Shown here: piece after piece, positions 1 through 64,000 of the stretch
Numbering within the stretch: the stretch's first letter is position 1
Layout: each line of letters starts with the position of its first letter
Assembly (NCBI GenBank): GCA_003971905.1
Contig: RSEE01000127.1
Span: forward strand, 62,001 to 126,000
Length of the DNA stretch: 64,000 bases
Reading direction: 5' to 3'
DNA from: Moniliella sp. 'wahieum'
Taxonomy: Eukaryota; Basidiomycota; Moniliellomycetes; Moniliellales; Moniliellaceae
Program-made: the position numbers and the translations under genes
Notes under the pieces: generated by a model
What the model saw: the letters and a program-made list of their open reading frames with translations, nothing else
Told to the model about the DNA's origin: nothing
The model's database searches: none

Positions 1-639
1 CTGCGAGAAAACGGAGTTCCAATAAAGAACACGCCGGTGTGCAACGAACATCAGCCCCCCCTCCACCCCTGGAAATGACGAGAAGCGGGAGTACTTTGGC
101 GCAGCAGGCCACACCAAAATGATGAGATTGGCAACTGTTGTAAAGGCATAGCTGCAGCATGACCTTCAGGATATTCGCATGTCCATAACGTTCATCCTTT
201 TGTGACAGGATTGCCCCAAAAGCCAGTTTCATCCGCGCCACTTGGCTTATTTCCACTTATTCTCTGTTAATTTATGTTGATTTTCCCTGCTTCTCTTCGT
301 TGTGCTACTTAGCCTATAGGCCCAGCTTGCGCGCTCAGCCTCGAAGGTCATTTGTTCTATTTATATAGCCTGTTGTCTCGCCTCACACTCCTCCTATTAC
401 TCTCATCCTCCGTAAATCTCAATCCAACTCTTCGCTTTCCCGTCTACGTTCCCTATAATAATGACTCTGTTTTTGTTCTTGGCCAATGTTCTCCGCTGAT
501 ATCTATACTTTGCATGAATGCTGCTTTGTTTGTTGACCTACAATATTCCTCAGTATCTACATCCCATCTCACTTGCTAATATAATTGTGTGGGACCAACG
601 ATCCCATGTGTAGGCCAAAAGATATCTATCATTACCTTT

Positions 640-870
640 GGTCACACTTATTTTGACCTCTGGATCTGATGCCTCCACACGTGTATACTCCGACTTGTCT
701 GAACCCCAGTCTCATCCTGGTGTGGTCGAAGGCTTAAACCTCCACCACGGCCTTCGCGATGGCATTTCCATATATCTCCAACAGAGGTGTTCTCAACCCA
801 GCCCGTTGTGTTCCTCCAAAATCTTGCACAATAGGGTCGTGACGGTGAACAGTGACTTCCGCCTAGCCTC
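640..870. repeat. Dispersed fragment F, copy 1
   Basis: By eye this segment aligns in the same orientation with 58240-58480. Shared blocks include the stretch around 'aggcttaaacctc', 'cgcgatggcatt' and 'tatctccaacagagg'. Read on the minus strand both copies give similar Trp- and Arg-rich peptides (WV.T...., then a Gly/Arg/Trp-rich part), so it may be the remnant of a repeated gene. No intact frame remains and I do not recognise a family. Confidence 0.45.
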
Positions 871-1710
871 ATCGGTTTTCGGGGCCAAAGCTCACTGAAA
901 CGATCCTAGTGACTATATCCATACCATGTGTAGAATGTAATACAGGCCGAGGGTCAAAAAATGCTGCTCCTGTTACTGCCAGGCTCGCTCATCCGGCGCG
1001 TGCTGTTAGCTCCTGCCAACCCAAGATCACGAAGGCAAAAGAGGACTTGGCCCGCGGGTCAGGACCCTCTGCATCTTCCGGCCATTCCCTTCCAAACCGT
1101 ATACAGAGTGAGTTATATACGACTAACAGCGTAGTGGGCGATGATGAAGAGAACTTTGCACCATTCTAAATGGAGATTGCTCCCATAGCATGATTCTGCT
1201 ACAGTGTTTATAGGGATCTTTTTTGTTGGCAATATTGGGGCAAAGTACTCGCGCGTCTCTGCATAACGGATTATGGGAAGACAGGCTCTTGAGTGCGTAC
1301 CTGTTAGGATCGAGGTCTGTGGACGACTGGAGTTTTTTGCAGTTGGCTCAGGGAGAGGGGGGACAAAAACACGAGGCAAAGATGCGTGCCATTCTGTTTG
1401 GGTTTCTCTACCCTCAACACAACTTTTCCTTTATTTTATCGCCGCGGTGAGCATTGAACAAGCTTGGAGCTTGATTCCTCCTGTCTTTCCTTTGTCCTCT
1501 TGTCAGCTACCGACACTGGTGCCGTCACTTCTTAAAGGGTTCTCCATTTCCCTTATCGCCCTTTTGGATGCGCTTATATATGTGTGCACAAAACATCTGT
1601 TGAGCTTTTACAAGGAGAGACCTGGAGCAAAGGGATGATCAGGAATAGAGGTGGACCACACGCTGCGCGACGCGGGAACGCAAGAGGCGCAGAGCGCGTA
1701 CCGGCGGGTG

Positions 1711-2175
1711 GTGCACGAGAGCATTGCGTCACCTTTGGAACACCGGGAGAAGGAGCTGCTTCGGCTGCTGGAACAAGCAGAATGCGACAAGAACGCCAAG
1801 TACCAGGAACGCACTCAAGAGCCGTTTTCCCACTGGTTTTCACGACGCGAAGAGGATACTACGGCACCAAGACAGCGGTCAAGATAGTATTTGCGCATTG
1901 GAAGGATTTGGTTACGGAGTCTCAATGGAAATGGTTCCTCGCTCGGATTGTCTATACCACGTTCATCCGTGTTCACAGTGACGCGCTTCCTAATAGGGTA
2001 TACGGGGCCGGATGGCGACCACGGAGGGACCTGATATCCTGACGATCCCCCTGGTTCCTTGACCTTGGTGGCGCTTCCAAGCAACCCCCGCAAGATGAAC
2101 GGTTCGGTTTAGACGCGTAGTAGCGTTCCGCCTGTCCCAGCCTTAAAGCTTAAGCTTGTCAATGATATGGATTCG
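1711..2175 (+). repeat. Dispersed repeat D, copy 1
   Basis: This segment aligns in direct orientation with 16121-16576 over roughly 450 bp, with many substitutions and small indels. Shared blocks include 'gggagaaggagctg', 'agcagaatgcgacaag', 'gccaagtaccaggaac' and 'ccctggttcctt'. In this copy a plus-strand frame from about 1651 encodes a charged helical stretch (around REKELLRLLEQAECDK) that is coding-like. Copy 2 has lost that frame. It could be a non-autonomous element or a duplicated gene fragment; I do not recognise it. Confidence 0.55.
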
Positions 2176-2563
2176 AAGGAGAGACGAGACGAAGCCACAG
2201 CTTTTAAAATGCGAGTATCGAATATTGATTCGACAGTGCATGTATCTCACAATAACTCCTGCGAACGAGATGGAAGAGATGGTGGTGAGAAATAAAGGAT
2301 GCGACAAAGAACGAGAGCTGTGGGAACATTACCGCCCACAGTCGCCCAAAAATTAGGCCACGGCCCAAGTAGCAATCCTTTTTATCGACCGGCCTTCTAT
2401 CCCACACATCACGTGCATTATAAACAGGCCATCAAAGATGTTTGGAATTGCGTAACAAACCGCTACAGTTAAGCCGCGGCACCCCGCACAGATCCAATTA
2501 CCGCTGGGGGGCAATGGGGGAGCGATCTCAGATTTCACTAGTAATCCTGAACTTCGAATGCTG

Positions 2564-2580
2564 ACCGGTTACCGGTTACC
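2564..2580. repeat. Heptamer array, core ACCGGT
   Basis: Two units of ACCGGTT followed by ACC give an exact 7-bp period. The unit is a 6-bp palindrome plus one spacer T. A second short array, with core ACTAGT and spacer C, lies at 2749-2765. Confidence 0.8.
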
Positions 2581-4211
2581 TTCCCTAAGCCCCTAATCCG
2601 GTATCTCTCTCTTCAGGCGTTGTGTCCATGTCACATGATGAGATCTGAGAGATTCACCTTATACAGTGCATGTCTTTCGCCTCATAATACCCTTTTTTCC
2701 TTGGCGCAAATATTAAATCACGATATCCACACACAGACCACCAATCAGCTAGTCACTAGTCACTAACCTATGCACTCGTTCTAGAGGGAACATATGCTTT
2801 CCACCATTGAAATTGATACAATTGATGGAAGAGAAGGTTTGGGTGCGGTGGGGCGGGTCGATCCGTTGATTATAATTGACCGACGTGCGCTCAGTAACAT
2901 GTAACAGAAAGGCTTGCTGACACTGCCCTTCCCCGTTGTGCCTTATATACTCTTTACACGGTGCAGCTGTATAATCGCGTGGGAGTAACTCGCGTAAGTC
3001 TATAGCAAAACCGGTAACCTAGTAACAACTGTCGTATATCTGTGGAGGTAAAATGCCATCAGGTGTGTCAGGCTCAGGGCCGCATAGCAGAGGCAGAGCC
3101 ATGGTTCTCGCCTGGCCATGTAGTGTCTGTGTCAGTGGGGTTCAGGGACATGTGACGAGGAATGTTATAATGCGGAGAGAAAGGCAGGGGCGTTGTTGGG
3201 CTCTGAGACCCTGCTGAGAGGCTTGATGTCACCGGTCAAGCTCAAGTCTCAGAGGTCCGGTCTGAGTGAGGCCTTGAAGCTTGAAGCTTGAGGGCTTGAA
3301 GGACGCAGTTGAGGATCTGAAAGGTAGCCGGTGGGTTGGGGAAGAGGGGGGAAGTGAAGTGCTCAGGCTGTTCAAGCGCTCGCGCAAGCCACGATATGGC
3401 GATTTGTGGCGACTATTACAGTAATTGATTGTGGCTAGACTGCAATAATGACAACCGACGACAAAACAAACATGGACCGCCGTTCTCCACTAGTTACCGG
3501 GCATGCATAGCAACCCCCCTGGGGAAAGCCAGGATAGGTAGGTATACTAGCACAGTCAGGAGAGGAAAAGATGCGCGAGAGGCAGGCCCGTTTCGGCTCT
3601 CTTCCGCCTCCTTGTTTGCTTCACTGCGAGTGCATTCCTCTGATATCACGCTACTTCTCTCTGTCGTTCTCGTTGCCCATACGGTACCGGGCGTGGATTG
3701 AGGTTCCACGCCTGGGGGGCGCAAGGACGGAACAGAGCTACACACCTTTTGCACAGAAGTATTGCTGGATAGCAGACGTGACTTGTGCCCCGATAGCAGA
3801 TGCTGCGGTTGGGCAGCACGTGATATTAGGGACAATGCATTGATGGATGAGATCGATAGGATCTGAGATGATCGATGAGAGATCTGAGATAGGATGGGAG
3901 GCGCGTCCAGGCCCCAGGGCAGGGTGGGGGACGAAATTGACAACTCGAGCTAATTGGCTGTTACTTTTTTTTTGCTCGACGCGCCGCATTGAGCATGGCA
4001 GGCACGAGGCGTGTGTGCAGCCTGGCAGCGGCCGTGCTGCGTACCTCCGCCTACAGCGCACTGGGCCCGTGCCACGGGCTGGACGTGGTCTTAGATACCA
4101 GGCACAGAGGCCGCGGCCCAGGTCATAAAATCAACCGAGCGAATCAGCGCTCTCTTCTCCGTCCGTCCTGGCAACCACCTCCATCTCTTCCTCTCCCGCC
4201 GCCTCCTCGCC

Positions 4212-7200
4212 ATGCCGCCGTCAACGAGCGTGGTCATCAGTCAGCTCGAGCCTGCGGTCTTCCTTCGCGGGCAGAGCGCCGCTGGCCAGGATGCGCGTGG
4301 CCGCCGCAGGCAGGTCAACATGACTGGCCAGCCCAGTCAGTTGCGTGCTCTCCTCAGCCTGCACGTCTCCAAGCCCATCCGCGTGCGCGAGATTAGCATC
4401 ACCCTTGAGGGCACCTCCCACACTGAGTGGCCTGAGGGGATCGGCCCCAACCGTCTCGAGCTCTTCGAGGACTCGGAGATCATCAAGCAAACCACCACCC
4501 TATTTTCCGCCCGCCGCGACAACGCCACGACTGCTGCGCCCCGTTCCTTATCTCAATCGGCTGGCAGCACCCCACTCTCTACACCCCCCTCAACGCCTGG
4601 ACCCGCCCCCAGACTTTTCAGAGGCCGCTCCTCCAGCTTGGACACGAACCAGGCGCCTTCCCTTAACGCCCTGCCCCCAGCCCCTCGCTCTGTCTCCTCC
4701 TCTCGCGGCGGCCGCAGCTCGAGTGCAGCCCGCGGCCCCACTCCAGCCGACCGCGTTCTGGCGGACCGCGAGAGCAAATCGGATATCCGATCAGCAATCA
4801 GCAATGTTGCATCGCGCGCCGGCGCCGCCTTGCGGCCGCCGTCTCCTTCCACCCCTATCCATGATCCAGGACGCGCATCGGGGTCCCCTCTACACTCTCG
4901 TGGCCGAGAAGGCTTTCCACGCAGTGCTCCAACCACACCAGGTGAAGGTCCTTCTCTCTTGAGCACCTATCCTGCGGTGGAGCGCGAACGGGTTTTGAGT
5001 CCCCTGGAAAAGGGGCTGAAGAAACTCAACATAGCTCGCTCTCGGAGCCGGAGTGCGTCACGAGAGGGGGGACAGCCCCCAGCGTCAACGCCAACCCGCA
5101 GCACAGCACGGGCACCGAGCAAGGGTCCAGACGGCGGACCGCCCCCCGCCCCATCGTCCGGGCGCGCTGCTGCCCCCATTGCCATCTCTCGTGTCCCTGA
5201 GTCTGAGTCGGAAGACCATGTCCCCGATTACTTCAACCACTCACCCCACCACATGTCCCTACCCAGCAGTGCGGTGACTACCCCTTACACGGAGGAACCT
5301 CCAACCTACACCTATGATCCCCCAGATGGCTCGTTGACAACTCTCTCCAGCTCGGACGAAGCACTTCCATTGAGTGAACCTACCTCGGCTGGCTCGGCTC
5401 CTTCGACTTTTACAGACTCGGGTGGGATGGCAGCTGTGCCGCCCCAGCCACAACCGTCCCCTTCCAACAGGGTGTCGCCCGAGCTCCGCCCTCCGGGGCG
5501 TCCCTCGGACCCTGCACCCGAGAGCGTCTGGGCAGCTGGCCCCCAAGGCAAGAGTATCTTGCACCATACGCCTCGTGAACGGACTCGGGACGTATCGATC
5601 CCTCCTCCCGGTGCAGTTAGGTTTGATCCAACTACGATGGGCACCCAAACACACGGCGTGTCCCCTCCGTCCGGCTCGGCTGTAACAAGCCCCCAAAGCT
5701 CATCTCCACACAACCCCTCCACTCCGCTCTCCGAGCGGCACCGGTCTAAATTGGTTGGTATGGGGATGCTCAGTCGTGCCCTTGCCGACCAGGGTCGTGA
5801 CAACGAAGACAATTCTGAATTTAAACCTGGTATGTGCCCTACTCTGCTCTTCTGTTCAGCGGTGTCTGACTGCTGGCTGTCTCTTGCACCTTCTAGGCAC
5901 CTACACGTTCCCCATTTGCATCCCTCTGCCTAGCAACCTACCGCCCACGCTGCACGCCGACTTTGGTGGCAACACGTATATGCTGAAGGCGCTCGTCCAG
6001 CGACCGGGAGCGTTGACGCCCAATCTGACGGCCGAGAAGGAAGTGACGCTGGTCCATGCACCTGAAGACGAAGAGCTGGAGCAACTGGATCCGATTGTGG
6101 TGCAGCGCATCTGGGAAGACGCTCTGTCCTACGTAGTGATCATCAGTGGCAAGAGCTTCCCTATTGGCGGGAGCAAGATTCCCATCTGGCTTAAGTTTGT
6201 GCCCTTGACCAAGATATCGGTGCATCGCTTGACGGTGAGTCTGGAAGAGAAGACGGATTACTTTGCCAAAGGGCGAAAGGTGGCTCGACACGAGAACCCT
6301 CGTAAATGGCAACTTGTCCATCTCTCCAATGCGGATGGGACGCCACTACTCCCTGTACCAGACGATCCGCAAGCCTATCGAAACTTGCAGAATGCGACAT
6401 TGGCCCCCCTGTTCGTGGCCGGTACGGACCCAGGTGATGTGATGGCGCCTGATCCCGAAGATGCATTGGCGCGGATGATGGATCCGAATGGGCCGTGGGA
6501 GATGGTTCTAGACGTGGAGATACCCAAGAAGCTGCCCAAGCTCAACCTTTCGTCGAGCCACGCCAAAAGCAGCATTGCTGTTCACCATACGCTCCAGATT
6601 GTGATCCGGATCGAACGTGGCGCTGATCCAGACTCTACCTCAAAGCGACGCCTGTTTGACATTGTGATTGAGGCACCCATTTCGCTCAACCACTCGTACA
6701 CCAACGACGATTGGATCAAGCTGCCTAATTACGACCAGCCCGAGGGCACACGTTCCCTGCCCACTGATGGTATGGGACAGGGTATGTTCCAACCCGATCC
6801 TGTTACCACGCCAGGCGCTCCCTCGTTGCCCCTGCATCGGGAAGAAGACCGTGGTCGGTCGCGCAATGCGGGAGGCATGTTACCGCGCCTATTGAGTTCC
6901 AGCGCCTCGCGCGACCGCTCAATGGCGCGGGGCCCGTCGAATGATCGCACCAGTGACCGTTCGTCTTCCGGGCCATTTAGTTCGCCCTATTCACACCTTC
7001 CACTCACACTCCGCACGCCGCGCTCGTCGGTAGAAGGCGGGAGCCCTCGTCCAGTTCTCTGCGAGGGCTGCCGGGCGGGAAGAAGGTGGGCGAGGCACCG
7101 CCTGCGCAAACGCAGTCGGCCGAGTCGCGCGCCTGTCTCGGCGCTGGTTGGCGTTGAGCCAAGCGAGCGCACGCTTTGGCACCAACCTCGAGCTTCCGGG

Positions 7201-7315
7201 CGAGCACCGGGAAGGGGAAGATGGCCTTCCGGAGCCTTCGGAGCCGCCACCGCCTTCGTACCAGGCCGCGGTGTTTTCGCTGCCTGTGGCGCCTGACGCC
7301 GGCGTGGAAGGTTAG
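4212..7315 (+). CDS. Alpha-arrestin (ART family) with PY motif
   Basis: This is an arrestin-fold adaptor of the kind that recruits the Rsp5/Nedd4 ubiquitin ligase to membrane cargo. Exon 1 (4212-5829) starts with an N-terminal arrestin segment containing TEWPEG. It is followed by a Ser/Pro-rich insertion of more than 400 residues. An intron at 5830-5896 restores the frame into the arrestin strand GTYTFPICIPLP and then the C-terminal arrestin domain, including 'VPLTKISVHRLTVSLEEKT'. From about 7000 the obvious coding shifts frame twice, near 7000-7020 and 7128-7134. In the last frame it ends ...EPPPPSYQAAV... with TAG at 7313-7315. PPSY is a PPxY motif, as expected for ligase binding. The start ATG at 4212 precedes the first arrestin strand. 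Family is confident; the exact paralogue (Art1/Ldb19-like is my guess) is not. Confidence 0.84.
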
Positions 7316-7440
7316 GGTGGGGCGGGGGCGTTGGGGAGTGCGCCATGAGCAGCCGAGTTGGCGCAGTGGAGGCCCAGCACGGCAACGGATCGGCGAGTAC
7401 TGGAATCCTGTTGAAGCGTTGGTGCGCGCGTGGCCGGGGG

Positions 7441-7470
7441 TAGATGGTAGATGGTAGATGGTAGATGGTA
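7441..7470. repeat. (TAGATGG)4 microsatellite
   Basis: Four perfect 7-bp units lie about 125 bp after the arrestin stop codon. Unlike the other period-7 arrays in the window, this unit has no palindromic core. Confidence 0.9.
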
Positions 7471-7699
7471 GCACTACGGCTATCATTCGGTACGTGTACT
7501 ACTTGTACACGTTTACCCCAGACGCGCCCCCAATCAAGCCGCGGTGCCAACGTGGCGGCTGACATAAGCGTCCGCTGACGCAGCGCGGCCGGCTGGCTGA
7601 GGCCGCTGGCCTGCCTGGGGCGGGCGTGCGCAGCGCCCCGGCCGCACCGCCATCGTCCCGCCCCCACCACTCTCTGGCGCATCGGTCGTGGCGCTCAGC

Positions 7700-9191
7700 A
7701 TGTCGCGCTCCAACGTCATCATCCTCGACAACGGCACTGGCTTCTCCAAGATTGGGTGCGTCCATTCGTCCATCTTCCCCCTCCCCGCTAACTCCCTTGC
7801 CCTCTTCCCCCTTCCGCAGCTATGCCGGCAACTCGGAGCCTTCGTTTGTCTTCCCCACTGCCATTGCGCTTCGCCCGCAAGGCGGTTCCGCTGCTTCCAC
7901 GGCTTCGGGACGGCCCAGTGTGCCGACCAAGCCAGCCGGACTGGGCGGCGCCGGCAACCTGGCGACAAAGCGCGGGATCGAGGATCTGGACTTTTACATT
8001 GGCGACGAGGCATTTGCTCACGCCAAGTCGTACCAGGTCGAGCAGCCCATCCGTCATGGTCTGGTGGACAATTGGGACCATATGGAACGCTACTGGGAGC
8101 AGTGCATTTTCAAATATCTTCGTGCCGAGCCCGAAGAACACTATGCGATGCTCACTGAGCCTCCGCTGAACCCGCCCGAGAACCGTGAGATGACGGCTGA
8201 AATCTTTTTCGAGTCGTTCAATATCAAGGGCCTGTACATTGCCGTCCAGGCTGTCTTGGCTCTTGCAGCTTCTTGGACGTCCAATAAGGTTACTGATCGC
8301 ACCCTGACCGGCACCGTCGTTGACTCGGGCGATGGTGTGACCCATGTCATTCCCGTGGCTGAAGGCTACGTGATTGGCAGTTCCATCAAGCACATCCCCA
8401 TTGCTGGTCGTGATATTACCTACTTTGTCCAGCAGCTGCTGCGTGATCGCGGAGAGGCTGCCAACATCCCTCCCGAGGACAGCCGCCGGGTCGCTGAGAA
8501 GATTAAGGAAGACTACTGCTACGTCTGCCAGGACATTGTTCGCGAGTTCCGCAAATACGATGCCGACCCGTACAAGTACTTTGAGCGCTTCACGGGCGAG
8601 AACAAGGTGACGAACAAGACGTACGATGTGGATGTGGGATACGAACGTTTCCTTGCGCCGGAGATCTTTTTCAATCCCGAAATCCTCTCCTCGGATTTCC
8701 TCACTCCGCTTCCGGAGGTGGTGGACAACGTGATTCAGGGCAGCCCGATCGATGTGCGCAGAGGGTTGTACAAGAACATTGTCCTTTCGGGTGGGTCGAC
8801 CATGTTCCAGCATTTTGGCGCTCGTCTGAAGAAGATCTGCGGGACATCGTCGATCGTCGTTGCTGCGTCGGAGCTGGCTGCCGGCGGCAACGCTCGCTCG
8901 TCCGGGATGGACGTCAACGTCATCTCGCACAAGATGCAGCGCTACGCGGTTTGGTATGGTGGTTCTCTCCTTGGGTCTCTGCCCGACTTTTACAACTTTT
9001 GCTACACCAAGGCCGACTATGATGAGCACGGCCCGAGTATTGTCCGCAAGTTTTCGATTCTGGGCGCGCGTGTGAGCACTGAGACGGGATTGTACTGGCC
9101 CTGGCCTAATCCGCCGATCGATCAAATGCACTCCATCTCGATTCTGTTACATGTTACACCTTTGGCAGGTCTGTATGTACATTCATACTAA
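7700..9191 (+). CDS. ARP3: Actin-related protein 3 (Arp2/3 complex)
   Basis: Arp3 is one of the two actin-like subunits of the Arp2/3 complex, which nucleates branched actin at endocytic patches. Exon 1 (7700-7755) encodes [19 protein letters not shown], the nucleotide-binding phosphate loop. The intron at 7756-7819 rejoins in frame to YAGN.EPSF. Further actin-fold signatures are visible: [17 protein letters not shown], the GDGVTHV loop, and [15 protein letters not shown] near the C-terminus. The frame then runs open to 9191. The last 40 residues after FSILGARV do not look like a normal Arp3 tail. A GTGAGC at 9072 and a CAG at 9166-9168 could define a last intron, so the true 3' end is uncertain. 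No frame breaks were seen, unlike most neighbours. The gene points toward the convergent septin gene. Confidence 0.95.
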
Positions 9192-9377
9192 GAACAAAAA
9201 CCCACAGTTCAGGGAAGACAGAGCTATAGGGTTCGATGGGGAATCACGGGCTCTTCAAAGGAAACGGGGACAGGAGGGATAGGCACGACCACAAGGCGGT
9301 ACCGCTCCCAGAATGAACGAAAGTAAGGCCGGCAGAGAGTAAAGGGGGCACGGGCAAATGCTGCCGACCACGCACCA

Positions 9378-10736
9378 TCAAGGCAGGGAGAGAAGGGAGG
9401 ATGCAGTTTGCAATCTGCCCTTAGTTACGCAAAAAGCCCTTTTCTTGGTTTGACTCTGCTTTTCAGGAGTGAAGGGACGGCCCATCTCGACTCGCCGCTT
9501 GCGGTCGACGAGCTCGGCCTGCTGCGCTTCGAGGGACGCCTTCATTTCGCGGTGGCGTGAGTAGAGCTCCTCCTCGGATTGCTTCAGCTTGGCTTCCTTC
9601 TCGGCAACTTTTTGCTGGAAGACAAGCTTCATCTCGTTCTCCATCTTGGCCAACTTGCCTCGTGTAGCGCTCGCTCCTCGGCAATCTTGGCAGCCGGATT
9701 GACTTCTTTGAACACAGAGTGTGTCCTGTGCGACACCCATGGCCAGCAACTTTTCTGTGCGGTACTTTTCGTACAGCGTGTTGTTGGTGTGCTCCTTGAG
9801 TTCCTCCATGTGGGTCCGGATGAGCATCTGACGCAACTTGACAAAGTCGCAATGATCTCATTGTCCACCTCGATCACGCCCCATGGGTAGCCCGCCCACG
9901 CACGCGCCGGCCATCGGCCGTGTCCACCTCAGAGTTGGCGCCAACGACCGCAAAGGGCACCTTGCGCTAAAAATGCCATAACAACATGTCAGGTGTCAGT
10001 GTACCGGTAGCGGAAGGAACTCGGGGGAGACATACGGCAATTTCCGCATTCTCTGCATACGTCTCCTCGTCGTCATTATCGTAGACAGGAGCGTGGAAAA
10101 TGTCAATCTGGTGATAGGCAATGTCGGCAAGAATGCGTTCCTTGAAGGCACTGATCTCCTCGTCCGTGAGCGTATCCGACTTGGCAATGACGGGGATGAG
10201 GTTGACCTTGGTGTGAAGGCGGCGCATAAACTCCACGTCGATCGGGCGCAGGGCATGGCCGGTGGGCTGGATGAAGTACAAGCATGCATGGACACGGTTG
10301 TCAACGAGCTTGTTACGGTTCACCCGGTTCTCCTGCTCGAGGTACGCGTCAAAGCGCTGCTCAATGTTGTCGACAATGGGCTTCCAAGAGCCGTCGTTGT
10401 TGACGAAGTCGCCAAATCCGGGCGTGTCCACCACATTGAGGCGCAGACGCACCCCGCTCTCCTCAATGTCGGCGCTGATGGACTCGATGGCGACCGTCGA
10501 CGGGCGCTCGGCATGGGGGGGGGGACTGCCTTGGCCGGGTAGAGGGGGGTGCTGAAAAGGGTGTTGACCAGCGTCGACTTGCCCAGTCCGCTCTCGCCAA
10601 CAACCATGCAGGTAAAGGTGAAGCCCTTGCGGACGCTCTTGCGGTGAACCTGGTTGGGCAGGTTGGCAAAGCCAACGTAGCCGGACAGTTTCTTGCGCGC
10701 AGGCGCAGCAGCAGGCGCGGCGGCGACGTCAGCCAT
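9378..10736 (-). CDS. CDC3: Septin, Cdc3-type
   Basis: Septins are filament-forming GTPases at the bud neck, septa and hyphal tips. Translation starts at 10736 ([16 protein letters not shown]). The Cdc3-like [20 protein letters not shown] follows, including the basic membrane-binding stretch. The GTPase motifs are GESGLGKST (G1), DTPGFGD (G3) and AKSD (G4). The C-terminal part is a charged coiled coil ([20 protein letters not shown]). An intron lies at 9967-10035. The frame is broken at a run of ten G at 10515-10524, just after [10 protein letters not shown], and again near 9840 and 9720. Protein similarity continues smoothly across each break, so sequencing error is likelier than decay. It is convergent with ARP3. 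Cdc3 is chosen over other septins from the N-terminal motif. Confidence 0.92.
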
Positions 10737-11192
10737 GGCGGAGGGCAGCAGGTGGCGAGGGAGGCGGAAAGGGCGAGGGAGAGGGCGAGGGCGAGGGCAG
10801 GCGCGATGGGGAGGGCAAACGCGAGGACTGGCGCCAGGACGCGGCAGGCGTTGCTGCCGCAGCCGTGGTACACTGCCCCGCGCCGGTCGCCTGCTCCACG
10901 TCGCCCCCACTCGCACAGCGCCTGTGTCTGGCAAGCGCGCCGACCGGCAGCCTTAGGGCGCGCGCGCCACCTTGCCCTGCCCTGTTCTGCAGGGGCACAA
11001 TCAATTGATCACGACACAGAGACTGGTGATCTAGTGATCGATGATCGCCGGCATAGTTGAACATTGAATAATTGAACACCCACCCAGACCCGAGCTCCTC
11101 CGAGGCTGCGTTACGCGTGGCAGACGCTATCCCCCTTTTCATTCCCTCTCCTCTCCATCTCCATCTCATCCCACAGGCAGTCACCTGAACTT

Positions 11193-12250
11193 TCACAATG
11201 CACCCACACTCTTGAGCAAACCCTCAAGCTCGTGCTTCTGGTCCAACGCGGCCAAGTCATCCGAGCCACCCAACAAGTCTCCACCAAAAGGATGGTAGGG
11301 AACGTCCGGTGGCCCGCAACCTCAGCAAAGCAGGTTGGAACGTCGAGTAGTCCGCTGCAGCAACCCGACAGTGTCAGCATGATAGGTCGACGCACCACAC
11401 AGGAAGAACACTCAGTACTCACGACGCACATCCACCTCGACCACGGTGAACTTGGCCTTGAGGTCAGTAAGCAGTTTCTTGGCCCGCTTCGAATAGGGGC
11501 AGTAGTAGGTTTGCTGAATACGACCACGCCTTCCGACGTGCGCTTCAGTCGCCAAGCGACAGGGTCCGAGCGATACTAGAGAAACCAGGCAGGTCAGTCC
11601 CTCGCCTCCTACTGCAATTCATACACATACCATGCCCAATCCTCCTTGCTCTCCCTGCCCTCGCGCACCAGCCGTTCGAGTGCCACATCCTGCTCGGCTC
11701 TGTTGGACGGCGTGAGCCAATCCTTCCAGTCTGCGGGCAAGGTCCAGGACGAAGGGTCATTGGCCATCCCCAAAACGGCGTGGAGGAAAAGGATGGTACG
11801 CTCAGTATGCGTCGTAGCCGCCTTGGCCAGCTCAACAAGGGGAAGCGGCACCAAAGTTGGTGCTGCTGGTGAAGGTGAAGGAGATGCAGATGCAGATGCA
11901 GATGCAGAAGAAGATGAAGGTGAGTCGACTGTTCCAGGGGGGGTTGTGAGTTCGGCAATCAAGGTTGGATCGGGGACGTCAGTCGTTCTTAGGACTGAGG
12001 ACGAGGAGGCCAATCTAGTCCTTGTGACGGGAAGTAACATTTCCTTTTTCCCAGGACCAGGGAGGTGCCAGCCGCGCACGTGGGCACATACGAGCAGTAC
12101 ACTGGCACCACCCAGGGCAAAAAGAAAGATGAGGAGCATGCGAGCACGACGCCGAGCAGGTCTTGCGTGGCGGTGCAACGTTGCTGGGCCGGGCAGCTCG
12201 TCGCCGCCTGAACCAATGTCGTTCAGTAGCTGGTACCGCTTTTCAGGCAT
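11193..12250 (-). CDS. Membrane-anchored glutaredoxin (Grx6/7-like)
   Basis: This is a predicted type II membrane protein with a lumenal glutaredoxin domain. From the start at 12250 (MPEKRYQLLNDIG), a basic cluster PARRRAR precedes a transmembrane helix at about residues 38-58 (MLLIFLFALGGASVLLVC). A Ser/Ala/Pro-rich linker follows, encoded partly by repeated GATGCA. After a short intron at about 11584-11636 comes the thioredoxin-fold domain with active site CPYS, then KRAKKLLTDLKAKFTVVEVD. The later part reads GHRTFPTILLGGDLLGGSDD and ends ELEGLLKSVGAL with the stop at 11193-11195. The frame is broken near 11510 and at 11286-11289, each consistent with one base missing from a short homopolymer. 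A single-Cys CPYS site in a membrane-anchored protein matches yeast Golgi Grx7. Confidence 0.8.
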
Positions 12251-13258
12251 TTCTGGGAAGTATAAAGGACAAGAAAGAGCGGGCGTGAGGGGGGGGTTGA
12301 GTAGTTGGATAGGTATGTGGGAACGGTTGGCTGGCACGATGGTGGCGCAGGTCCACGTGCTACGGCTAATGGGCATAAGCCGAGTGATTAATAGACCACG
12401 GCCGTGACTTGTGGCATTTTAAATTTCAAATGTCACATGCATCGACATAATCCTCAGAGACCCTTAAGCTTTAAGCTTAAACGTCTTCAATTGAGGATGC
12501 ACCACCACCCCATCCTGGCAATGCGCTGATCGTGTTGGCCCCCACGTTCTTTCGTTTGGAGAGTAAGCCTATGGCAACCCCACACATCTGTAGAATACGT
12601 TGGATGGGAGCATCGGGGGTGTCCGAACAGCATCGGAGAGGGAGTTCAGCAAGGGTGACGCTCTCCCCCCCCGATGTCGCAGAAAGTTACCATAAACCGA
12701 CAGTAGCTTGAGCGGGGCGCCTATAGGCGGCGTACCTGGGCAGCATACCTATTCCTGAGAAACGAAGTAGTTACTCTCACTCCTCAGTTGAGATATGGGA
12801 TGAGAATTCGTTGGGAGGAAGCGGGGCCAGAGGTCTTGGGCCCCACAGAGTGTACGTCTTCACCAGTGACTTCATCCACCTTACCATGTTAGCATATGCC
12901 GTTTCGCGGCTCTCTTATGCACCACTATCGCCCAGGAAGCATGTCGGCTAACCTGCTTGCCAGTGTATCGCGTGTGTATGCTGAAGAGTATAGGATGGGC
13001 CCTGTAGCCTCCAGCCGCCTTCGTGGAATAGAATCGGATACATTTGGTTCTCTTGCCCGGCAATAAAGGGAAGAGGAAGACACATGCATTAGCCAGGCGC
13101 TCCAGTTGAGCGGCTAGCACAGCTCGTGTGATAACATTCGAAGAACAAAAAGTTGTAAAACACATCAAACACACCGGTACAAGGAGGACACCTGGTGCAG
13201 CGAAGAGCGCAGGCCTCTTGGCAAGTAAGGCACCAGGGGGGGAGAGCGCTTCCCGCCT
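12251..13258. other. Intergenic, no gene seen
   Basis: About 1 kb separates the glutaredoxin start from the Cdk1 stop. It contains a short AAGCTTTAAGCTT repeat near 12467. No frame with a recognisable domain was found. The part next to 12250 is the likely glutaredoxin promoter. Confidence 0.5.
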
Positions 13259-14345
<1,087 letters not shown>

Positions 14346-14973
14346 CGCGTCGGGGGCAACTGTGTGACCCACGCTGGATTGATGGGGGGAGGTCTGGAGT
14401 GGTGGCACTGGGAAACAGGCAGACGCGGGCTCGGCAAGCTGAACGGCGTTCAGGTTCAGCGCGCAAGCGGGCCGCAGTTGCCGCGGCAGTCGCTTTGTGT
14501 CGGTCGCCAGTTTTTGCTGCAGGAGCTGTGTGGCGGGCAGGGCGGTGGGCGGAAATCAAAAACGCGACGTCACGCTGTCCCGCGTCACGGCATCACGTGC
14601 AACAATCGAACATTTGAATTTCACAGCGTGTGCGATCGCTGATCACCGATCTGCGCATCGGTGTACCAGCGCTCAGGCTGCGAAAGACAGTGAATGAGGA
14701 GCCACTGCAATACCCCCCCCCCAGGACTCACTGACCACACCACTCTTCTTTCCTGCGCCTCATGGAATTCAGACTGAAGGTCTCTTTCCAGCACACACGT
14801 ACAGACCTGAATCATCGATCAGATCCAGATCTCAGATCTCAGAGCAAAGCAACTGAGGCGTGCGGGGTTGCACCGCGGAATCGGCGGAATGATTGGATAG
14901 CACAGGGGCGCCACGTCCAAACTGCCCGGTTAGCTTGGGGAGCTTGCTTGCGATCCCCCATCTAACCTCGGCG

Positions 14974-15869
14974 ATGACCACGTCCGATCCCCAATCTTCG
15001 ACCCCCATCAAGAAGTCTCGCGCTTCGCTGCTGCGCGACTACTATGGGCTGTCTCCTTCCCACTCCCCTTCCTCCGCCGCGCCTTCAGAGCCTGCCTTTG
15101 ACGCCGACAAGAGAGTACCGCAAGCTCCTCGTTGCCGCCATTACTCCAGCCGCGTCATCATCCGGCTCTGAACCAGTGCATGCCATCCCCGGCCTGCTCA
15201 AGCACGAGGCACAGCTCCTGGGACAGATACGGGAGCTAGATGGCGAACGTCAATCCCTTGTTTACAATCACCACCATGAGCTCATTGCTGCCAGTGAGAC
15301 GATCAAGAAGGTTGGTCCTCATTCCATGTCGCTGTATCTCGTTCCATCAGACCTGACCTTCTCGTCGTCCCCTTCAGATGAACCAAAAGGCAGTAACCTT
15401 GGATTCGTCTTGCCTCACTTAAAGACTCGTTCCAGTCCATTGCCCAGCTTTCTGCCCCTCTGTACCAACCCCGACAGGGACACTTTCCTCGCCCAAGAGA
15501 GACGCTCAAAGTCACTGTGCCCGCCCTCGACGGTGGATCCGACCGGGTGGTTCCTTGACACCCGATCAACAAGAAGAGTTGCAACTTATTGTTTCCCTCC
15601 CTGAGCGACTGCGTGAGGTGATCGCAGCCGAGGCTCATTCCCCCCAAAGGCCACTCTCCGAATCGGTCTCCTCTTCTGACGGGATCCAGGCGGCGGCTAA
15701 GTTCTCCGCTGCCATTGACGCCGCGGAACAGATTCTTAAGCGGGACGAGCCTGTGGCATCCAAATGGTCACTGGCCGGCAATGAAGACGCGGGCCGGATC
15801 CTGGCTGAGGCTCAACTCATTTTGCGCAATGCGCGCGAGCTGCAACGCCAATCATTGGGTGAACCTTAA
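14974..15869 (+). CDS. VPS51: Vps51-like GARP/EARP tethering subunit
   Basis: Vps51 is the small subunit of the GARP tether that captures endosome-derived vesicles at the trans-Golgi. The start at 14974 gives a Ser-rich N-terminus with LLRDYYGL. Vps51 signatures follow: YRKLLVAA, LLKHEAQLLGQIRELDGERQ, SLVYNHHHELIAASETIKK. An intron at 15311-15377 rejoins to MNQKAVTLDSSCLTLKDSF. The end (15555-15869) is a predicted helical region starting around QQEELQLIVSLPERLREV. The frame changes near 15111 and between about 15470 and 15555, so the model is reconstructed from segments. No neighbouring GARP genes are present. Family assignment rests on the LDG..Q.LVY...H..I.A..TI.K pattern. Confidence 0.75.
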
Positions 15870-16120
15870 TTGATCGCTTTCGTCTCATTCGCCCAGTTTC
15901 TTGAATGCATACAGTAGCACTCCACATATGACGTTCCCCCCGCTTCATCCCGGGAGTGGCTAGGTGCCTACTTCCTATCCTCTATGTGTCCCACCAATAG
16001 GAACCGAGAGGGTGCATCAAATACTGCGATCATCTCCCCCCCCTCTCCGTCTGCTGAATATAATGACGAGGAGACCACCGGGCCTACGGCCCGGTCAGCT
16101 CTTCGGTTGCAGTTACATCA

Positions 16121-16576
16121 GAGCACTGCAACGCCGTTGGACGCCGGGAGAAGGAGCTGTTCGGCTGCTGGAAGAAGCAGAATGCGACAAGGACGCCAAG
16201 TACCAGGAACACCCCCCAACAACCGTTTCCCCCCTGGTTTTGACGACGCGAGGATACTATGCCACCAATAAAGCGGGCAAGATGCTTGGGCACTGGAAGG
16301 ATTTGACTATACTGACTCTCAGATCTCAATGAAGATGGTTCAACGTTCACCGTTCGGATGTCTACCACGTTCATCCGTATGCACATGCGCTTCCTCGGTT
16401 ATGGGAACGGATGGCGGGAACCAGAGGGTCCTGATCGAGATCGATGGTCTCCTGTTGATTCCCCTGGTTCCTTAAGCGGGGTTGGTGCTATCATATATCA
16501 AGCTCAAGTAGCACACGCAATGAACATGTCGGATTAGGCGCAGCGCTTCTTTGTCCCAGCCTTAAGCTCTGTCAAT
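16121..16576 (+). repeat. Dispersed repeat D, copy 2
   Basis: This is the direct-orientation partner of 1711-2175. The coding-like frame of copy 1 is disrupted here by single-base losses (for example in 'gagctgttcggctgctgg'). Homology appears to end near 'cccagccttaagct..tgtcaatgatatgg' in both copies. No target-site duplication was apparent by eye. Confidence 0.55.
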
Positions 16577-16990
16577 GATATGGTTACAGTATAGAGATGT
16601 GCCGTCCACAGTGTACGGCACAAAAGCACCACTGGTGAGTTACTATTTGTGATCGCGTTGAAGGTGTCCATTGTGTGCAGTAACCCTAAGGCGCTGATGA
16701 TTAGAATCGCGAGGGAAGAAGCACTATTAGGATCGGGACTTGCTGCTATGTAGTGTACGCGCAGCGCTTGAGAGATGGAGGCTCTTTCGGTCATATTGTA
16801 CACCAGTCTTTCCATATACAGGCACGCATAGCTGTTCCTACTTGCAAGGGGCGCATGATGCATGATCGTGATCCCCGTGGTGTGCTGCCTCGTACGTAAG
16901 TGCGCGGCTGAGCGGTAGAGCACACTGGAAGCACTGTCTGCTTCCCCCAATAATCCGCTCCACAAGTATCGAACGCTACAGCCTGGGTAG

Positions 16991-17016
16991 TCAGCCAGCC
17001 AGCCAGCCAGCCAGCC
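16991..17016. repeat. (CAGC)n microsatellite
   Basis: About six tandem CAGC units were read directly from the sequence in a non-coding stretch. Confidence 0.9.
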
Positions 17017-17519
17017 ATCGTCGCGTCATATTCATACAGGAGTGTTTCCGGCCGTGGCGGCGGGAAAAATTTAATCCAACAGGCACCTGCCTAGTCAGCT
17101 TCAAGCTTCAAAGTGACTGGTGACTGCACTGAGGGCACGGAGGTACTGAGTTAGTACTGAGGTACTGAGAGAAGTACTGAATAATACTCACCGACTGAGT
17201 GAGTCCCAGTCCGAAGCATCGATCAGTACACTTCGCCGGGTCTCAGTGCTGGCTGAGTGGCGGCAGGGTGGCAGCAGGCGCCAGGTAGCGCTTTGTATGG
17301 TAAGTAAACCAGTCGAGTTGCGTATGGGTCTGGAACGTGGGAGTAGGTAGCTCTCTGGGGGCCGCAGTTGTGCGCTGGCGCCAACTAGCAACTAGGCTGG
17401 CTGCTGACTGTTGTTTGCTCAGAGTGAGTGTTTTCTCTATCACACCCCCTATTTGTTATTCTGCACCATCACCCCCCCACCACTGCCACCCCCCCCACCA
17501 CCTCTTCCTGCTCCCTCAC

Positions 17520-18568
17520 ATGTCTGCTGTCGCAAGCCTCAAGCCAACCATTCTCGCCATTCTCCATGCCTCGGACCTAAGTTCGATCAGCACCAAGGAG
17601 GTGCGCTCCATTCTATTGAGCAATCCACTTTATGCGAAGCACGTCCCGGCATCTCTCCCATTGACGGCGCCGACAGGCACCAGGTCAATCTCCTGATCAA
17701 AGCATGCTTTGCCGAGATCCAAGTCGCAGCAGCCATTGTTGCCGCGCCTCCGGCTAAGCGCGGGCGCAAGGTCAAGCGCGAAGAAGGTGTGTCCGCAATT
17801 CCTTCTGTTATAAGCATCCACCGCTTTCTAAGTCCACCTGCCATCCACTGGCTGATCGTATTCTGTCCTACTGATTACTGATTGTGCTCATTTCCTTACT
17901 TGTTTCTCGCCAATTGCAGAAGGACCCGCGCCCAAGAAACGCAAGCGTCCCCTCCCACGCCTGAAGCCAAAGCCAAACGAGCGACTCATCCCAACAACGC
18001 GTTCAGTGCTCCCCTTACCCTCGATGAACCCTTGGCGGCCTGTGCGAGGGCAACGATGTATGTATCATTCAGGTTCCCGAACCTTTGCTGACCCCTTGCG
18101 TTCGTACTGCAGATCCCTCGCTACGAGATCATTCGCCGGATTTGGAAGTACACAAAGAGAACAATCTCCAAGACCCAGAACACAAACGCATCGTGAGTCG
18201 CAAGCTTGACTTCCCATTTTGTGATCCCATTGGTTTGGTGTGCACCATTCTGACCCTTTTCTCCCTATTGCAGGTAATCTGTGACGCCAAGCTTCAAGCC
18301 ATCATCCCACGTGACCGCATCGATTCGTTTGAGGTCGCCAAATACATCGGTGCCCATGTTACCCGCAAGCCCAAGACTGTGGCGAGCGCTACACCCACTT
18401 CGCCCGCCCCCACGTCGCCTAATACGGATGTGAAGGAGCCGGATGCAGAGTCGTCACAACCAACAGAGGGCTTGGATGTTGCCAAACCCAAAAAACAGCC
18501 AAGACGCAAGCGCCGAGAGCGAGTCTGAGGAAGAAGAAGAGAGTGACGAGATTGAAGACGACGAGTAA
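17520..18568 (+). CDS. DEK_C/SWIB domain protein (Uaf30-like)
   Basis: This is a chromatin or Pol I factor resembling yeast Uaf30, a subunit of the rDNA upstream activation factor. From 17520 the N-terminus (LKPTILAILHASDLSSISTK) resembles a DEK C-terminal helical domain. A basic linker (KRGRKVKREE, then KKRKR) follows. The SWIB/MDM2 domain is split by introns at about 18057-18112 and at 18193-18273; a first intron lies at about 17786-17919. The domain reads FSAPLTLDEPLAA, then PRYEIIRRIWKYTKENNLQD, and CDAKLQAIIPRDRIDSFEVAKYIGAHV. The acidic C-terminus ESEEEEESDEIEDDE ends at the TAA at 18566-18568. Frames break near 17660, near 18165 (one A missing in KYTKENN) and near 18500. Domain identity is confident; a role in rDNA transcription is inferred by analogy. 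Confidence 0.85.
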
Positions 18569-19440
18569 CGGGGTGACTAGCGACTGAACGAATTCTACTT
18601 TGATCCGGTTTGGCCTATCTGTTTTGTCTGCCTTGCCATGTTTTTGGCACACGGACACGCACTCCCCAACGGCACCGCGCTCTTGGCACTCTCATGCTTC
18701 CTGTTTGAAGGGTTCTACAATTCTCACATCCCCAGTTCTGATTCTCAGCCCCTGATGGCAACTCCAGTCTCTCGTTTCCTATCAGCTTCAAGCCTCAGGC
18801 CTCAATCCAAACAAACTACGTAACATCCCCAACGCTACGCGATCAACCCAACGTCAATGCTCTCAGCGGTCTCAGTATGCTCAATTCAGCTGGGAGCTGG
18901 AGCATGGGAAGCATCAGTTTCATCCATGGGAAGCATCAGTTTCATCAGGCTGGTCGGGGGCGGGGAGAAGGGGTAGTTGGGCTCTCGTGACATGTGACAT
19001 GTGACGAAGGAGAGCTGTTACGTCGAGGGCTTATTAACACGCCACCCCCATCAAGATTGAAGGTTCATTCTTTCAGCATCGAGTCCAGGAAATAACATGC
19101 ATGAGGCCGGCCGACATGGTGCTGTGTACGTCCAAGTTACGCCCAAATATAGATAGGTGGTAACCATAGCATCACTCATCCGGCTACCATCGCTGTTCTT
19201 GAGCTACATACGCAAATCCAAGGGTGCTTAGAGAGACCATGCCAATCCGTATACGCTACGGTAGTTTTAGGACTGAGCAAGAAGCAGGCTAGGTGAGCCC
19301 ACCCGTCTTGCGGCGGGGGTCTGGTGCCGGGCACACCAAATGGAACATGAAGTCCCACAGAAGGAAGGGGAAGGCATATGGGCGAGGTAATGATGCGATC
19401 TCCAAGAGGATGGTGAAAGCGACGAGAATATTCGCCTGAT
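18569..19440. other. Intergenic, no gene seen
   Basis: This lies between convergent genes and should hold both 3' ends. It contains a direct 21-bp-scale duplication near 18906-18945 and an ACATGTG heptamer pair at 18990-19003. No coding signal was recognised. Confidence 0.5.
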
Positions 19441-20022
19441 TTACTCGTCGTCTTGGACGATAGTCCCCTTGGCCGAGACGTAGAGACCGTCCAAAAATTT
19501 ACGGATATCCTTGTTGCGGACGAGGCAAGCACCATGCATGTCGGCGGCCGACTGGGAAACAGCGTTGATGTCGTTGCCCTCGATCAACACCTGGTCCTTC
19601 TGCGCCTTGTCCTCCGTGATGGTCACGCCCTCACGCATGGGGACGTGGCGCACACGCTTCTCACCAAGGAAGTTGCGGATCTCCACCGCACGCTTGTCAC
19701 CGGCAATGATGAGGTTGACGGGGAAATGGGCGTACACGGCGCGCACCTTGTACTGGAAACCCTTCGTCACACCCTTGATCATGTTGGCCACAACCGAGGC
19801 AGCAGTGCGGAGGCAAGCAACGTGCTTGCGGCCACCGTGCCAAACAACAAAGCGAACCTTAGTGTTCTTGGCGTCCTTAACCAGACGGATCTCCATGTTA
19901 AGGTGCTTGAGCGACTTGCTCAACTCGCCGCGAGGGCCTTTGACCCACACGTCGCGCGAAGCCACCTTCACCTCGACATCGGCTGGGACGGGAATCTCAA
20001 TGTCCTTGTAAATTTGCAGCAT
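19441..20022 (-). CDS. RPL9: 60S ribosomal protein uL6 (L9)
   Basis: uL6 is a large-subunit ribosomal protein near the sarcin-ricin loop and the factor-binding site. The uninterrupted frame of 193 residues starts MLQIYKDIEIPVPADVEV at 20022. It contains VKGPRGELSKSLKHLN, HGGRKHVACLRTAASVVANM and the conserved KMRAVYAHFP-type stretch (here KVRAVYAHFPVNL), and ends TIVQDDE. Length and content match fungal L9. Just upstream of the ATG the minus strand has a pyrimidine tract and CAG. A GGTGAGC lies near 20334. This suggests a 5' UTR intron of about 290 bp, as is common in ribosomal protein genes. No frame breaks were seen. Confidence 0.97.
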   Translation of the reverse strand: MLQIYKDIEIPVPADVEVKVASRDVWVKGPRGELSKSLKHLNMEIRLVKDAKNTKVRFVVWHGGRKHVACLRTAASVVANMIKGVTKGFQYKVRAVYAHFPVNLIIAGDKRAVEIRNFLGEKRVRHVPMREGVTITEDKAQKDQVLIEGNDINAVSQSAADMHGACLVRNKDIRKFLDGLYVSAKGTIVQDDE

Positions 20023-20697
20023 GGCAATTGAGTCTGGAGGAAGGACAGTCAGCATCGGCTCGGCCACATTGACAGCAAAGGGTAGAGGCGAGGGAGGTAT
20101 AGGAAGGGCATCCATCCCGGCGTTTGACGCCAGGGCATAGCCCCCTTTTCTCGGCCCCAAACGTCAAGGTCACCTGCCGACCACACCATGCACTGGTGTA
20201 GGTGGAGCGCAAGAGGACAGGCGACCGACAAATGGGGCAATACGACGAACTCAGCGAGGCCCGATAGCCCCGCGAACGGCCGCCCCCGCCCAGTCCCCCG
20301 CCCAAAGTCGCATGCTGTGGGGTGTATGCTCACCTTGAGGCCGACGTTGGTGTTGTCACGAGTTGGACAAACCTGCCGCGGCCATGACAACCACGGCCAG
20401 GACTGGGGGAATTGGGGACACACTGTCCAACTGCGAGAAAACAAGTCGAGGGGCACCAGGGCAGTTGAGCGGTTGGCTAGGGCGCAATAAAACGCGCGCG
20501 CCGCCATAGGGTTCCTCACTCGGTGTCAACTGCGAATTGAAACTTAGACCTTCCGTTCAACTGCATGTGACATGCAAGGTGCCGTTTGCGTCTCAATCTT
20601 CCGCCGAGGCAGTTCCGCGCCCTGAAAATTGGCTTCTTGTGCGCGGCTCCTGCGATGGCTCTGGCGCGGCACGCCTTGCTCTGCTCGCCTCACCGCC

Positions 20698-21609
20698 ATG
20701 CTTGCCACCGGCTCCACTGCCCAGTCCTGGCTCCAGCCCGCCGGGCGTCCCGAGCACATTGAGACGCTCATAAACTCGGTCGACCGCTACAACCCCCAGA
20801 ACCTGGACGTCCTGCAGGCTTACATTAGCCAGCAGGTTCAAGAGGGCTTTTACGATGGCCTCGCCAACTTGGCCACTCTCAAACTGTATGTCGCTGCAAC
20901 CGCTCCTCTGTGTGTGTCCATGGCAGCTGTACTAACCCCGGGATGGGTGCAGGTACCAGTTCAACCCGTCTGTATACAACCACGACGTGGTGATCAACAT
21001 TCTCATCAAAGCCCTCTTGGCACTGCCGTACCCGGACTTCAAGCTTTCTCTGGCCCTGCTCGGTGAGGCCCCCATCGCGATGGACCCGAGCCATGTGAAT
21101 CCCAAGGCTGCTCGTGCCGCCGAGGACGCCGCTGAAACCACCGCACCGACACTCGCTTCTGTGGCGCAGGTGCCGCCTTCCTACTTGGCTGGTAACATCA
21201 AGGAGCCTGTGATCCAGCGGCTGGCGCAGCTGCAGATTCTGTTGCAGAACGCGCGTTTCGTTCAATTTTGGGAGGCATACAAGAGCGCAGAGAGCGCCGA
21301 CACACGGGTACTTGGACAAAGTACCCAGTTTCACCAGCGATGTGCACCGGATTGTGTTGGACACGGTGGCGCTCGCTTTCAAGCGCATTTCGGTTCCGCG
21401 TCTGGCTCGCTATCTGGACGTGGAGCCTTCGACACTGCCTGCGCTGATGGAGAGCACGAAGGGTGGACAGTTAACGGCGAATACGTTGTGATCCAGCGAA
21501 CGTTGACACGGAGATCAAGGCAGTGACGGTCAACGAGCAGATTCAGCTGGAGCAGCTGCACAAGTTGCTTGTCCAGGCCCAGCCGGCGCCTCTGACCGGG
21601 TCGGTGTAA
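20698..21609 (+). CDS. EIF3K: Translation initiation factor eIF3 subunit K
   Basis: eIF3k is a small PCI-type subunit of eIF3, paired with eIF3l in the octameric core. The start is placed at 20698, shortly before the family motif RPEHIETLINSVDRYNPQNL. Next comes LQAYISQQVQEGFYDGLANLATLKLYQFNP, split by an intron at 20886-20952. The C-terminal winged-helix part reads VHRIVLDTVALAFKRIS, then VDTEIKAVTVNEQIQLEQL, and ends with TAA at 21607-21609. The frame breaks near 21300 and near 21485; both sides clearly belong to one protein. An upstream in-frame Met (20629) exists but would add residues unlike the family. Confidence 0.9.
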
Positions 21610-21948
21610 GAGCGTACATGATGCATGACTTTCTCTGTATTGTACCCGATGCGAGCTGGGATGCGTGGGGTGGGGCATTGGAAAGGAAATAGCAGCAAGG
21701 CGGGGCGAGACAGGATTGGCCGAGAACGGAATGGGAGTTTCGCCGAAAATGACGGAGTGCGGGCGGCGCAGCAACACGCCAGTGTGCCTGTCGCTGTTCT
21801 TTCAGACTCGGACGTAACAGGTTCCCGTGCATCCGAGCCGCGTCACCGCCGCGTCACTGCCACTGACCGGCTGACCTCTCGTCCCACACGCTGTTTTTTT
21901 CGTGCCCAGTGGATCCAGCGCTTCGCCTGCCCGGTGGCCCCGCCCGTC

Positions 21949-24541
21949 ATGACCCCTATGCCCCCGCTGGCTGGCACCGACGCCTCGGCTACCACTCCAC
22001 CCGCACCCACTGCCGCCCGCAGCCGCGCGTCGGGCAAGGGCCCCCACGCGCACCCGTCGCTGCGGCGCAACCAAGCGTGCCTGTCATGCCGCAAGCGCAA
22101 GCTCAAGTGCGATGCCCAGCGCCCCGTTTGCGGAACCTGCGCCCGCAGCCGCGAGGCAGCAACGCTGAGCCAGTACACCAGCCCTGTGCCAGTTGGCGAT
22201 TGCGTCTACCCCGATCTCGAGGTCGCTCTGCCCGAAGGACCTGACCACACCCTCCCTCCGCCTTCCGTTCGTCCTCGGCTCGTACACGCCGCCTCCCGTC
22301 CACCACCGACGTCGTCCCGGCCACAGCTGCCGCGCGCTCGTAAGCGTCCCAGCCAGGATACCGAGTCTGCCGACGTGGGGGCTGCGGGCGACTATCGCGC
22401 GGCTGGAAATGCTCTTAGCCGAGTCCCGCGAGACGATCAAAGCTCAGCAAGAGGCGGCACAGTCGACTGGTTCTGCATCGCAGACGTTTCAGCGATGTCC
22501 CAGTTCCTGGCTCTGATCTAATGCGTCCGTTCAGCAATGATGGTGGTCATTCCTCTCGGTTACCCACTCCCATATTCGGACTTGAGCCAAGATCTTCTGC
22601 AGGATCGATCCACAAGCCACACCCCCTCCACTCATCAGTTGGGCTGGGAATGCGGTTGACCCTCTCCTGTCCCTCCCTAATCCTGTGTATCCCCTCGCGA
22701 ACGAAGACAGGTTGGGCGGGCCGAAGGTACACCGGGCATTTTGGGCAATATCTCCGCCATCCCACCCCCAACCGTCCCCAACCGTGGGCGCGGGCTTTGG
22801 TGCCGATGACTTCAACGCCATTGCTGCCATAATGCTTGGACAGTGGCCTATGGATTCCTCTTCCCATTCTGGCCTCGTAGTTTGCCCCAACTACCGTCGG
22901 CTACCGACCTGGCCGCTTCGAACACCCTCGTGAGCACGATCGGGAATTGCCCCACAACTTGACGGCACTTCTCTGGATCCGGAAAAAAATCACCGAAATC
23001 CTGTGGCCTGGCTGGCCCACGGACCTGCCTCCACCTGAAACCGTGTTCACATTAGTCGATGTCTTTTTCGCGCTCCATCCGCTACGGATCTGATTGAAGA
23101 GGCAGACTTCAAACGACGACTTCATCTTTCACCTGACTCACCCCATTGGGTCGATAAGGGCCTCCTCCACGCCATTATTGCAGCTGCTGCCCCCATGTCA
23201 GGATTGTTCCGTCCCGGTATCGAACCGCCTCCGGCGGCATCTCGATTCAGTCCTCGAACTCCAATTCTGATCAGATGTCTAAACCGAGACGTGGTTGTCT
23301 CTCGGGCCGCTCCACCCCTTTCGTCAGGCGAACACGGGCAAGACATGCGTCTCCTTCTCGGATTTTCACCTTTACAGCTCGCAAGAACACGTTTCCCGTG
23401 AAATCTCAGCGGGGCCTGCGCCGAGCAATAGGCCCATCGAGTGGATGCAAGCTCTCACCATTGTGACTGAGATACTCTTTAATCGAACCCGACGGTGGAG
23501 ACTTTCCTTATGTGTGGGCTCCTGGCTAAATCGTTGGGTCCCTGTGGCTTGCTCAAGTTTAATCCCCGCGCACCTAACCTGCCCCCGGCACCTGCATGTT
23601 TTTTTGCTTCCCTGCACGACTCCAGTTGAAGAGGAGGTGCGACGACGGACATTCTGGTGGCCTACATGACCGAAGCTTGGCATAGCAACTCTGGCTTTAT
23701 TGGTCTTCCTCCATCAACGATGCAGCTGTACCACTTGTCTCCCATTTTCTTCGACCGAGACAGAGCCCAGACATTTCCACGCCCGACGAGGTGCTGTTTA
23801 GTACAGGCCACACGGACGACTTTACACTGCACATCAAATCGATGATTCTCTTTAAGCGGGTTCGCGCTTTGCTCTCCGAGCCTCGGCCACAAACACGGAT
23901 GACACTGGAGTTTGCCCATCGCATGGGTGCAATTGACCAGGCACTCCATCTTTTCCTTAACCACTGCCCGCATCCCACGGATACCGCCTGCTTAGATCTT
24001 CTCTGCGCCCGATTCTGTGCTCTTGGCGCGTTGGCCGCTCTGCATGAACCCTTTGTCGACTTTGACAAGACACATGCATATCCATTCCAGCAAATCCAAC
24101 GTGCAATTGACGACACGATCGAGCTCGTGGACCTGATTCGTGCCTCTGGCGTTGACCCTGCTCATCTCCCTGGGCGGGCACTGTTCACGTTCAATGTACG
24201 CCTATCCTTCACTTGTGCGCTGAGCTGCGATCGGGATGCTGACCTATTCACGTTTCCAGACAACCGCCAAGCTCTTGGCCGAGCACTTGAGCCACATTCG
24301 TCATACAGGGAGCCGTACGCCCGGCCTGATCGTACGAAGGGAACATTTGCTTATCGACTTTAACAAGCTCCTTTTGGTCATTCGAGACATTAACTCTACC
24401 GGCACCAACTTTGCTGCCCAAGAAGCGTATACGCGCTTGGCCGAGCTACAGCGATGCAAGTTCGACCATGCTGCTGTTGAGCGGCACCACTACACTGTTC
24501 AGAGGGAGCAAGAAGGCTCCTCCCGCGTGCAGTCGGTGTGA
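21949..24541 (+). CDS. Zn(2)Cys(6) transcription factor
   Basis: This is a fungal binuclear zinc-cluster regulator. From the start at 21949, cysteines fall at residues 44, 47, 54, 61, 64 and 85 (QACLSCRKRKLKCDAQRPVC...). The fifth-to-sixth loop of 20 residues is unusually long. A short coiled coil (ARLEMLLAESRETIKAQQEA) follows, as is usual for dimerisation. The rest resembles the fungal-specific transcription factor domain: DLIEEADFKRRLHL, GLLHAIIAAAAP, EEVRRRTFWMAYMTE, then a helical C-terminus to a stop at about 24541. Many frame changes and probable introns interrupt 22500-24350, so exon borders are not given. Targets cannot be inferred; no metabolic cluster surrounds it. Confidence 0.8.
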
Positions 24542-25268
24542 TCGTAACGGTGGCCCAGACACGACTCGCCACTCCCCGCTCACCGTGACCGAGTTGAACC
24601 GTCAACGTGCCAACACATCCTCTTCCCTATCCCTCATCCCTCCGACTGGCTTTTCCTATCTCCTCAGGCCTCACTAGTCACTCCTCACTCCTCACTTGTT
24701 GTTCCCAGATTACTCATACCGTCCCAGTGATTTTTCCTCCTTTCGATTGTCTGCATTCCCCACTCCCACCTCCCTCCCTGCTCTACCCTGAACCTCCGCA
24801 CACATCCCTTCTATCTGACTGGTGATCGATTATCGATTATTGTTGAACGTTGAGGTGGCACATCTGCTTTGGCCAAGCTCCGTTCAGTCCCTCCTCAGGC
24901 CTGGGAGTTCGTTCTGTTGATTACATTGCTCATTTATGTTTTCGTTTTGTTGCGCACCCTAGGCCCTGATGGTAGCGACTGGCTGCTTGATGCACAAGTT
25001 CCTCTGTAGGCGTTGTTGGTTGGTTTTGACCACAAAATCACTACCATTACTGCCATAGTTTGATGGCTGATCGATCTGATCTCGCTCCCATTTCCAATTT
25101 CTTCGTCCCGAAGCGTCTCGCTCTTTCCCTACTGCTTCTTCCTCTAGCCACTTCGCACCATGTCCTCTACTCTGCTTCTTCCCCACGGACGCCGGACTAG
25201 CGTAGCTGTGATGCATGTGATGCTAGCCAGCGTTCGTTGTTGCCTATCTCGGCATCCTGTCGAAGATT

Positions 25269-25288
25269 ATCGATTAGCGCTTAGCGCT
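25269..25288. repeat. Mixed heptamer array ATCGATT/AGCGCTT
   Basis: One ATCGATT unit (25269-25275) is followed directly by AGCGCTT (25276-25282) and AGCGCT (25283-25288). The 7-bp register is kept although the palindromic core changes. Confidence 0.8.
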
Positions 25289-25515
25289 AGCATTGAAGCT
25301 TGAAGATTGACATTGAATATTGACCCTTAGGCCCTAGGCCTTAAGAGGTTAAGTTTTAAGGCCTAAGGTGTTGTTTGATGATTAAGATGATTCGCCCATT
25401 CTCTCGGCCCCCTGGGGCTCATGTAGCTTCACAAGCGCGCGCTGACTGGATCTCTCTCTCGTCTTGTGCTGAGCCGTTGGTGGCCCTCCCCCGCAACTCC
25501 CTGTGTGCATGTGAG

Positions 25516-25558
25516 CGTTCAACGTTCAACGTTCAACGTTCAACGTTCAACGTTGAAC
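25516..25558. repeat. Heptamer array, core AACGTT
   Basis: Five perfect units of CGTTCAA (AACGTT plus spacer C) are followed by CGTTGAAC. It lies in non-coding DNA. Confidence 0.95.
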
Positions 25559-25952
25559 CCAATGTCACTGTGAAGGAACTGGTGCTGGATGTGGACGTGA
25601 AGCAGCTGTGTTGGTCCATAGCATGAGCGGCCGGATGGAGACGACTTGGTCAAGCAAAATTACGTGCCGGCTCTTGGCGGCGTGCGGTGCCAGGCGTGGC
25701 CTACCGTGGCCTGCCTGCGCCGATCTGTCTGCAGCAGTGCAGTGGCAGCAGCGACGATCCCATTCAAACGTTCAATTCACTCGACCTGTTCTGTTACTAG
25801 TTACTCCTGCGCTTGGCGTTTCAATTTCAGGCCCAGCCTCCGAACCCGCCGGCCCAGCGTGTTGAAAGTTTGAAGCCTTGTGAGCGCTGAGCTGGAATGC
25901 GCACGGAGGCAGTATGCTGTGCCACACCATGCCGGACCTGTGCTGCACGCGC

Positions 25953-25995
25953 GGTCACCGGTCACCGGTCATGCATCATGCATCATGCATCATGC
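25953..25995. repeat. Mixed heptamer array ACCGGTC/ATGCATC
   Basis: Two ACCGGTC units (25957-25970) run straight into three ATGCATC units (25971-25991) plus ATGC. All units are in the same 7-bp register with spacer C, but the palindromic core switches. Confidence 0.95.
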
Positions 25996-26186
25996 TTCCA
26001 TGCCCCACCCCGCTCTGCATGCAGCACTTGAAAATCGGTGGGGCGACACTGACGCAGTGCGTGCGCTTCTTTTGCCCCGCGGGCCAGAAACGTGGCGTTG
26101 CGAGCACGCTGGTGCACTGCTCCGACTCCCGACTGCGTCTTCGCCGGACTCTGTGATCCGAGAGCCGGAAGTGAAAGTGCCAAGTC

Positions 26187-26229
26187 GCATGTCACATGTC
26201 ACATGTCACAAAGCTTGAAGCTTCAACGT
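26187..26229. repeat. Heptamer array ACATGTC then AAGCTTG/C
   Basis: GCATGTC, then ACATGTC twice (26194-26207), is followed after three bases by AAGCTTG (26211-26217), AAGCTTC (26218-26224) and AACGT. Confidence 0.9.
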
Positions 26230-26377
26230 AACCGCGTAACCGCGTAACCAAGGCCCCTCTGCCCACACACCACACAATGGCCAACAAAAACCCCGACACC
26301 AACAAACGAGAGTGAACCTTTGTTCTTACCGAGACCAGAATGCGCAGCTCATCATCTGCTTTTTACGTGTCCGAATT

Positions 26378-26414
26378 GAAGCTTGAAGCTTGAAGCTTGA
26401 AGCTTGAAGCTTGA
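26378..26414. repeat. (GAAGCTT)5 heptamer array
   Basis: Five perfect units of the AAGCTT palindrome with spacer G. This is the longest AAGCTT array in the window, and degenerate GAGCTT copies follow it. Confidence 0.95.
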
Positions 26415-27093
26415 GAGCTTGAGGCCGAGGCATCATGACTAGCACTAGGACTGAAGAACGTAGTCATGAATCACTAGCCCAGCTGCAAGCGGTGTGCGTC
26501 TGCGCCTGCGCACTCCCGCTCTCTCCAGCGTCGAGCCGCCACGAGTACTAGCCACTAGCCAATGCAAACCGCGAATCTTCTGGATCTGATGGGTCGCATG
26601 ATGCATGCATGATGTGTCATCGTTTTCGTGTCACATGCATGCCCCAGTCACGCGCCTTGAGCCGTGACATGCATGACAGCAAACCGCCCCTGGGCCTGAC
26701 ATGTGACATCCCGCTCAGGTTGACGCTCAGCAGGGTTGCCGTTGAGCTCGAGGTGGGCGCGCAGGCTGAGCGCAGGCTCAGCCTTCGACGAACGTGCAAC
26801 GTTGAGTGGGTCAGCTACGCTGCTCGAAAGCTTTCACCGCGCAAGTTTTGCATTTCTCGTTTCTTCTTCGCACAACCAGCAGCCCCGCCCCCACCGTCCC
26901 TCACTAATCCCTCGTCTTCCTGGTCCCCCGTCCCGGTCCAGGCTTTAAGCTTCCGTTTGCAGGCACTTCATCGACCCTCTAACCCTGCTTCGCCTGGCTG
27001 TGGCTACGCTCCACCGCTTGCTTCACTCTCACATTGACGCCCTGCTCTTCTCTCCCTAGCCGCTGCTTCTCGCGAGCACGATCCAGCCCCATC

Positions 27094-28132
27094 ATGCCCG
27101 ACTCTACCCCGATTTACAACGCGCTGGTTGCCGTTATTCCGGCCGGCATCCGCAATGAGACGCCAGCTTCGCTCCTGGCGTGGACCCCGCCCCAAACGCC
27201 CATGTCGTCCGCGCGTCTGTCGTCACCGCTGCCGTCGTCTATCTCAGCATCGTCTTTGGTCTGCAGGCGTTTATGCGTTCGCGCCCTGCGGCTGGCAAAG
27301 GCTCCGTATTCCGATCCGTTTTCCTCCTGCACAACATTCTCCTCGCGAGCGGAAGTGGCCTCTTGTTGGCACTCATTCTGGAAGATGTGCTGCCTGTTTG
27401 GAGGAGTGGGGGATTGTTCCATGCTGTATGCTCGCCCACAGCCTGGAGGCCACACCTCGAAACGTACTACATCATCAACTACTACTTCAAGTATTGGGAG
27501 CTGGCGGATACAATCTTCCTCGTCCTCAAAAAGAAGCCTCTCCAATTTTTGCACGTCTACCACCACGCAGCCACTGCCGCCCTTTGCTGGACCCAGCTGA
27601 TGGGCAAGACGAGCGTATCTTGGGTAGTCATTTCGCTCAACCTGACTGTCCACGTCTTGATGTGTATGTACTCTTTTTGTGCTGTTCTGAAGCTTGAAGC
27701 TTGAAGCTTGAAGCTTGAAAGAGGACTAACGTCGAACCCTACTTTCCAGACTTTTACTATGCCCTGTCGACCCTCCGCATTCCTTGCCCTTGGAAGAAAG
27801 CGGTAACCGTGGCGCAGATCACCCAGTTTTTCATCGATCTATTCTTCGTCTACGGCTGCACCTATACCTTCTACGCGCACAAGTATGCTGACGGCATCTT
27901 GCCGCATTGGGGAACTTGCTATGGTACCCCCTTTGCCGCTTTCTCGGGATGCGCCATCTTGTCCTCCTACCTCTTCTTTATTTCCTTTTACCGTTCCACC
28001 TACAACAAAGCGCCCAAACGTGCCTTGGCCAACGGCAAAGCCACCTCCAATGGCAATGGCATTGCCAATGGCAAAGTCACCGCCAATGGCAAAGTCACCG
28101 CCAACGGTAATGGCACCACCAAAAAGGAGTAA
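27094..28132 (+). CDS. ELO-family fatty acid elongase
   Basis: This is an ER membrane 3-keto-acyl-CoA synthase (condensing enzyme) of very-long-chain fatty acid elongation. Start MPDSTPIYNALVAVIP at 27094. The frame shifts near 27180, after which the protein is continuous: several hydrophobic helices, then YYIINYYFKYWELADTIFLV and the catalytic HXXHH box (HVYHH) with the usual preceding LKKKPLQFL. An intron at 27664-27749 splits the codon after LNLTVHVLM. It continues with the ELO signature ITQFFIDLFFVYGCTYTFYA. The C-terminus is a hydrophilic NGK/NGN repeat ending in KKE, so a lysine-rich ER-retrieval-like tail is possible. The TAA is at 28130-28132. Chain-length specificity cannot be told from the sequence. 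Confidence 0.93.
27689..27719. repeat. (GAAGCTT)4 array inside an intron
   Basis: Four perfect GAAGCTT units occupy about a third of the 86-bp intron of the elongase gene, between the 5' splice site and the branch region. The same unit occurs at 26378-26414 and 38912-38943. Confidence 0.95.
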
Positions 28133-29090
28133 GTGTATGCGCACATACGAGCCGCTAAAGTAAACCTATGTATCGACATTACACACCCGTCTTGGGGACC
28201 TTGGGGCCACCATGCTAGTCTGCATTTTCGTAATATGCTCACGATTATGCCATCATATCGCACCCTCTCCTCTCCTCTCCTCTCCTCTCCTCTCCTCTCT
28301 CTCCGCTCCGCTCCGCTCCCTTTTTTCTTCCTTGAGCCATGTTATCAGCGCCCCTGGCATATCTTGGGATCACCTTTGAGATGGTGCTTTTACTCGGGGT
28401 TCATACTATCTATGCCACATCTTCCTCTTCTTAGTGGGTGGCTGAGAGGTGGTGAGAGCGAAATTGTACGGAGGGGCGTGCTGTTGCGCTCTCGAGTATG
28501 CTGACCGCGTTGGCCAGGTTGGCACCTCCAACTAGTACACTCAGGTCCGCGACGTGACGCGTGCGCTCAGTCTTTCGACAGCGTAGGCGTACCAAAGTTG
28601 CGTAACGTTCAGCTGAACTTCAGTCCTCTACAGGTCGAGGTGTGATGGTAAGGCCAAGGCATAGTTGTGGAGTGTCGAAGCATTCGCGGGGTAAAGCTTA
28701 AAAGCTTCCAATAGTGTTAACTTTGACACTGAGAATGCCGGGCGTAAGAGCTGGTACCTCCGATCAGGAAGTTCGATAGCCCCGACCAATGAGGTCATCA
28801 AGTCGTCTTGCTATTTGTGGGCGGCGTCAGCGCACAGCGACGCACACAACTGGTGCGTGCCCGCCTTTGTGCGCGGGCGCACGCTTCGGCGCTTCGCTCC
28901 TGTTCGAGAGGCGTCACAGTGGGCTTGAATTCGGCACGCAATACTCAGTAGTGGTCACTAGGTCACTAGCTGTCGCGGCAATGGAATTCCCGAGCTAATA
29001 GGTGGCCCCGGCGGTTAAAAAGGGCCGCGCACAGGCCTGTCCATCTTGGCCTGCATCCTCCACCTCCACCTCACCTTTCGTTCCTTTCGC
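28133..29090. other. Intergenic with microsatellite
   Basis: No gene was seen. A (TCTCC)7 run followed by (GCTCC)3 lies at about 28265-28315. The last 100 bp before 29091 are the likely leader of the oxidoreductase gene. Confidence 0.5.
28265..28315. repeat. (TCTCC)n/(GCTCC)n pentamer microsatellite
   Basis: About seven TCTCC units are followed by TCTC and three GCTCC units; read directly from the sequence. Confidence 0.9.
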
Positions 29091-30239
29091 ATGTCTATTC
29101 CCACTCAGCAGCTCGCTTCCGTTTGGACCAAGGAAGAAACCCCGCCTGTCGTCGAGACCCGGCCTGTGCCTACCCCAGCTGCGGATGAGGCTCTGATTGC
29201 TGTCGTGAGCACTGCGATCAACCCCGTTGACTGGAAAATCATCGACCATGGCTATTTCATCAAGCCCCCCAGCGTTCTGGGCTCCGACGCAGCCGGTACA
29301 ATCGCCGCGGTAGGGTCAGACGTCAAGAACTTCAAGGTACGTATTTGATTTGTGTTGTTTCTAAGGTCGGGAAGGGCTGACGTTTTTGTTCCTTGCCTCC
29401 TTTCCCAGGTCGGTGACCGCGTCTTCTTCCAGGGCCTCATTGGCAACATTGAGCGCTCTACTTTCCAGCAATACGTTACCATTCCAGCCTCTCTCCTGGC
29501 ACGCACCCCTGCCAATGTGTCGGACGACGAGGCAGCTGGGATCTCCTTGGCAGCTACGGCTGCCTGGACCGGGCTGTATGCCGAGCAAGGCGCTGCGATT
29601 TCCCCCGCCCCTTGGGATGAGGGAGGTGCGCAAACAGGAAAGGGAAAGGCACTCATTGTCCTAGGTGGATCGTCTAGCGTGGGACAATACGCGATCCAGC
29701 TCGCCCGGCTGTCTGGCTTCCGCGTCGTGACCAACTCTTCCTCTGCCCACACCGCATGGCTGAAGAAGTTGGGTGCGGATGTGGTGTTGGACCGTCACTC
29801 TGCGACGGTGGAAGACTTTGTCCAAGCGCTGGACGGCAAGCCCCTAGTCGCCGTCCAGGATGCAGTCTCGCTCGACGACTCGCAAGCCTTGGCAGTAGAA
29901 ATCATCAAGAAGTACAACGAGGTTAGCAAGAGCACGGCCGTGCTTCCCATTATCACCGACTTGAACCCTACTGAGCCCAGTGTCAAGGCTGCGGCCGAGG
30001 CGAGCCCTGCGATCAAGTTCAGGCACATTGTCGGTATTGGCCACACACCTGTGCTGCGCCCTCAAGCAGAGAAGTTTGTTGTCGCCGTCAGTGGCTGGCT
30101 GGAGCGTGGCGAGTTCTTCCCCAACCGGCCGGAGGTGACTCCTGGAGGCCTCAACGGCATCCCGGCTGCCTTGGAGAAGAACAAGAAGGGCGTGAGCGGC
30201 ATCAAGGTCGTCATCCGCCCTCATGACACCCAAGCTTGA
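29091..30239 (+). CDS. Zinc-free MDR enoyl/quinone reductase-like protein
   Basis: This is a medium-chain dehydrogenase/reductase of the fungal quinone-oxidoreductase or trans-enoyl-reductase type. It comprises 358 residues in two exons (29091-29336, 29409-30239), joined in phase 0, with no frame breaks. The N-terminal GroES-like domain contains INPVDWKIID and VLGSDAAGTIAAVG. The cofactor domain contains LAATAAWTGLY and the nucleotide-binding loop VLGGSSSVGQYAIQLARLSG. Residues that bind the catalytic zinc in alcohol dehydrogenases are not evident. The 3' end is the TGA at 30237-30239. No polyketide synthase or other cluster gene is adjacent, so an independent detoxifying or housekeeping reductase is likelier than a pathway ER. 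Confidence 0.92.
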
Positions 30240-30612
30240 TTTCTTAAGGTGGAAAGGAAAGGTTGTCTTGGGTATGAAGATCTTTTGGTGCCAAATGCCG
30301 ATTTGGATCAATTGGATTCCCATATTGTTTACAACATGAGCGCTGAGCGCCTTCCGTGTTGTGCTGATTCCGGGGATGCTGGTGCCCTTCGAGAGTGATA
30401 GACCAATGGGATATGTCGTAGGCAACTAACTGTTAAACGTTACGCGTTACGCTTCGAGTATGCAGATGTATCAAGCTGCGATGGTGCTCATTGCATGGAT
30501 GAATGAATGCCTCTGGTCGAGAGCATTTATGATGTAGTACAACAAAAGTAACCCGTGGACTTTTATCACGAGCGAACAAAACTATAGCGACGTCTGAAGA
30601 AACACGCCTCGA

Positions 30613-32245
30613 TCAGGCTAGGAGGCGCACGCGCCGAGCATAGAACCGGCGCTCAAGCGACAACTCTACAGTGTACCCTGGCAGCGCACGAGCATCCAGC
30701 ACGCGCAGGGAGGGGAGGTACCGGTTCGTCCCTGAGCTGCGAGCTACCTCGGGCTGGCCCTCAGCCAAGAGGCGGAGCACATGGCGGTCAAAGATGGGAG
30801 AACAGCTCACGTCGAGCCACACCAATTGCGGCAAAGCCGCGTGGAGCGTGTTGAGGATCTGGGTGTGGCGGTACTGCCGTACTGTAGCGTCCGTTTCCGA
30901 CTCGGTGCTGAGCTGAATCGAAATGGAAGAGCACCCGGCAAGGGAAAGGTATTGTAAATGCACAAAAGCCGATAGAAACGAGACTGGTATGACGGCCCAC
31001 CTCGGTGCCATGGACGCAGCGCTTCCGTTGTGCAATGTGCCTCGGCGGAGACTACCGTGATTTTGTTCGTCTTGCTCTTCTCGCTGGGACAGGCTCAGCT
31101 CAGACCCTGCGAGTGAGAGTTTGTGGATATGCACATTGACAGTATTCCCACTCCCTCCCGGGGCAAGCAAAAGTTCTTCCAACTCAGCTTGGGTCATACG
31201 GCAGAACGATAGATCCACCTCGTCCATCTGAGCCAACGATTCTGACGTGGTGCCATCCCACGACGGGAAACTTCAGATCAACCCCCCAAGCTGGCACGTC
31301 CTCATCAACTTGAGTATCCCAATCTTCTTCCTCGGGGGTATCCATGACCTGTCCGGATCCTGGCCAGAGCTGGCGCAGCTCAGTCGCCGTCAGAGGGGCA
31401 CAGGCAGCCATCCGTCCAGCCAAAGCCATGATGCGGAGTTTACTGGCGGTAGGAAGGGCCACAAGCGAATCCCATAGCTCATCTTGCATTAGGGAGGGGG
31501 GATCGGGGTGTTCAGCAGTCGCCAAGGAGCCATTCAATCCGCTGTGGGTCGGGACCGGCAGTCTAAGCCGGCTTGCCACTCGAGCGGCTTTACTCCTGCG
31601 ACCAAGGCGCAAGATGCGCATCAAACACATATCGCTTAAACAGATGGAATCCGACGCCTCTTTGGTCGAGGTAAAATCAGCGAGGGGCAGGGGAAAGCGG
31701 GTGGCGTCAACGGTTTGGCCCAAATACGAGGGTCGAGAACCAAGATGAGACTCGAGCGTCATCTCCAAGCTAGATGGGTCAAGAAGCGAAAACATCCACC
31801 TGGTCGACGCAGCCACTTGCTTTCTTGTCTGTCGTGCGATCTTTCCGCGCGGCAGAGACAGGGACGGAGCAGTGTGCGAAGGAGCCGAGGCAGGACCAGC
31901 CACTAATGGATTGGCCGACTCGAGGGAGAGACGGTGGTAAGCCAGTTCCAAGCCAGGTGGCATGGGCTCCGGTGCAATCTCCGCACGCCAACTCGCTGGT
32001 TGAGGCCCAGCAATTCGTGCGGCTTGAAATGCGCCAGGGACAGGCCGGGGCGGAGAGGCCAATGTGGCTGTGGCTGTGGCGAGTGACGCAACGCCATGAC
32101 GTTGGAGCGCATTGCGTTGCCGTCGCACTTCCTCCAGCCGGTCCCGCTCGATCCGCTGCGAGAAGCTCATCCGCTCCACCCTCACTCCCACCTCGGGCCG
32201 AAAGGGAATGAAGGCGCGCAACTGCTCCTCTCGCTTGGGTGCCAT
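30613..32245 (-). CDS. Uncharacterised protein with C-terminal leucine-rich region
   Basis: I do not recognise an ortholog. From the start at 32245 (MAPKREEQLRAFIPFRPEV) the first 330 residues are low-complexity, then mixed charged. The C-terminal part reads like leucine-rich repeats: VDLSFCRMTQAELEEL, HIHKLSLAGSELSLS, HLQYLSLAGCSSI, QLVWLDVSCSPIFDRHVLRLL. The LSLAGC/LDVSC spacing resembles F-box/LRR proteins, but no F-box is obvious. The frame shifts once near 31210-31236, where the two halves clearly join. The protein is about 530 residues. It is divergent from the oxidoreductase only in the sense of sharing the 3' side (convergent, 370 bp apart). Confidence 0.55.
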
Positions 32246-32965
32246 GGTGAGAACTGAGTGGTAGCCGCAACTGTGGCGGATCAGCAGCAACAGCCGTCCC
32301 ATGTGCTGCAACCAACAACTACATTGCATCACCCATCAAACATCATCGATCGTCGATGGTCGATCATCGATCAACCACCATCTATATCGGTATTGCGTGC
32401 GGCATGGACATTTCAGCTGCGCGGCTTCAAGCTTCAAGCTGCAAGCCCGCCACTCAATAGAGGCAGAGGCAAGAACAGGTACCCATCCACATGCTACTGC
32501 CCGTCTATATATATACGGTGCGGTGGCAGCGGCAGCGCCGAACGGGACAAGGCAGATAGTAACCAGGACGAGGGTGCATGACGAGAATATACATCGGGAG
32601 CAGGAAAGCCTCAGGCAACCCAGATTCACAATGCGCACAGCGGCATGGGAGGCACCATCTCTCTGTCACCGGATGAGGGCCAGATCTCAGAGGGGAGCCA
32701 TGGTGGCGAGGATCAACCTCGACACAAGTTGAAGGGGAGAGGATCCCGTTTGAATATCCCGTAAACGAAAAACGAAGGTAGGCAAAAAAATCACACACAA
32801 TGAGAGAATAGAGGCGGGCGGGGGGGGATCCAGCAAGCGTGCAATGTCGCATGGGCGAGGCCACTAGCAAAACAAGACAAGGTGACATAGGTGCGGAGAT
32901 GTGAGGGGAACCCAGAAAAACAGACAAGGGGATGGACAATCTGAACCACTCGTTTCACCAGAGCT

Positions 32966-34211
32966 TCAGACATGAGCCAGGACGAAGGGAGTGGGTCCAT
33001 GCGCCTGAAGCGGATCCAGAAGATTAGTTTGGGAAGCAGGCGCCGCAGCAGCCCATCCGGGATCATGCACGTCGTACACCGACGACGTATCATACATGAT
33101 GTCCGAATCGGCAGAGATCATACTCGTCTCCGCAGTGCCATAACGCGACGAATCTTGGTGACTCGTCCCTGACGGGCGCGTAGAGGCGTGTGCCATGGAC
33201 TGACGGGCACCCCCACGGCGACCAGTGTAGCTGACGCTCTGGTCACCGTCTTTCCACCGGTTACTAGGGGTCCGCGCCATGCCAGCACCAGTTGAAGTGA
33301 CGCCGCGCCTGCGGGCAGAAATGTTCCCGCCTTGGGGCTCGATGGTATCGGATGGGGAGTGGGTGGACACACGGGACTGCCGCTGGCGGGACATGTGGAA
33401 TGCCTTTTTCGACACAATGGATGCTCGACGGTATCGGCTCGAACGTTTTCCAGATGTCAAGGGAGGAGGGCCCCCAATCACGGTACTGCGGCGGGAACGT
33501 TCGCGATCGAGACGTTCATCAGCCGCATGCTTTGCTGAAAGGTCGGCATTAGGACCCGCCATATTAATGGTCATCTCGCGGCCGTTGTAGTTGACCCTTC
33601 CGGGTGCAATTTCCGATAGAGACGACTGATCAGACGATTGGCGGGGGAGGTGGGGATCGGATGGATACTGCGATGGGCGGCGATGGGCGGACCTGGGAAG
33701 CCAAGACCCGATGAGCCAGTGCGGCTGTGCAGTAAGACGCCCCCAGCCAGTGGAGCCGCCGAGTCGAGCAGCGTACCCTGCTGATCCATGTCCGAAGCAG
33801 CAGAGGCTTGCTTGGGTAGTGTTGGACGGGACGCTGATGCGCTGGGTTGGTACATTGACGATTGTCCTGCCATGCGGGTGTAAGGAAATGCCTCATGTCG
33901 GGGGGCATTGGTCTTGCTCAGGATGGCTGAAATCAGGATGCAATGAAAAAGACACCGCCCAACACACACGCAATCGCAATGATGGCATTGATGGTAATTC
34001 CGGAAGTGTTGTCGAAGTGCAGAATTTGGTCGGTGCGCATGGTCTTGATTTCGGATTGGATGACATGGCGGTCGGTGCCGGAAAACAGGGGATGGGAGTG
34101 GTTCTTAGAAGCAGAGTGCGAAGATGCATTGGTTGGCAGGCTCGTCGTAGCCTGTCGAGCAAGAAGGGAGAAGGTGTTGGTGGCAGTGGATGGATGACCA
34201 AAGGAACGCAT
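32966..34211 (-). CDS. Single-pass membrane protein, unknown function
   Basis: Start MRSFGHPSTATNTFSLLARQ at 34211 gives a short Ser/Thr/His-rich N-terminus. One transmembrane helix follows (ITINAIIAIACVLGGVFF then HCILISAIL). The long cytoplasm-like tail is rich in Ser, Arg and Gln, with repeated RRxS-type sites (RSRRSTVIG, RYRRASIV) that look like basophilic kinase targets. The stop follows TPFVLAHV at 32966. The frame breaks in the A5 run at 33946-33950, inside the membrane helix, and again near 33590-33600 (VNYNGREMTIN). The layout resembles Skg6/Axl2-like or WSC-type surface proteins, but there is no recognisable ectodomain, so no function is assigned. Confidence 0.6.
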
Positions 34212-35880
34212 TACCGAGCGAGCCTGCGGGAGAGCACCTGTAGGCGGAGATGGGGCTGGATGCGAGCCAAGGTGGCATGAGCCGCCGCAGCCGGATGGTG
34301 GGCATTGGAGCGGCGGCGGAAACGAGTGTGTGTGCAGGGGGGCCACGATGGGCAGGCGTGTGGTGGTGGTGGCGGCGGTGGCAGCGGCGGGAGTGGTTGC
34401 GGATCAGTGGGCACAGCAGAGCGAGCATGTTGCCCTTGACGCTCCCAGCGAGACGATCGGAATGCCAGGCGACCAGCACCCTGAGTAGATCGGCACGGGC
34501 GACACCGCACAGCGCCTGTGTGAAGCAACCCCGACTGAACCACGGCGCTTGGGCACTGTGGTTTGGGTGCAGGAGGGCTAGGGTTGCCGGATGTGACGAG
34601 CGTTTGATCGGCGTCAGAGCCACCTGGCATGCAGCAGCCGAGGGGGAGACAACTGCCAGCGCACACACAGGGCGCCAGCCCAGTGTCAGTCCAGTGCCTG
34701 CCCAGTGCCTGCGCTTGCACACGCCTGCACTGGCACCACCGGGCACACCCTGACATGCTGACACCACTCGCCCTCCGCGCTGGCTGTGACAAGTGCATCA
34801 CATGTGACATGCGTGACAGCGCACATTGCGTGCGAGCAGCGGCAACTTTCAACCGCCTGCGTCGATCAACCGAACGGTCAGTCGGCCATCGTCGATCACC
34901 TCCCGCTCCCACGAGAGGCTCCCAGCCATAACGCAGAACCGGCATAATGCATACCCAGTAACCGCCCCCCGCCGCCGTGGCGCCGTCGGCACCTCTGCTG
35001 TCCAGGCGCCCTGGCCGTCTGGCGCGCTCTGCCGCGTCTCTCTGCCTGCTCGACTGTCCCCGCGTATTATCATAGCGCGCACGTGCCCCCCAACCAAAAG
35101 CACACAATGCGCCTTCGGCTTCGCCTGACGCGTCGCTTGTACGGCGCCCCAGCGTACCTCCATCTCGTCTCGTCTGTGCTACACCAAACTGCTTGCCAAC
35201 TGGACCAACTTGACCGAGCTTGCAGAGGCCCAACCCAGATTGTTCCCTTTGTCGCCTACTCCCCTTCTATTGGGACAGGACAGATATCACCACGACCAAC
35301 GGATTCCTCTACCGCCGCCTGCGCCCTTACTCTTCCTGGAAGCGATGACCACGAAACAGACTCAGAAGACGAGAGGTCACACGTTGGATCGCCTCTGTTC
35401 GATTTACGATGCCAGATCAGAGGTACTAAACAGGCCAGTGTCACGGGGCGACGATGAAGTCGGTCGCGCCACCACCACTTCCTCACCCCGTCGCTCTCGC
35501 TTCTCGACTCCTCTTCCTATCACTATTCAAGCATCAAGTTTGCTATCCTTCGCTCTCGTGATTCGGTTTTTCAGCCCTTCTACAAATCCATAACAAATCG
35601 TCTCTTCTCCGCTCGCGCTCGTCGAAATGTCAAACCAACACTACACATGATTTCGACTCACTCTCTCGCCTCGTTTCTCGTCTCGGGTCCGCTTTGCCCT
35701 TGACCGTCGCCTCCTCTCTCGCCTCGTGCCTCTGGCGCTTAATCATCACTTCTTCCCTTTGACTCGCTTCCCCCGTTTGCTGTAGACCTGTTCGTCTTCC
35801 CTTTGTTCTCTTTCTCTTCTATTCTCTTCTGTAAAACCTGCCTGTTCTTACATCCAATTGTGATGGCCCAAGTCGCCCAC
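34212..35880. other. No convincing gene
   Basis: There are long open frames on both strands in the GC-rich part (for example minus 34211-35233), but they are Arg/Cys/Trp-rich, mutually overlapping and without domains. From about 35470 the sequence becomes strongly pyrimidine-rich on the plus strand, as in promoters or leaders. I see a transition here from the conserved-gene compartment to the repeated compartment. Confidence 0.5.
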
Positions 35881-35889
35881 CATTCTGAC

Positions 35890-36838
35890 CCCCTCTCTTT
35901 CTTTTCTAGGCAAACTCCATTCTAGAAGAACCATCTTTCCGATCAGCTCGCTTGCCCTCCCTCACCATCGGGACTTCCCGCTTTCTCGTCTGGCCCCGAA
36001 CGTGCAACCTCCCCGCGCGGACGCTGCCTGGCTCTGCCCGACGAACAGTAAAGCACTACTCATGACCCTCCAACGTTCACGCCAGTGCTCCTTTTGGACT
36101 TTGGATCTGAAACGCGTTCCGTCTTCCGTGAGTCTTGTCCCGATGAGCAGGGAAGATCACCGCCTCGGAAGCGAGCAATCCCGTCACAGCCAGTACCATC
36201 CTTTTTCAAGAAAAGACAGTGCCGGGCTCGTCTCCTACATGTGGTACGGCTTCAAATCTGATACAAGCATGGCTCCATCTAGCGAAAAGCGATCAAGTCA
36301 TCACCGAAGGCCCGTAAGGTTCTCCGTTCTGTATCTGAAATGCAAAAACTGGTGCTCGAATTTGAGCACGACAAGGATATGCTTTCGACCGTACTCTATA
36401 TTACGCGGAGGAGGGCGCAAGTCATAGTGCTCCATGTGTAGGTCATCGCGCATCTTGAATCAGTTTGTAATGTGGTCTTCTCCCCCCTGTAGATGTAATT
36501 ATTCCCACGTCCCCACGCTTTTTACTTGAGTCTCGTTTGAACCCCAGATGAGTATCGTATTGCCGCCATCTGCGTCTTTATACCCTCCAAATTAGAGGAG
36601 GTGCAGTTCCAAGGGTCCGAACCAAACATTGTCCACGAATTTGTTCCCGTCCCAGGCATTTGCACATTCTATTTTCGCCACTACGCTCTCCCCAGGCGAG
36701 GTTCCGGACGAGACTGTGACGGTTGGTTCGACTGAGATGACGGAAATTGCGATCGAAGTGAATCGTACTTTGTCCAACCCACCTTTCGGGCTCTCTGCCA
36801 AACCAGCTGCTGTTTCTATGGCTGATCATACCGCTTGA
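35890..36838 (+). pseudogene. Possible frame-broken unknown gene
   Basis: Several plus-strand stretches look coding although in different frames: ARKVLRSVSEMQKLVLEFEHD near 36310-36390, DEYRIAAICVFIPSKLEEVQFQ at about 36550-36615, and GEVPDETVTVGSTEMTEIAIE up to a stop near 36838. An intron-like TTTTCTAG precedes 35911. I cannot join them into one frame and recognise no domain. It may be a real gene with sequence errors and introns, or a relic at the border of arm A. Confidence 0.3.
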
Positions 36839-37270
36839 AGAACCAATTCAACACACCCCGTCTTCCCACGCCGTCTCGATCGACTCGACCACTCCGTTGA
36901 GCCAGGCTCTTCGTAATGGAACAATGGATCGTATAGACTTGTTCGCCATATATGGTGCCGATGCGTCCCTACAACTCACTGCCCAATCTGAGGCCCCTGT
37001 TATACCATTAACCATCCTGACACCGGCCCGTCGCTATATGTCATTGCGGCACTTCACTGTCTTGATCCCCTCTCAAGAAGACACTGGATCTTTCTGCTCC
37101 ATAAGAAGACCCCGGGAGAGCAGTTGAGTCATCCAAATCACCCACTTCCACACCCCCTTGAACCACGCGTTAGCAAAAAACGAAACTAACAATCCACTGA
37201 GTGATATGGCCAAAGGAGAGTGGTACGGGGCGCTCCGGTTATCTCCGGACGCTGAGCGCTGAGCCCCGCA

Positions 37271-38123
37271 TGTCGTAGACATCTCAGCCTAACACGCGTC
37301 AGTCCGGTTAGACTAGCGAGAGAGCCAGTCGACACCTTATCCGCATATGGTAATATATAAAAAGGGAGACTAGATCATCTGCGGCCCGCCATGGTCGCAT
37401 GGGCTTATCGGTACGATGCTTTGCGCCCATTGTGCCCAGTCTTGTCAGAACCCTTCCTGCTGCGCCCGACTACGCAGCGTCAGCACTTTGGAGGGTAAGG
37501 CTGTGCTTTAGTCTTTACCGGTTACCTCTCTGGGAAGTGTCTCGCATTCTGTCTATACCTGTCATGGGGTACTTGAGGCTCGGTTTCTTCTGTTGTATAT
37601 AAGCAGCCAGGTCTGAGGCTTGCTAGCTGTGGTCCTTGTCGACCATCCTGTCCCCTACCTTTGGTCTCCCCGACTACCAGTTCCTCTCTCGCCCTCCCAC
37701 CTTCTACCATCCTTACGCTTAGGAATTTACGACTTCAGTCGAGTGCACTGCACGCCGCGGTTCGTCTCATCTTCAGTACTCAGTAGCGCTTGCTCTTCTA
37801 TAGGACTCTGTCTGTTCCCGTCTACTACAACCCGAGTGAGTGGTAACGCTGCGAGGAATAGAGGATAACTTCGGAGCTTCTGGACCCCTTCTGCTGGTCT
37901 ATAACGACCTACGTACGCGACTCCTACCTCGGAGGGTCTGGACTGCGGAATTTGCACGCAGGCAGCCACCCAAACTAGAGGGTCTCTCCCTCGCCTCTAC
38001 ACCCGCTCGGTTCAACCAGGATCTGGAGCAGGACCTAACGTACGAGCCACTGTGATTGATCTGTCCAAGGGTTTATATCCCTAAACTACAGGGGGGTCTC
38101 ACCTCGGGACTCCCCCCATGACA
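37271..38123 (+). mobile_element. LTR-like element, possibly solo LTR
   Basis: This 853-bp block is absent from arm B. It begins TGTC and ends GACA, as Ty3/gypsy-type LTRs often do. It has a TATATAAG at 37596-37603. Its 3' end contains a hairpin-like GGGGGGTC...GACTCCCCCC, as in many basidiomycete LTRs. No internal gag/pol sequence was found, and the five bases on each side (ccgca, gtgag) do not match, so no target-site duplication supports it. The exact ends could be different; the arm comparison only shows that about 0.6 kb more sequence is present in A. Confidence 0.45.
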
Positions 38124-38911
38124 GTGAGGCGTAGGCGTATATAAGCGAATCGAAACGACCAACCGTGCCACTCTACCTGGGGAGAGTAGCAAAGAAGACC
38201 GGGTCTCGACTTGCCCACTGGTGGGACGCGGAAAATGAGTTGGTGGCGCGGGATCAGGTACGACGGGAAGCGGTGCGTAGCCTATGGCATCAACACATGA
38301 CCTCCCTGGTCTCTTTGCGGAAGAAGAGGTTATCTTGCATCGCCCACTGCAGTCACCATTTCAGGTGCGAATAGCACTGGTTATAACGTTTACCGGTTAC
38401 CAGCTATATACTGATTACCTGTATTCCATTGGTAAGGCCCTCTTAAGGCCCTCAAGCCTCCGGCTCAGGACCTCAGGCCTCAGGTGCATAATCGACATGT
38501 GGACGATTGATTAGCTCGATTGGCGTTATCGATTATCAATCTCAGAGGTCTCGAAGCAATCACTGTTTGCACATTAGCCTGGTCTACCAGGGTCTATTAC
38601 TTGATCACTATGTCGACGGGACAGACGCCATCCTAGCTTTCGACCCTTTTCAGCGTTCAGCTCTCAACTCAGATGGATGCACCAGCCGCTCAGTACCCGT
38701 GGTTTTCAACAGAATGCTTGGCAGAGCAGAAGTGGAAGCGGGGCTGGTCGTCGCAGACGAGCGCAGTGGAGAGACCTTGACACGAAAAAAGGTGGCGGGG
38801 AGAGCAGGTGGTATGCGATAATGAGGCCGATGAACGATGATCGAATGATCGATCATGGATAGGCGCTATCATACACCCATGCAACAGCGCATCAGCACGC
38901 GTTAAGCGCGT

Positions 38912-38977
38912 CAAGCTTCAAGCTTCAAGCTTCAAGCTTCAAGTGCATCGAACACCGGTAACCGGTAACTGGTAACT
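38912..38977. repeat. (CAAGCTT)4 then ACCGGTA heptamers
   Basis: Four CAAGCTT units (38912-38939) are followed 11 bp later by ACCGGTA, ACCGGTA and ACTGGTA (38954-38974), all with a 7-bp period. The corresponding place in arm B (57640-57690) has shorter, degenerate versions. Confidence 0.9.
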
Positions 38978-39653
38978 GTGGTTTACCTTTTCGTAACCAA
39001 GCCACAATAGCATCACTCACGTGCATCACGCATCGCATGGCTACATGTCAGTGGTACGTAAGCGCGTAAGCTGTAAGGATGCTGCCTAGCCATATGCATC
39101 CAGGAGACCAAGGAAACGTCCTGAGACACCCCCTAAGGCTGGTGCTGCACTGGGCCGCTGAGCCGCTCATTGATTGTTCATTCATCGTGTGTGGGACACT
39201 GGCTCAATGCCCGGGAGAGATCAACAAGATCAACGTCAGGATCAGTGATCACGCGTCAAGTGTCGCTCGGTTAATGCATCTCGATCATTTTGAGCACAAG
39301 CCTCATCCACCTGTGCTTTATCCCAGGGCCCCACGCCTATGCACCGAGGGTGTGGCATGGGCAAGCAAGGCCACAGTGCTGGTCGCTGTTCGGCTTCACT
39401 TGTTCCGTTGCGAACAACTGCCATTGTCGATCATCAATTCAAGATTCAGCCAATGACATTCACCGACATCATATGTTTGCGTCCTGCATCCTCTCTCGGA
39501 CCTCATCGACCTCATCGATCAGCAATAGGTCAATCGTCCTCCTCCTTCTTGTTACATGCTATCGAGAATCGCTCTCCAAGCGCCATTTTATACATCGCGA
39601 TGATCGAAGATGATCGAATTATACGAGGAAGCTATAAACCTTGGTCGACAGTT

Positions 39654-39687
39654 ACTAGTTACTATAGTTACTAGCTTTACTAGTTAC
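39654..39687. repeat. Heptamer array, core ACTAGT
   Basis: ACTAGTT (39654-39660) is followed by ACTATAGTT, ACTAGCTTT and ACTAGTT, so the array carries two-base insertions that break the register. Confidence 0.75.
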
Positions 39688-40419
39688 ACGCATATGTTAT
39701 CACTACAGCTCCGGGTTATCTTAATCGGTCTTATCTCTTCTTTATCGATTATCGACGTCGGAGAGCGATCAATGAGTACTGTGTTACATGGGGTATAGCC
39801 CTGCAGCCCTGAGATCCTGAGACCTGAGGCTGGGTCTCGCGCCTGGTATAGAGGAGAGACAGGGGTCCGAGCAAAACGGTGTAATGCGCTCATGCCCTCA
39901 CAGACAGGCCTCAGGCCCCAGGGCCTCAGGGCCTCAAGCTCAAGCTTCAAGCTTCAAGCTTCAACCTTCAAGCCACTTCGATCTGCATCACGCCTTAGGC
40001 CTTAGGGTATCAGGTATCATGCATCAAGTCCATCAGGACCTAATACAGCACTTAGCGCTTATCGATTATCGTATACACGGACGATACACGGTAACCGGTT
40101 TAACTCAAAGCCCCGAAAAGGGATAGATCGAAAATACCTCCGCAGATGTTGACGGCACTGTTTAAACCACATGTCTGTACCATGTGGTATGGCAGAGTAC
40201 AGAGATGTGATCGTGTTCATGAGATCTGAGAGTACGAATAAACGTAGTAAACATTTTACGTTGGTGCCAACCTGAATATTTACCTGTCAACTGCATGTCA
40301 ACGTTCAACAGGCCATACCTATCAACATCATCATGCATCAACCGCCATCAGTGAATCAGTGTGCAACAGCCACTTCGCGTTGTAACTCATGTCTTGAGGC
40401 ATGCGATCCGAAAGTTATC

Positions 40420-40440
40420 ATGCATCATGCATCATGCATC
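40420..40440. repeat. (ATGCATC)3 heptamer array
   Basis: Three perfect units with spacer C occur about 300 bp upstream of the arm A protease gene. The same unit is found at 25971-25991. Confidence 0.9.
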
Positions 40441-40647
40441 ATGGTACATGGTACAGGCCATGCTTAGGTCGCGCGATCACCAGCCTGAGAGCGATCATAT
40501 ATCGCTTATCCAGTTTATCGGCGAGGGATGGGGGTGGCCGTGGCGGCTAAGGATATCGATGATCATGCGTTGCACCGCCATTGGCGTCAGTACCCAGTAA
40601 CGCGTATACTATGAGCGATCTCCATTATTACCCAGTGTGATGATATG

Positions 40648-40655
40648 TATATAAG
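40648..40655 (+). promoter_or_regulatory. TATA box of arm A protease
   Basis: TATATAAG lies 75 bp before the ATG, a typical fungal core-promoter distance. The same element is preserved in arm B at 56049-56056, while DNA further upstream has diverged. Confidence 0.65.
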
Positions 40656-40729
40656 CCTGGTTGGGCAACGCGCCCAACTTGCACTGTTCTGCCCCTGTCT
40701 GACCAGCTACCTTCGCAGCTCCTTCCGAC

Positions 40730-42648
40730 ATGTTCAACAAGAACCTCTCACTTCCGTGCTCGTTCTGGCCGCCGCCGCTGGAGCCGGCGCGCATCGTTGC
40801 GCCTAAGCAGATCCCCCATGTTTACTCCGTCGGTACCCCCCAGTCGACCCTTCTACTGAGGTGACCTACTCGTGCAGCTCCGGCCGCAGGCCAGGCGGCG
40901 CTGGACAACAAGATGGCTGAGATTGCCAAGTCGGACAGCAAGTGGCTCTCGGATGAAGAGCTCCAGGGCTACACTCGTGCCTCGGATGCCCACGTCCAGT
41001 CGGTCAAGGCTCACTTGACCAAGTTTGGAGGAAAAGACATTAAAATCAACAAGTGGGGGGACAAGATCACCGTCACTCACTCGGCCGAAGAAGCCAACGC
41101 AGCCTGGTCAGCCAATCTGTCCCACTACACTCACAGTGTCACGGGCAACAAAATCTTGCGTACTAGTCAATACACTGTGCCGGATGAGCTGCAAGATGCT
41201 GTCGTCAACGTTCACCCCTTTACGTCGTTCAACAATATTCGCCGCTCCGTTCCCATCCTGAAGCAAAAGATGATCGAAGAGCGCTCTGCGAGTGGTGGCT
41301 GCAACGACGACGCCTCTCTATCAGCTGCATCAAGTCCCAGTATCAGTCTTCCGGCTACACACCCAGCCCCCAGAGCGGGACTGTTGACACCCTCGTCATG
41401 GGCTATGTTGGCGAGTACGTTTCGCAGAGCGACCTCACCTCGTTCATGCAATCCCAGACAGACCATGGTTCATACAAGGTCACCATCGAAACTGCGGGTG
41501 GTGCCACGAATGACCCCAGCAACCCTGGTACCGAGGCCATGCTCGATGTGGAAATGGTTAGTGGCATCAGTGCCCCCCTCCACACCACATTCCTTTCCTA
41601 CGGAAGCACCAACCCTTCCAATGACGACTTCTTTGTCGACAGTTTTGACTACGTTCTTGATCAGAGGTGCGTAGTTGGTTTTCCTTTCTCTGCTGTTTAC
41701 TCCAACTGACTTTCTGTTGTAGCACCAAGCCCGGTGTGATTACTATCTCGTACGCCGACGATGAGTCAAATTTCTCCGACAGTGATGCTCAATCGCTTTG
41801 CAACGCTGCCCAGAAGTTGACGGCGGGCGGTACTACGGTTGTGGTTGCCGCAGGCGACAACGGTGTCAACTCCAACCAGGTTTGTCCCATTTCCTAATAC
41901 CCCTCTCGTTTCTCCCACCCATCCTTTTTCCGAGATCACCACGGCTCAATGTTGTGTATTAACTGATTCTCGTTGGATCGCTCTCATGAACACAGGCATC
42001 TTCGGGAGAGTCGTGTGCCCAATCATTCAACCCCACCTTCCCCTCTGGCTGCCCTTACATCTTGTCTGTAGGTGCAACCCAGAACACGAGCCCCGAGGTC
42101 CCGGTCGATGGAAGCAACGAGAGCGGTTTCTGGAGGTACGTTCACTGTTATTCCCTTCCTCTTTAGTTACCAAGCTGCTGTGCTAATTTCTGACTCAAAT
42201 GAACACAGTGGTGCTGGCTTCTCCAACATCTTTGACGCCCCTTCGTACCAAGCGAGCCAAGTCAAGTCGTATGTCAACAGCATTGGCAACCTAGACAGCG
42301 GCAAGTACAACCGCAATGGCCGCGCCTTCCCCGACTTGGCTGCCCTTGGTCTCAACGTGCAGATCACCGTATCGGGGCAAGACACGACCGTAGGCGGTAC
42401 CAGCGCTGCCGCGCCCATTGTGGCAGCTCACATTGCCTTGCTGAACAACTACCGCGAGCAAAACGGTAAGGGCCGCGTGGGTTGGTTCCACTCCAAGCTG
42501 TACGACAACCCTTCGGCCTAACCGACCTTACTACGGGCAAGACGGGTGGATGCTTTGAAGATAACACTCTCTACTTCCCTGCCAAGCAGGGCTGGGACCC
42601 GGCCAGTGGTCTCGGCACTCCCTCTTCCAGGCTTGGCAGAATCTCTAA
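40730..42648 (+). CDS. Sedolisin-family (S53) serine protease, arm A copy
   Basis: This is a secreted acid serine-carboxyl protease of the tripeptidyl-peptidase/kumamolisin type. The start MFNKNL begins a signal peptide. A pro-kumamolisin domain follows (VTYSVQLPAAGQAALDNKM, WLSDEELQGYTRASDAHV, then VPDELQDAVVNVHPF). The catalytic Glu and Asp lie in EAMLDVEMVSG. The nucleophile Ser lies in GGTSAAAPIVAAHIALL. The calcium-site motif GWDPASGLGTP is near the end. Introns include 41667-41722. Compared with copy B it has a lost base in the signal peptide, two extra bases near 40837 (run of C), and one C missing near 42622, all shifting frame. The intended stop is TAA at 42646-42648. Either the copy is decaying or these are consensus errors. 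It is tail to tail with the gene at 43354-47764. Confidence 0.88.
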
Positions 42649-43082
42649 ACGGCTCTGTCAACTCTGATCCCTGAGACTGCCGCTGATGCTGGCGCCGCGC
42701 TTTGGGGGGTCTTCGATGCTCCTGATGATCATAGGGGTCTTCGATGTTCCTGACGACCATACGAGTCGTTACTTTCCTTTGCCTCTTATGGGTGTTGATT
42801 TCCGACACCAAAACTGGAGAGGCGTGCTTGCACATGCCTCCTCTTCTTTTGCACCCCCTCTCGCTCTGCTTACTACTCGAATAAGCGAGAGCACTGTTCT
42901 TTCTTGTAACTAATGCCACTAACGGATCCACGAGTTGTACCACATGGAACGCAGAGGGTATTCTCCGACCAGTAGTACTATATATAGGTGTGCCATCACA
43001 GGGGATCGGTCACAGTGAGCCTGGACGAGGTTAAGAAGAATCGAAGAGTGGTGTGGAGGTAGGGGAGACAGGACACCATAAT

Positions 43083-43172
43083 CTACTTATACTGTGTGCA
43101 TACGTGTGCATACTGTGTGCATACTCTGTGTGCATACTGTGTGCATACTCTGTGTGCATACTGTGTTCATAC
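43083..43172. repeat. GTGTGCATACT minisatellite, arm A
   Basis: About seven copies of an 11-14-bp unit (GTGTGCATACT, alternating with CTGTGTGCATACT). The homologous site in arm B (53543-53603) has about four copies, so copy number has changed since the duplication. Confidence 0.9.
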
Positions 43173-43353
43173 GTTCATCTCGCTACTAAGCATACCCACT
43201 GCACTCTGCTCCAGCTGATGCCCACTCGAATCCCTCCCAGCTCGTCCCATTCTCCTTGTGGCCACCACCATTGATCCGATGACCAGGACCAGACTTTCCG
43301 TCTTTTGGTCACGGCATGCTATTTGGTCCTTTTTCCTCATCATCGTCGCCCCC

Positions 43354-46300
43354 TTACGCATCTAAGTCTTCGTCTTCGCTGCTGTCCGACAGGGACTGTT
43401 CTCTCCCTTGCTCATCCTCATCCAATCGCTGCGCAGAGCTTTCTGCTTCTTCGTCACTGGATGAGGGATAGTCCGATTGGCGGTCGCTTTCCCTTTCCCG
43501 TGCCGGCGCGGCTTGTCCCGATTGGTGGTGTTTCTTGAGGCATTTTCATTTCCCGCCGCATCCTTTCTTGGTGTGGCATTCTTCCCTCATGCGCGGTTCT
43601 TGCCTTTCGTCCTCGTGCCTCGCGGGTTTCCGGTCGGCGTACCCCCACGCCTACGGGAGACGCTTCGGATGAGACCTTCCCGATCTTGAATCTGCGTTGG
43701 CTTGGACAAGTACAGCGACATCCAGGGTCGGGATTTGGGCGGGGTCCTCAGTTGGAACTCAACAAGAATGTGGTTCTTGGTACTTGGACGTTGGGCAACG
43801 AATCCTTTCAAGATTTCCACTCCTTCAGAGTGTACGATTCGCACGGATTTACCCTCCCCTTCGATCTTGCAGTGCTGATTGCAGGCATGGGCCAGTCCCG
43901 GCACGCAGCCTATATCTTTCGCCAGGGCAAAGCGCTCCTGGCAATCTTCAAGTGGGTGCACGATACGACACCCAGTTGGCGCATGTACTTTGTCCGTGAT
44001 TAGCCAGGGCTGGTATCCGACCCATACCTCATTTGGTGCATCACCAGCGTGGGCCCTGGAAGGCCTACCTAGCCGGAGTACTTTTCCAAGAACGTATGGG
44101 GCTTGGTTCCCGGCAGGTTGTTCACTAGGCTTCACGTCGATGGTAATGTAGACACCGGCCTTGACCAGCTCGCCCGTCTCGGTGATAACGGAGCGCACAC
44201 TAATGAACTTGGGTACCGCCACGCTCTGTGCCCCCGACAGGACCTGGCGAGGTCTTCCGGCTTGAGGTCTGGATGGAGCGATTGATACATCATTGGCATA
44301 TCCACGTAATGCCCGCTTTGGGCGCCATACAGTTCAGATACGCCTAGGGCACGCTCGGTGGATGGATCAGTTGGGCTGGCCCACGCGCGTGCGATAGGTT
44401 CAGGCGGCTCCTTTGCGGTCCCTCAGCATCCAGCTCTTCTTGCGCGTTGTCGTCCGGGGGTCCGTCGCGGGACAATAGTTGCACTGCGCCTCGGACAGCC
44501 ATGTGACGAATCACATCACTGTCTGAGTTCTGCTCATTTGTCAGAGAATGGGCATCTCGAATAATATCCGCGTACGCTCCTTCTGAGGATGCGTCCAGCG
44601 TCCGCGCTGTCCATATTGCCTGATGGCTGGAATTGCATGGCACATCAAGGTGTGCATCTTGGCTTCTCGAGCAACTGGGCCGGCGTAATGGCTCAAGGCG
44701 CGAGAGAGTGTCAAACCAGGTGGAAGAGAGATTGTTCAAGGTCAAACTTGGGTTAAAGCAGAGGTTAGAAAGTCATCGTGATCAATGTGGGCGAAGCTGC
44801 AAAGAACGTACCAGGTATCCTTTACCAGATTGGTTTTCTTCGACATACACTTCTGATGGAAGAGGAACTGAACACGGGCTGCAGCTTGGATGGCATTGTA
44901 GAGAGGCGGGGGGGAAATAGAAATCCGAATCTCGTCCTCGACTTCCACCCCCCGATGGTTCTATCATCGGGGCGGCTGCAATGGGAATGAGGACAAGCCA
45001 GGTCCTGACATCTTGCCCCGTAGCCGACCACATATTGGCCATAGCTCCCGCACCCGGTGTTGTTGGCCATCTATTCCTTGCAGGCATGCCGGGCTGACTG
45101 CCTCCATGTACACCTGGAGACGATCTTTGGCCTTGGAACTTAGCGTGTAATCCATCAGGAGCATGAGTTCTAAGCCGTCCCACGAAGAAATGTATGGAGA
45201 TAATCGAATGGGAAAGCTTCGCAACGGGAAAATCTTCCAGCTCCAGGAGAGGAGAGTTGGGGAAGCCAGTTTTGCGCAGAGTGGCTAGACGCTCTTTGTT
45301 GCGCTCAATAGCTTCTGAGTCGGATAACCCATTCGCAGTGGAGCCTGGTGTTCTGGTCTCCGAACCCCTGTGTCTCGCCAAATCAACCTCCCTCTGAGCG
45401 GTAAAATGGAACTGGTGGATGATCTTGTCCTCAACGTCATGGGCCTTGGCAAGAGCGTCGTACTGATGGCGGAACCCAATGATCGAATTGTCAGCTTGAA
45501 GGGCAATGACGCGCTTGATCTTCTCATTATTGCGTGCTTGTCCTGGCGTTAGGATGGCTCGAATCCGCTGTTCCGAGGCAATGTCAAGGTTTCGCTCCGG
45601 GAGATCCGTAAAGGATGTGCACATGTGGCAATACCCTTTTACAAACGTCAAGGTGGAGCTCAGTGCCGCGTGGCACAGGTTGTCAGCGTTGACACATAGG
45701 AGCTTGGGTACCAAGATGAGATTCTCGCCCGTTACGCCGTCTCTCACAGCCACACCGCTCTTGCTCAAAGCTTGAAGTTCCTTAACCAATGGTTCACATA
45801 TACCGACTTCGCTGGCGCGTGTACTTGTAGCATAGACATGAAGAGCGAGGCGGGAGGCAATATAGTCCGAAGAAAGGGCAGCCGATCGAACGATGATCAT
45901 GGTGCGCATGCGGTTTCTTGGCGTGGGGCAGAAAATCGGGCATCGTCGAGCGACATAATCAGAGGTGCTATGAGAACCTTGATGCGGTCGGGATCGGGAG
46001 ACAATGCTCGGTAAGGATTCGGCGGCATCGCCTTCCCTTCAGTGTCGACAAGTTTAACCCTGCGTGCCGTTTCGCCCAAGGACCCAAGGCTGCTCAGTAG
46101 CACGACGTGCTCTTTGCCCGTCCTCGTCAAAATAACAGGATCAGACTCGGTACCATCAGCCAGGGGCCGGTCAAGTCGTAGTTGCTCAATGATCGCCATG
46201 GCATCTCGAGTCCCTTCAGTATCCTCTTTCCAAAACCAAACGGTCGGTCTCACGAACCTTAGGGCAGCCCCAGTTCTTTTAGACCATAAAGCTGGCTCAT

Positions 46301-47764
46301 GGAGCCAAAGAAGTGACTCGTCGGTCAGACGTATTGAAGGTTGTCGAACTGTCCGGTAGCGTGAGCCGTCACTGATGTTCTCGCACAGGTCGCGAACGAC
46401 TGGCATGTCACTCATAGCCTCCCGCAACTCTCTTGATTGGTACATTAGCGGAAGAATGTCCACAAGGCTCCTAGTAGACACCTGCTTTGCACGGCCATCA
46501 GCCGTTGAAAATACGTCCTTGGGCTTTCCAGCACTCGCTTCCTCAATGGCGTTGAGCTTGGAGAGGGTTGGAATAGGGTATTCTGGGTAAAGTTGGGCAA
46601 TTTTTAGGAGAGCCAAGCACTGCAGTTTGCAGTCTTCGGGCCAGGAAACTGTTAACTCGTTGAACCACGCTGCCTGTTCCTGATCCTGCGGTGTACCCCA
46701 TATATTGAATCGTTAGCAATGTAGACGGTAGGACTTGAATGACGTACCAGGATGTCCTTCAAAGCTGCGAACTCATCGGTATCCAATTCATCCTGGGACA
46801 TAGCTACCATTGGAAGGTTGGCGCTGTGGTTGGCACGTTTGTCCCGTGCCTTTCGCGAATGGCTCTGACGGGGGCCAGAGTCATCTCTTAAGGGGGCAGA
46901 AGAATCATTTGGCACCTTGCGCTGGGGACCCGCAATATACCCTAGCAACGTTCGAAGGGCTTTGTCCTTCTCAGTGTCATCCACGTCTTGGACTGGTGTG
47001 TGGATATCTTCATAATCTTCGTCTTCATCCATGTCATCGGTCGTGATGGGGTTATGGCTCTGACGGGGGGCAGAGTCATCTCTTAAGGGGGCCGAAGAAT
47101 CCTTTGGCACCTTCCGCTGGGGACCCGCAATATACCCTAGCAACATTTGAAGGGCTTCGTCCTTCTCAGTGTCATCCACGTCTTGGACTGGTATGTGGAT
47201 ATCTTCATAATCTTCCTCTTCATCCATGTCATCGGTCGTGATGGGGTTATGGCTCTGACGGGGGGCAGAGTCATCTCTTAAGGGGGCCGAAGAATCCTTT
47301 GGCACCTTCGGCTGGGGACCCGCAATATACCCTAGCAACGTTTGAAGGGCTTTGTCCTTCTCAGTGTCATGATTTGTTTGTCGGAGAGGGGAAGCGGAAC
47401 GGGCCAATTCTCCTGGAACGGACCGAGATGAAGAGGGGATCGCCTTCCGATTTCCGGTAGCCTGCCGGTTCCGATTGCGTCGAGAAGCCTCAGCACGTTT
47501 CTTTTGATGCTTGGAAGAAGTGGCATGCTTCATGGCGGCGCTGAATCGTTTTGGTTCTCCGCCGCAAAGGAGACATTTGTACCCAAACACCGTCCCACCG
47601 TAGAGGGCATGCAAATTGGGCGTAGCCATAACTTGCCATTCCGGTTGCCCTGGGCTGTTCTTCTCGCTTGTGGCAAGGGAGGCAGCGGATTCGAGGTCTT
47701 CGAAGTTTTGCAGAGTTTTCTCAGGCAGTGGAAAGTTAGAACGACACTCACGCCAGACCGGCAT
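43354..47764 (-). CDS. Repeat-associated multi-exon zinc-finger protein, full copy
   Basis: This looks like a member of a family that I recall as greatly expanded in Agaricomycetes and often near repeats. Its biochemical function is unknown to me. From the start at 47764 (MPVWRECRSNFPLPE) there is a C2H2-like finger (YKCLLCGG...MKHATSSKH) and a basic tract. Then come 65-residue tandem repeats (46860-47365), and a conserved body: LVDILPLMYQSRELREAMSD, VWFWKEDTEGTRDAM, PNPYRALSPDPDRIKVLIAPL, TMIIVRSAALSSDYIASRL, and a cysteine pair in KGYCHMC. It ends in an acidic tail (SDSSEDEDLDA) with the stop at 43354-43356. Several introns and frame changes occur. The family resembles transposon-derived genes, but no DDE triad or terminal repeats could be shown. 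Confidence 0.6.
46860..47365 (-). repeat. Tandem 195-bp coding repeats
   Basis: Two full units of 195 bp (65 residues, starting TEKDKALQTLLGYIAG) at 47171-47365 and 46976-47170, plus a partial third at about 46860-46975. They lie inside the multi-exon gene. The protein units are about 95% alike, and the acidic part (DDMDEDEDYEDIH) alternates with LLGYIAGPQ. Confidence 0.92.
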
Positions 47765-48649
47765 GATGTCCAATGGTCGACGTGCAAAGAGTCTTCGAGA
47801 GGTGGCCTGTGCTGGTTGGAGTGATGCTGGACGGTCGAAGCGCAGTAGCAGGTTCTGCTTGACACGTGCGCACCACGGTGCGCGTGAGAAAATACCGCGG
47901 AAGTCAAAAGTCAAATGCGGAACGCGCAAGGCGCGCGGAACTCGGGACTAAACGCGTCGCGAATAAGGACCGGCGCGGGTGCGCTGGTGCGGGTTTGCTC
48001 TCGAGGCTACAGAGACCCCTGAGGCCGGCATTAATAGTGCAAAGACATTATACCCGGCGATTCACGAGTTCAATTCCCCCCCAATCCCACCCTCTCTGAG
48101 ATCTGATCGATCTGATCGATCTGACCCCACATCCCAGATCACACACCACCGAACCTCCGCATTCCCACCATGACCATATACATTGCACGAACTCTTTTGG
48201 GACACAGCAGCAGTCTATAGCAAGCCCATCCCCGCCGCGTCGCAACACATCGTAACTAATGCCGTGACATTTTCTAAGCTCTTCCCGTTTTCGCTTGAGC
48301 ATCACTATCAATCGCCCCGCGCTTTTCCCGCGGAGGCATGCTTGATTCGTCGATGGCAATAAGGCGAGTGTACACAATAAAATGCGCCTCACATCTGCAC
48401 TTTGCTCGAGTCCATTGTCTCCCTAGACCATCTCATATGGCTCTATCGACCGCCATGACCCACCTCCGACGGGTTTGCAGGCTTTTGTGAGGAGAATCCA
48501 TCATTTCGTTCCATCAACAGTATGTCAGGCCCGCTGAATGGTAGGTACCCCCACCCCCCCACCCCTGCGCCCAGGTCCATTCGAATGCCATGCGGAGATG
48601 GAGAGGTCGAGGTGGAAGGAAAGCGGGATGCAGAGAAGCTTCACTGCGC
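47765..48649. other. Intergenic spacer, no gene seen
   Basis: About 0.9 kb separates the upstream gene from the stop of the next. It contains a GATCGATCT repeat at about 48100-48122. No coding signal was recognised; the part near 47765 is the likely promoter of the multi-exon gene. Confidence 0.5.
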
Positions 48650-51353
48650 TCACTTCTTCTTGTTGCGCTTCTTGCGATTCTTGTTCTTGCTTCCAGGCGT
48701 CTTGGGAGCGACAGTTTCCACCGCCCCACCCGATGCACTCTCAGTCTCAGGCGGAGGCGAACCGGTCTCCCACTCTTCCTCCTCCAACGTACCTGCGGAA
48801 GAGGCCGGACTGGCTGGCTCCGACACAGAGTTGGGATTGGTGGCGACGCTGCCTCTGATTGAGAGGAAGCGGAAGAATCACCGGATGAAGCAAGAGGTTC
48901 TTCAGCCTGAATGGAGGGAATCGGTTCCTCATGATTGCTCTGCAATGGGGTCTCTTCCACAGCAGGAGCCGATTCCGCAGCGGGAGCAGATTCCACAGCA
49001 GGGGCCGATCCCACCTTCGAAACTGACGCCCCAGTGGATTCGGGCTGACTTCCTCGGCGCTCCGGACGGGGGAAGGGTTGAGTCGTTTGGTCGACAGGAT
49101 GGGGCTCCGGCTCTGTATTGCTCGACACATCAGTCGGCTCGGGGGTGGGGACGGCGGTGTGCATCGTAATTTGCGGCAGCAACAGGAAGCGGAGAGGACA
49201 CTTGATCTTCACTCGGCTCGGGAGGCTTAGTGATGGGGTCTGCGGCCGCCACCGACGCAGGCGGGAGATCTTTCTCCTGCCCAACCTCCACTCCGGTCTC
49301 CACCCCAGGCTCCACCACGGTCTCTTCTCCAGCCTTCTTCCCAGTCCCATTCCCGGTCTTCTCACCTGAAACAACCTCGAATTCAGGCACATCTCCTTTG
49401 CTCTCCTCCATCTTGGAGAGAACAGGTGAGGCAGGGGTTGGGGCAGGGATAGTAGTAGGTGCTTCCGATGGCGCAACCGCTTCCTCCAGTTCCGAGCTTA
49501 GGGAAGGAGGGGTCGCAGTGACGGGCGAATAAAACTGGTTCGGGTTCGGGGCTGGCGAGTGGCACGCTCGGCTCGGTGCGATGATGAGCAGAGGAGACAG
49601 CATCTGACGTGGCAAGTAAGGACTCGGAACCGACAGTTTCAGATGTGGAGGGGTTCTCCACCTCAGATGAAGTCCCTTCGGTTTTCTCCTCGCCCGCATC
49701 AGACACTGCGACTGAAGAAGTAGGCGCCGAACTCTCCATTGGGGTTGCTGCCGAAGGCGCAACAGTGGCGTCACTCGTAGCATGAGCCTTAGGTTCCAAC
49801 GGTTCAGACTCGGTCGGGACCACAGAGGCCAATGGGGATGGAGAGGGCTCAAACGTCTCAGAGGCCAGAGCTGGTGGTTGGCCGGGGAAAGGGTCAATGC
49901 AGCGGGGGTGCGCTCGACTGAAGGGGAAGCGGTCGCAAGTCCATGCTTGATCGGGGCAGCAGCCTCTTCCGTTTCCTTGGCCAGCATAGTGGCCACCGCG
50001 GCCTCGGCCCCACCCTCGGCCTGGGCAGCGCGCAGCATCTCAGCATCATGTTCAGTTTTGCGCGCATGCATGTCTTGCATATGTTGCTCGTCCAGACCCA
50101 CCAACTCTTCTTCCACGTCATCCTCGGGCTGAATAGCCCAGGCATCTGCACCTTGTCTCGACGAGGTGGGCGACACGTTCGCCTGTCCCACCCTGAGGGG
50201 CGAAGAGGAGGCCACAGCATCCATGCTTCCCAACTGCGGCTCCGCTGCGGTCTGAGGCACTGGAGGGGAGCGGGAACAGGAGAGAGGCAGTGGAAGCTGG
50301 AGGAGAAGTGCCACTTGGCTCATTAACCGTTGTTGCGTTCTCTTGCTCTTTGAGCGCACGCGCTTTGTTACGAGGAAGACCCAAAGACAACTTTTCTGAT
50401 CCTGGTAGGCCACCATCAGTGATACCAAGAGGCGAGAGAGGTGTGACATCCAAAGCGGAGGCAGCAGCTGGGGAGGCGGCAGAGTTGGCTGACGGGGCGG
50501 CTGCTTCAGCGTCAGCTGCTGCTTCCGCTTGTGCTTCTGCTGCTTCTGCTGGCGCATTTGCTGAAGTTACAGTTGTAGACGAGGGGTAAATGGGCGGTTC
50601 CTCCGCAATGCCCAACAGGGATCGCAGCACACGGTTCTCCTCAAGTAAGTGCTGCTCATGGACTTGGCTCTCAAGAGCTGCGTCGGCAGCATCAGCAGCA
50701 GGGTCGTGCCACTTGCCGAAATAACCGCCGGAACCATAGAATGAGGGCATGCGAAGCGCTGGGGCTGGAGTTGTGACCAGAGGCAGACGTTGAAGGGTCG
50801 AGTGGGGCGTCGGACAAGGCATCGGGATCTTCGCCCTCAGCAGCGCGAAGCGCACGACGAACAAGAGAGCCGAGGTGTTCGAGCGTGGCAGTACTTGCAG
50901 AGCTGGCCGTCAAGACCGCCTGGGCCTGGTGGTTGTAGCTTTGGCTGCTGAGCTGGCGCTCGTAGTGGGAGGTGAGGTTGAGCACGTGGGACTGGGTTGC
51001 GTGGCAAAAGGCGCGGAACTTGGCCATGACCTGTTCCAGGGTATGGTGGTAGTCGCGAGCAAGGAGCGTGAGCTGGCGGTTCTCATACGACAGGGCATTG
51101 TTGTCGCGCACGAGGCTGACATGGAGGCGCTCCAGCTCGCTGCTATACACCTCGTTGGTGACATCGACGTTGAAGCGGCGCAGGGCAAAGCCAGTGCGGG
51201 CATGGTGGAGCTGGCCCTTGAGGTCGTCGGCCTGGCGCTGGAGGACGGCCGCGCGTCGCGATTGGACTTGAGCTGGGCACTGAGCTCGCCAAGCAGGGCC
51301 CAGAGCTGGGAGACTTCGTCGCCAGCGTCGCCGTCGACGGGCACCATGGACAT
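48650..51353 (-). CDS. SIKE/FGFR1OP2-like coiled-coil protein (STRIPAK)
   Basis: This is a probable homolog of SIKE/FGFR1OP2, called SCI1 in Sordaria, a coiled-coil subunit of the STRIPAK phosphatase-kinase complex. From the start at 51353 (MSMVPVDGDAGDEV) the N-terminus is helical. The family pattern is visible in LSYENRQLTLLARDYHHTLEQVMAKFR, compared with the ENK.L...LE.HQ.ALE.IMSKYR pattern of animal SIKE. It continues with LGSLVRRALRAAEGEDPDA and VHEQHLLEENRVLRSLLGI. The long remainder is Ala/Pro/Ser/Glu-rich low complexity. It ends in a basic tail (KNKNRKKRNKKK) with the stop at 48650-48652. The frame shifts many times in the low-complexity part. It is the only conserved gene between the two inverted arms. 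Confidence 0.65.
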
Positions 51354-52084
51354 GGCGAGGAAGGGGGCGGCGGTGGAGCGGACGGACGGCTGCAAGCTCT
51401 CGGCCAGCTAGCCAGCTCGGCTGCTCCAGCACCTCACCGCCTCCCAGGGGCGGATCGCTGCAATTATGTCAGCGCCCTGCCGGAACGGCGGTGCAGCATC
51501 CAGCGCCCAGCCGCTGCAGGCTGGCGCTGCGCCGCACCGTCACGCGCCACGGCCCTTCGTCACCGGTTGCTTGCCCCGCCTGCTGCGGGCGCGGGGCGAG
51601 GCACTGCTGCAGCCGGCCTATCACAGGGACGCGTGCCGGCGTCCCAATACCCAGCGCACGACAAGTCTCCATCTCGCCTCTCTGTATTCCTCCCTCCACA
51701 CCGGGCAGAGTGCCCAACCCCCGGCTACCACAGCTCGGTTCCTCTGCCCACCCCGTCTGCACCCGTCACGGCGTCCCTCCCTTCCTTGACCAAGGGGACC
51801 ATTTATATAGCTTTCCATGCCCCTCTCTGGCGCGGATTCCGATCCTATCAAGCGCGAGATGTGGCATGGCGACGACGATTTTCATACAAGCTTAGGACCT
51901 ATAGTACAAAACGGCCTCAGTACTAAGTAACTAGCCAGGGGAAGGCAGATCAGGCATCAAGCCCCTCCGACGAAGAGGAGAAGAGCAGGAGTACGAGTCT
52001 AGGAGGTTCGCCCCAAGATGTAACAGCCCACAGAACGGAAGGTCGTGACTCATGGTATGTCTCTTGCAAGGGCTTTTGTTGTTG

Positions 52085-52382
52085 GTGGGATTCCAGCGGG
52101 GCTCGGGACAACTGGAGAGGCCTCTCGGCATATAGCTCGATGAGGCAAGTAAGAGGAGGAGTTCCCTGTACTGTGTATGGATCAGATTGACGGAAGTGGG
52201 GACGCCAATTGTAACAGTTGGGGCTAAGAGTGAGAGAGACAAAAGAGCCTGTGAGTGACGGGGACAAGGCTGTTGGGGGAGGGAACAAGAGGCATCGGGC
52301 AGTAGGGAAGAGAAGCACAAGGATGGGAAAGGGCGAGATACACAGGATGCAGCGTTGGAAATTAGAGCGAATACCTTCGGCG
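52085..52382 (+). repeat. Direct repeat R1, left border of arm B
   Basis: It aligns in the same orientation with parts of 59983-60567. Shared blocks include 'cgggacaactggagaggcct', 'aagtaagaggaggagtt', 'atggatcagattg' and 'ccaattgtaacagttgggg'. By eye identity is about 90%. R1 lacks about 285 bp present in R2. It ends only some 16 bp before arm B homology begins. Confidence 0.8.
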
Positions 52383-52398
52383 ACACCAATGTGAGTTG

Positions 52399-53367
52399 AA
52401 GGTGCCAAATGATTGTTCGCCCCCCTCAAGAGATGACTTTGCCCCCCGTCAGAACCATTCGCGAATGGCGCGAGACAGACGTGCCACCCACAGCGCCAAC
52501 CTTCCAATCAGCGCCAACCTTCCAATGGCATCTGCGTCCCAGCATGAATTGGATACCGATGACTTCGGACCTTTGAAGGACATCCTGGTACGTCATTCAA
52601 GTCCTACCGTCTACATTGCTAACGATTCAATATGGGGTACCGCAGGATCAGGAACAGGCAGCGTGGTTCAACGAGTTAACAGTTTCCTGGCCCGAAGACT
52701 GCAAACTGCAGTGCTTGGCTCTCCTAAAAATTGCCCAACTTTACCCAGAATACCCTATTCCAACCCTCTCCAAGCTCAACGCCATTGAGGAAGCGAGTGC
52801 TGGAAAGCCCAAGGACGTATTTCAACGGCTGATGGCCGTGCAAAGCAGGTGTCTACTAGGAGCCTTGTGGACATTCTTCCGCTAATGTACGAATCAAGAG
52901 AGCTGCGGGAGGCTATGAGTGACATGCCAGTCGTTCGCGACCTGTGCGAGAACATCAGTGACGGCTCACGCTACCGGACAGTTCGACAACCTTCAATACG
53001 TCTGAGCGACGAGTCACTTCTTTGGCTCCATATGAGCCAGCGTTATGGTCTAAAAGAGCTGGGGCTGCCCTGAGGCTCGTGAGGCCGACCGTTTGGTTTT
53101 GGAAAGAGGATACTGAAGGGACTCGAGATGCCATGGCGATCATTGAGCAACTATATACGACTTGACCGGCCCCTGGCTACTGGTACCGAGTCTGATCCTA
53201 TTAGTTCGACGAGGACGGGCAAAGAGCGCGTCGTGCTACTGAGCACCCTTGGGTCCTTAGGCGAAACGGCACGTAGGGTTAAACTTGTCGACACTGAAAA
53301 GGGAAAGCGATTATGCCGCCGAATCCTTGCCGAGTATTGTCTCCCGATCCCGAACGCATCAAGGTTA
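52399..53367 (+). pseudogene. Truncated copy of the multi-exon gene, arm B
   Basis: It starts abruptly at the KVPND of the third 65-residue repeat and follows arm A closely through LVDILPLMY.SRELREAMSD, VWFWKEDTEGTRDAM and SPDPERIKV. After 'catcaaggtt' near 53367 it jumps to sequence homologous to A 43345, just past the stop codon of the full copy. Thus both the N-terminal finger region and the entire C-terminal half are missing. An 18-bp tandem duplication (SANLPISANLP) lies near 52493-52530. There are additional frame breaks. It is not expected to make a functional protein. Confidence 0.85.
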
Positions 53368-53542
53368 GATGATAAAGAATGAAAGGACCAAACAACATGC
53401 TGCGACCAAAAGACGGAAGGACTAGTCCTGGTGATCGGGTCAATGGTGGTGGCCACAAGAAGAATGGGACGAGCTGGGAGGGATTCGAGTGGGCATCAGC
53501 TGGAGCAGAGTGCAGTGGGTATGCTTAGTAGCGAGATGAACG

Positions 53543-53603
53543 TATGAACACAGTATGCACACAGTATGCACACAAGTATGCACACAGTATCCACACAGTA
53601 TAA
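53543..53603. repeat. Minisatellite, arm B
   Basis: About four copies of AGTATGCACAC, the reverse complement of the arm A minisatellite at 43083-43172, at the homologous position. Confidence 0.85.
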
Positions 53604-54042
53604 GTAGATTATGGTGTCCGTCTCCCCTACCTCCACACCACTCTTCGATTCTCTCTTAACCTCGTCCAGACTCACTGTGGCCGATCCCGTGTGATGGCCA
53701 CACCTATATAGTCCAACTGGTCGGAGAATACCCTCCGTGTTCCATGTGGTACAACTCATGGAGATAGTAGTAGTGGCATTAGTTACAAAAAATATACCCT
53801 CGCTTATTAGTCGGAGTAAGCGGAGGCAAGAGGGGTGTGCAAAAAGAGTAGGCATGTGCAAGCACACGCCTCTCCAGTTTTGGTGTCGGAACAACAAAAC
53901 CCATAAGAAGGCAAAGGTGAGTAACGACTCGTATGGTCGTCAGGAACATCGAAGACCCCTATGATCATCAGGAGCATCGAAGACCCCAAAGCGCGGCGCC
54001 AGCATCAGCGGCTGTCTCAGGGATCAGAGTTGACAGAGCCGT

Positions 54043-55972
54043 TTAGAGATTCTGCCAAGCCTGGAAGAGGGGAGTGCCGAGACCACTGGCCGGGTCCCAG
54101 CCCTGCTTGGCAGGGAAGTAGAGAGTGTTATCTTCAAAGCATCCACCCGTCTTGCCCGTAGTAAGGTCGGTTAGGGCCGAAGGGTTGTCGTACAGCTTGG
54201 AGTGGAACCAACCCACGCGGCCCTTACCGTTTTGCTCGCGGTAGTTGTTCAGCAAGGCAATGTGAGCTGCCACAATGGGCGCGGCAGCGCTGGTACCGCC
54301 TACGGTCGTGTCTTGCCCCGATACGGTGATCTGCACGTTGAGACCAAGGGCAGCCAAGTCGGGGAAGGCGCGGCCATTGCGGTTGTACTTGCCGCTGTCT
54401 AGGTTGCCAATGCTGTTGACATACGACTTGACTTGGCTCGCTTGGTACGAAGGGGCGTCAAAGATGTTGGAGAAGCCAGCACCACTGTGTTCATTTGAGT
54501 CAGAAATTAGCACAGCAGCTTGGTAACTAAGAGGAAGGGAATAACAGTGAACGTACCTCCAGAAACCGCTCTCGTTGCTTCCATCGACCGGGACCTCGGG
54601 GCTCGTGTTCTGGGTTGCACCTACAGACAAGATGTAAGGGCAGCCAGAGGGGAAGGTGGGGTTGAATGAAGAGTCACACGTCTCTCCCGAAGATGCCTGT
54701 GTTCATGAGAGCGATCCAGACGAGAGAGTCAGTTAGTACATAAATCAAAGGACGTGTGTTGGTGATCTCGGAAGAAGGATGGGTGGGAGATACGAGATGA
54801 ATATTAGGAAATGGGACAAACCTGGTTGGAGTTGACACCGTTGTCGCCTGAGGCAACCACAACCGTAGTACCTCCCGCCGTCAACTTCTGAGCAGCGTTG
54901 CAAAGCGAATGGGCATCACTGGGAGAAGTTTGACTCATCGTCACCGTACGAGATAGTAATCACACCGGGCTTGGTGCTACAACAGAAAGTCAGTTGGATA
55001 GAACAGCAAAGAATGGAAAATCAATTACGCACCTCTGGCCGAGAACGTAGTCAAAACTGTCGACAAAGAAGTCGTCATTGGAAGGGTTGCTGCTGCCGTA
55101 GGAGAGGAATGTGGTGTGGAGGGGGGCACTGATGCCACTAACCATTTCCACATCGAGCATGGACTCGGTACCAGGGTTGCTGGGGTCATTCGTGGCACCA
55201 CCCGCAGTTCGATGGTGACCTTGTATGAACCATGGTCCGTCTGGGATTGCATGAACGAGGTGAGGTCGCTCTGCGAAACGTACTCGCCAACATAGCCCAT
55301 GACGAGGGTGTCAACAGTCCCGCTCTGGGGGCTGGGTGTGTAGCCGGAAGACTGATACTGGGACTTGATGCAGCTGATAGAGATGGCGTCGTCGTTGCAG
55401 CCACCGGCACTCGCAGTGCGCTCTTCGATCATCTTTTGCTTCAGGATGGGAACGGAGCGGCGAATATTGTTGAACGACGTAAAGGGGTGAACGTTGAGGA
55501 CAGCATCTTGCAGCTCATCCGGCACAGTGTATTGACTAGTACGCAAGATTTTGTTGCCCGTGACACTGTGAGTGTATTGGGACAGATTGGCTGACCAGCT
55601 GCGTTGGCTTCTTCGGCCGAGTGAGTGACGGTGATCTTGTCCCCCCACTTGTTGATTTTAATGTCTTTTCCTCCAAACTTGGTCAAGTGAGCCTTGACCG
55701 ACTGGACGTGGGCATCCGAGGCACGAGTGTAGCCCTGGAGCTCTTCATCCGAGAGCCACTTGCTGTCCGACTTGGCAATCTCAGCCATCTTGTTGTCCAG
55801 CGCCGCCTGGCCTGCGGCCGGGAGCTGCACCGAGTAGGTCACCTCAGTAGAAGGGTCGACTGGGGTACCGACGGAGTAAACATGGGGGATGCTTAGGCGC
55901 AACAATGCGCGCCTGGGCGCCAGCGGCGGCGGCCAGAACGAGCACGGAAGTGAGGAGGTTCTTGTTGAACAT
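54043..55972 (-). CDS. Sedolisin-family (S53) serine protease, arm B copy
   Basis: This is a second copy of the secreted protease, on the opposite strand. From 55972 the signal peptide is intact (MFNKNLLTSVLVLAAAAGA), unlike copy A. The prodomain, EAMLDVEMVSG-type Glu/Asp region, GGTSAAAPIVAAHIALL and GWDPASGLGTP all match copy A, and here the end reads LFQAWQNL in frame with the stop at 54043-54045. A three-base difference after RIVAPK (near 55900), and shifts near 55590 and 55195, disturb the frame. The catalytic C-terminal 150 residues are one continuous frame. Introns occupy the same places as in A. Of the two copies, this one looks closer to functional. Confidence 0.88.
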
Positions 55973-56048
55973 GTCGGAAGGAGCTGCGAAGGTAGCGGGT
56001 CAGGCAGGGGCTGTGAACAGTGCATGCTCAGCGCGTTTCCCGACCAGG

Positions 56049-56056
56049 CTTATATA
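56049..56056 (-). promoter_or_regulatory. TATA box of arm B protease
   Basis: TATATAAG on the minus strand, 76 bp before the ATG, at the same distance as in arm A. Confidence 0.65.
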
Positions 56057-56307
56057 CATACCATCACCACTGACGCCAACGGCGATGCAACACATGATCA
56101 TCGATATCCTCAGCCTCCTCCGCACCCCTCCCCCCTGCCGACAACCTCGATAAATGATCGCTTTCAGGCTGGTGATCGCGTGATCTAAGCATGGCTTGTA
56201 ACATGATATGCTTTCGGATCGCATGCCACAGACATGTGTTACGACGCGAAGTGGCTGATGCCAGTGACGTACTGATGGCGCTGATAGGTATGGCCTGTTG
56301 ACAGGTA

Positions 56308-56320
56308 AGTACTAAGTACT
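56308..56320. repeat. Heptamer pair, core AGTACT
   Basis: AGTACTA (56308-56314) followed directly by AGTACT (56315-56320). Confidence 0.8.
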
Positions 56321-58309
56321 CTCAGGTTCTTGGCACCAACGTAAAAGGTTTACTAGTTACTACGTTTATTAGTACTCACGCGTCACGAACAGCACGATCT
56401 CATTTCTGTACTCTGCCATACCACATGGTATAGACATGTGGTTTAGACAGGGCCGACAACATCTGCGGAGGTATTTATATTATCCCTTTTCGGAGCTTTG
56501 GGTTAAACCGGTTACATGTTACAGGTTACCGGTTACTGCAGATACGATAGGCACTGTATTAGGAGGCCCTGATGGGCCTGATGCATGATATACTTCAGCC
56601 TGAGACCTGAGCTCAGGCGTGATGCGTGATGCAGATCGAAGTGGCTTGAAGCTTGAGCTTGAGAGGCTAAGCGCTGAAGCTAGCGCGCTCAAGAGCCTCC
56701 GCCTGTGAGCATATGAGGCCGGAGGTATGTCTGTGAGGCCTGAGTATATGAGCGATGAATATGAGCGCATTACACCGGTTTGCTCGGACCCCTGTCTCTC
56801 CTCTATACCAGGCCCGAGACTCAGTCTCAGTCTCAGGATCTCAGGACCACAGGGCTATACCACATGTAACAGTACTCATTGTTCGCTTTAAGATGTCGAT
56901 AATCGACAAAGAAGAGATAAGACCGGTGTATATAACCCGGAGCTTTTGTAACATGCGTATAACATGTTAACATGTCGATTAAAAGGTTTATAACTTCCTC
57001 ATTATTCGATCATCGCAATGTATAACGGCGCTTGGAGAGAGATTCTCGATAGCACGTAACGAGAAGGGAGGAGACGATTGATCTATTGATGATCATGAGA
57101 TCCGCGAGAGGACGCAATATGCAGGACGCAAAACATATGATGTCGGTGAATGACATTGGCTGAATCATGAATCATGAATTGATGATCGACAATGGCAGTT
57201 CTTCGCAACGGAACAAGTGAAGCCGAACAGCGACCAGCACTGTGGCCTTGCTTGCCCATGCCACGTCTCGCTGCATAGGCGTGGGGCCCTGGCATCGAGC
57301 AGGTGGAGGCGTGTGCCCAAAATGATCGAGATGCATCAACGTTGTTCAGCCGAGCGACGCTTGACGCGTGATCGCTGATCAATGATCCTGACGTTGATCT
57401 TGTTGATCTCTCCCGGGCATTGAGCCAGTGTCCCACAGCACGATGAATGGACGTCACGTCCAATCGATGAGCGGCTCAGTGGCTCGGTGCAGCACCAGCC
57501 TTCGGGGGTGTCTCAGGGGGTTCCTTGGTCTGTTAGATGCACATGGCCATGCAGCATCCTTACGAACCACTGACATGTGGCCATGTGATGTGTGATGCAT
57601 GTGAGTGATGCTATTGTGGCTTGGTTAAGATCGAAAGAACAGGTAAAACCGGTTACCGGTATTCGATGCACTTGTGAAGCTCTTGAAGCTTGAAGCTTAA
57701 CGCGTACTGATGCGCTGATGCATGATGTGTATGATAGCGCCTATCCATTATCGATCATCGGCCTCATCGGATACCACCTGCTTTCCCCGCCACCTTTTCG
57801 TGCCAAGGCCTCTCCCAACGCGCTCATCTGCGACGACGCAGCCGCTCCGTCACCTTGCTTTGCCAAGCATTCTGTTGAAAACCACACGGGTACTACTGAG
57901 GGCTGATGAATCCATCTGTTTTGAGAGCTGAAAAAGGGTCGAAAGCTATAGGATGGCGTCTGTGTTCCGCCGACATAGTGGCCAGTAGACCAGGTAGACC
58001 CTGGTAGACCAGAGGCTAATGTGCAAACAGTGATTGCTCGAGACCTCTGATATTGATGATCGACAATCGATAATCGATAAGCCAATCGAGCTAATCAATC
58101 GTTCACATGTCGATTATGCACCTGAGGCCCTGAGTCGGAGGCTTGAGGGCCTTACCAATGGAATATGGGTAACCAGTATAGCTGGTGAAAACTTTATTGT
58201 TGGGACCCGTGGTCCCGTACTTAGGCCAAGGTGCCTCATCACCCTTCACCCCTGATTTGTCCTCCCAAGCCTCCACGTGTATACTCAGGCTTGTTTGAAC
58301 CCCTGTCCC

Positions 58310-58900
58310 TAGGTGGCACAAGGCTTAGACCTCAACCACCACCATCGCGATTTGCATTGCTCTACATCTCCAGAGGTTCTCACCCAATCCTTGGGTTCCT
58401 CCGGTCTTACATTTATAGCCGGTGTTTTACTCCTGAGGTGCTGGGCGATGGAAGAGAACCACATCGCAAAGGGGCCAGGGATGTCTTCGTGTGTTGATGC
58501 CATATTATAGGCTACACAGCCAGTCGCGTCCAAGGCGAAATTGTATTTAGCACAAAGTCCAAGGCAATAATTTTGAGTGGCACTAATTTCTAACCACGTG
58601 AGACGCCTACAGCCTTTTTGCAGTCCAAGGTACAAATGCCTTGGTGCTCTCCAAGGTAAATCTGGCCCTGCCAAAGGCCGTCATATCAACCCCAAATTGC
58701 CTTCGTCGTCTCCAAGTCCACTTCTTCTTCAGTTTCCTCAAGTACAAATGGCCTACATTCACGGGAAGGCTAGTACTACGGCCTTCGAATGTGGCAACGC
58801 TCACTGGAAGCCATACTGCATACCGGCAGCGAGGTTCGTTAGAATGAATCAAATGCATTTCGGGCGATGGTCGACAAGAGCCCACGAAGAAAGGATAGAA
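58310..58900 (-). pseudogene. Frame-broken gene remnant specific to arm B
   Basis: Minus-strand reading gives coding-like pieces in two frames: GRARFTLESTKAFVPW in one, then PWRAPRHLYLGLQKGCRRLTW and NMASTHEDIPGPFAMWF in the other. The 3' part overlaps fragment F. No family is recognised. Because arm A lacks most of it, it is either an insertion into B or a loss from A. Confidence 0.35.
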
Positions 58901-59982
58901 ACGTGAGATTCAGGATGAGCAAGTTCGTGTACCGCAGTTTGGGCATTCGGGTTCTAAGTGCGAAGTACGAGGGGAGTTTGCCTCGGTTGGCCTCGCAATT
59001 CTCTTGTCCATCATGAGCACATCGATCCATACCCTAATGAACATTTGGCGGTTAGGAGCGGAGCCTTCCCTCGTCTCAAATGTACGCATGCACTTGGCGC
59101 TGAAGTGATTGGACCTTTGCTTGCACCGGTTTTCCTGACAGAAACTGTAAAAGGCTTAGCCAGTGAAATGAGTCAATCTCCAAGCAAGGCAGAGTCGGGG
59201 GAGAATGGAAAAGATGTTTAGTAACGAGTAACATGGTTAGTAACGAGTAAGATGGTTATACACACCGCTTCCTGTACTAATGCCTGTTCCAGCGCCACCA
59301 ACTCATTTGCTGCGTCCCAGTGGGGAAGTCCGGACCAGGGCTTCTTTGCTACTCTCCCCAGGTGGATTCGAGGGACACGGTTTGATCGTTTTGACTCGCT
59401 TATATGTTGACTGTGATCATCCGGCTCCCAGTCTGTAGACCAGGTTCGCCTCGGTTTCATCGGCTGCCACGCTGGTGTCCCAGCGTGTTATTGTCCCTGT
59501 GCTCTGCACTCTCCTGTGTGACTCACTGGCCCTGTGCCTAGTCCGGCCTCCGATATAGATGCCTCTGTACCCAGACTCAACTCTGGCTCTAATAATCCAT
59601 CACCTTCTCCTCATCCTTCTGCCCGTCTGGCTCCCTATATGCCAACATTATACACGCCTCTGCCTCACTCCTTAGGCCTTACCATTCAGTGGATCTTGTT
59701 AGTTTCGTTTGTTGCTAACGCGTGGTTCAAGGGAGTGGAAGTGGGTGATTAGGATAACTTGACTGCTCTCGGGTCTTCTTATATGGAGCAGAAAGATCCG
59801 GTGTCTTCTTTGAGAGGGGATCAAGACAGTGGCGTGTCGCAATGACATATCGGGATGGGCCGGTTTCAGGATGGTTAATGGTACAACAGGGCCTCAGATT
59901 GGGCAGTGGGTTGTAGGGACGAATCGGCACCATATATTGGCGAACAAGTCTATACGATCCATGTTCCATCACAAAGAGCCGG

Positions 59983-60567
59983 TGGGACTCGAGCGGGGAT
60001 CGGGACAACTGGAGAGGCCTCTCGGCACATAGAATAACGGACTGCTTGTGTGGTAAGGTTACGCACAGGCACCGTCCTAGGCAGTAGTAAAACGTGCCTG
60101 AAGCCATTCGTACTCAGGGGCGGGGATAAAGGCAGTGGGGACAAGCACTGACCAAAATTGGATTGAAGGGGGAGGGGGGAAACAGTGATTGGAGCTGAGA
60201 CCAGAAAAGCTTCGACTGAAAGTTCCATGGATTGGATTCTGCAAAGCCAAAACACTGAGTGGCGGACAATCAGGCCCGAAAGGTGTGGGAATCAGAAAGG
60301 CGAGGAGGCGGAGAGAGAGATAAGCAAGTAAGAGGAGGAGTTGCCTGTACCGTGTATGGATCAGATTGGCGGAAGTGGGGAAGCCAATTGTAACAGTTGG
60401 GGCTAAGAGTGAGAGACAAAAGAGCCTGTGAGTGACAGGGAGAATGTCAAGGCTCTGTTGGTGGGAGGGAACAAGAGGCATCGGGCAGTCGGGAAGAGAA
60501 GCAACAGGGAGGGGAAGGGCGAAATACAGAGGATGTGGCGTTGGAAATTAGAGCGATGACCTTCGGC
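59983..60567 (+). repeat. Direct repeat R2, right border of arm B
   Basis: It is the same-orientation partner of R1 (52085-52382). The first 35 bp and the last 255 bp align with R1; about 285 bp in the middle (60035-60320) are extra. It starts where arm A/B homology ends. Confidence 0.8.
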
Positions 60568-61972
60568 GCACTATGGCGAAGTCGTGTGCATCCCACTGAG
60601 AACCCCACCTCACATCCTACTACCATGACCGCTCCTTCTTCAAAGGGCTCGCCCCACCTTTTGGTCCATATATGTTTGGCTGCTACCACCTGCCCGACAA
60701 GCAGTGCCGCCACGACTACCACACCACAACTGAGAGCGATTCCAGATGCAAAAATTGCCAAGAAGGCACCAAGAACGCACGCCACTGCTTTGGGCTTCGA
60801 CGTCCTACATGGGTCATCTTCTCTTCACCAAGCTTGGACCGCGAACGAGTTTGAAGCGGGGGGATCTGGTCCCACTTGCTTGAGATTGTAGTTGTCTTCT
60901 TTGTTTCGTCCTTGTTTGGTCTGATTCGATGAATTGATGTCGTTTCCCTTTGAAATCTGCCATAGGACGCCATAGTAGGAAGCCATAGCAGTAGAAAATG
61001 GTAGGAGCTACCGCAGACAATATGGTCCCACAGTCGTCTTTCATTTTGATCTATGGGTCCGGGCAGTCGGCAGGCAGCTGCTCCCATTTCACCCAGCGTA
61101 GCCGTGGGCTTCAGCGGGGCGCACTGCAGGGGATGTACAGAGATGGGATGTCGAAATGTGTGTAGATGGCACGGTCACAAGCGGCTGTGTTGGTCGGTAG
61201 GATGCAAGCTGAGTTGCAGATCCTCTGTGGCGGTCGGATACACTGGCCTCTCAGATGGTCTCTGTCTCCTTTTCCACCCCAATCCAGCAACAGTGCCAAA
61301 CTAGAGGAAGCAATCTGCCCATTCATCTTCCCCACAGGGTAGTGCCACTATGTCCCCCCGGGGAGTCAGGCGACACACGCTGAGGTTCTGTTGCGGGGTA
61401 GGCTATCAAAGGTTATGGACGAGGAAGCCAGACGCCGCATCTTTGGTTACTAGGATATGTACCAGAAAACGTCATGCTCTCGCAACGCTCACCCAGCTTA
61501 TGGCTCCTTGCCTCACTCTGGCAGGCTTCAAGTCTCGGCCTCAGGTTTCCTCCGTGTATTTGTGGGCGCGTGGACATGTGAACCATCTCCCGTTGAGAGA
61601 CTCCAGTCAGGTAAAAGGTAATCCTTGCCAGTGGCCAAACATATCTTCTTGCTCGCCGTCTTGGGAGCAGTATCCTCGCGTCGTCCGTCATACGCGTCAT
61701 AAACCAATGGGACGAATGGTTCTTTGGGTGCGTCCCGTACTACTCGGCGTCTTGTCGCATTCTGCTTTTTGTTTCACCACCAGTCGAAGCAGCTCCTATG
61801 ATTCAACGATCATCAACATGAAATACATCTCGATCTGAGACTGTTCGGCATGTGCACCTGTCCCGTGGTCCAACGTCTTAGCAGTCTCTCAATGCATAGG
61901 ACCCTCTCGCTCTTCAAGATTAACTGATCTTTCATGATGCATTTCCGGTGGGCGACGGTAACCGGTAAGGCC

Positions 61973-62000
61973 AGGCCTAACGCCTAACGCCTAAGGCCTC
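61973..62000. repeat. Heptamer array, core AGGCCT
   Basis: Four units in register: AGGCCTA, ACGCCTA, ACGCCTA, AGGCCTC. The two inner units have a broken palindrome but keep the period. Confidence 0.85.
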
Positions 62001-63360
62001 ATATGTCGCTGGCAACCGGAACTGGCTACAGATTTCCGCGACTCGCGCACTCTGGATTAGTTACCGTCGCTCCTCGTTACCCTCCTTTCTATTCTCCCTA
62101 TTGTATTCAAGGCGGAGTATATAGCGGCAGGCGCCAGCGCGTCAGTAGCTTACAAGAAGCCATCCCTGACTGTTTCCACCCTGCACAGGGTTGAGTTTTA
62201 ATGAAGACAAGGTCTATAGAGATGGAGAAAGAGGGAGAAGGTGATGGATCTATTGCAAAAGCGAGGAGCCCGCCGCTGGGGGCACAGAACGTAGGGGAGA
62301 TCGGATAGAACAACGCGATGCGTGGTGTGATCAGCTGCATGAATGATGGCGCTGACAGTAGCTTCCTGTTCTCTCTTTTCTGTTCTCTGCCTGCTTCTGG
62401 CGCTTTTTATCCTTGTCATGCATGTCAACAGTACTGTTTTTGCCATGTTTTCAAACGACAACAATAACTTGGTTACGTAGGTACTAGTCCGCAGTCAGTG
62501 CATTCTATGCTAGGTGCACGAAAGGTTTACCCGGTAGTACGTTTGACGATTCTGATGGAAACAAGTTGCATGGGAAGTATCTCTATATTGCTCACGCGCT
62601 CACACCGATCTCTTGGGCCTTACTCGGGGTTGCTGCTTCTCTTCGCCTAGCGAAGTACGGAATACGTCCATCTCAAATGCTGTGGGAAGCCAGGCCGGGA
62701 TCGGCCATACGATCAGTCACCAGTTCACCCATGGGCCACCGGGAGGTGTGATGGTCACCAGTGCGGTCACTGTCACCGATCATTTGGTACTTAGATCTTA
62801 GAGCTTAGCCTACACGCTTAGTCCGTTTTACGTTTAGTACGTCGAACTTCAAGCTTCAAGCTCCAAGCGAGCTCCTATTAGGGATGCATGTGATGTGTGA
62901 GTGTGACTACTGGCTTAGTCACTGTGCATGTGACTTGTCGCCGCGTCTGCCGCCCAGATCAGCCAGCGCTCAGCTAATAGTCTCGTATGGCATCGCTAAT
63001 AACCTGCTCACCGAGTAGCGACCGGCGACCGGCGGACACGCTACTAATATTCAGTCTGAATACCCCGTACTCGGAACTCGGTGTCCCTCGGCACGTTTCG
63101 TTCTCTCGCCGTGCTCGGCGATCAGGCGCTTCAGGCTGAGTAAGCTAGTAACGGACTGCCCAGCCCCGGGCCTCAGGGCCTGCTTGAAGCATGCGGAACC
63201 CGTACAGCGAACTTCGGGCTTTCGCATACCGTGGCTTCCGTGTAACGTACACCGTTTCCCGGCTATCGTTTTTACCCCCACTTACCGGCTTCCGTTCTGT
63301 ACTAGTCATTGGAGTAACAAACTTTCGGCCTTAATAGGCCGTACTGGCAGTTACCCAGTT

Positions 63361-63377
63361 ACCGGTTACCGGTTACC
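63361..63377. repeat. Heptamer array, core ACCGGT
   Basis: ACCGGTT twice followed by ACC, preceded by TTACCCAGTT. It is not a telomere repeat. Confidence 0.85.
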
Positions 63378-63738
63378 GAAAAAATGGATGCGGGACGGAC
63401 GCAAGTACTTATGTATCTCAATGTAAACACTGGAAACATGTAAACGTTAAACGTACACATATGGTGTACGTGGCTCTGTAAAAACCGAGCGGGTATAAGT
63501 GCAAGTGAGTCGAACGCGGGGGAGTCGCGGCCCCAGAGGCTGGCGGCAGCCAGACGAACGCGACACATCACCATCAACAGCCGCCATGTTGTAGTCCCCA
63601 CCTCGCCCGGCCCCTTCATCGGTTACTAAGATCTTAGGCCTCACTTTCGTCCCCACACCTCGTCTTCGCACCCCACCATATCCTCCGTGTCCGTCACCGC
63701 GTCACCTCTTATCCAGTCTTCTTCAACGTTGTTGACCG

Positions 63739-64000
63739 ATGGATATGAAACCTACCGCACAAAACAGCGCAACCACTCCACCCAGTGCCGTCGTAGGTGG
63801 AGGTCTAAGGCGCCCAAGTTTTCGGCAGTTGTCGCCTCGAGAAGGAGTGGGCAGGGTCGTTTTCCCCCTACCTCGACGTCAGTCGGCGCCGGAGGGAGAA
63901 AACATGAATGACCCCACCCTGCCAACCGTCCCAATCTCCCCGTGACTGAAGCAAGTCATCCACGGTCCAGCGGGGGACGCCTCCGCCGTCGGATGTCGTC
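63739..64000 (+). CDS. Possible 5' end of an unknown gene
   Basis: From 63739 the frame MDMKPTAQNSATTPPSAVV continues with a Ser/Pro/Arg-rich sequence to NDPTLPTVPISP, where a TGA interrupts. If one C is missing in the CCCC run near 63940 the frame continues to the window edge (VTEASHPRSSGG). The composition fits a disordered fungal N-terminus. It is truncated by the window end and no domain is visible. Confidence 0.3.

Follow-up and report, generated by a model that had tools for sequence, protein, structure and literature searches.

Two families of DNA transposons with 7-bp target site duplications (TSDs) are described in basidiomycetes in excerpts of PMC12730594: Kyakuja, KDZ-group elements of the Agaricomycotina that occur in mushroom-forming fungi, and the hAT7 transposons of rust fungi. 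Excision scars of hAT elements (Ac/Ds, TcBuster) contain short palindromic insertions, which have been read as hairpin products (excerpts of PMC5873905 and PMC3499496). In Ds scars the complement of the base next to the element forms the centre of the palindrome (PMC5873905, excerpt), the target of TcBuster is nnnTAnnn (PMC3499496, excerpt), and in Kluyveromyces lactis the domesticated hAT transposase Kat1 produces breaks capped by hairpins (PMC4763223, excerpt).

Here we analysed a 64,000-nt stretch of DNA from Moniliella sp. 'wahieum' (the window), in which tandem arrays of palindromic 7-bp units appear to derive from scars with a duplicated 7-bp target centred on TXA, X being one base. As in the excerpted accounts of Kyakuja and hAT7, the TSD would be 7 bp, a length inferred here from the scars. 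A Kyakuja element would bring a KDZ transposase, in some families together with a TET/JBP gene, and CA..TG termini that lack terminal inverted repeats; the genome gave no KDZ or Tet_JBP match, and CA..TG ends were not in excess between 7-bp TXA pairs. The scars share short palindromic junction bases with hAT scars, and as in TcBuster a T..A pair occupies the middle of the target, although no hAT domain was matched in the genome and stacked arrays are not described for hAT in the excerpts of PMC12730594, PMC5873905 and PMC3499496. The junction palindromes here are even (n1n2n2'n1') and are not centred on the complement of a bordering base as the excerpt of PMC5873905 describes for Ds, so the chemistry would not be exactly Ac-like. 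To a repeat finder the arrays are 7-bp minisatellites; unlike micro- and minisatellites, they carry a TXA-centred duplication with mirrored junctions, and their hybrid forms mostly keep X. In V(D)J coding joints (RAG), off-centre hairpin opening leaves short mirrored bases like those seen here with no target duplication, whereas the present scars carry one. The unit of CNG triplet repeats is likewise a palindrome plus one base, but the first step here is not slippage and A...T ends oppose hairpin stability.

Palindromic arrays of period 7

We scanned the window for exact period-7 duplications of at least 14 bp, using dinucleotide shuffles as the control. There were 57 such duplications compared with 3.5 per shuffle, and 38 of the 57 formed a full dyad (0.2 in shuffles), with the A-NNNN-T form accounting for 36/38. 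The counts at neighbouring periods were 23 duplications with 4 dyads (period 6), 10 with 2 (period 8) and 4 with 2 (period 9). The first-pass annotation had listed 21 ranges of such arrays, and 20 of them are exact period-7 copies of the unit it gave; in the other, 61973-62000 (AGGCCTAACGCCTAACGCCTAAGGCCTC), the unit is partly palindromic. The arrays and scars of the window are listed below (strand '.' unless stated; arrays without further comment come from the period-7 scan; C44 is a homologous contig, and mirrored and trimmed bases are explained in the next section).

2564..2580, array ACCGGT+T
2749..2765, array ACTAGT+C
3273..3291, array AAGCTT+G
8846..8859, array CGATCG+T, an exception to A-NNNN-T (two in all)
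9145..9158, array ACATGT+T
12464..12478, array AAGCTT+T
14826..14843, array AGATCT+C
16853..16866, array ATGCAT+G
17097..17111, array AAGCTT+C
18987..19005, array ACATGT+G; C44 homolog 7 bp shorter, fitting the model (1 mirrored, 1 trimmed)
24662..24675, minus strand, single-step scar CCTCA-GG-CCTCACT; 7 bp absent in C44 homolog (2 mirrored, 2 trimmed)
24825..24840, array ATCGAT+T
25067..25081, 9-bp scar CTGATC-GAT-CTGATC; C44 homolog without the 9 bp (3 mirrored, 1 trimmed)
25207..25222, 9-bp scar TGTGATG-CA-TGTGATG; C44 homolog without the 9 bp (7-bp duplication plus 2 mirrored)
25274..25288, scar or array AGCGCT+T; C44 homolog without 7 bp, GATTAGC to GATTAGC-GC-TTAGC
25377..25392, 9-bp scar GATGATT-AA-GATGATT; C44 homolog without the 9 bp
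25516..25554, array AACGTT+C; exceeds C44 homolog by 35 bp
25793..25805, single-step scar TTACT-AG-TTACT; C44 homolog without 7 bp
25952..25971, left half of a hybrid array, GGTCACC copies, ACCGGT+C (period-7 scan, chain analysis)
25969..25995, right half of the same hybrid, CATCATG copies, ATGCAT+C (period-7 scan, chain analysis)
26188..26210, array ACATGT+C
26311..26317, unscarred AGTGAAC; C44 homolog has AGTGA-CT-AGTGAAC
26376..26414, array AAGCTT+G; exceeds C44 homolog by 28 bp
27688..27719, array AAGCTT+G; exceeds C44 homolog by about 13 bp
30337..30350, array AGCGCT+G
30438..30452, array ACGCGT+T
32360..32373, array ATCGAT+C
32424..32440, array AAGCTT+C
37250..37264, array AGCGCT+G
38471..38484, array AGGCCT+C; exceeds both homologous copies by 7 bp
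38649..38661, single-step scar TTCAGC-G-TTCAGC (1 mirrored, 1 trimmed); both homologous copies shorter
38911..38943, array AAGCTT+C
38954..38969, array ACCGGT+A; GGTAACT copies continue to 38978, a hybrid by eye
39650..39664, array ACTAGT+T
39742..39755, array ATCGAT+T
39940..39964, array AAGCTT+C
39992..40006, array AGGCCT+T
40417..40443, array ATGCAT+C; 27 bp here missing from both homologous copies
56306..56320, array AGTACT+A
57161..57179, array TCATGA+A, the second exception to A-NNNN-T
57682..57698, array AAGCTT+G
58065..58080, array ATCGAT+A
62847..62862, array AAGCTT+C
63358..63378, array ACCGGT+T
63441..63454, array AACGTT+A

An independent 200-kb sample (contigs C1-C4) was taken by position, with arrays playing no part in its selection. 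It held 135 period-7 duplications against 13.0 in shuffles and 78 dyads against 1.8; 76/78 dyads were A-NNNN-T, and the spacer was C or G in 66/78. Duplications of period 6 were also numerous (110 vs 13.5), yet few were palindromic (19 dyads), and dyads at other odd periods numbered 9 vs 3.7 (period 5), 0 (period 9) and 1 (period 11). These data confirm that palindromic period-7 arrays are a real phenomenon. They uphold the earlier claims that A-NNNN-T heptamers are enriched and that one architecture is common to unrelated sequences, and the 200-kb sample did not give the outcome that had been named as refuting, in which palindromic heptamers would not outnumber other heptamers or the A-NNNN-T form would lack enrichment. 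The same annotation had seen none of the four A/T-only cores, which is true of the window's arrays but not of the wider data, where all 16 palindromic cores are represented (A/T-only cores among 313 sites classed by first palindrome: TTAA 9, ATAT 3, TATA 3, AATT 2).

In all 69.5 Mb of the genome, four TSA triplets spaced 7 bp apart occurred 7494 times and the backwards-read pattern 1548 times. Furthermore, AAGCTTGAAGCTTGAAGCTT was found 549 times forward and 489 times in reverse, with 0 and 0 for the reversed control. When the arrays were masked, a 4-bp palindrome between TSA triplets (TSA-N4 palindrome-TSA) still occurred 100 times vs 7.2 (264 kb).

A TXA-centred 7-bp duplication

Comparison of the window with C44 and, at some loci, among three homologous copies revealed the elementary step. 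We found that non-palindromic zzTXAnn becomes zzTXAnn-n'n'-TXAnn, with about 2 mirrored junction bases at most. The 6-bp junction palindromes arise because up to about 2 bases of one copy (the trimmed bases) give way to a mirror image of the end of the other copy. The odd palindrome NN-TXA-NN is therefore the better unit: the 'spacer' is the target's central base, and the TXA triplets of adjacent copies supply the A...T ends. The first-pass annotation had proposed that some process generates or keeps 6-bp palindromes with a spacer; the TXA-centred gain of 7 bp between homologous copies bears out a generating process and palindromes do arise at the junction, but the duplicated object is the 7-bp NN-TXA-NN. 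Homologous copies often have different array copy numbers, and some gains are private to one of three (GCATCAC to the right arm, TCAGGCC to C44, several to the left arm).

Clean indels fitted the rule (zzTXAnn, mirrored bases, trimmed copy) in 9/15 cases at 7 bp and 3/5 at 9 bp; the other sizes gave 1/13 (4 bp), 0/5 (8 bp), 0/6 (5 bp), 3/8 (6 bp), 0/1 (10 bp) and 0/2 (11 bp). Random 7-bp insertions fitted in 0/3000 cases and random exact 7-bp tandem duplications in 359/3000. The 6/15 clean 7-bp indels that depart from the rule count against the scar model.

With a one-base X, TXA-N4 palindrome-TXA was found 410 times against 6.8 in shuffles, and the A-X-T, C-X-G and G-X-C versions were at or below chance (10/10.8, 24/34.0 and 29/33.0). 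Among 7-bp duplications whose second copy was intact, positions 3 and 5 held T and A in 12/29 (1 mirrored base) and 9/22 (2 mirrored), where about 4% is expected from base composition; the four other registers gave 1, 3, 0, 1 and 6, 1, 0, 0, respectively. TXA-centred duplications with an untrimmed copy and 0/1/2/3/4 mirrored bases occupied 24/10/32/0/0 distinct places, or, when both strands were included, 48/11/33/0/0 (shuffles 1.2/0.2/0/0/0.2). Two further observations speak against the scar model. A few scars had 3-5 mirrored bases, longer mirrors being rare and accompanied by a trimmed copy. Mirrored junctions of 7-mers without a central TXA also exceeded shuffles (2 mirrored, untrimmed, 23 vs 1.6; 1 mirrored, 56 vs 9.0), part of which may be the same arrays read in other registers. 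Single-step sites mostly match on one side: those with two TXA in the 200-kb sample (n=125) did so on one side in 82 cases, on both in 22 and on neither in 21. The duplication thus has the marks sought in a scar, a constant length (7 bp) around a central target motif (TXA) and short, length-limited mirrored (P) bases at the junction, and the TXA-centred 7-bp step is well supported.

Arrays also grow on two sides with X mostly constant. Different palindromes lie left and right of one heptamer in 13/61 chains of at least 3 TXA, and such hybrids mostly retain X while the palindrome changes; slippage would not give this pattern. In the hybrid at 25952..25995, GGTCATG between the halves is read as the original site. 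From their sequences, the arrays look like sites hit repeatedly. Multi-copy sites seem several-fold commoner than independent hits predict, a rough estimate that counts against the scar model.

Search for an element and its transposase

About 340 kb of the 69.5 Mb yielded no resident element flanked by a TXA duplication of 7 bp. The terminal-repeat search of the same 340 kb, which covers elements of up to 9 kb that have terminal repeats and lie whole within a locus, gave one weak candidate in 3621 TXA pairs (1/3621), a rate like that of the non-TXA control (43/130560). CA..TG ends were seen between 11/3567 TXA pairs vs 578/109274 pairs of other 7-mers.

Profiles of KDZ (PF18758) and Tet_JBP (PF12851) had no match in the whole genome and none in control genomes either, and the same held for hAT dimerisation, hAT RNase-H-like and zf-BED (PF05699, PF14372, PF02892). 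A Plavaka model had no whole-genome match; the integrase positive control (rve) gave 148. A Mutator-like (MULE) origin found no support from the one model of the transposase domain used (PF10551), which had no match in the genome and matches in 3/14 control genomes.

Discussion

We consider it probable that the arrays formed by the stacking of scars that a cut-and-paste transposon, with hairpin ends and a 7-bp target duplication, left on excision. The transposon would choose a 7-bp target whose exact centre is TXA (mostly TCA or TGA), insert there and duplicate the 7 bp. On excision, the transposase would leave both flanking ends as hairpins, which a host nuclease would open 0-2 nt from the tip before end joining sealed the break. 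The scar would then read zzTXAnn, followed by mirrored bases (about 2 at most, derived from either end) and a second copy. The trimmed bases often equal the mirrored bases, and therefore the net gain would usually be exactly 7 bp and the junction a perfect A-NNNN-T palindrome. A further visit, at any of the scar's TXA triplets, would add another 7 bp, so repeated visits would build arrays, either homogeneous or hybrid with different left and right palindromes around the same X. We infer that the cutter is a transposon and not a bare enzyme, that hairpins and a nuclease take part, and that stacking reflects re-insertion and not partly slippage.

A hairpin-making transposase might also act without a transposon, as a domesticated or orphan enzyme that makes 7-bp staggered cuts at chromosomal TXA, the ends being filled, hairpinned and rejoined; scarring would then be a mutational process in its own right. 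Scars occur at high density (152 sites in 200 kb), yet no TXA-duplication element was found in about 340 kb, the transposase models tried had no genome-wide match, and Kat1 of K. lactis, with its hairpin-capped breaks, is a precedent (PMC4763223, excerpt). However, scars accumulate while elements move on, and therefore few resident elements are needed; moreover, degenerate or unfamiliar transposases could escape the models used. Target duplication is the normal outcome of insertion, which argues against this reading, and we are aware of no bare enzyme by which the cut site is duplicated. We regard it as unlikely.

Hairpin-stabilised replication slippage, in which palindromic heptamers form slipped-strand hairpins and expand as in CNG repeats, may account for some growth of long arrays. 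At least 3 copies were present in 9/38 palindromic vs 1/19 other period-7 units of the window, with a small difference in the 200-kb sample (16/78 vs 10/57). As an explanation of the arrays it is quite improbable, because palindromes ending in C or G, with their more stable hairpins, make up only 2/78 and other odd periods show little. Instead of the favoured stable stems and several unit lengths of a CNG-like process, we found A...T ends (76/78) and a palindromic excess concentrated at period 7. As a source of the first step, slippage is contradicted by the homologous-copy comparison. The first-pass annotation had held ordinary slippage to be insufficient, and this stands: slippage does not turn non-palindromic sites palindromic, nor does it make hybrid arrays that grow on both sides.

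Template switching or polymerase-theta style repair, with a fold-back copy of 2-3 bases and a return to the original template, is a further candidate, in that the product can be parsed as zzTXAnn, then n'n'T as a mirror of 3 bases, then XAnn, with T and A as the return homology. Weaker excesses would suit it (X=0 with a 4-bp palindrome, 35/14.2; X=2 with 2 bp, 38/13.5; X=3 with 4 bp, 16/1.2). We nevertheless consider it very unlikely, because it predicts a broad size spread, whereas the one-base X with a 4-bp palindrome stands out (410/6.8) from the two-base X (3/3.2), the 6-bp palindrome (9/3.0) and the three-base X with a 2-bp palindrome (73/1.8, also period 7), and because it gives no reason for a central TXA in untrimmed duplications. 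That the arrays are tandem binding sites of dimeric proteins kept by selection in promoters is hardly credible: open frames of at least 250 codons, covering 36% of bases, hold only 15/237 sites, but such avoidance is expected anyway for 7-bp insertions, all 16 palindromic cores occur, copy number often varies between homologous copies and the gain obeys a mutational rule.

While we favour stacked excision scars of a transposon, a small chance attaches to a mutator without a transposon, namely a hairpin-forming enzyme of transposase descent. It would write palindromic duplications of 7 bp, centred on TXA, in the non-coding DNA with no resident element. If so, this mutator would, by extrapolation, have acted at tens of thousands of sites, and a class of fungal 'minisatellites' would record programmed or stray enzymatic breaks and not slippage.

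Palindromic heptamer arrays are not due to chance

The first-pass annotation had described period-7 arrays whose unit is a 6-bp palindrome plus one base. We found that 20 of the 21 stretches it listed were exact; the sole exception was 61973-62000, where the unit is palindromic only in part. Counted independently of that list, exact period-7 duplications of at least 14 bp numbered 57 in the window, compared with 3.5 per dinucleotide-preserving shuffle, and 38 of the 57 were full dyads (0.2 in shuffles). The proposed A-NNNN-T architecture held in 36 of these 38. Since the rule had been formed on the window, it was tested on 200 kb picked by position from contigs C1-C4 of the same genome. This sample contained 135 period-7 duplications (13.0 in shuffles) and 78 full dyads at period 7 (1.8 in shuffles), of which 76 had the A-NNNN-T form and 66 had C or G as the spacer base. 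Period 6 was also common there (110 versus 13.5), yet gave just 19 dyads. Genome-wide, four TSA triplets (TCA or TGA) at 7-bp spacing occurred at 7494 places, versus 1548 for the reversed pattern. These results confirm and strengthen the array observation, which is not due to chance.

Between 40456 and 56305 of the window, no palindromic heptamer array was found. Among the matches listed, clusters of 4-6 TSA arrays within 0.5-1.7 kb lay on C1 at ~138-140 kb and 322.4-322.9 kb, which suggests that accessible DNA is re-used locally. Only 15 of 237 sites were inside open frames of at least 250 codons, which cover 36% of bases; target choice or selection may explain this scarcity.

The unit is centred on TXA and arrays grow from both sides

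In the alternative register, every copy has the form of an odd palindrome, NN-TXA-NN, with X usually C or G. When all exact arrays were masked in 264 kb, TSA triplets separated by a 4-bp palindrome were still found 100 times, compared with 7.2, and the A-S-T, C-S-G and G-S-C versions showed no excess in the same masked sequence (observed/shuffled 2/4.2, 3/13.4 and 19/19.0). Different lengths of X and of the palindrome were compared over 312 kb. A one-base X with a 4-bp palindrome gave 410 versus 6.8, and a three-base X with a 2-bp palindrome, which also has period 7, gave 73 versus 1.8. Smaller excesses were seen for an X of 0 with a 4-bp palindrome (35 versus 14.2), of 2 with a 2-bp palindrome (38 versus 13.5) and of 3 with a 4-bp palindrome (16 versus 1.2).

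Of the 152 sites in the 200-kb sample, 125 had two TXA, 18 had three and 9 had four; scaled to 69.5 Mb, this density corresponds to an estimated ~50,000 sites in the genome. At the two-TXA sites, the 7-bp repeat matched on one flank in 82 cases, which is what a single step predicts, on both in 22 and on neither in 21. Some chains were hybrid, with different palindromes left and right of one heptamer. These made up 6 of the 27 chains of three or four TXA in the sample and, across all data (313 sites), 13 of the 61 sites with at least three TXA. One hybrid lies in the window:

25952-25995, hybrid array: GGTCACC GGTCACC GGTCATG CATCATG CATCATG CATCATG

The middle heptamer differs from both palindromes. 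Its left half is mirrored by the copies on its left and its right half by those on its right, with X = C throughout. Three-TXA stretches with two different palindromes kept X constant in 13 cases and varied it in 4; for equal palindromes the figures were 84 and 13, respectively (shuffles 0.2 in each case). Together, the hybrids and the mostly constant X indicate that this same step accounts for at least part of array growth and acts on both sides. In long homogeneous arrays, slippage may add copies.

Homologous copies and other features of the window

Another contig of the same genome, C44, carries homologous copies of parts of the window. The following features were observed:

24.5-27.8 kb: homologous copy on C44, 88% identity over the query
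25076-25191: short interspersed repeat, at least 33 matches genome-wide at 79-85% identity
28264-28319: CCTCT microsatellite; its C44 homolog has ~150 bp more
37200-43000 and 53400-59900: large inverted duplication (left and right arms), both arms matching the same C44 stretch
43500-51000: several open frames of ~250-480 codons between the arms
46859-47370: tandem repeat of 195 bp (2.6 copies), with a shorter counterpart in C44

The right arm is nearer to C44 (0.949) than to the left arm (0.916) over the first stretch compared. A Pfam scan of 20 window reading frames matched six, as arrestin, actin, Zn2Cys6, Pro-kumamolisin (twice, one per arm) and subtilase (right arm); the seven scanned frames between 43.5 and 51 kb had no Pfam match. 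Zn2Cys6 and other domains in this set are consistent with a fungal genome. In a sampled locus, L041, positions 1786-2021 are a ~235-bp insertion relative to the right arm, formed by a repeat present elsewhere in the sample; the ends of the insertion overlap by 15 bp, as a long target duplication would produce. For the 10-kb query L028, another sampled locus, no homologous full-length mate was found, so the assembly seems duplicated only in part.

A 7-bp duplication step between homologous copies

Pairwise comparison of ~38 kb, comprising the window 24.5-27.8 kb and its C44 copy, further C44 stretches and the two inverted arms, revealed 99 clean indels of at least 3 bp, although one C44 change may count twice where both arms were compared. 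Lengths of 3/4/5/6/7/8/9 bp occurred 31/13/6/8/15/5/5 times, with a peak at 7. The site GATTAGC in C44 changes to GATTAGC-GC-TTAGC in the window, and AGTGAAC in the window to AGTGA-CT-AGTGAAC in C44. Similarly, TGTTACT and GATGATT in C44 have the scarred window copies TGTTACT-AG-TTACT and GATGATT-AA-GATGATT. Such pairs make it very probable that a TXA-centred 7-bp site is duplicated, with up to about two junction bases that are the reverse complement of one copy's end (mirrored bases); where equally many bases are trimmed from the other copy, the net gain is exactly 7 bp.

This exact rule fitted 9 of the 15 clean 7-bp indels and 3 of the 5 clean 9-bp indels. At other lengths it fitted 3/8 (6 bp), 1/13 (4 bp), 0/6 (5 bp), 0/5 (8 bp), 0/1 (10 bp) and 0/2 (11 bp). 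As controls, random 7-bp insertions fitted in 0 of 3000 cases and random exact tandem duplications in 359 of 3000. The six 7-bp indels without a fit indicate that other processes act too. In a three-way comparison of both arms and C44, some 7-bp gains were private to one copy: GCATCAC was unique to the right arm and TCAGGCC to C44, and the left arm had several of its own; elsewhere the long form was common to two copies, which could reflect older gains or a loss.

Scars with an intact second copy reveal the target independently of any assumed register. Of 29 duplications with one mirrored base, 12 had T at position 3 and A at position 5, as did 9 of the 22 that carried two; the four other registers gave 1, 3, 0 and 1, and 6, 1, 0 and 0, respectively. 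With a TXA centre and an intact copy, 0/1/2/3/4 mirrored bases occurred at 24/10/32/0/0 distinct places (48/11/33/0/0 with both strands counted, versus 1.2/0.2/0/0/0.2 in shuffles). Among trimmed scars, three mirrored bases were rare (one trimmed, 1; two trimmed, 3), as were four (two trimmed, 2) and five (one trimmed, 1; three trimmed, 2). Because T is the complement of A, two mirrored plus two trimmed bases are indistinguishable from three plus three, and this class is part of a set of 574 ambiguous counts (6.8 in shuffles), where a single array contributes many times. Untrimmed 7-mers without a central TXA also exceeded shuffles (two mirrored bases 23 versus 1.6, one 56 versus 9.0, none 1844 versus 37.6), which counts against the TXA-scar reading; some of this excess should come from other tandem repeats and from the same arrays read in different registers.

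One further feature is present in the right arm only among the three copies:

within 57052-58197, minus strand: GGACGTGACGTCC, a 13-bp odd palindrome around TGA

It looks like a scar in which more bases than usual are mirrored.

Origin of the duplications

Symmetric staggered strand transfer leaves a fixed-length duplication with a symmetric centre, and hairpin ends opened off-centre leave few mirrored bases, mostly two or fewer. A fixed, symmetrically centred 7-bp duplication with limited mirrored bases is thus what a cut-and-paste transposon that hairpins flanking DNA classically leaves behind. Our best reading, which we moderately favour, is that the arrays are stacked excision scars of a hairpin-making transposase with a 7-bp target-site duplication, and hence of transposon origin. 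Symmetric staggered strand transfer would produce the TXA-centred 7-bp duplication, and hairpins on the flanking DNA, opened off-centre, would supply the mirrored junction bases.

Ac/Ds scars in Candida albicans show palindromic insertions, with P insertions of at most three nucleotides, as well as short deletions (PMC5873905), and TcBuster scars, at the target nnnTAnnn, are read in the same way (PMC3499496). A Ds palindrome has at its centre the complement of the base next to the element, whereas the palindromes described here are even. Among basidiomycetes, Kyakuja elements of Agaricomycotina and hAT7 elements of rusts are reported to make 7-bp duplications (PMC12730594), and hAT-like elements were observed inserting and excising in the mushroom Marasmius oreades (PMC9674265). 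Among the open-licence papers listed, none dealt with heptanucleotide or palindromic heptamer arrays or with stacked footprints.

Alternatively, a transposon-free enzyme could have written the scars. No element with a 7-bp TXA duplication was found in ~340 kb scanned at spans of 4, 9 and 12 kb, a range that longer elements or those cut by locus ends fall outside. Terminal-repeat scans with 4-11 bp duplications gave, among the matches listed, arrays pairing with arrays and background only, as did a CA..TG scan for a resident element. Sample sequence covered by at least four matches resembled short interspersed repeats or gene families rather than candidate elements. Models for KDZ, hAT dimerisation, hAT RNase-H-like, zf-BED, MULE, Plavaka and Tet_JBP had no match in the whole genome, and control genomes matched for MULE only; the integrase model gave 148 whole-genome matches, which shows that searches of this kind succeed here. 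Unlike scars, elements do not last, so the excision-scar reading could hold with only a few elements, or with ones now extinct.

Slippage leaves the first step unexplained. An 8-bp duplication, as in ordinary hAT elements, was set aside, period-8 runs being rarer than period-7 runs (full copies 39 versus 195). A 3-bp TXA target duplication with palindromic terminal-repeat remnants was rejected on the ground that the mirrored bases are identical to the flank; 301 TXA-N4-TXA decamers gave flank classes of 37 (0/2), 33 (2/0), 11 (0/1), 8 (1/0) and 13 (0/0). Template switching was rejected as a source, and so were Spo11/Top2-style short-overhang duplications, for their mismatched lengths.

Under the excision-scar reading, what a repeat finder reports as heptamer minisatellites becomes a readable record of break-and-join events, giving at each site the target length, the target centre, the offset of hairpin opening and the end that supplied the mirrored bases. 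It poses a testable question, namely which enzyme is responsible and whether it is still active. Palindromic arrays could thereby grow without slippage, and the TXA-scar pattern provides a simple signature for scanning other fungi.
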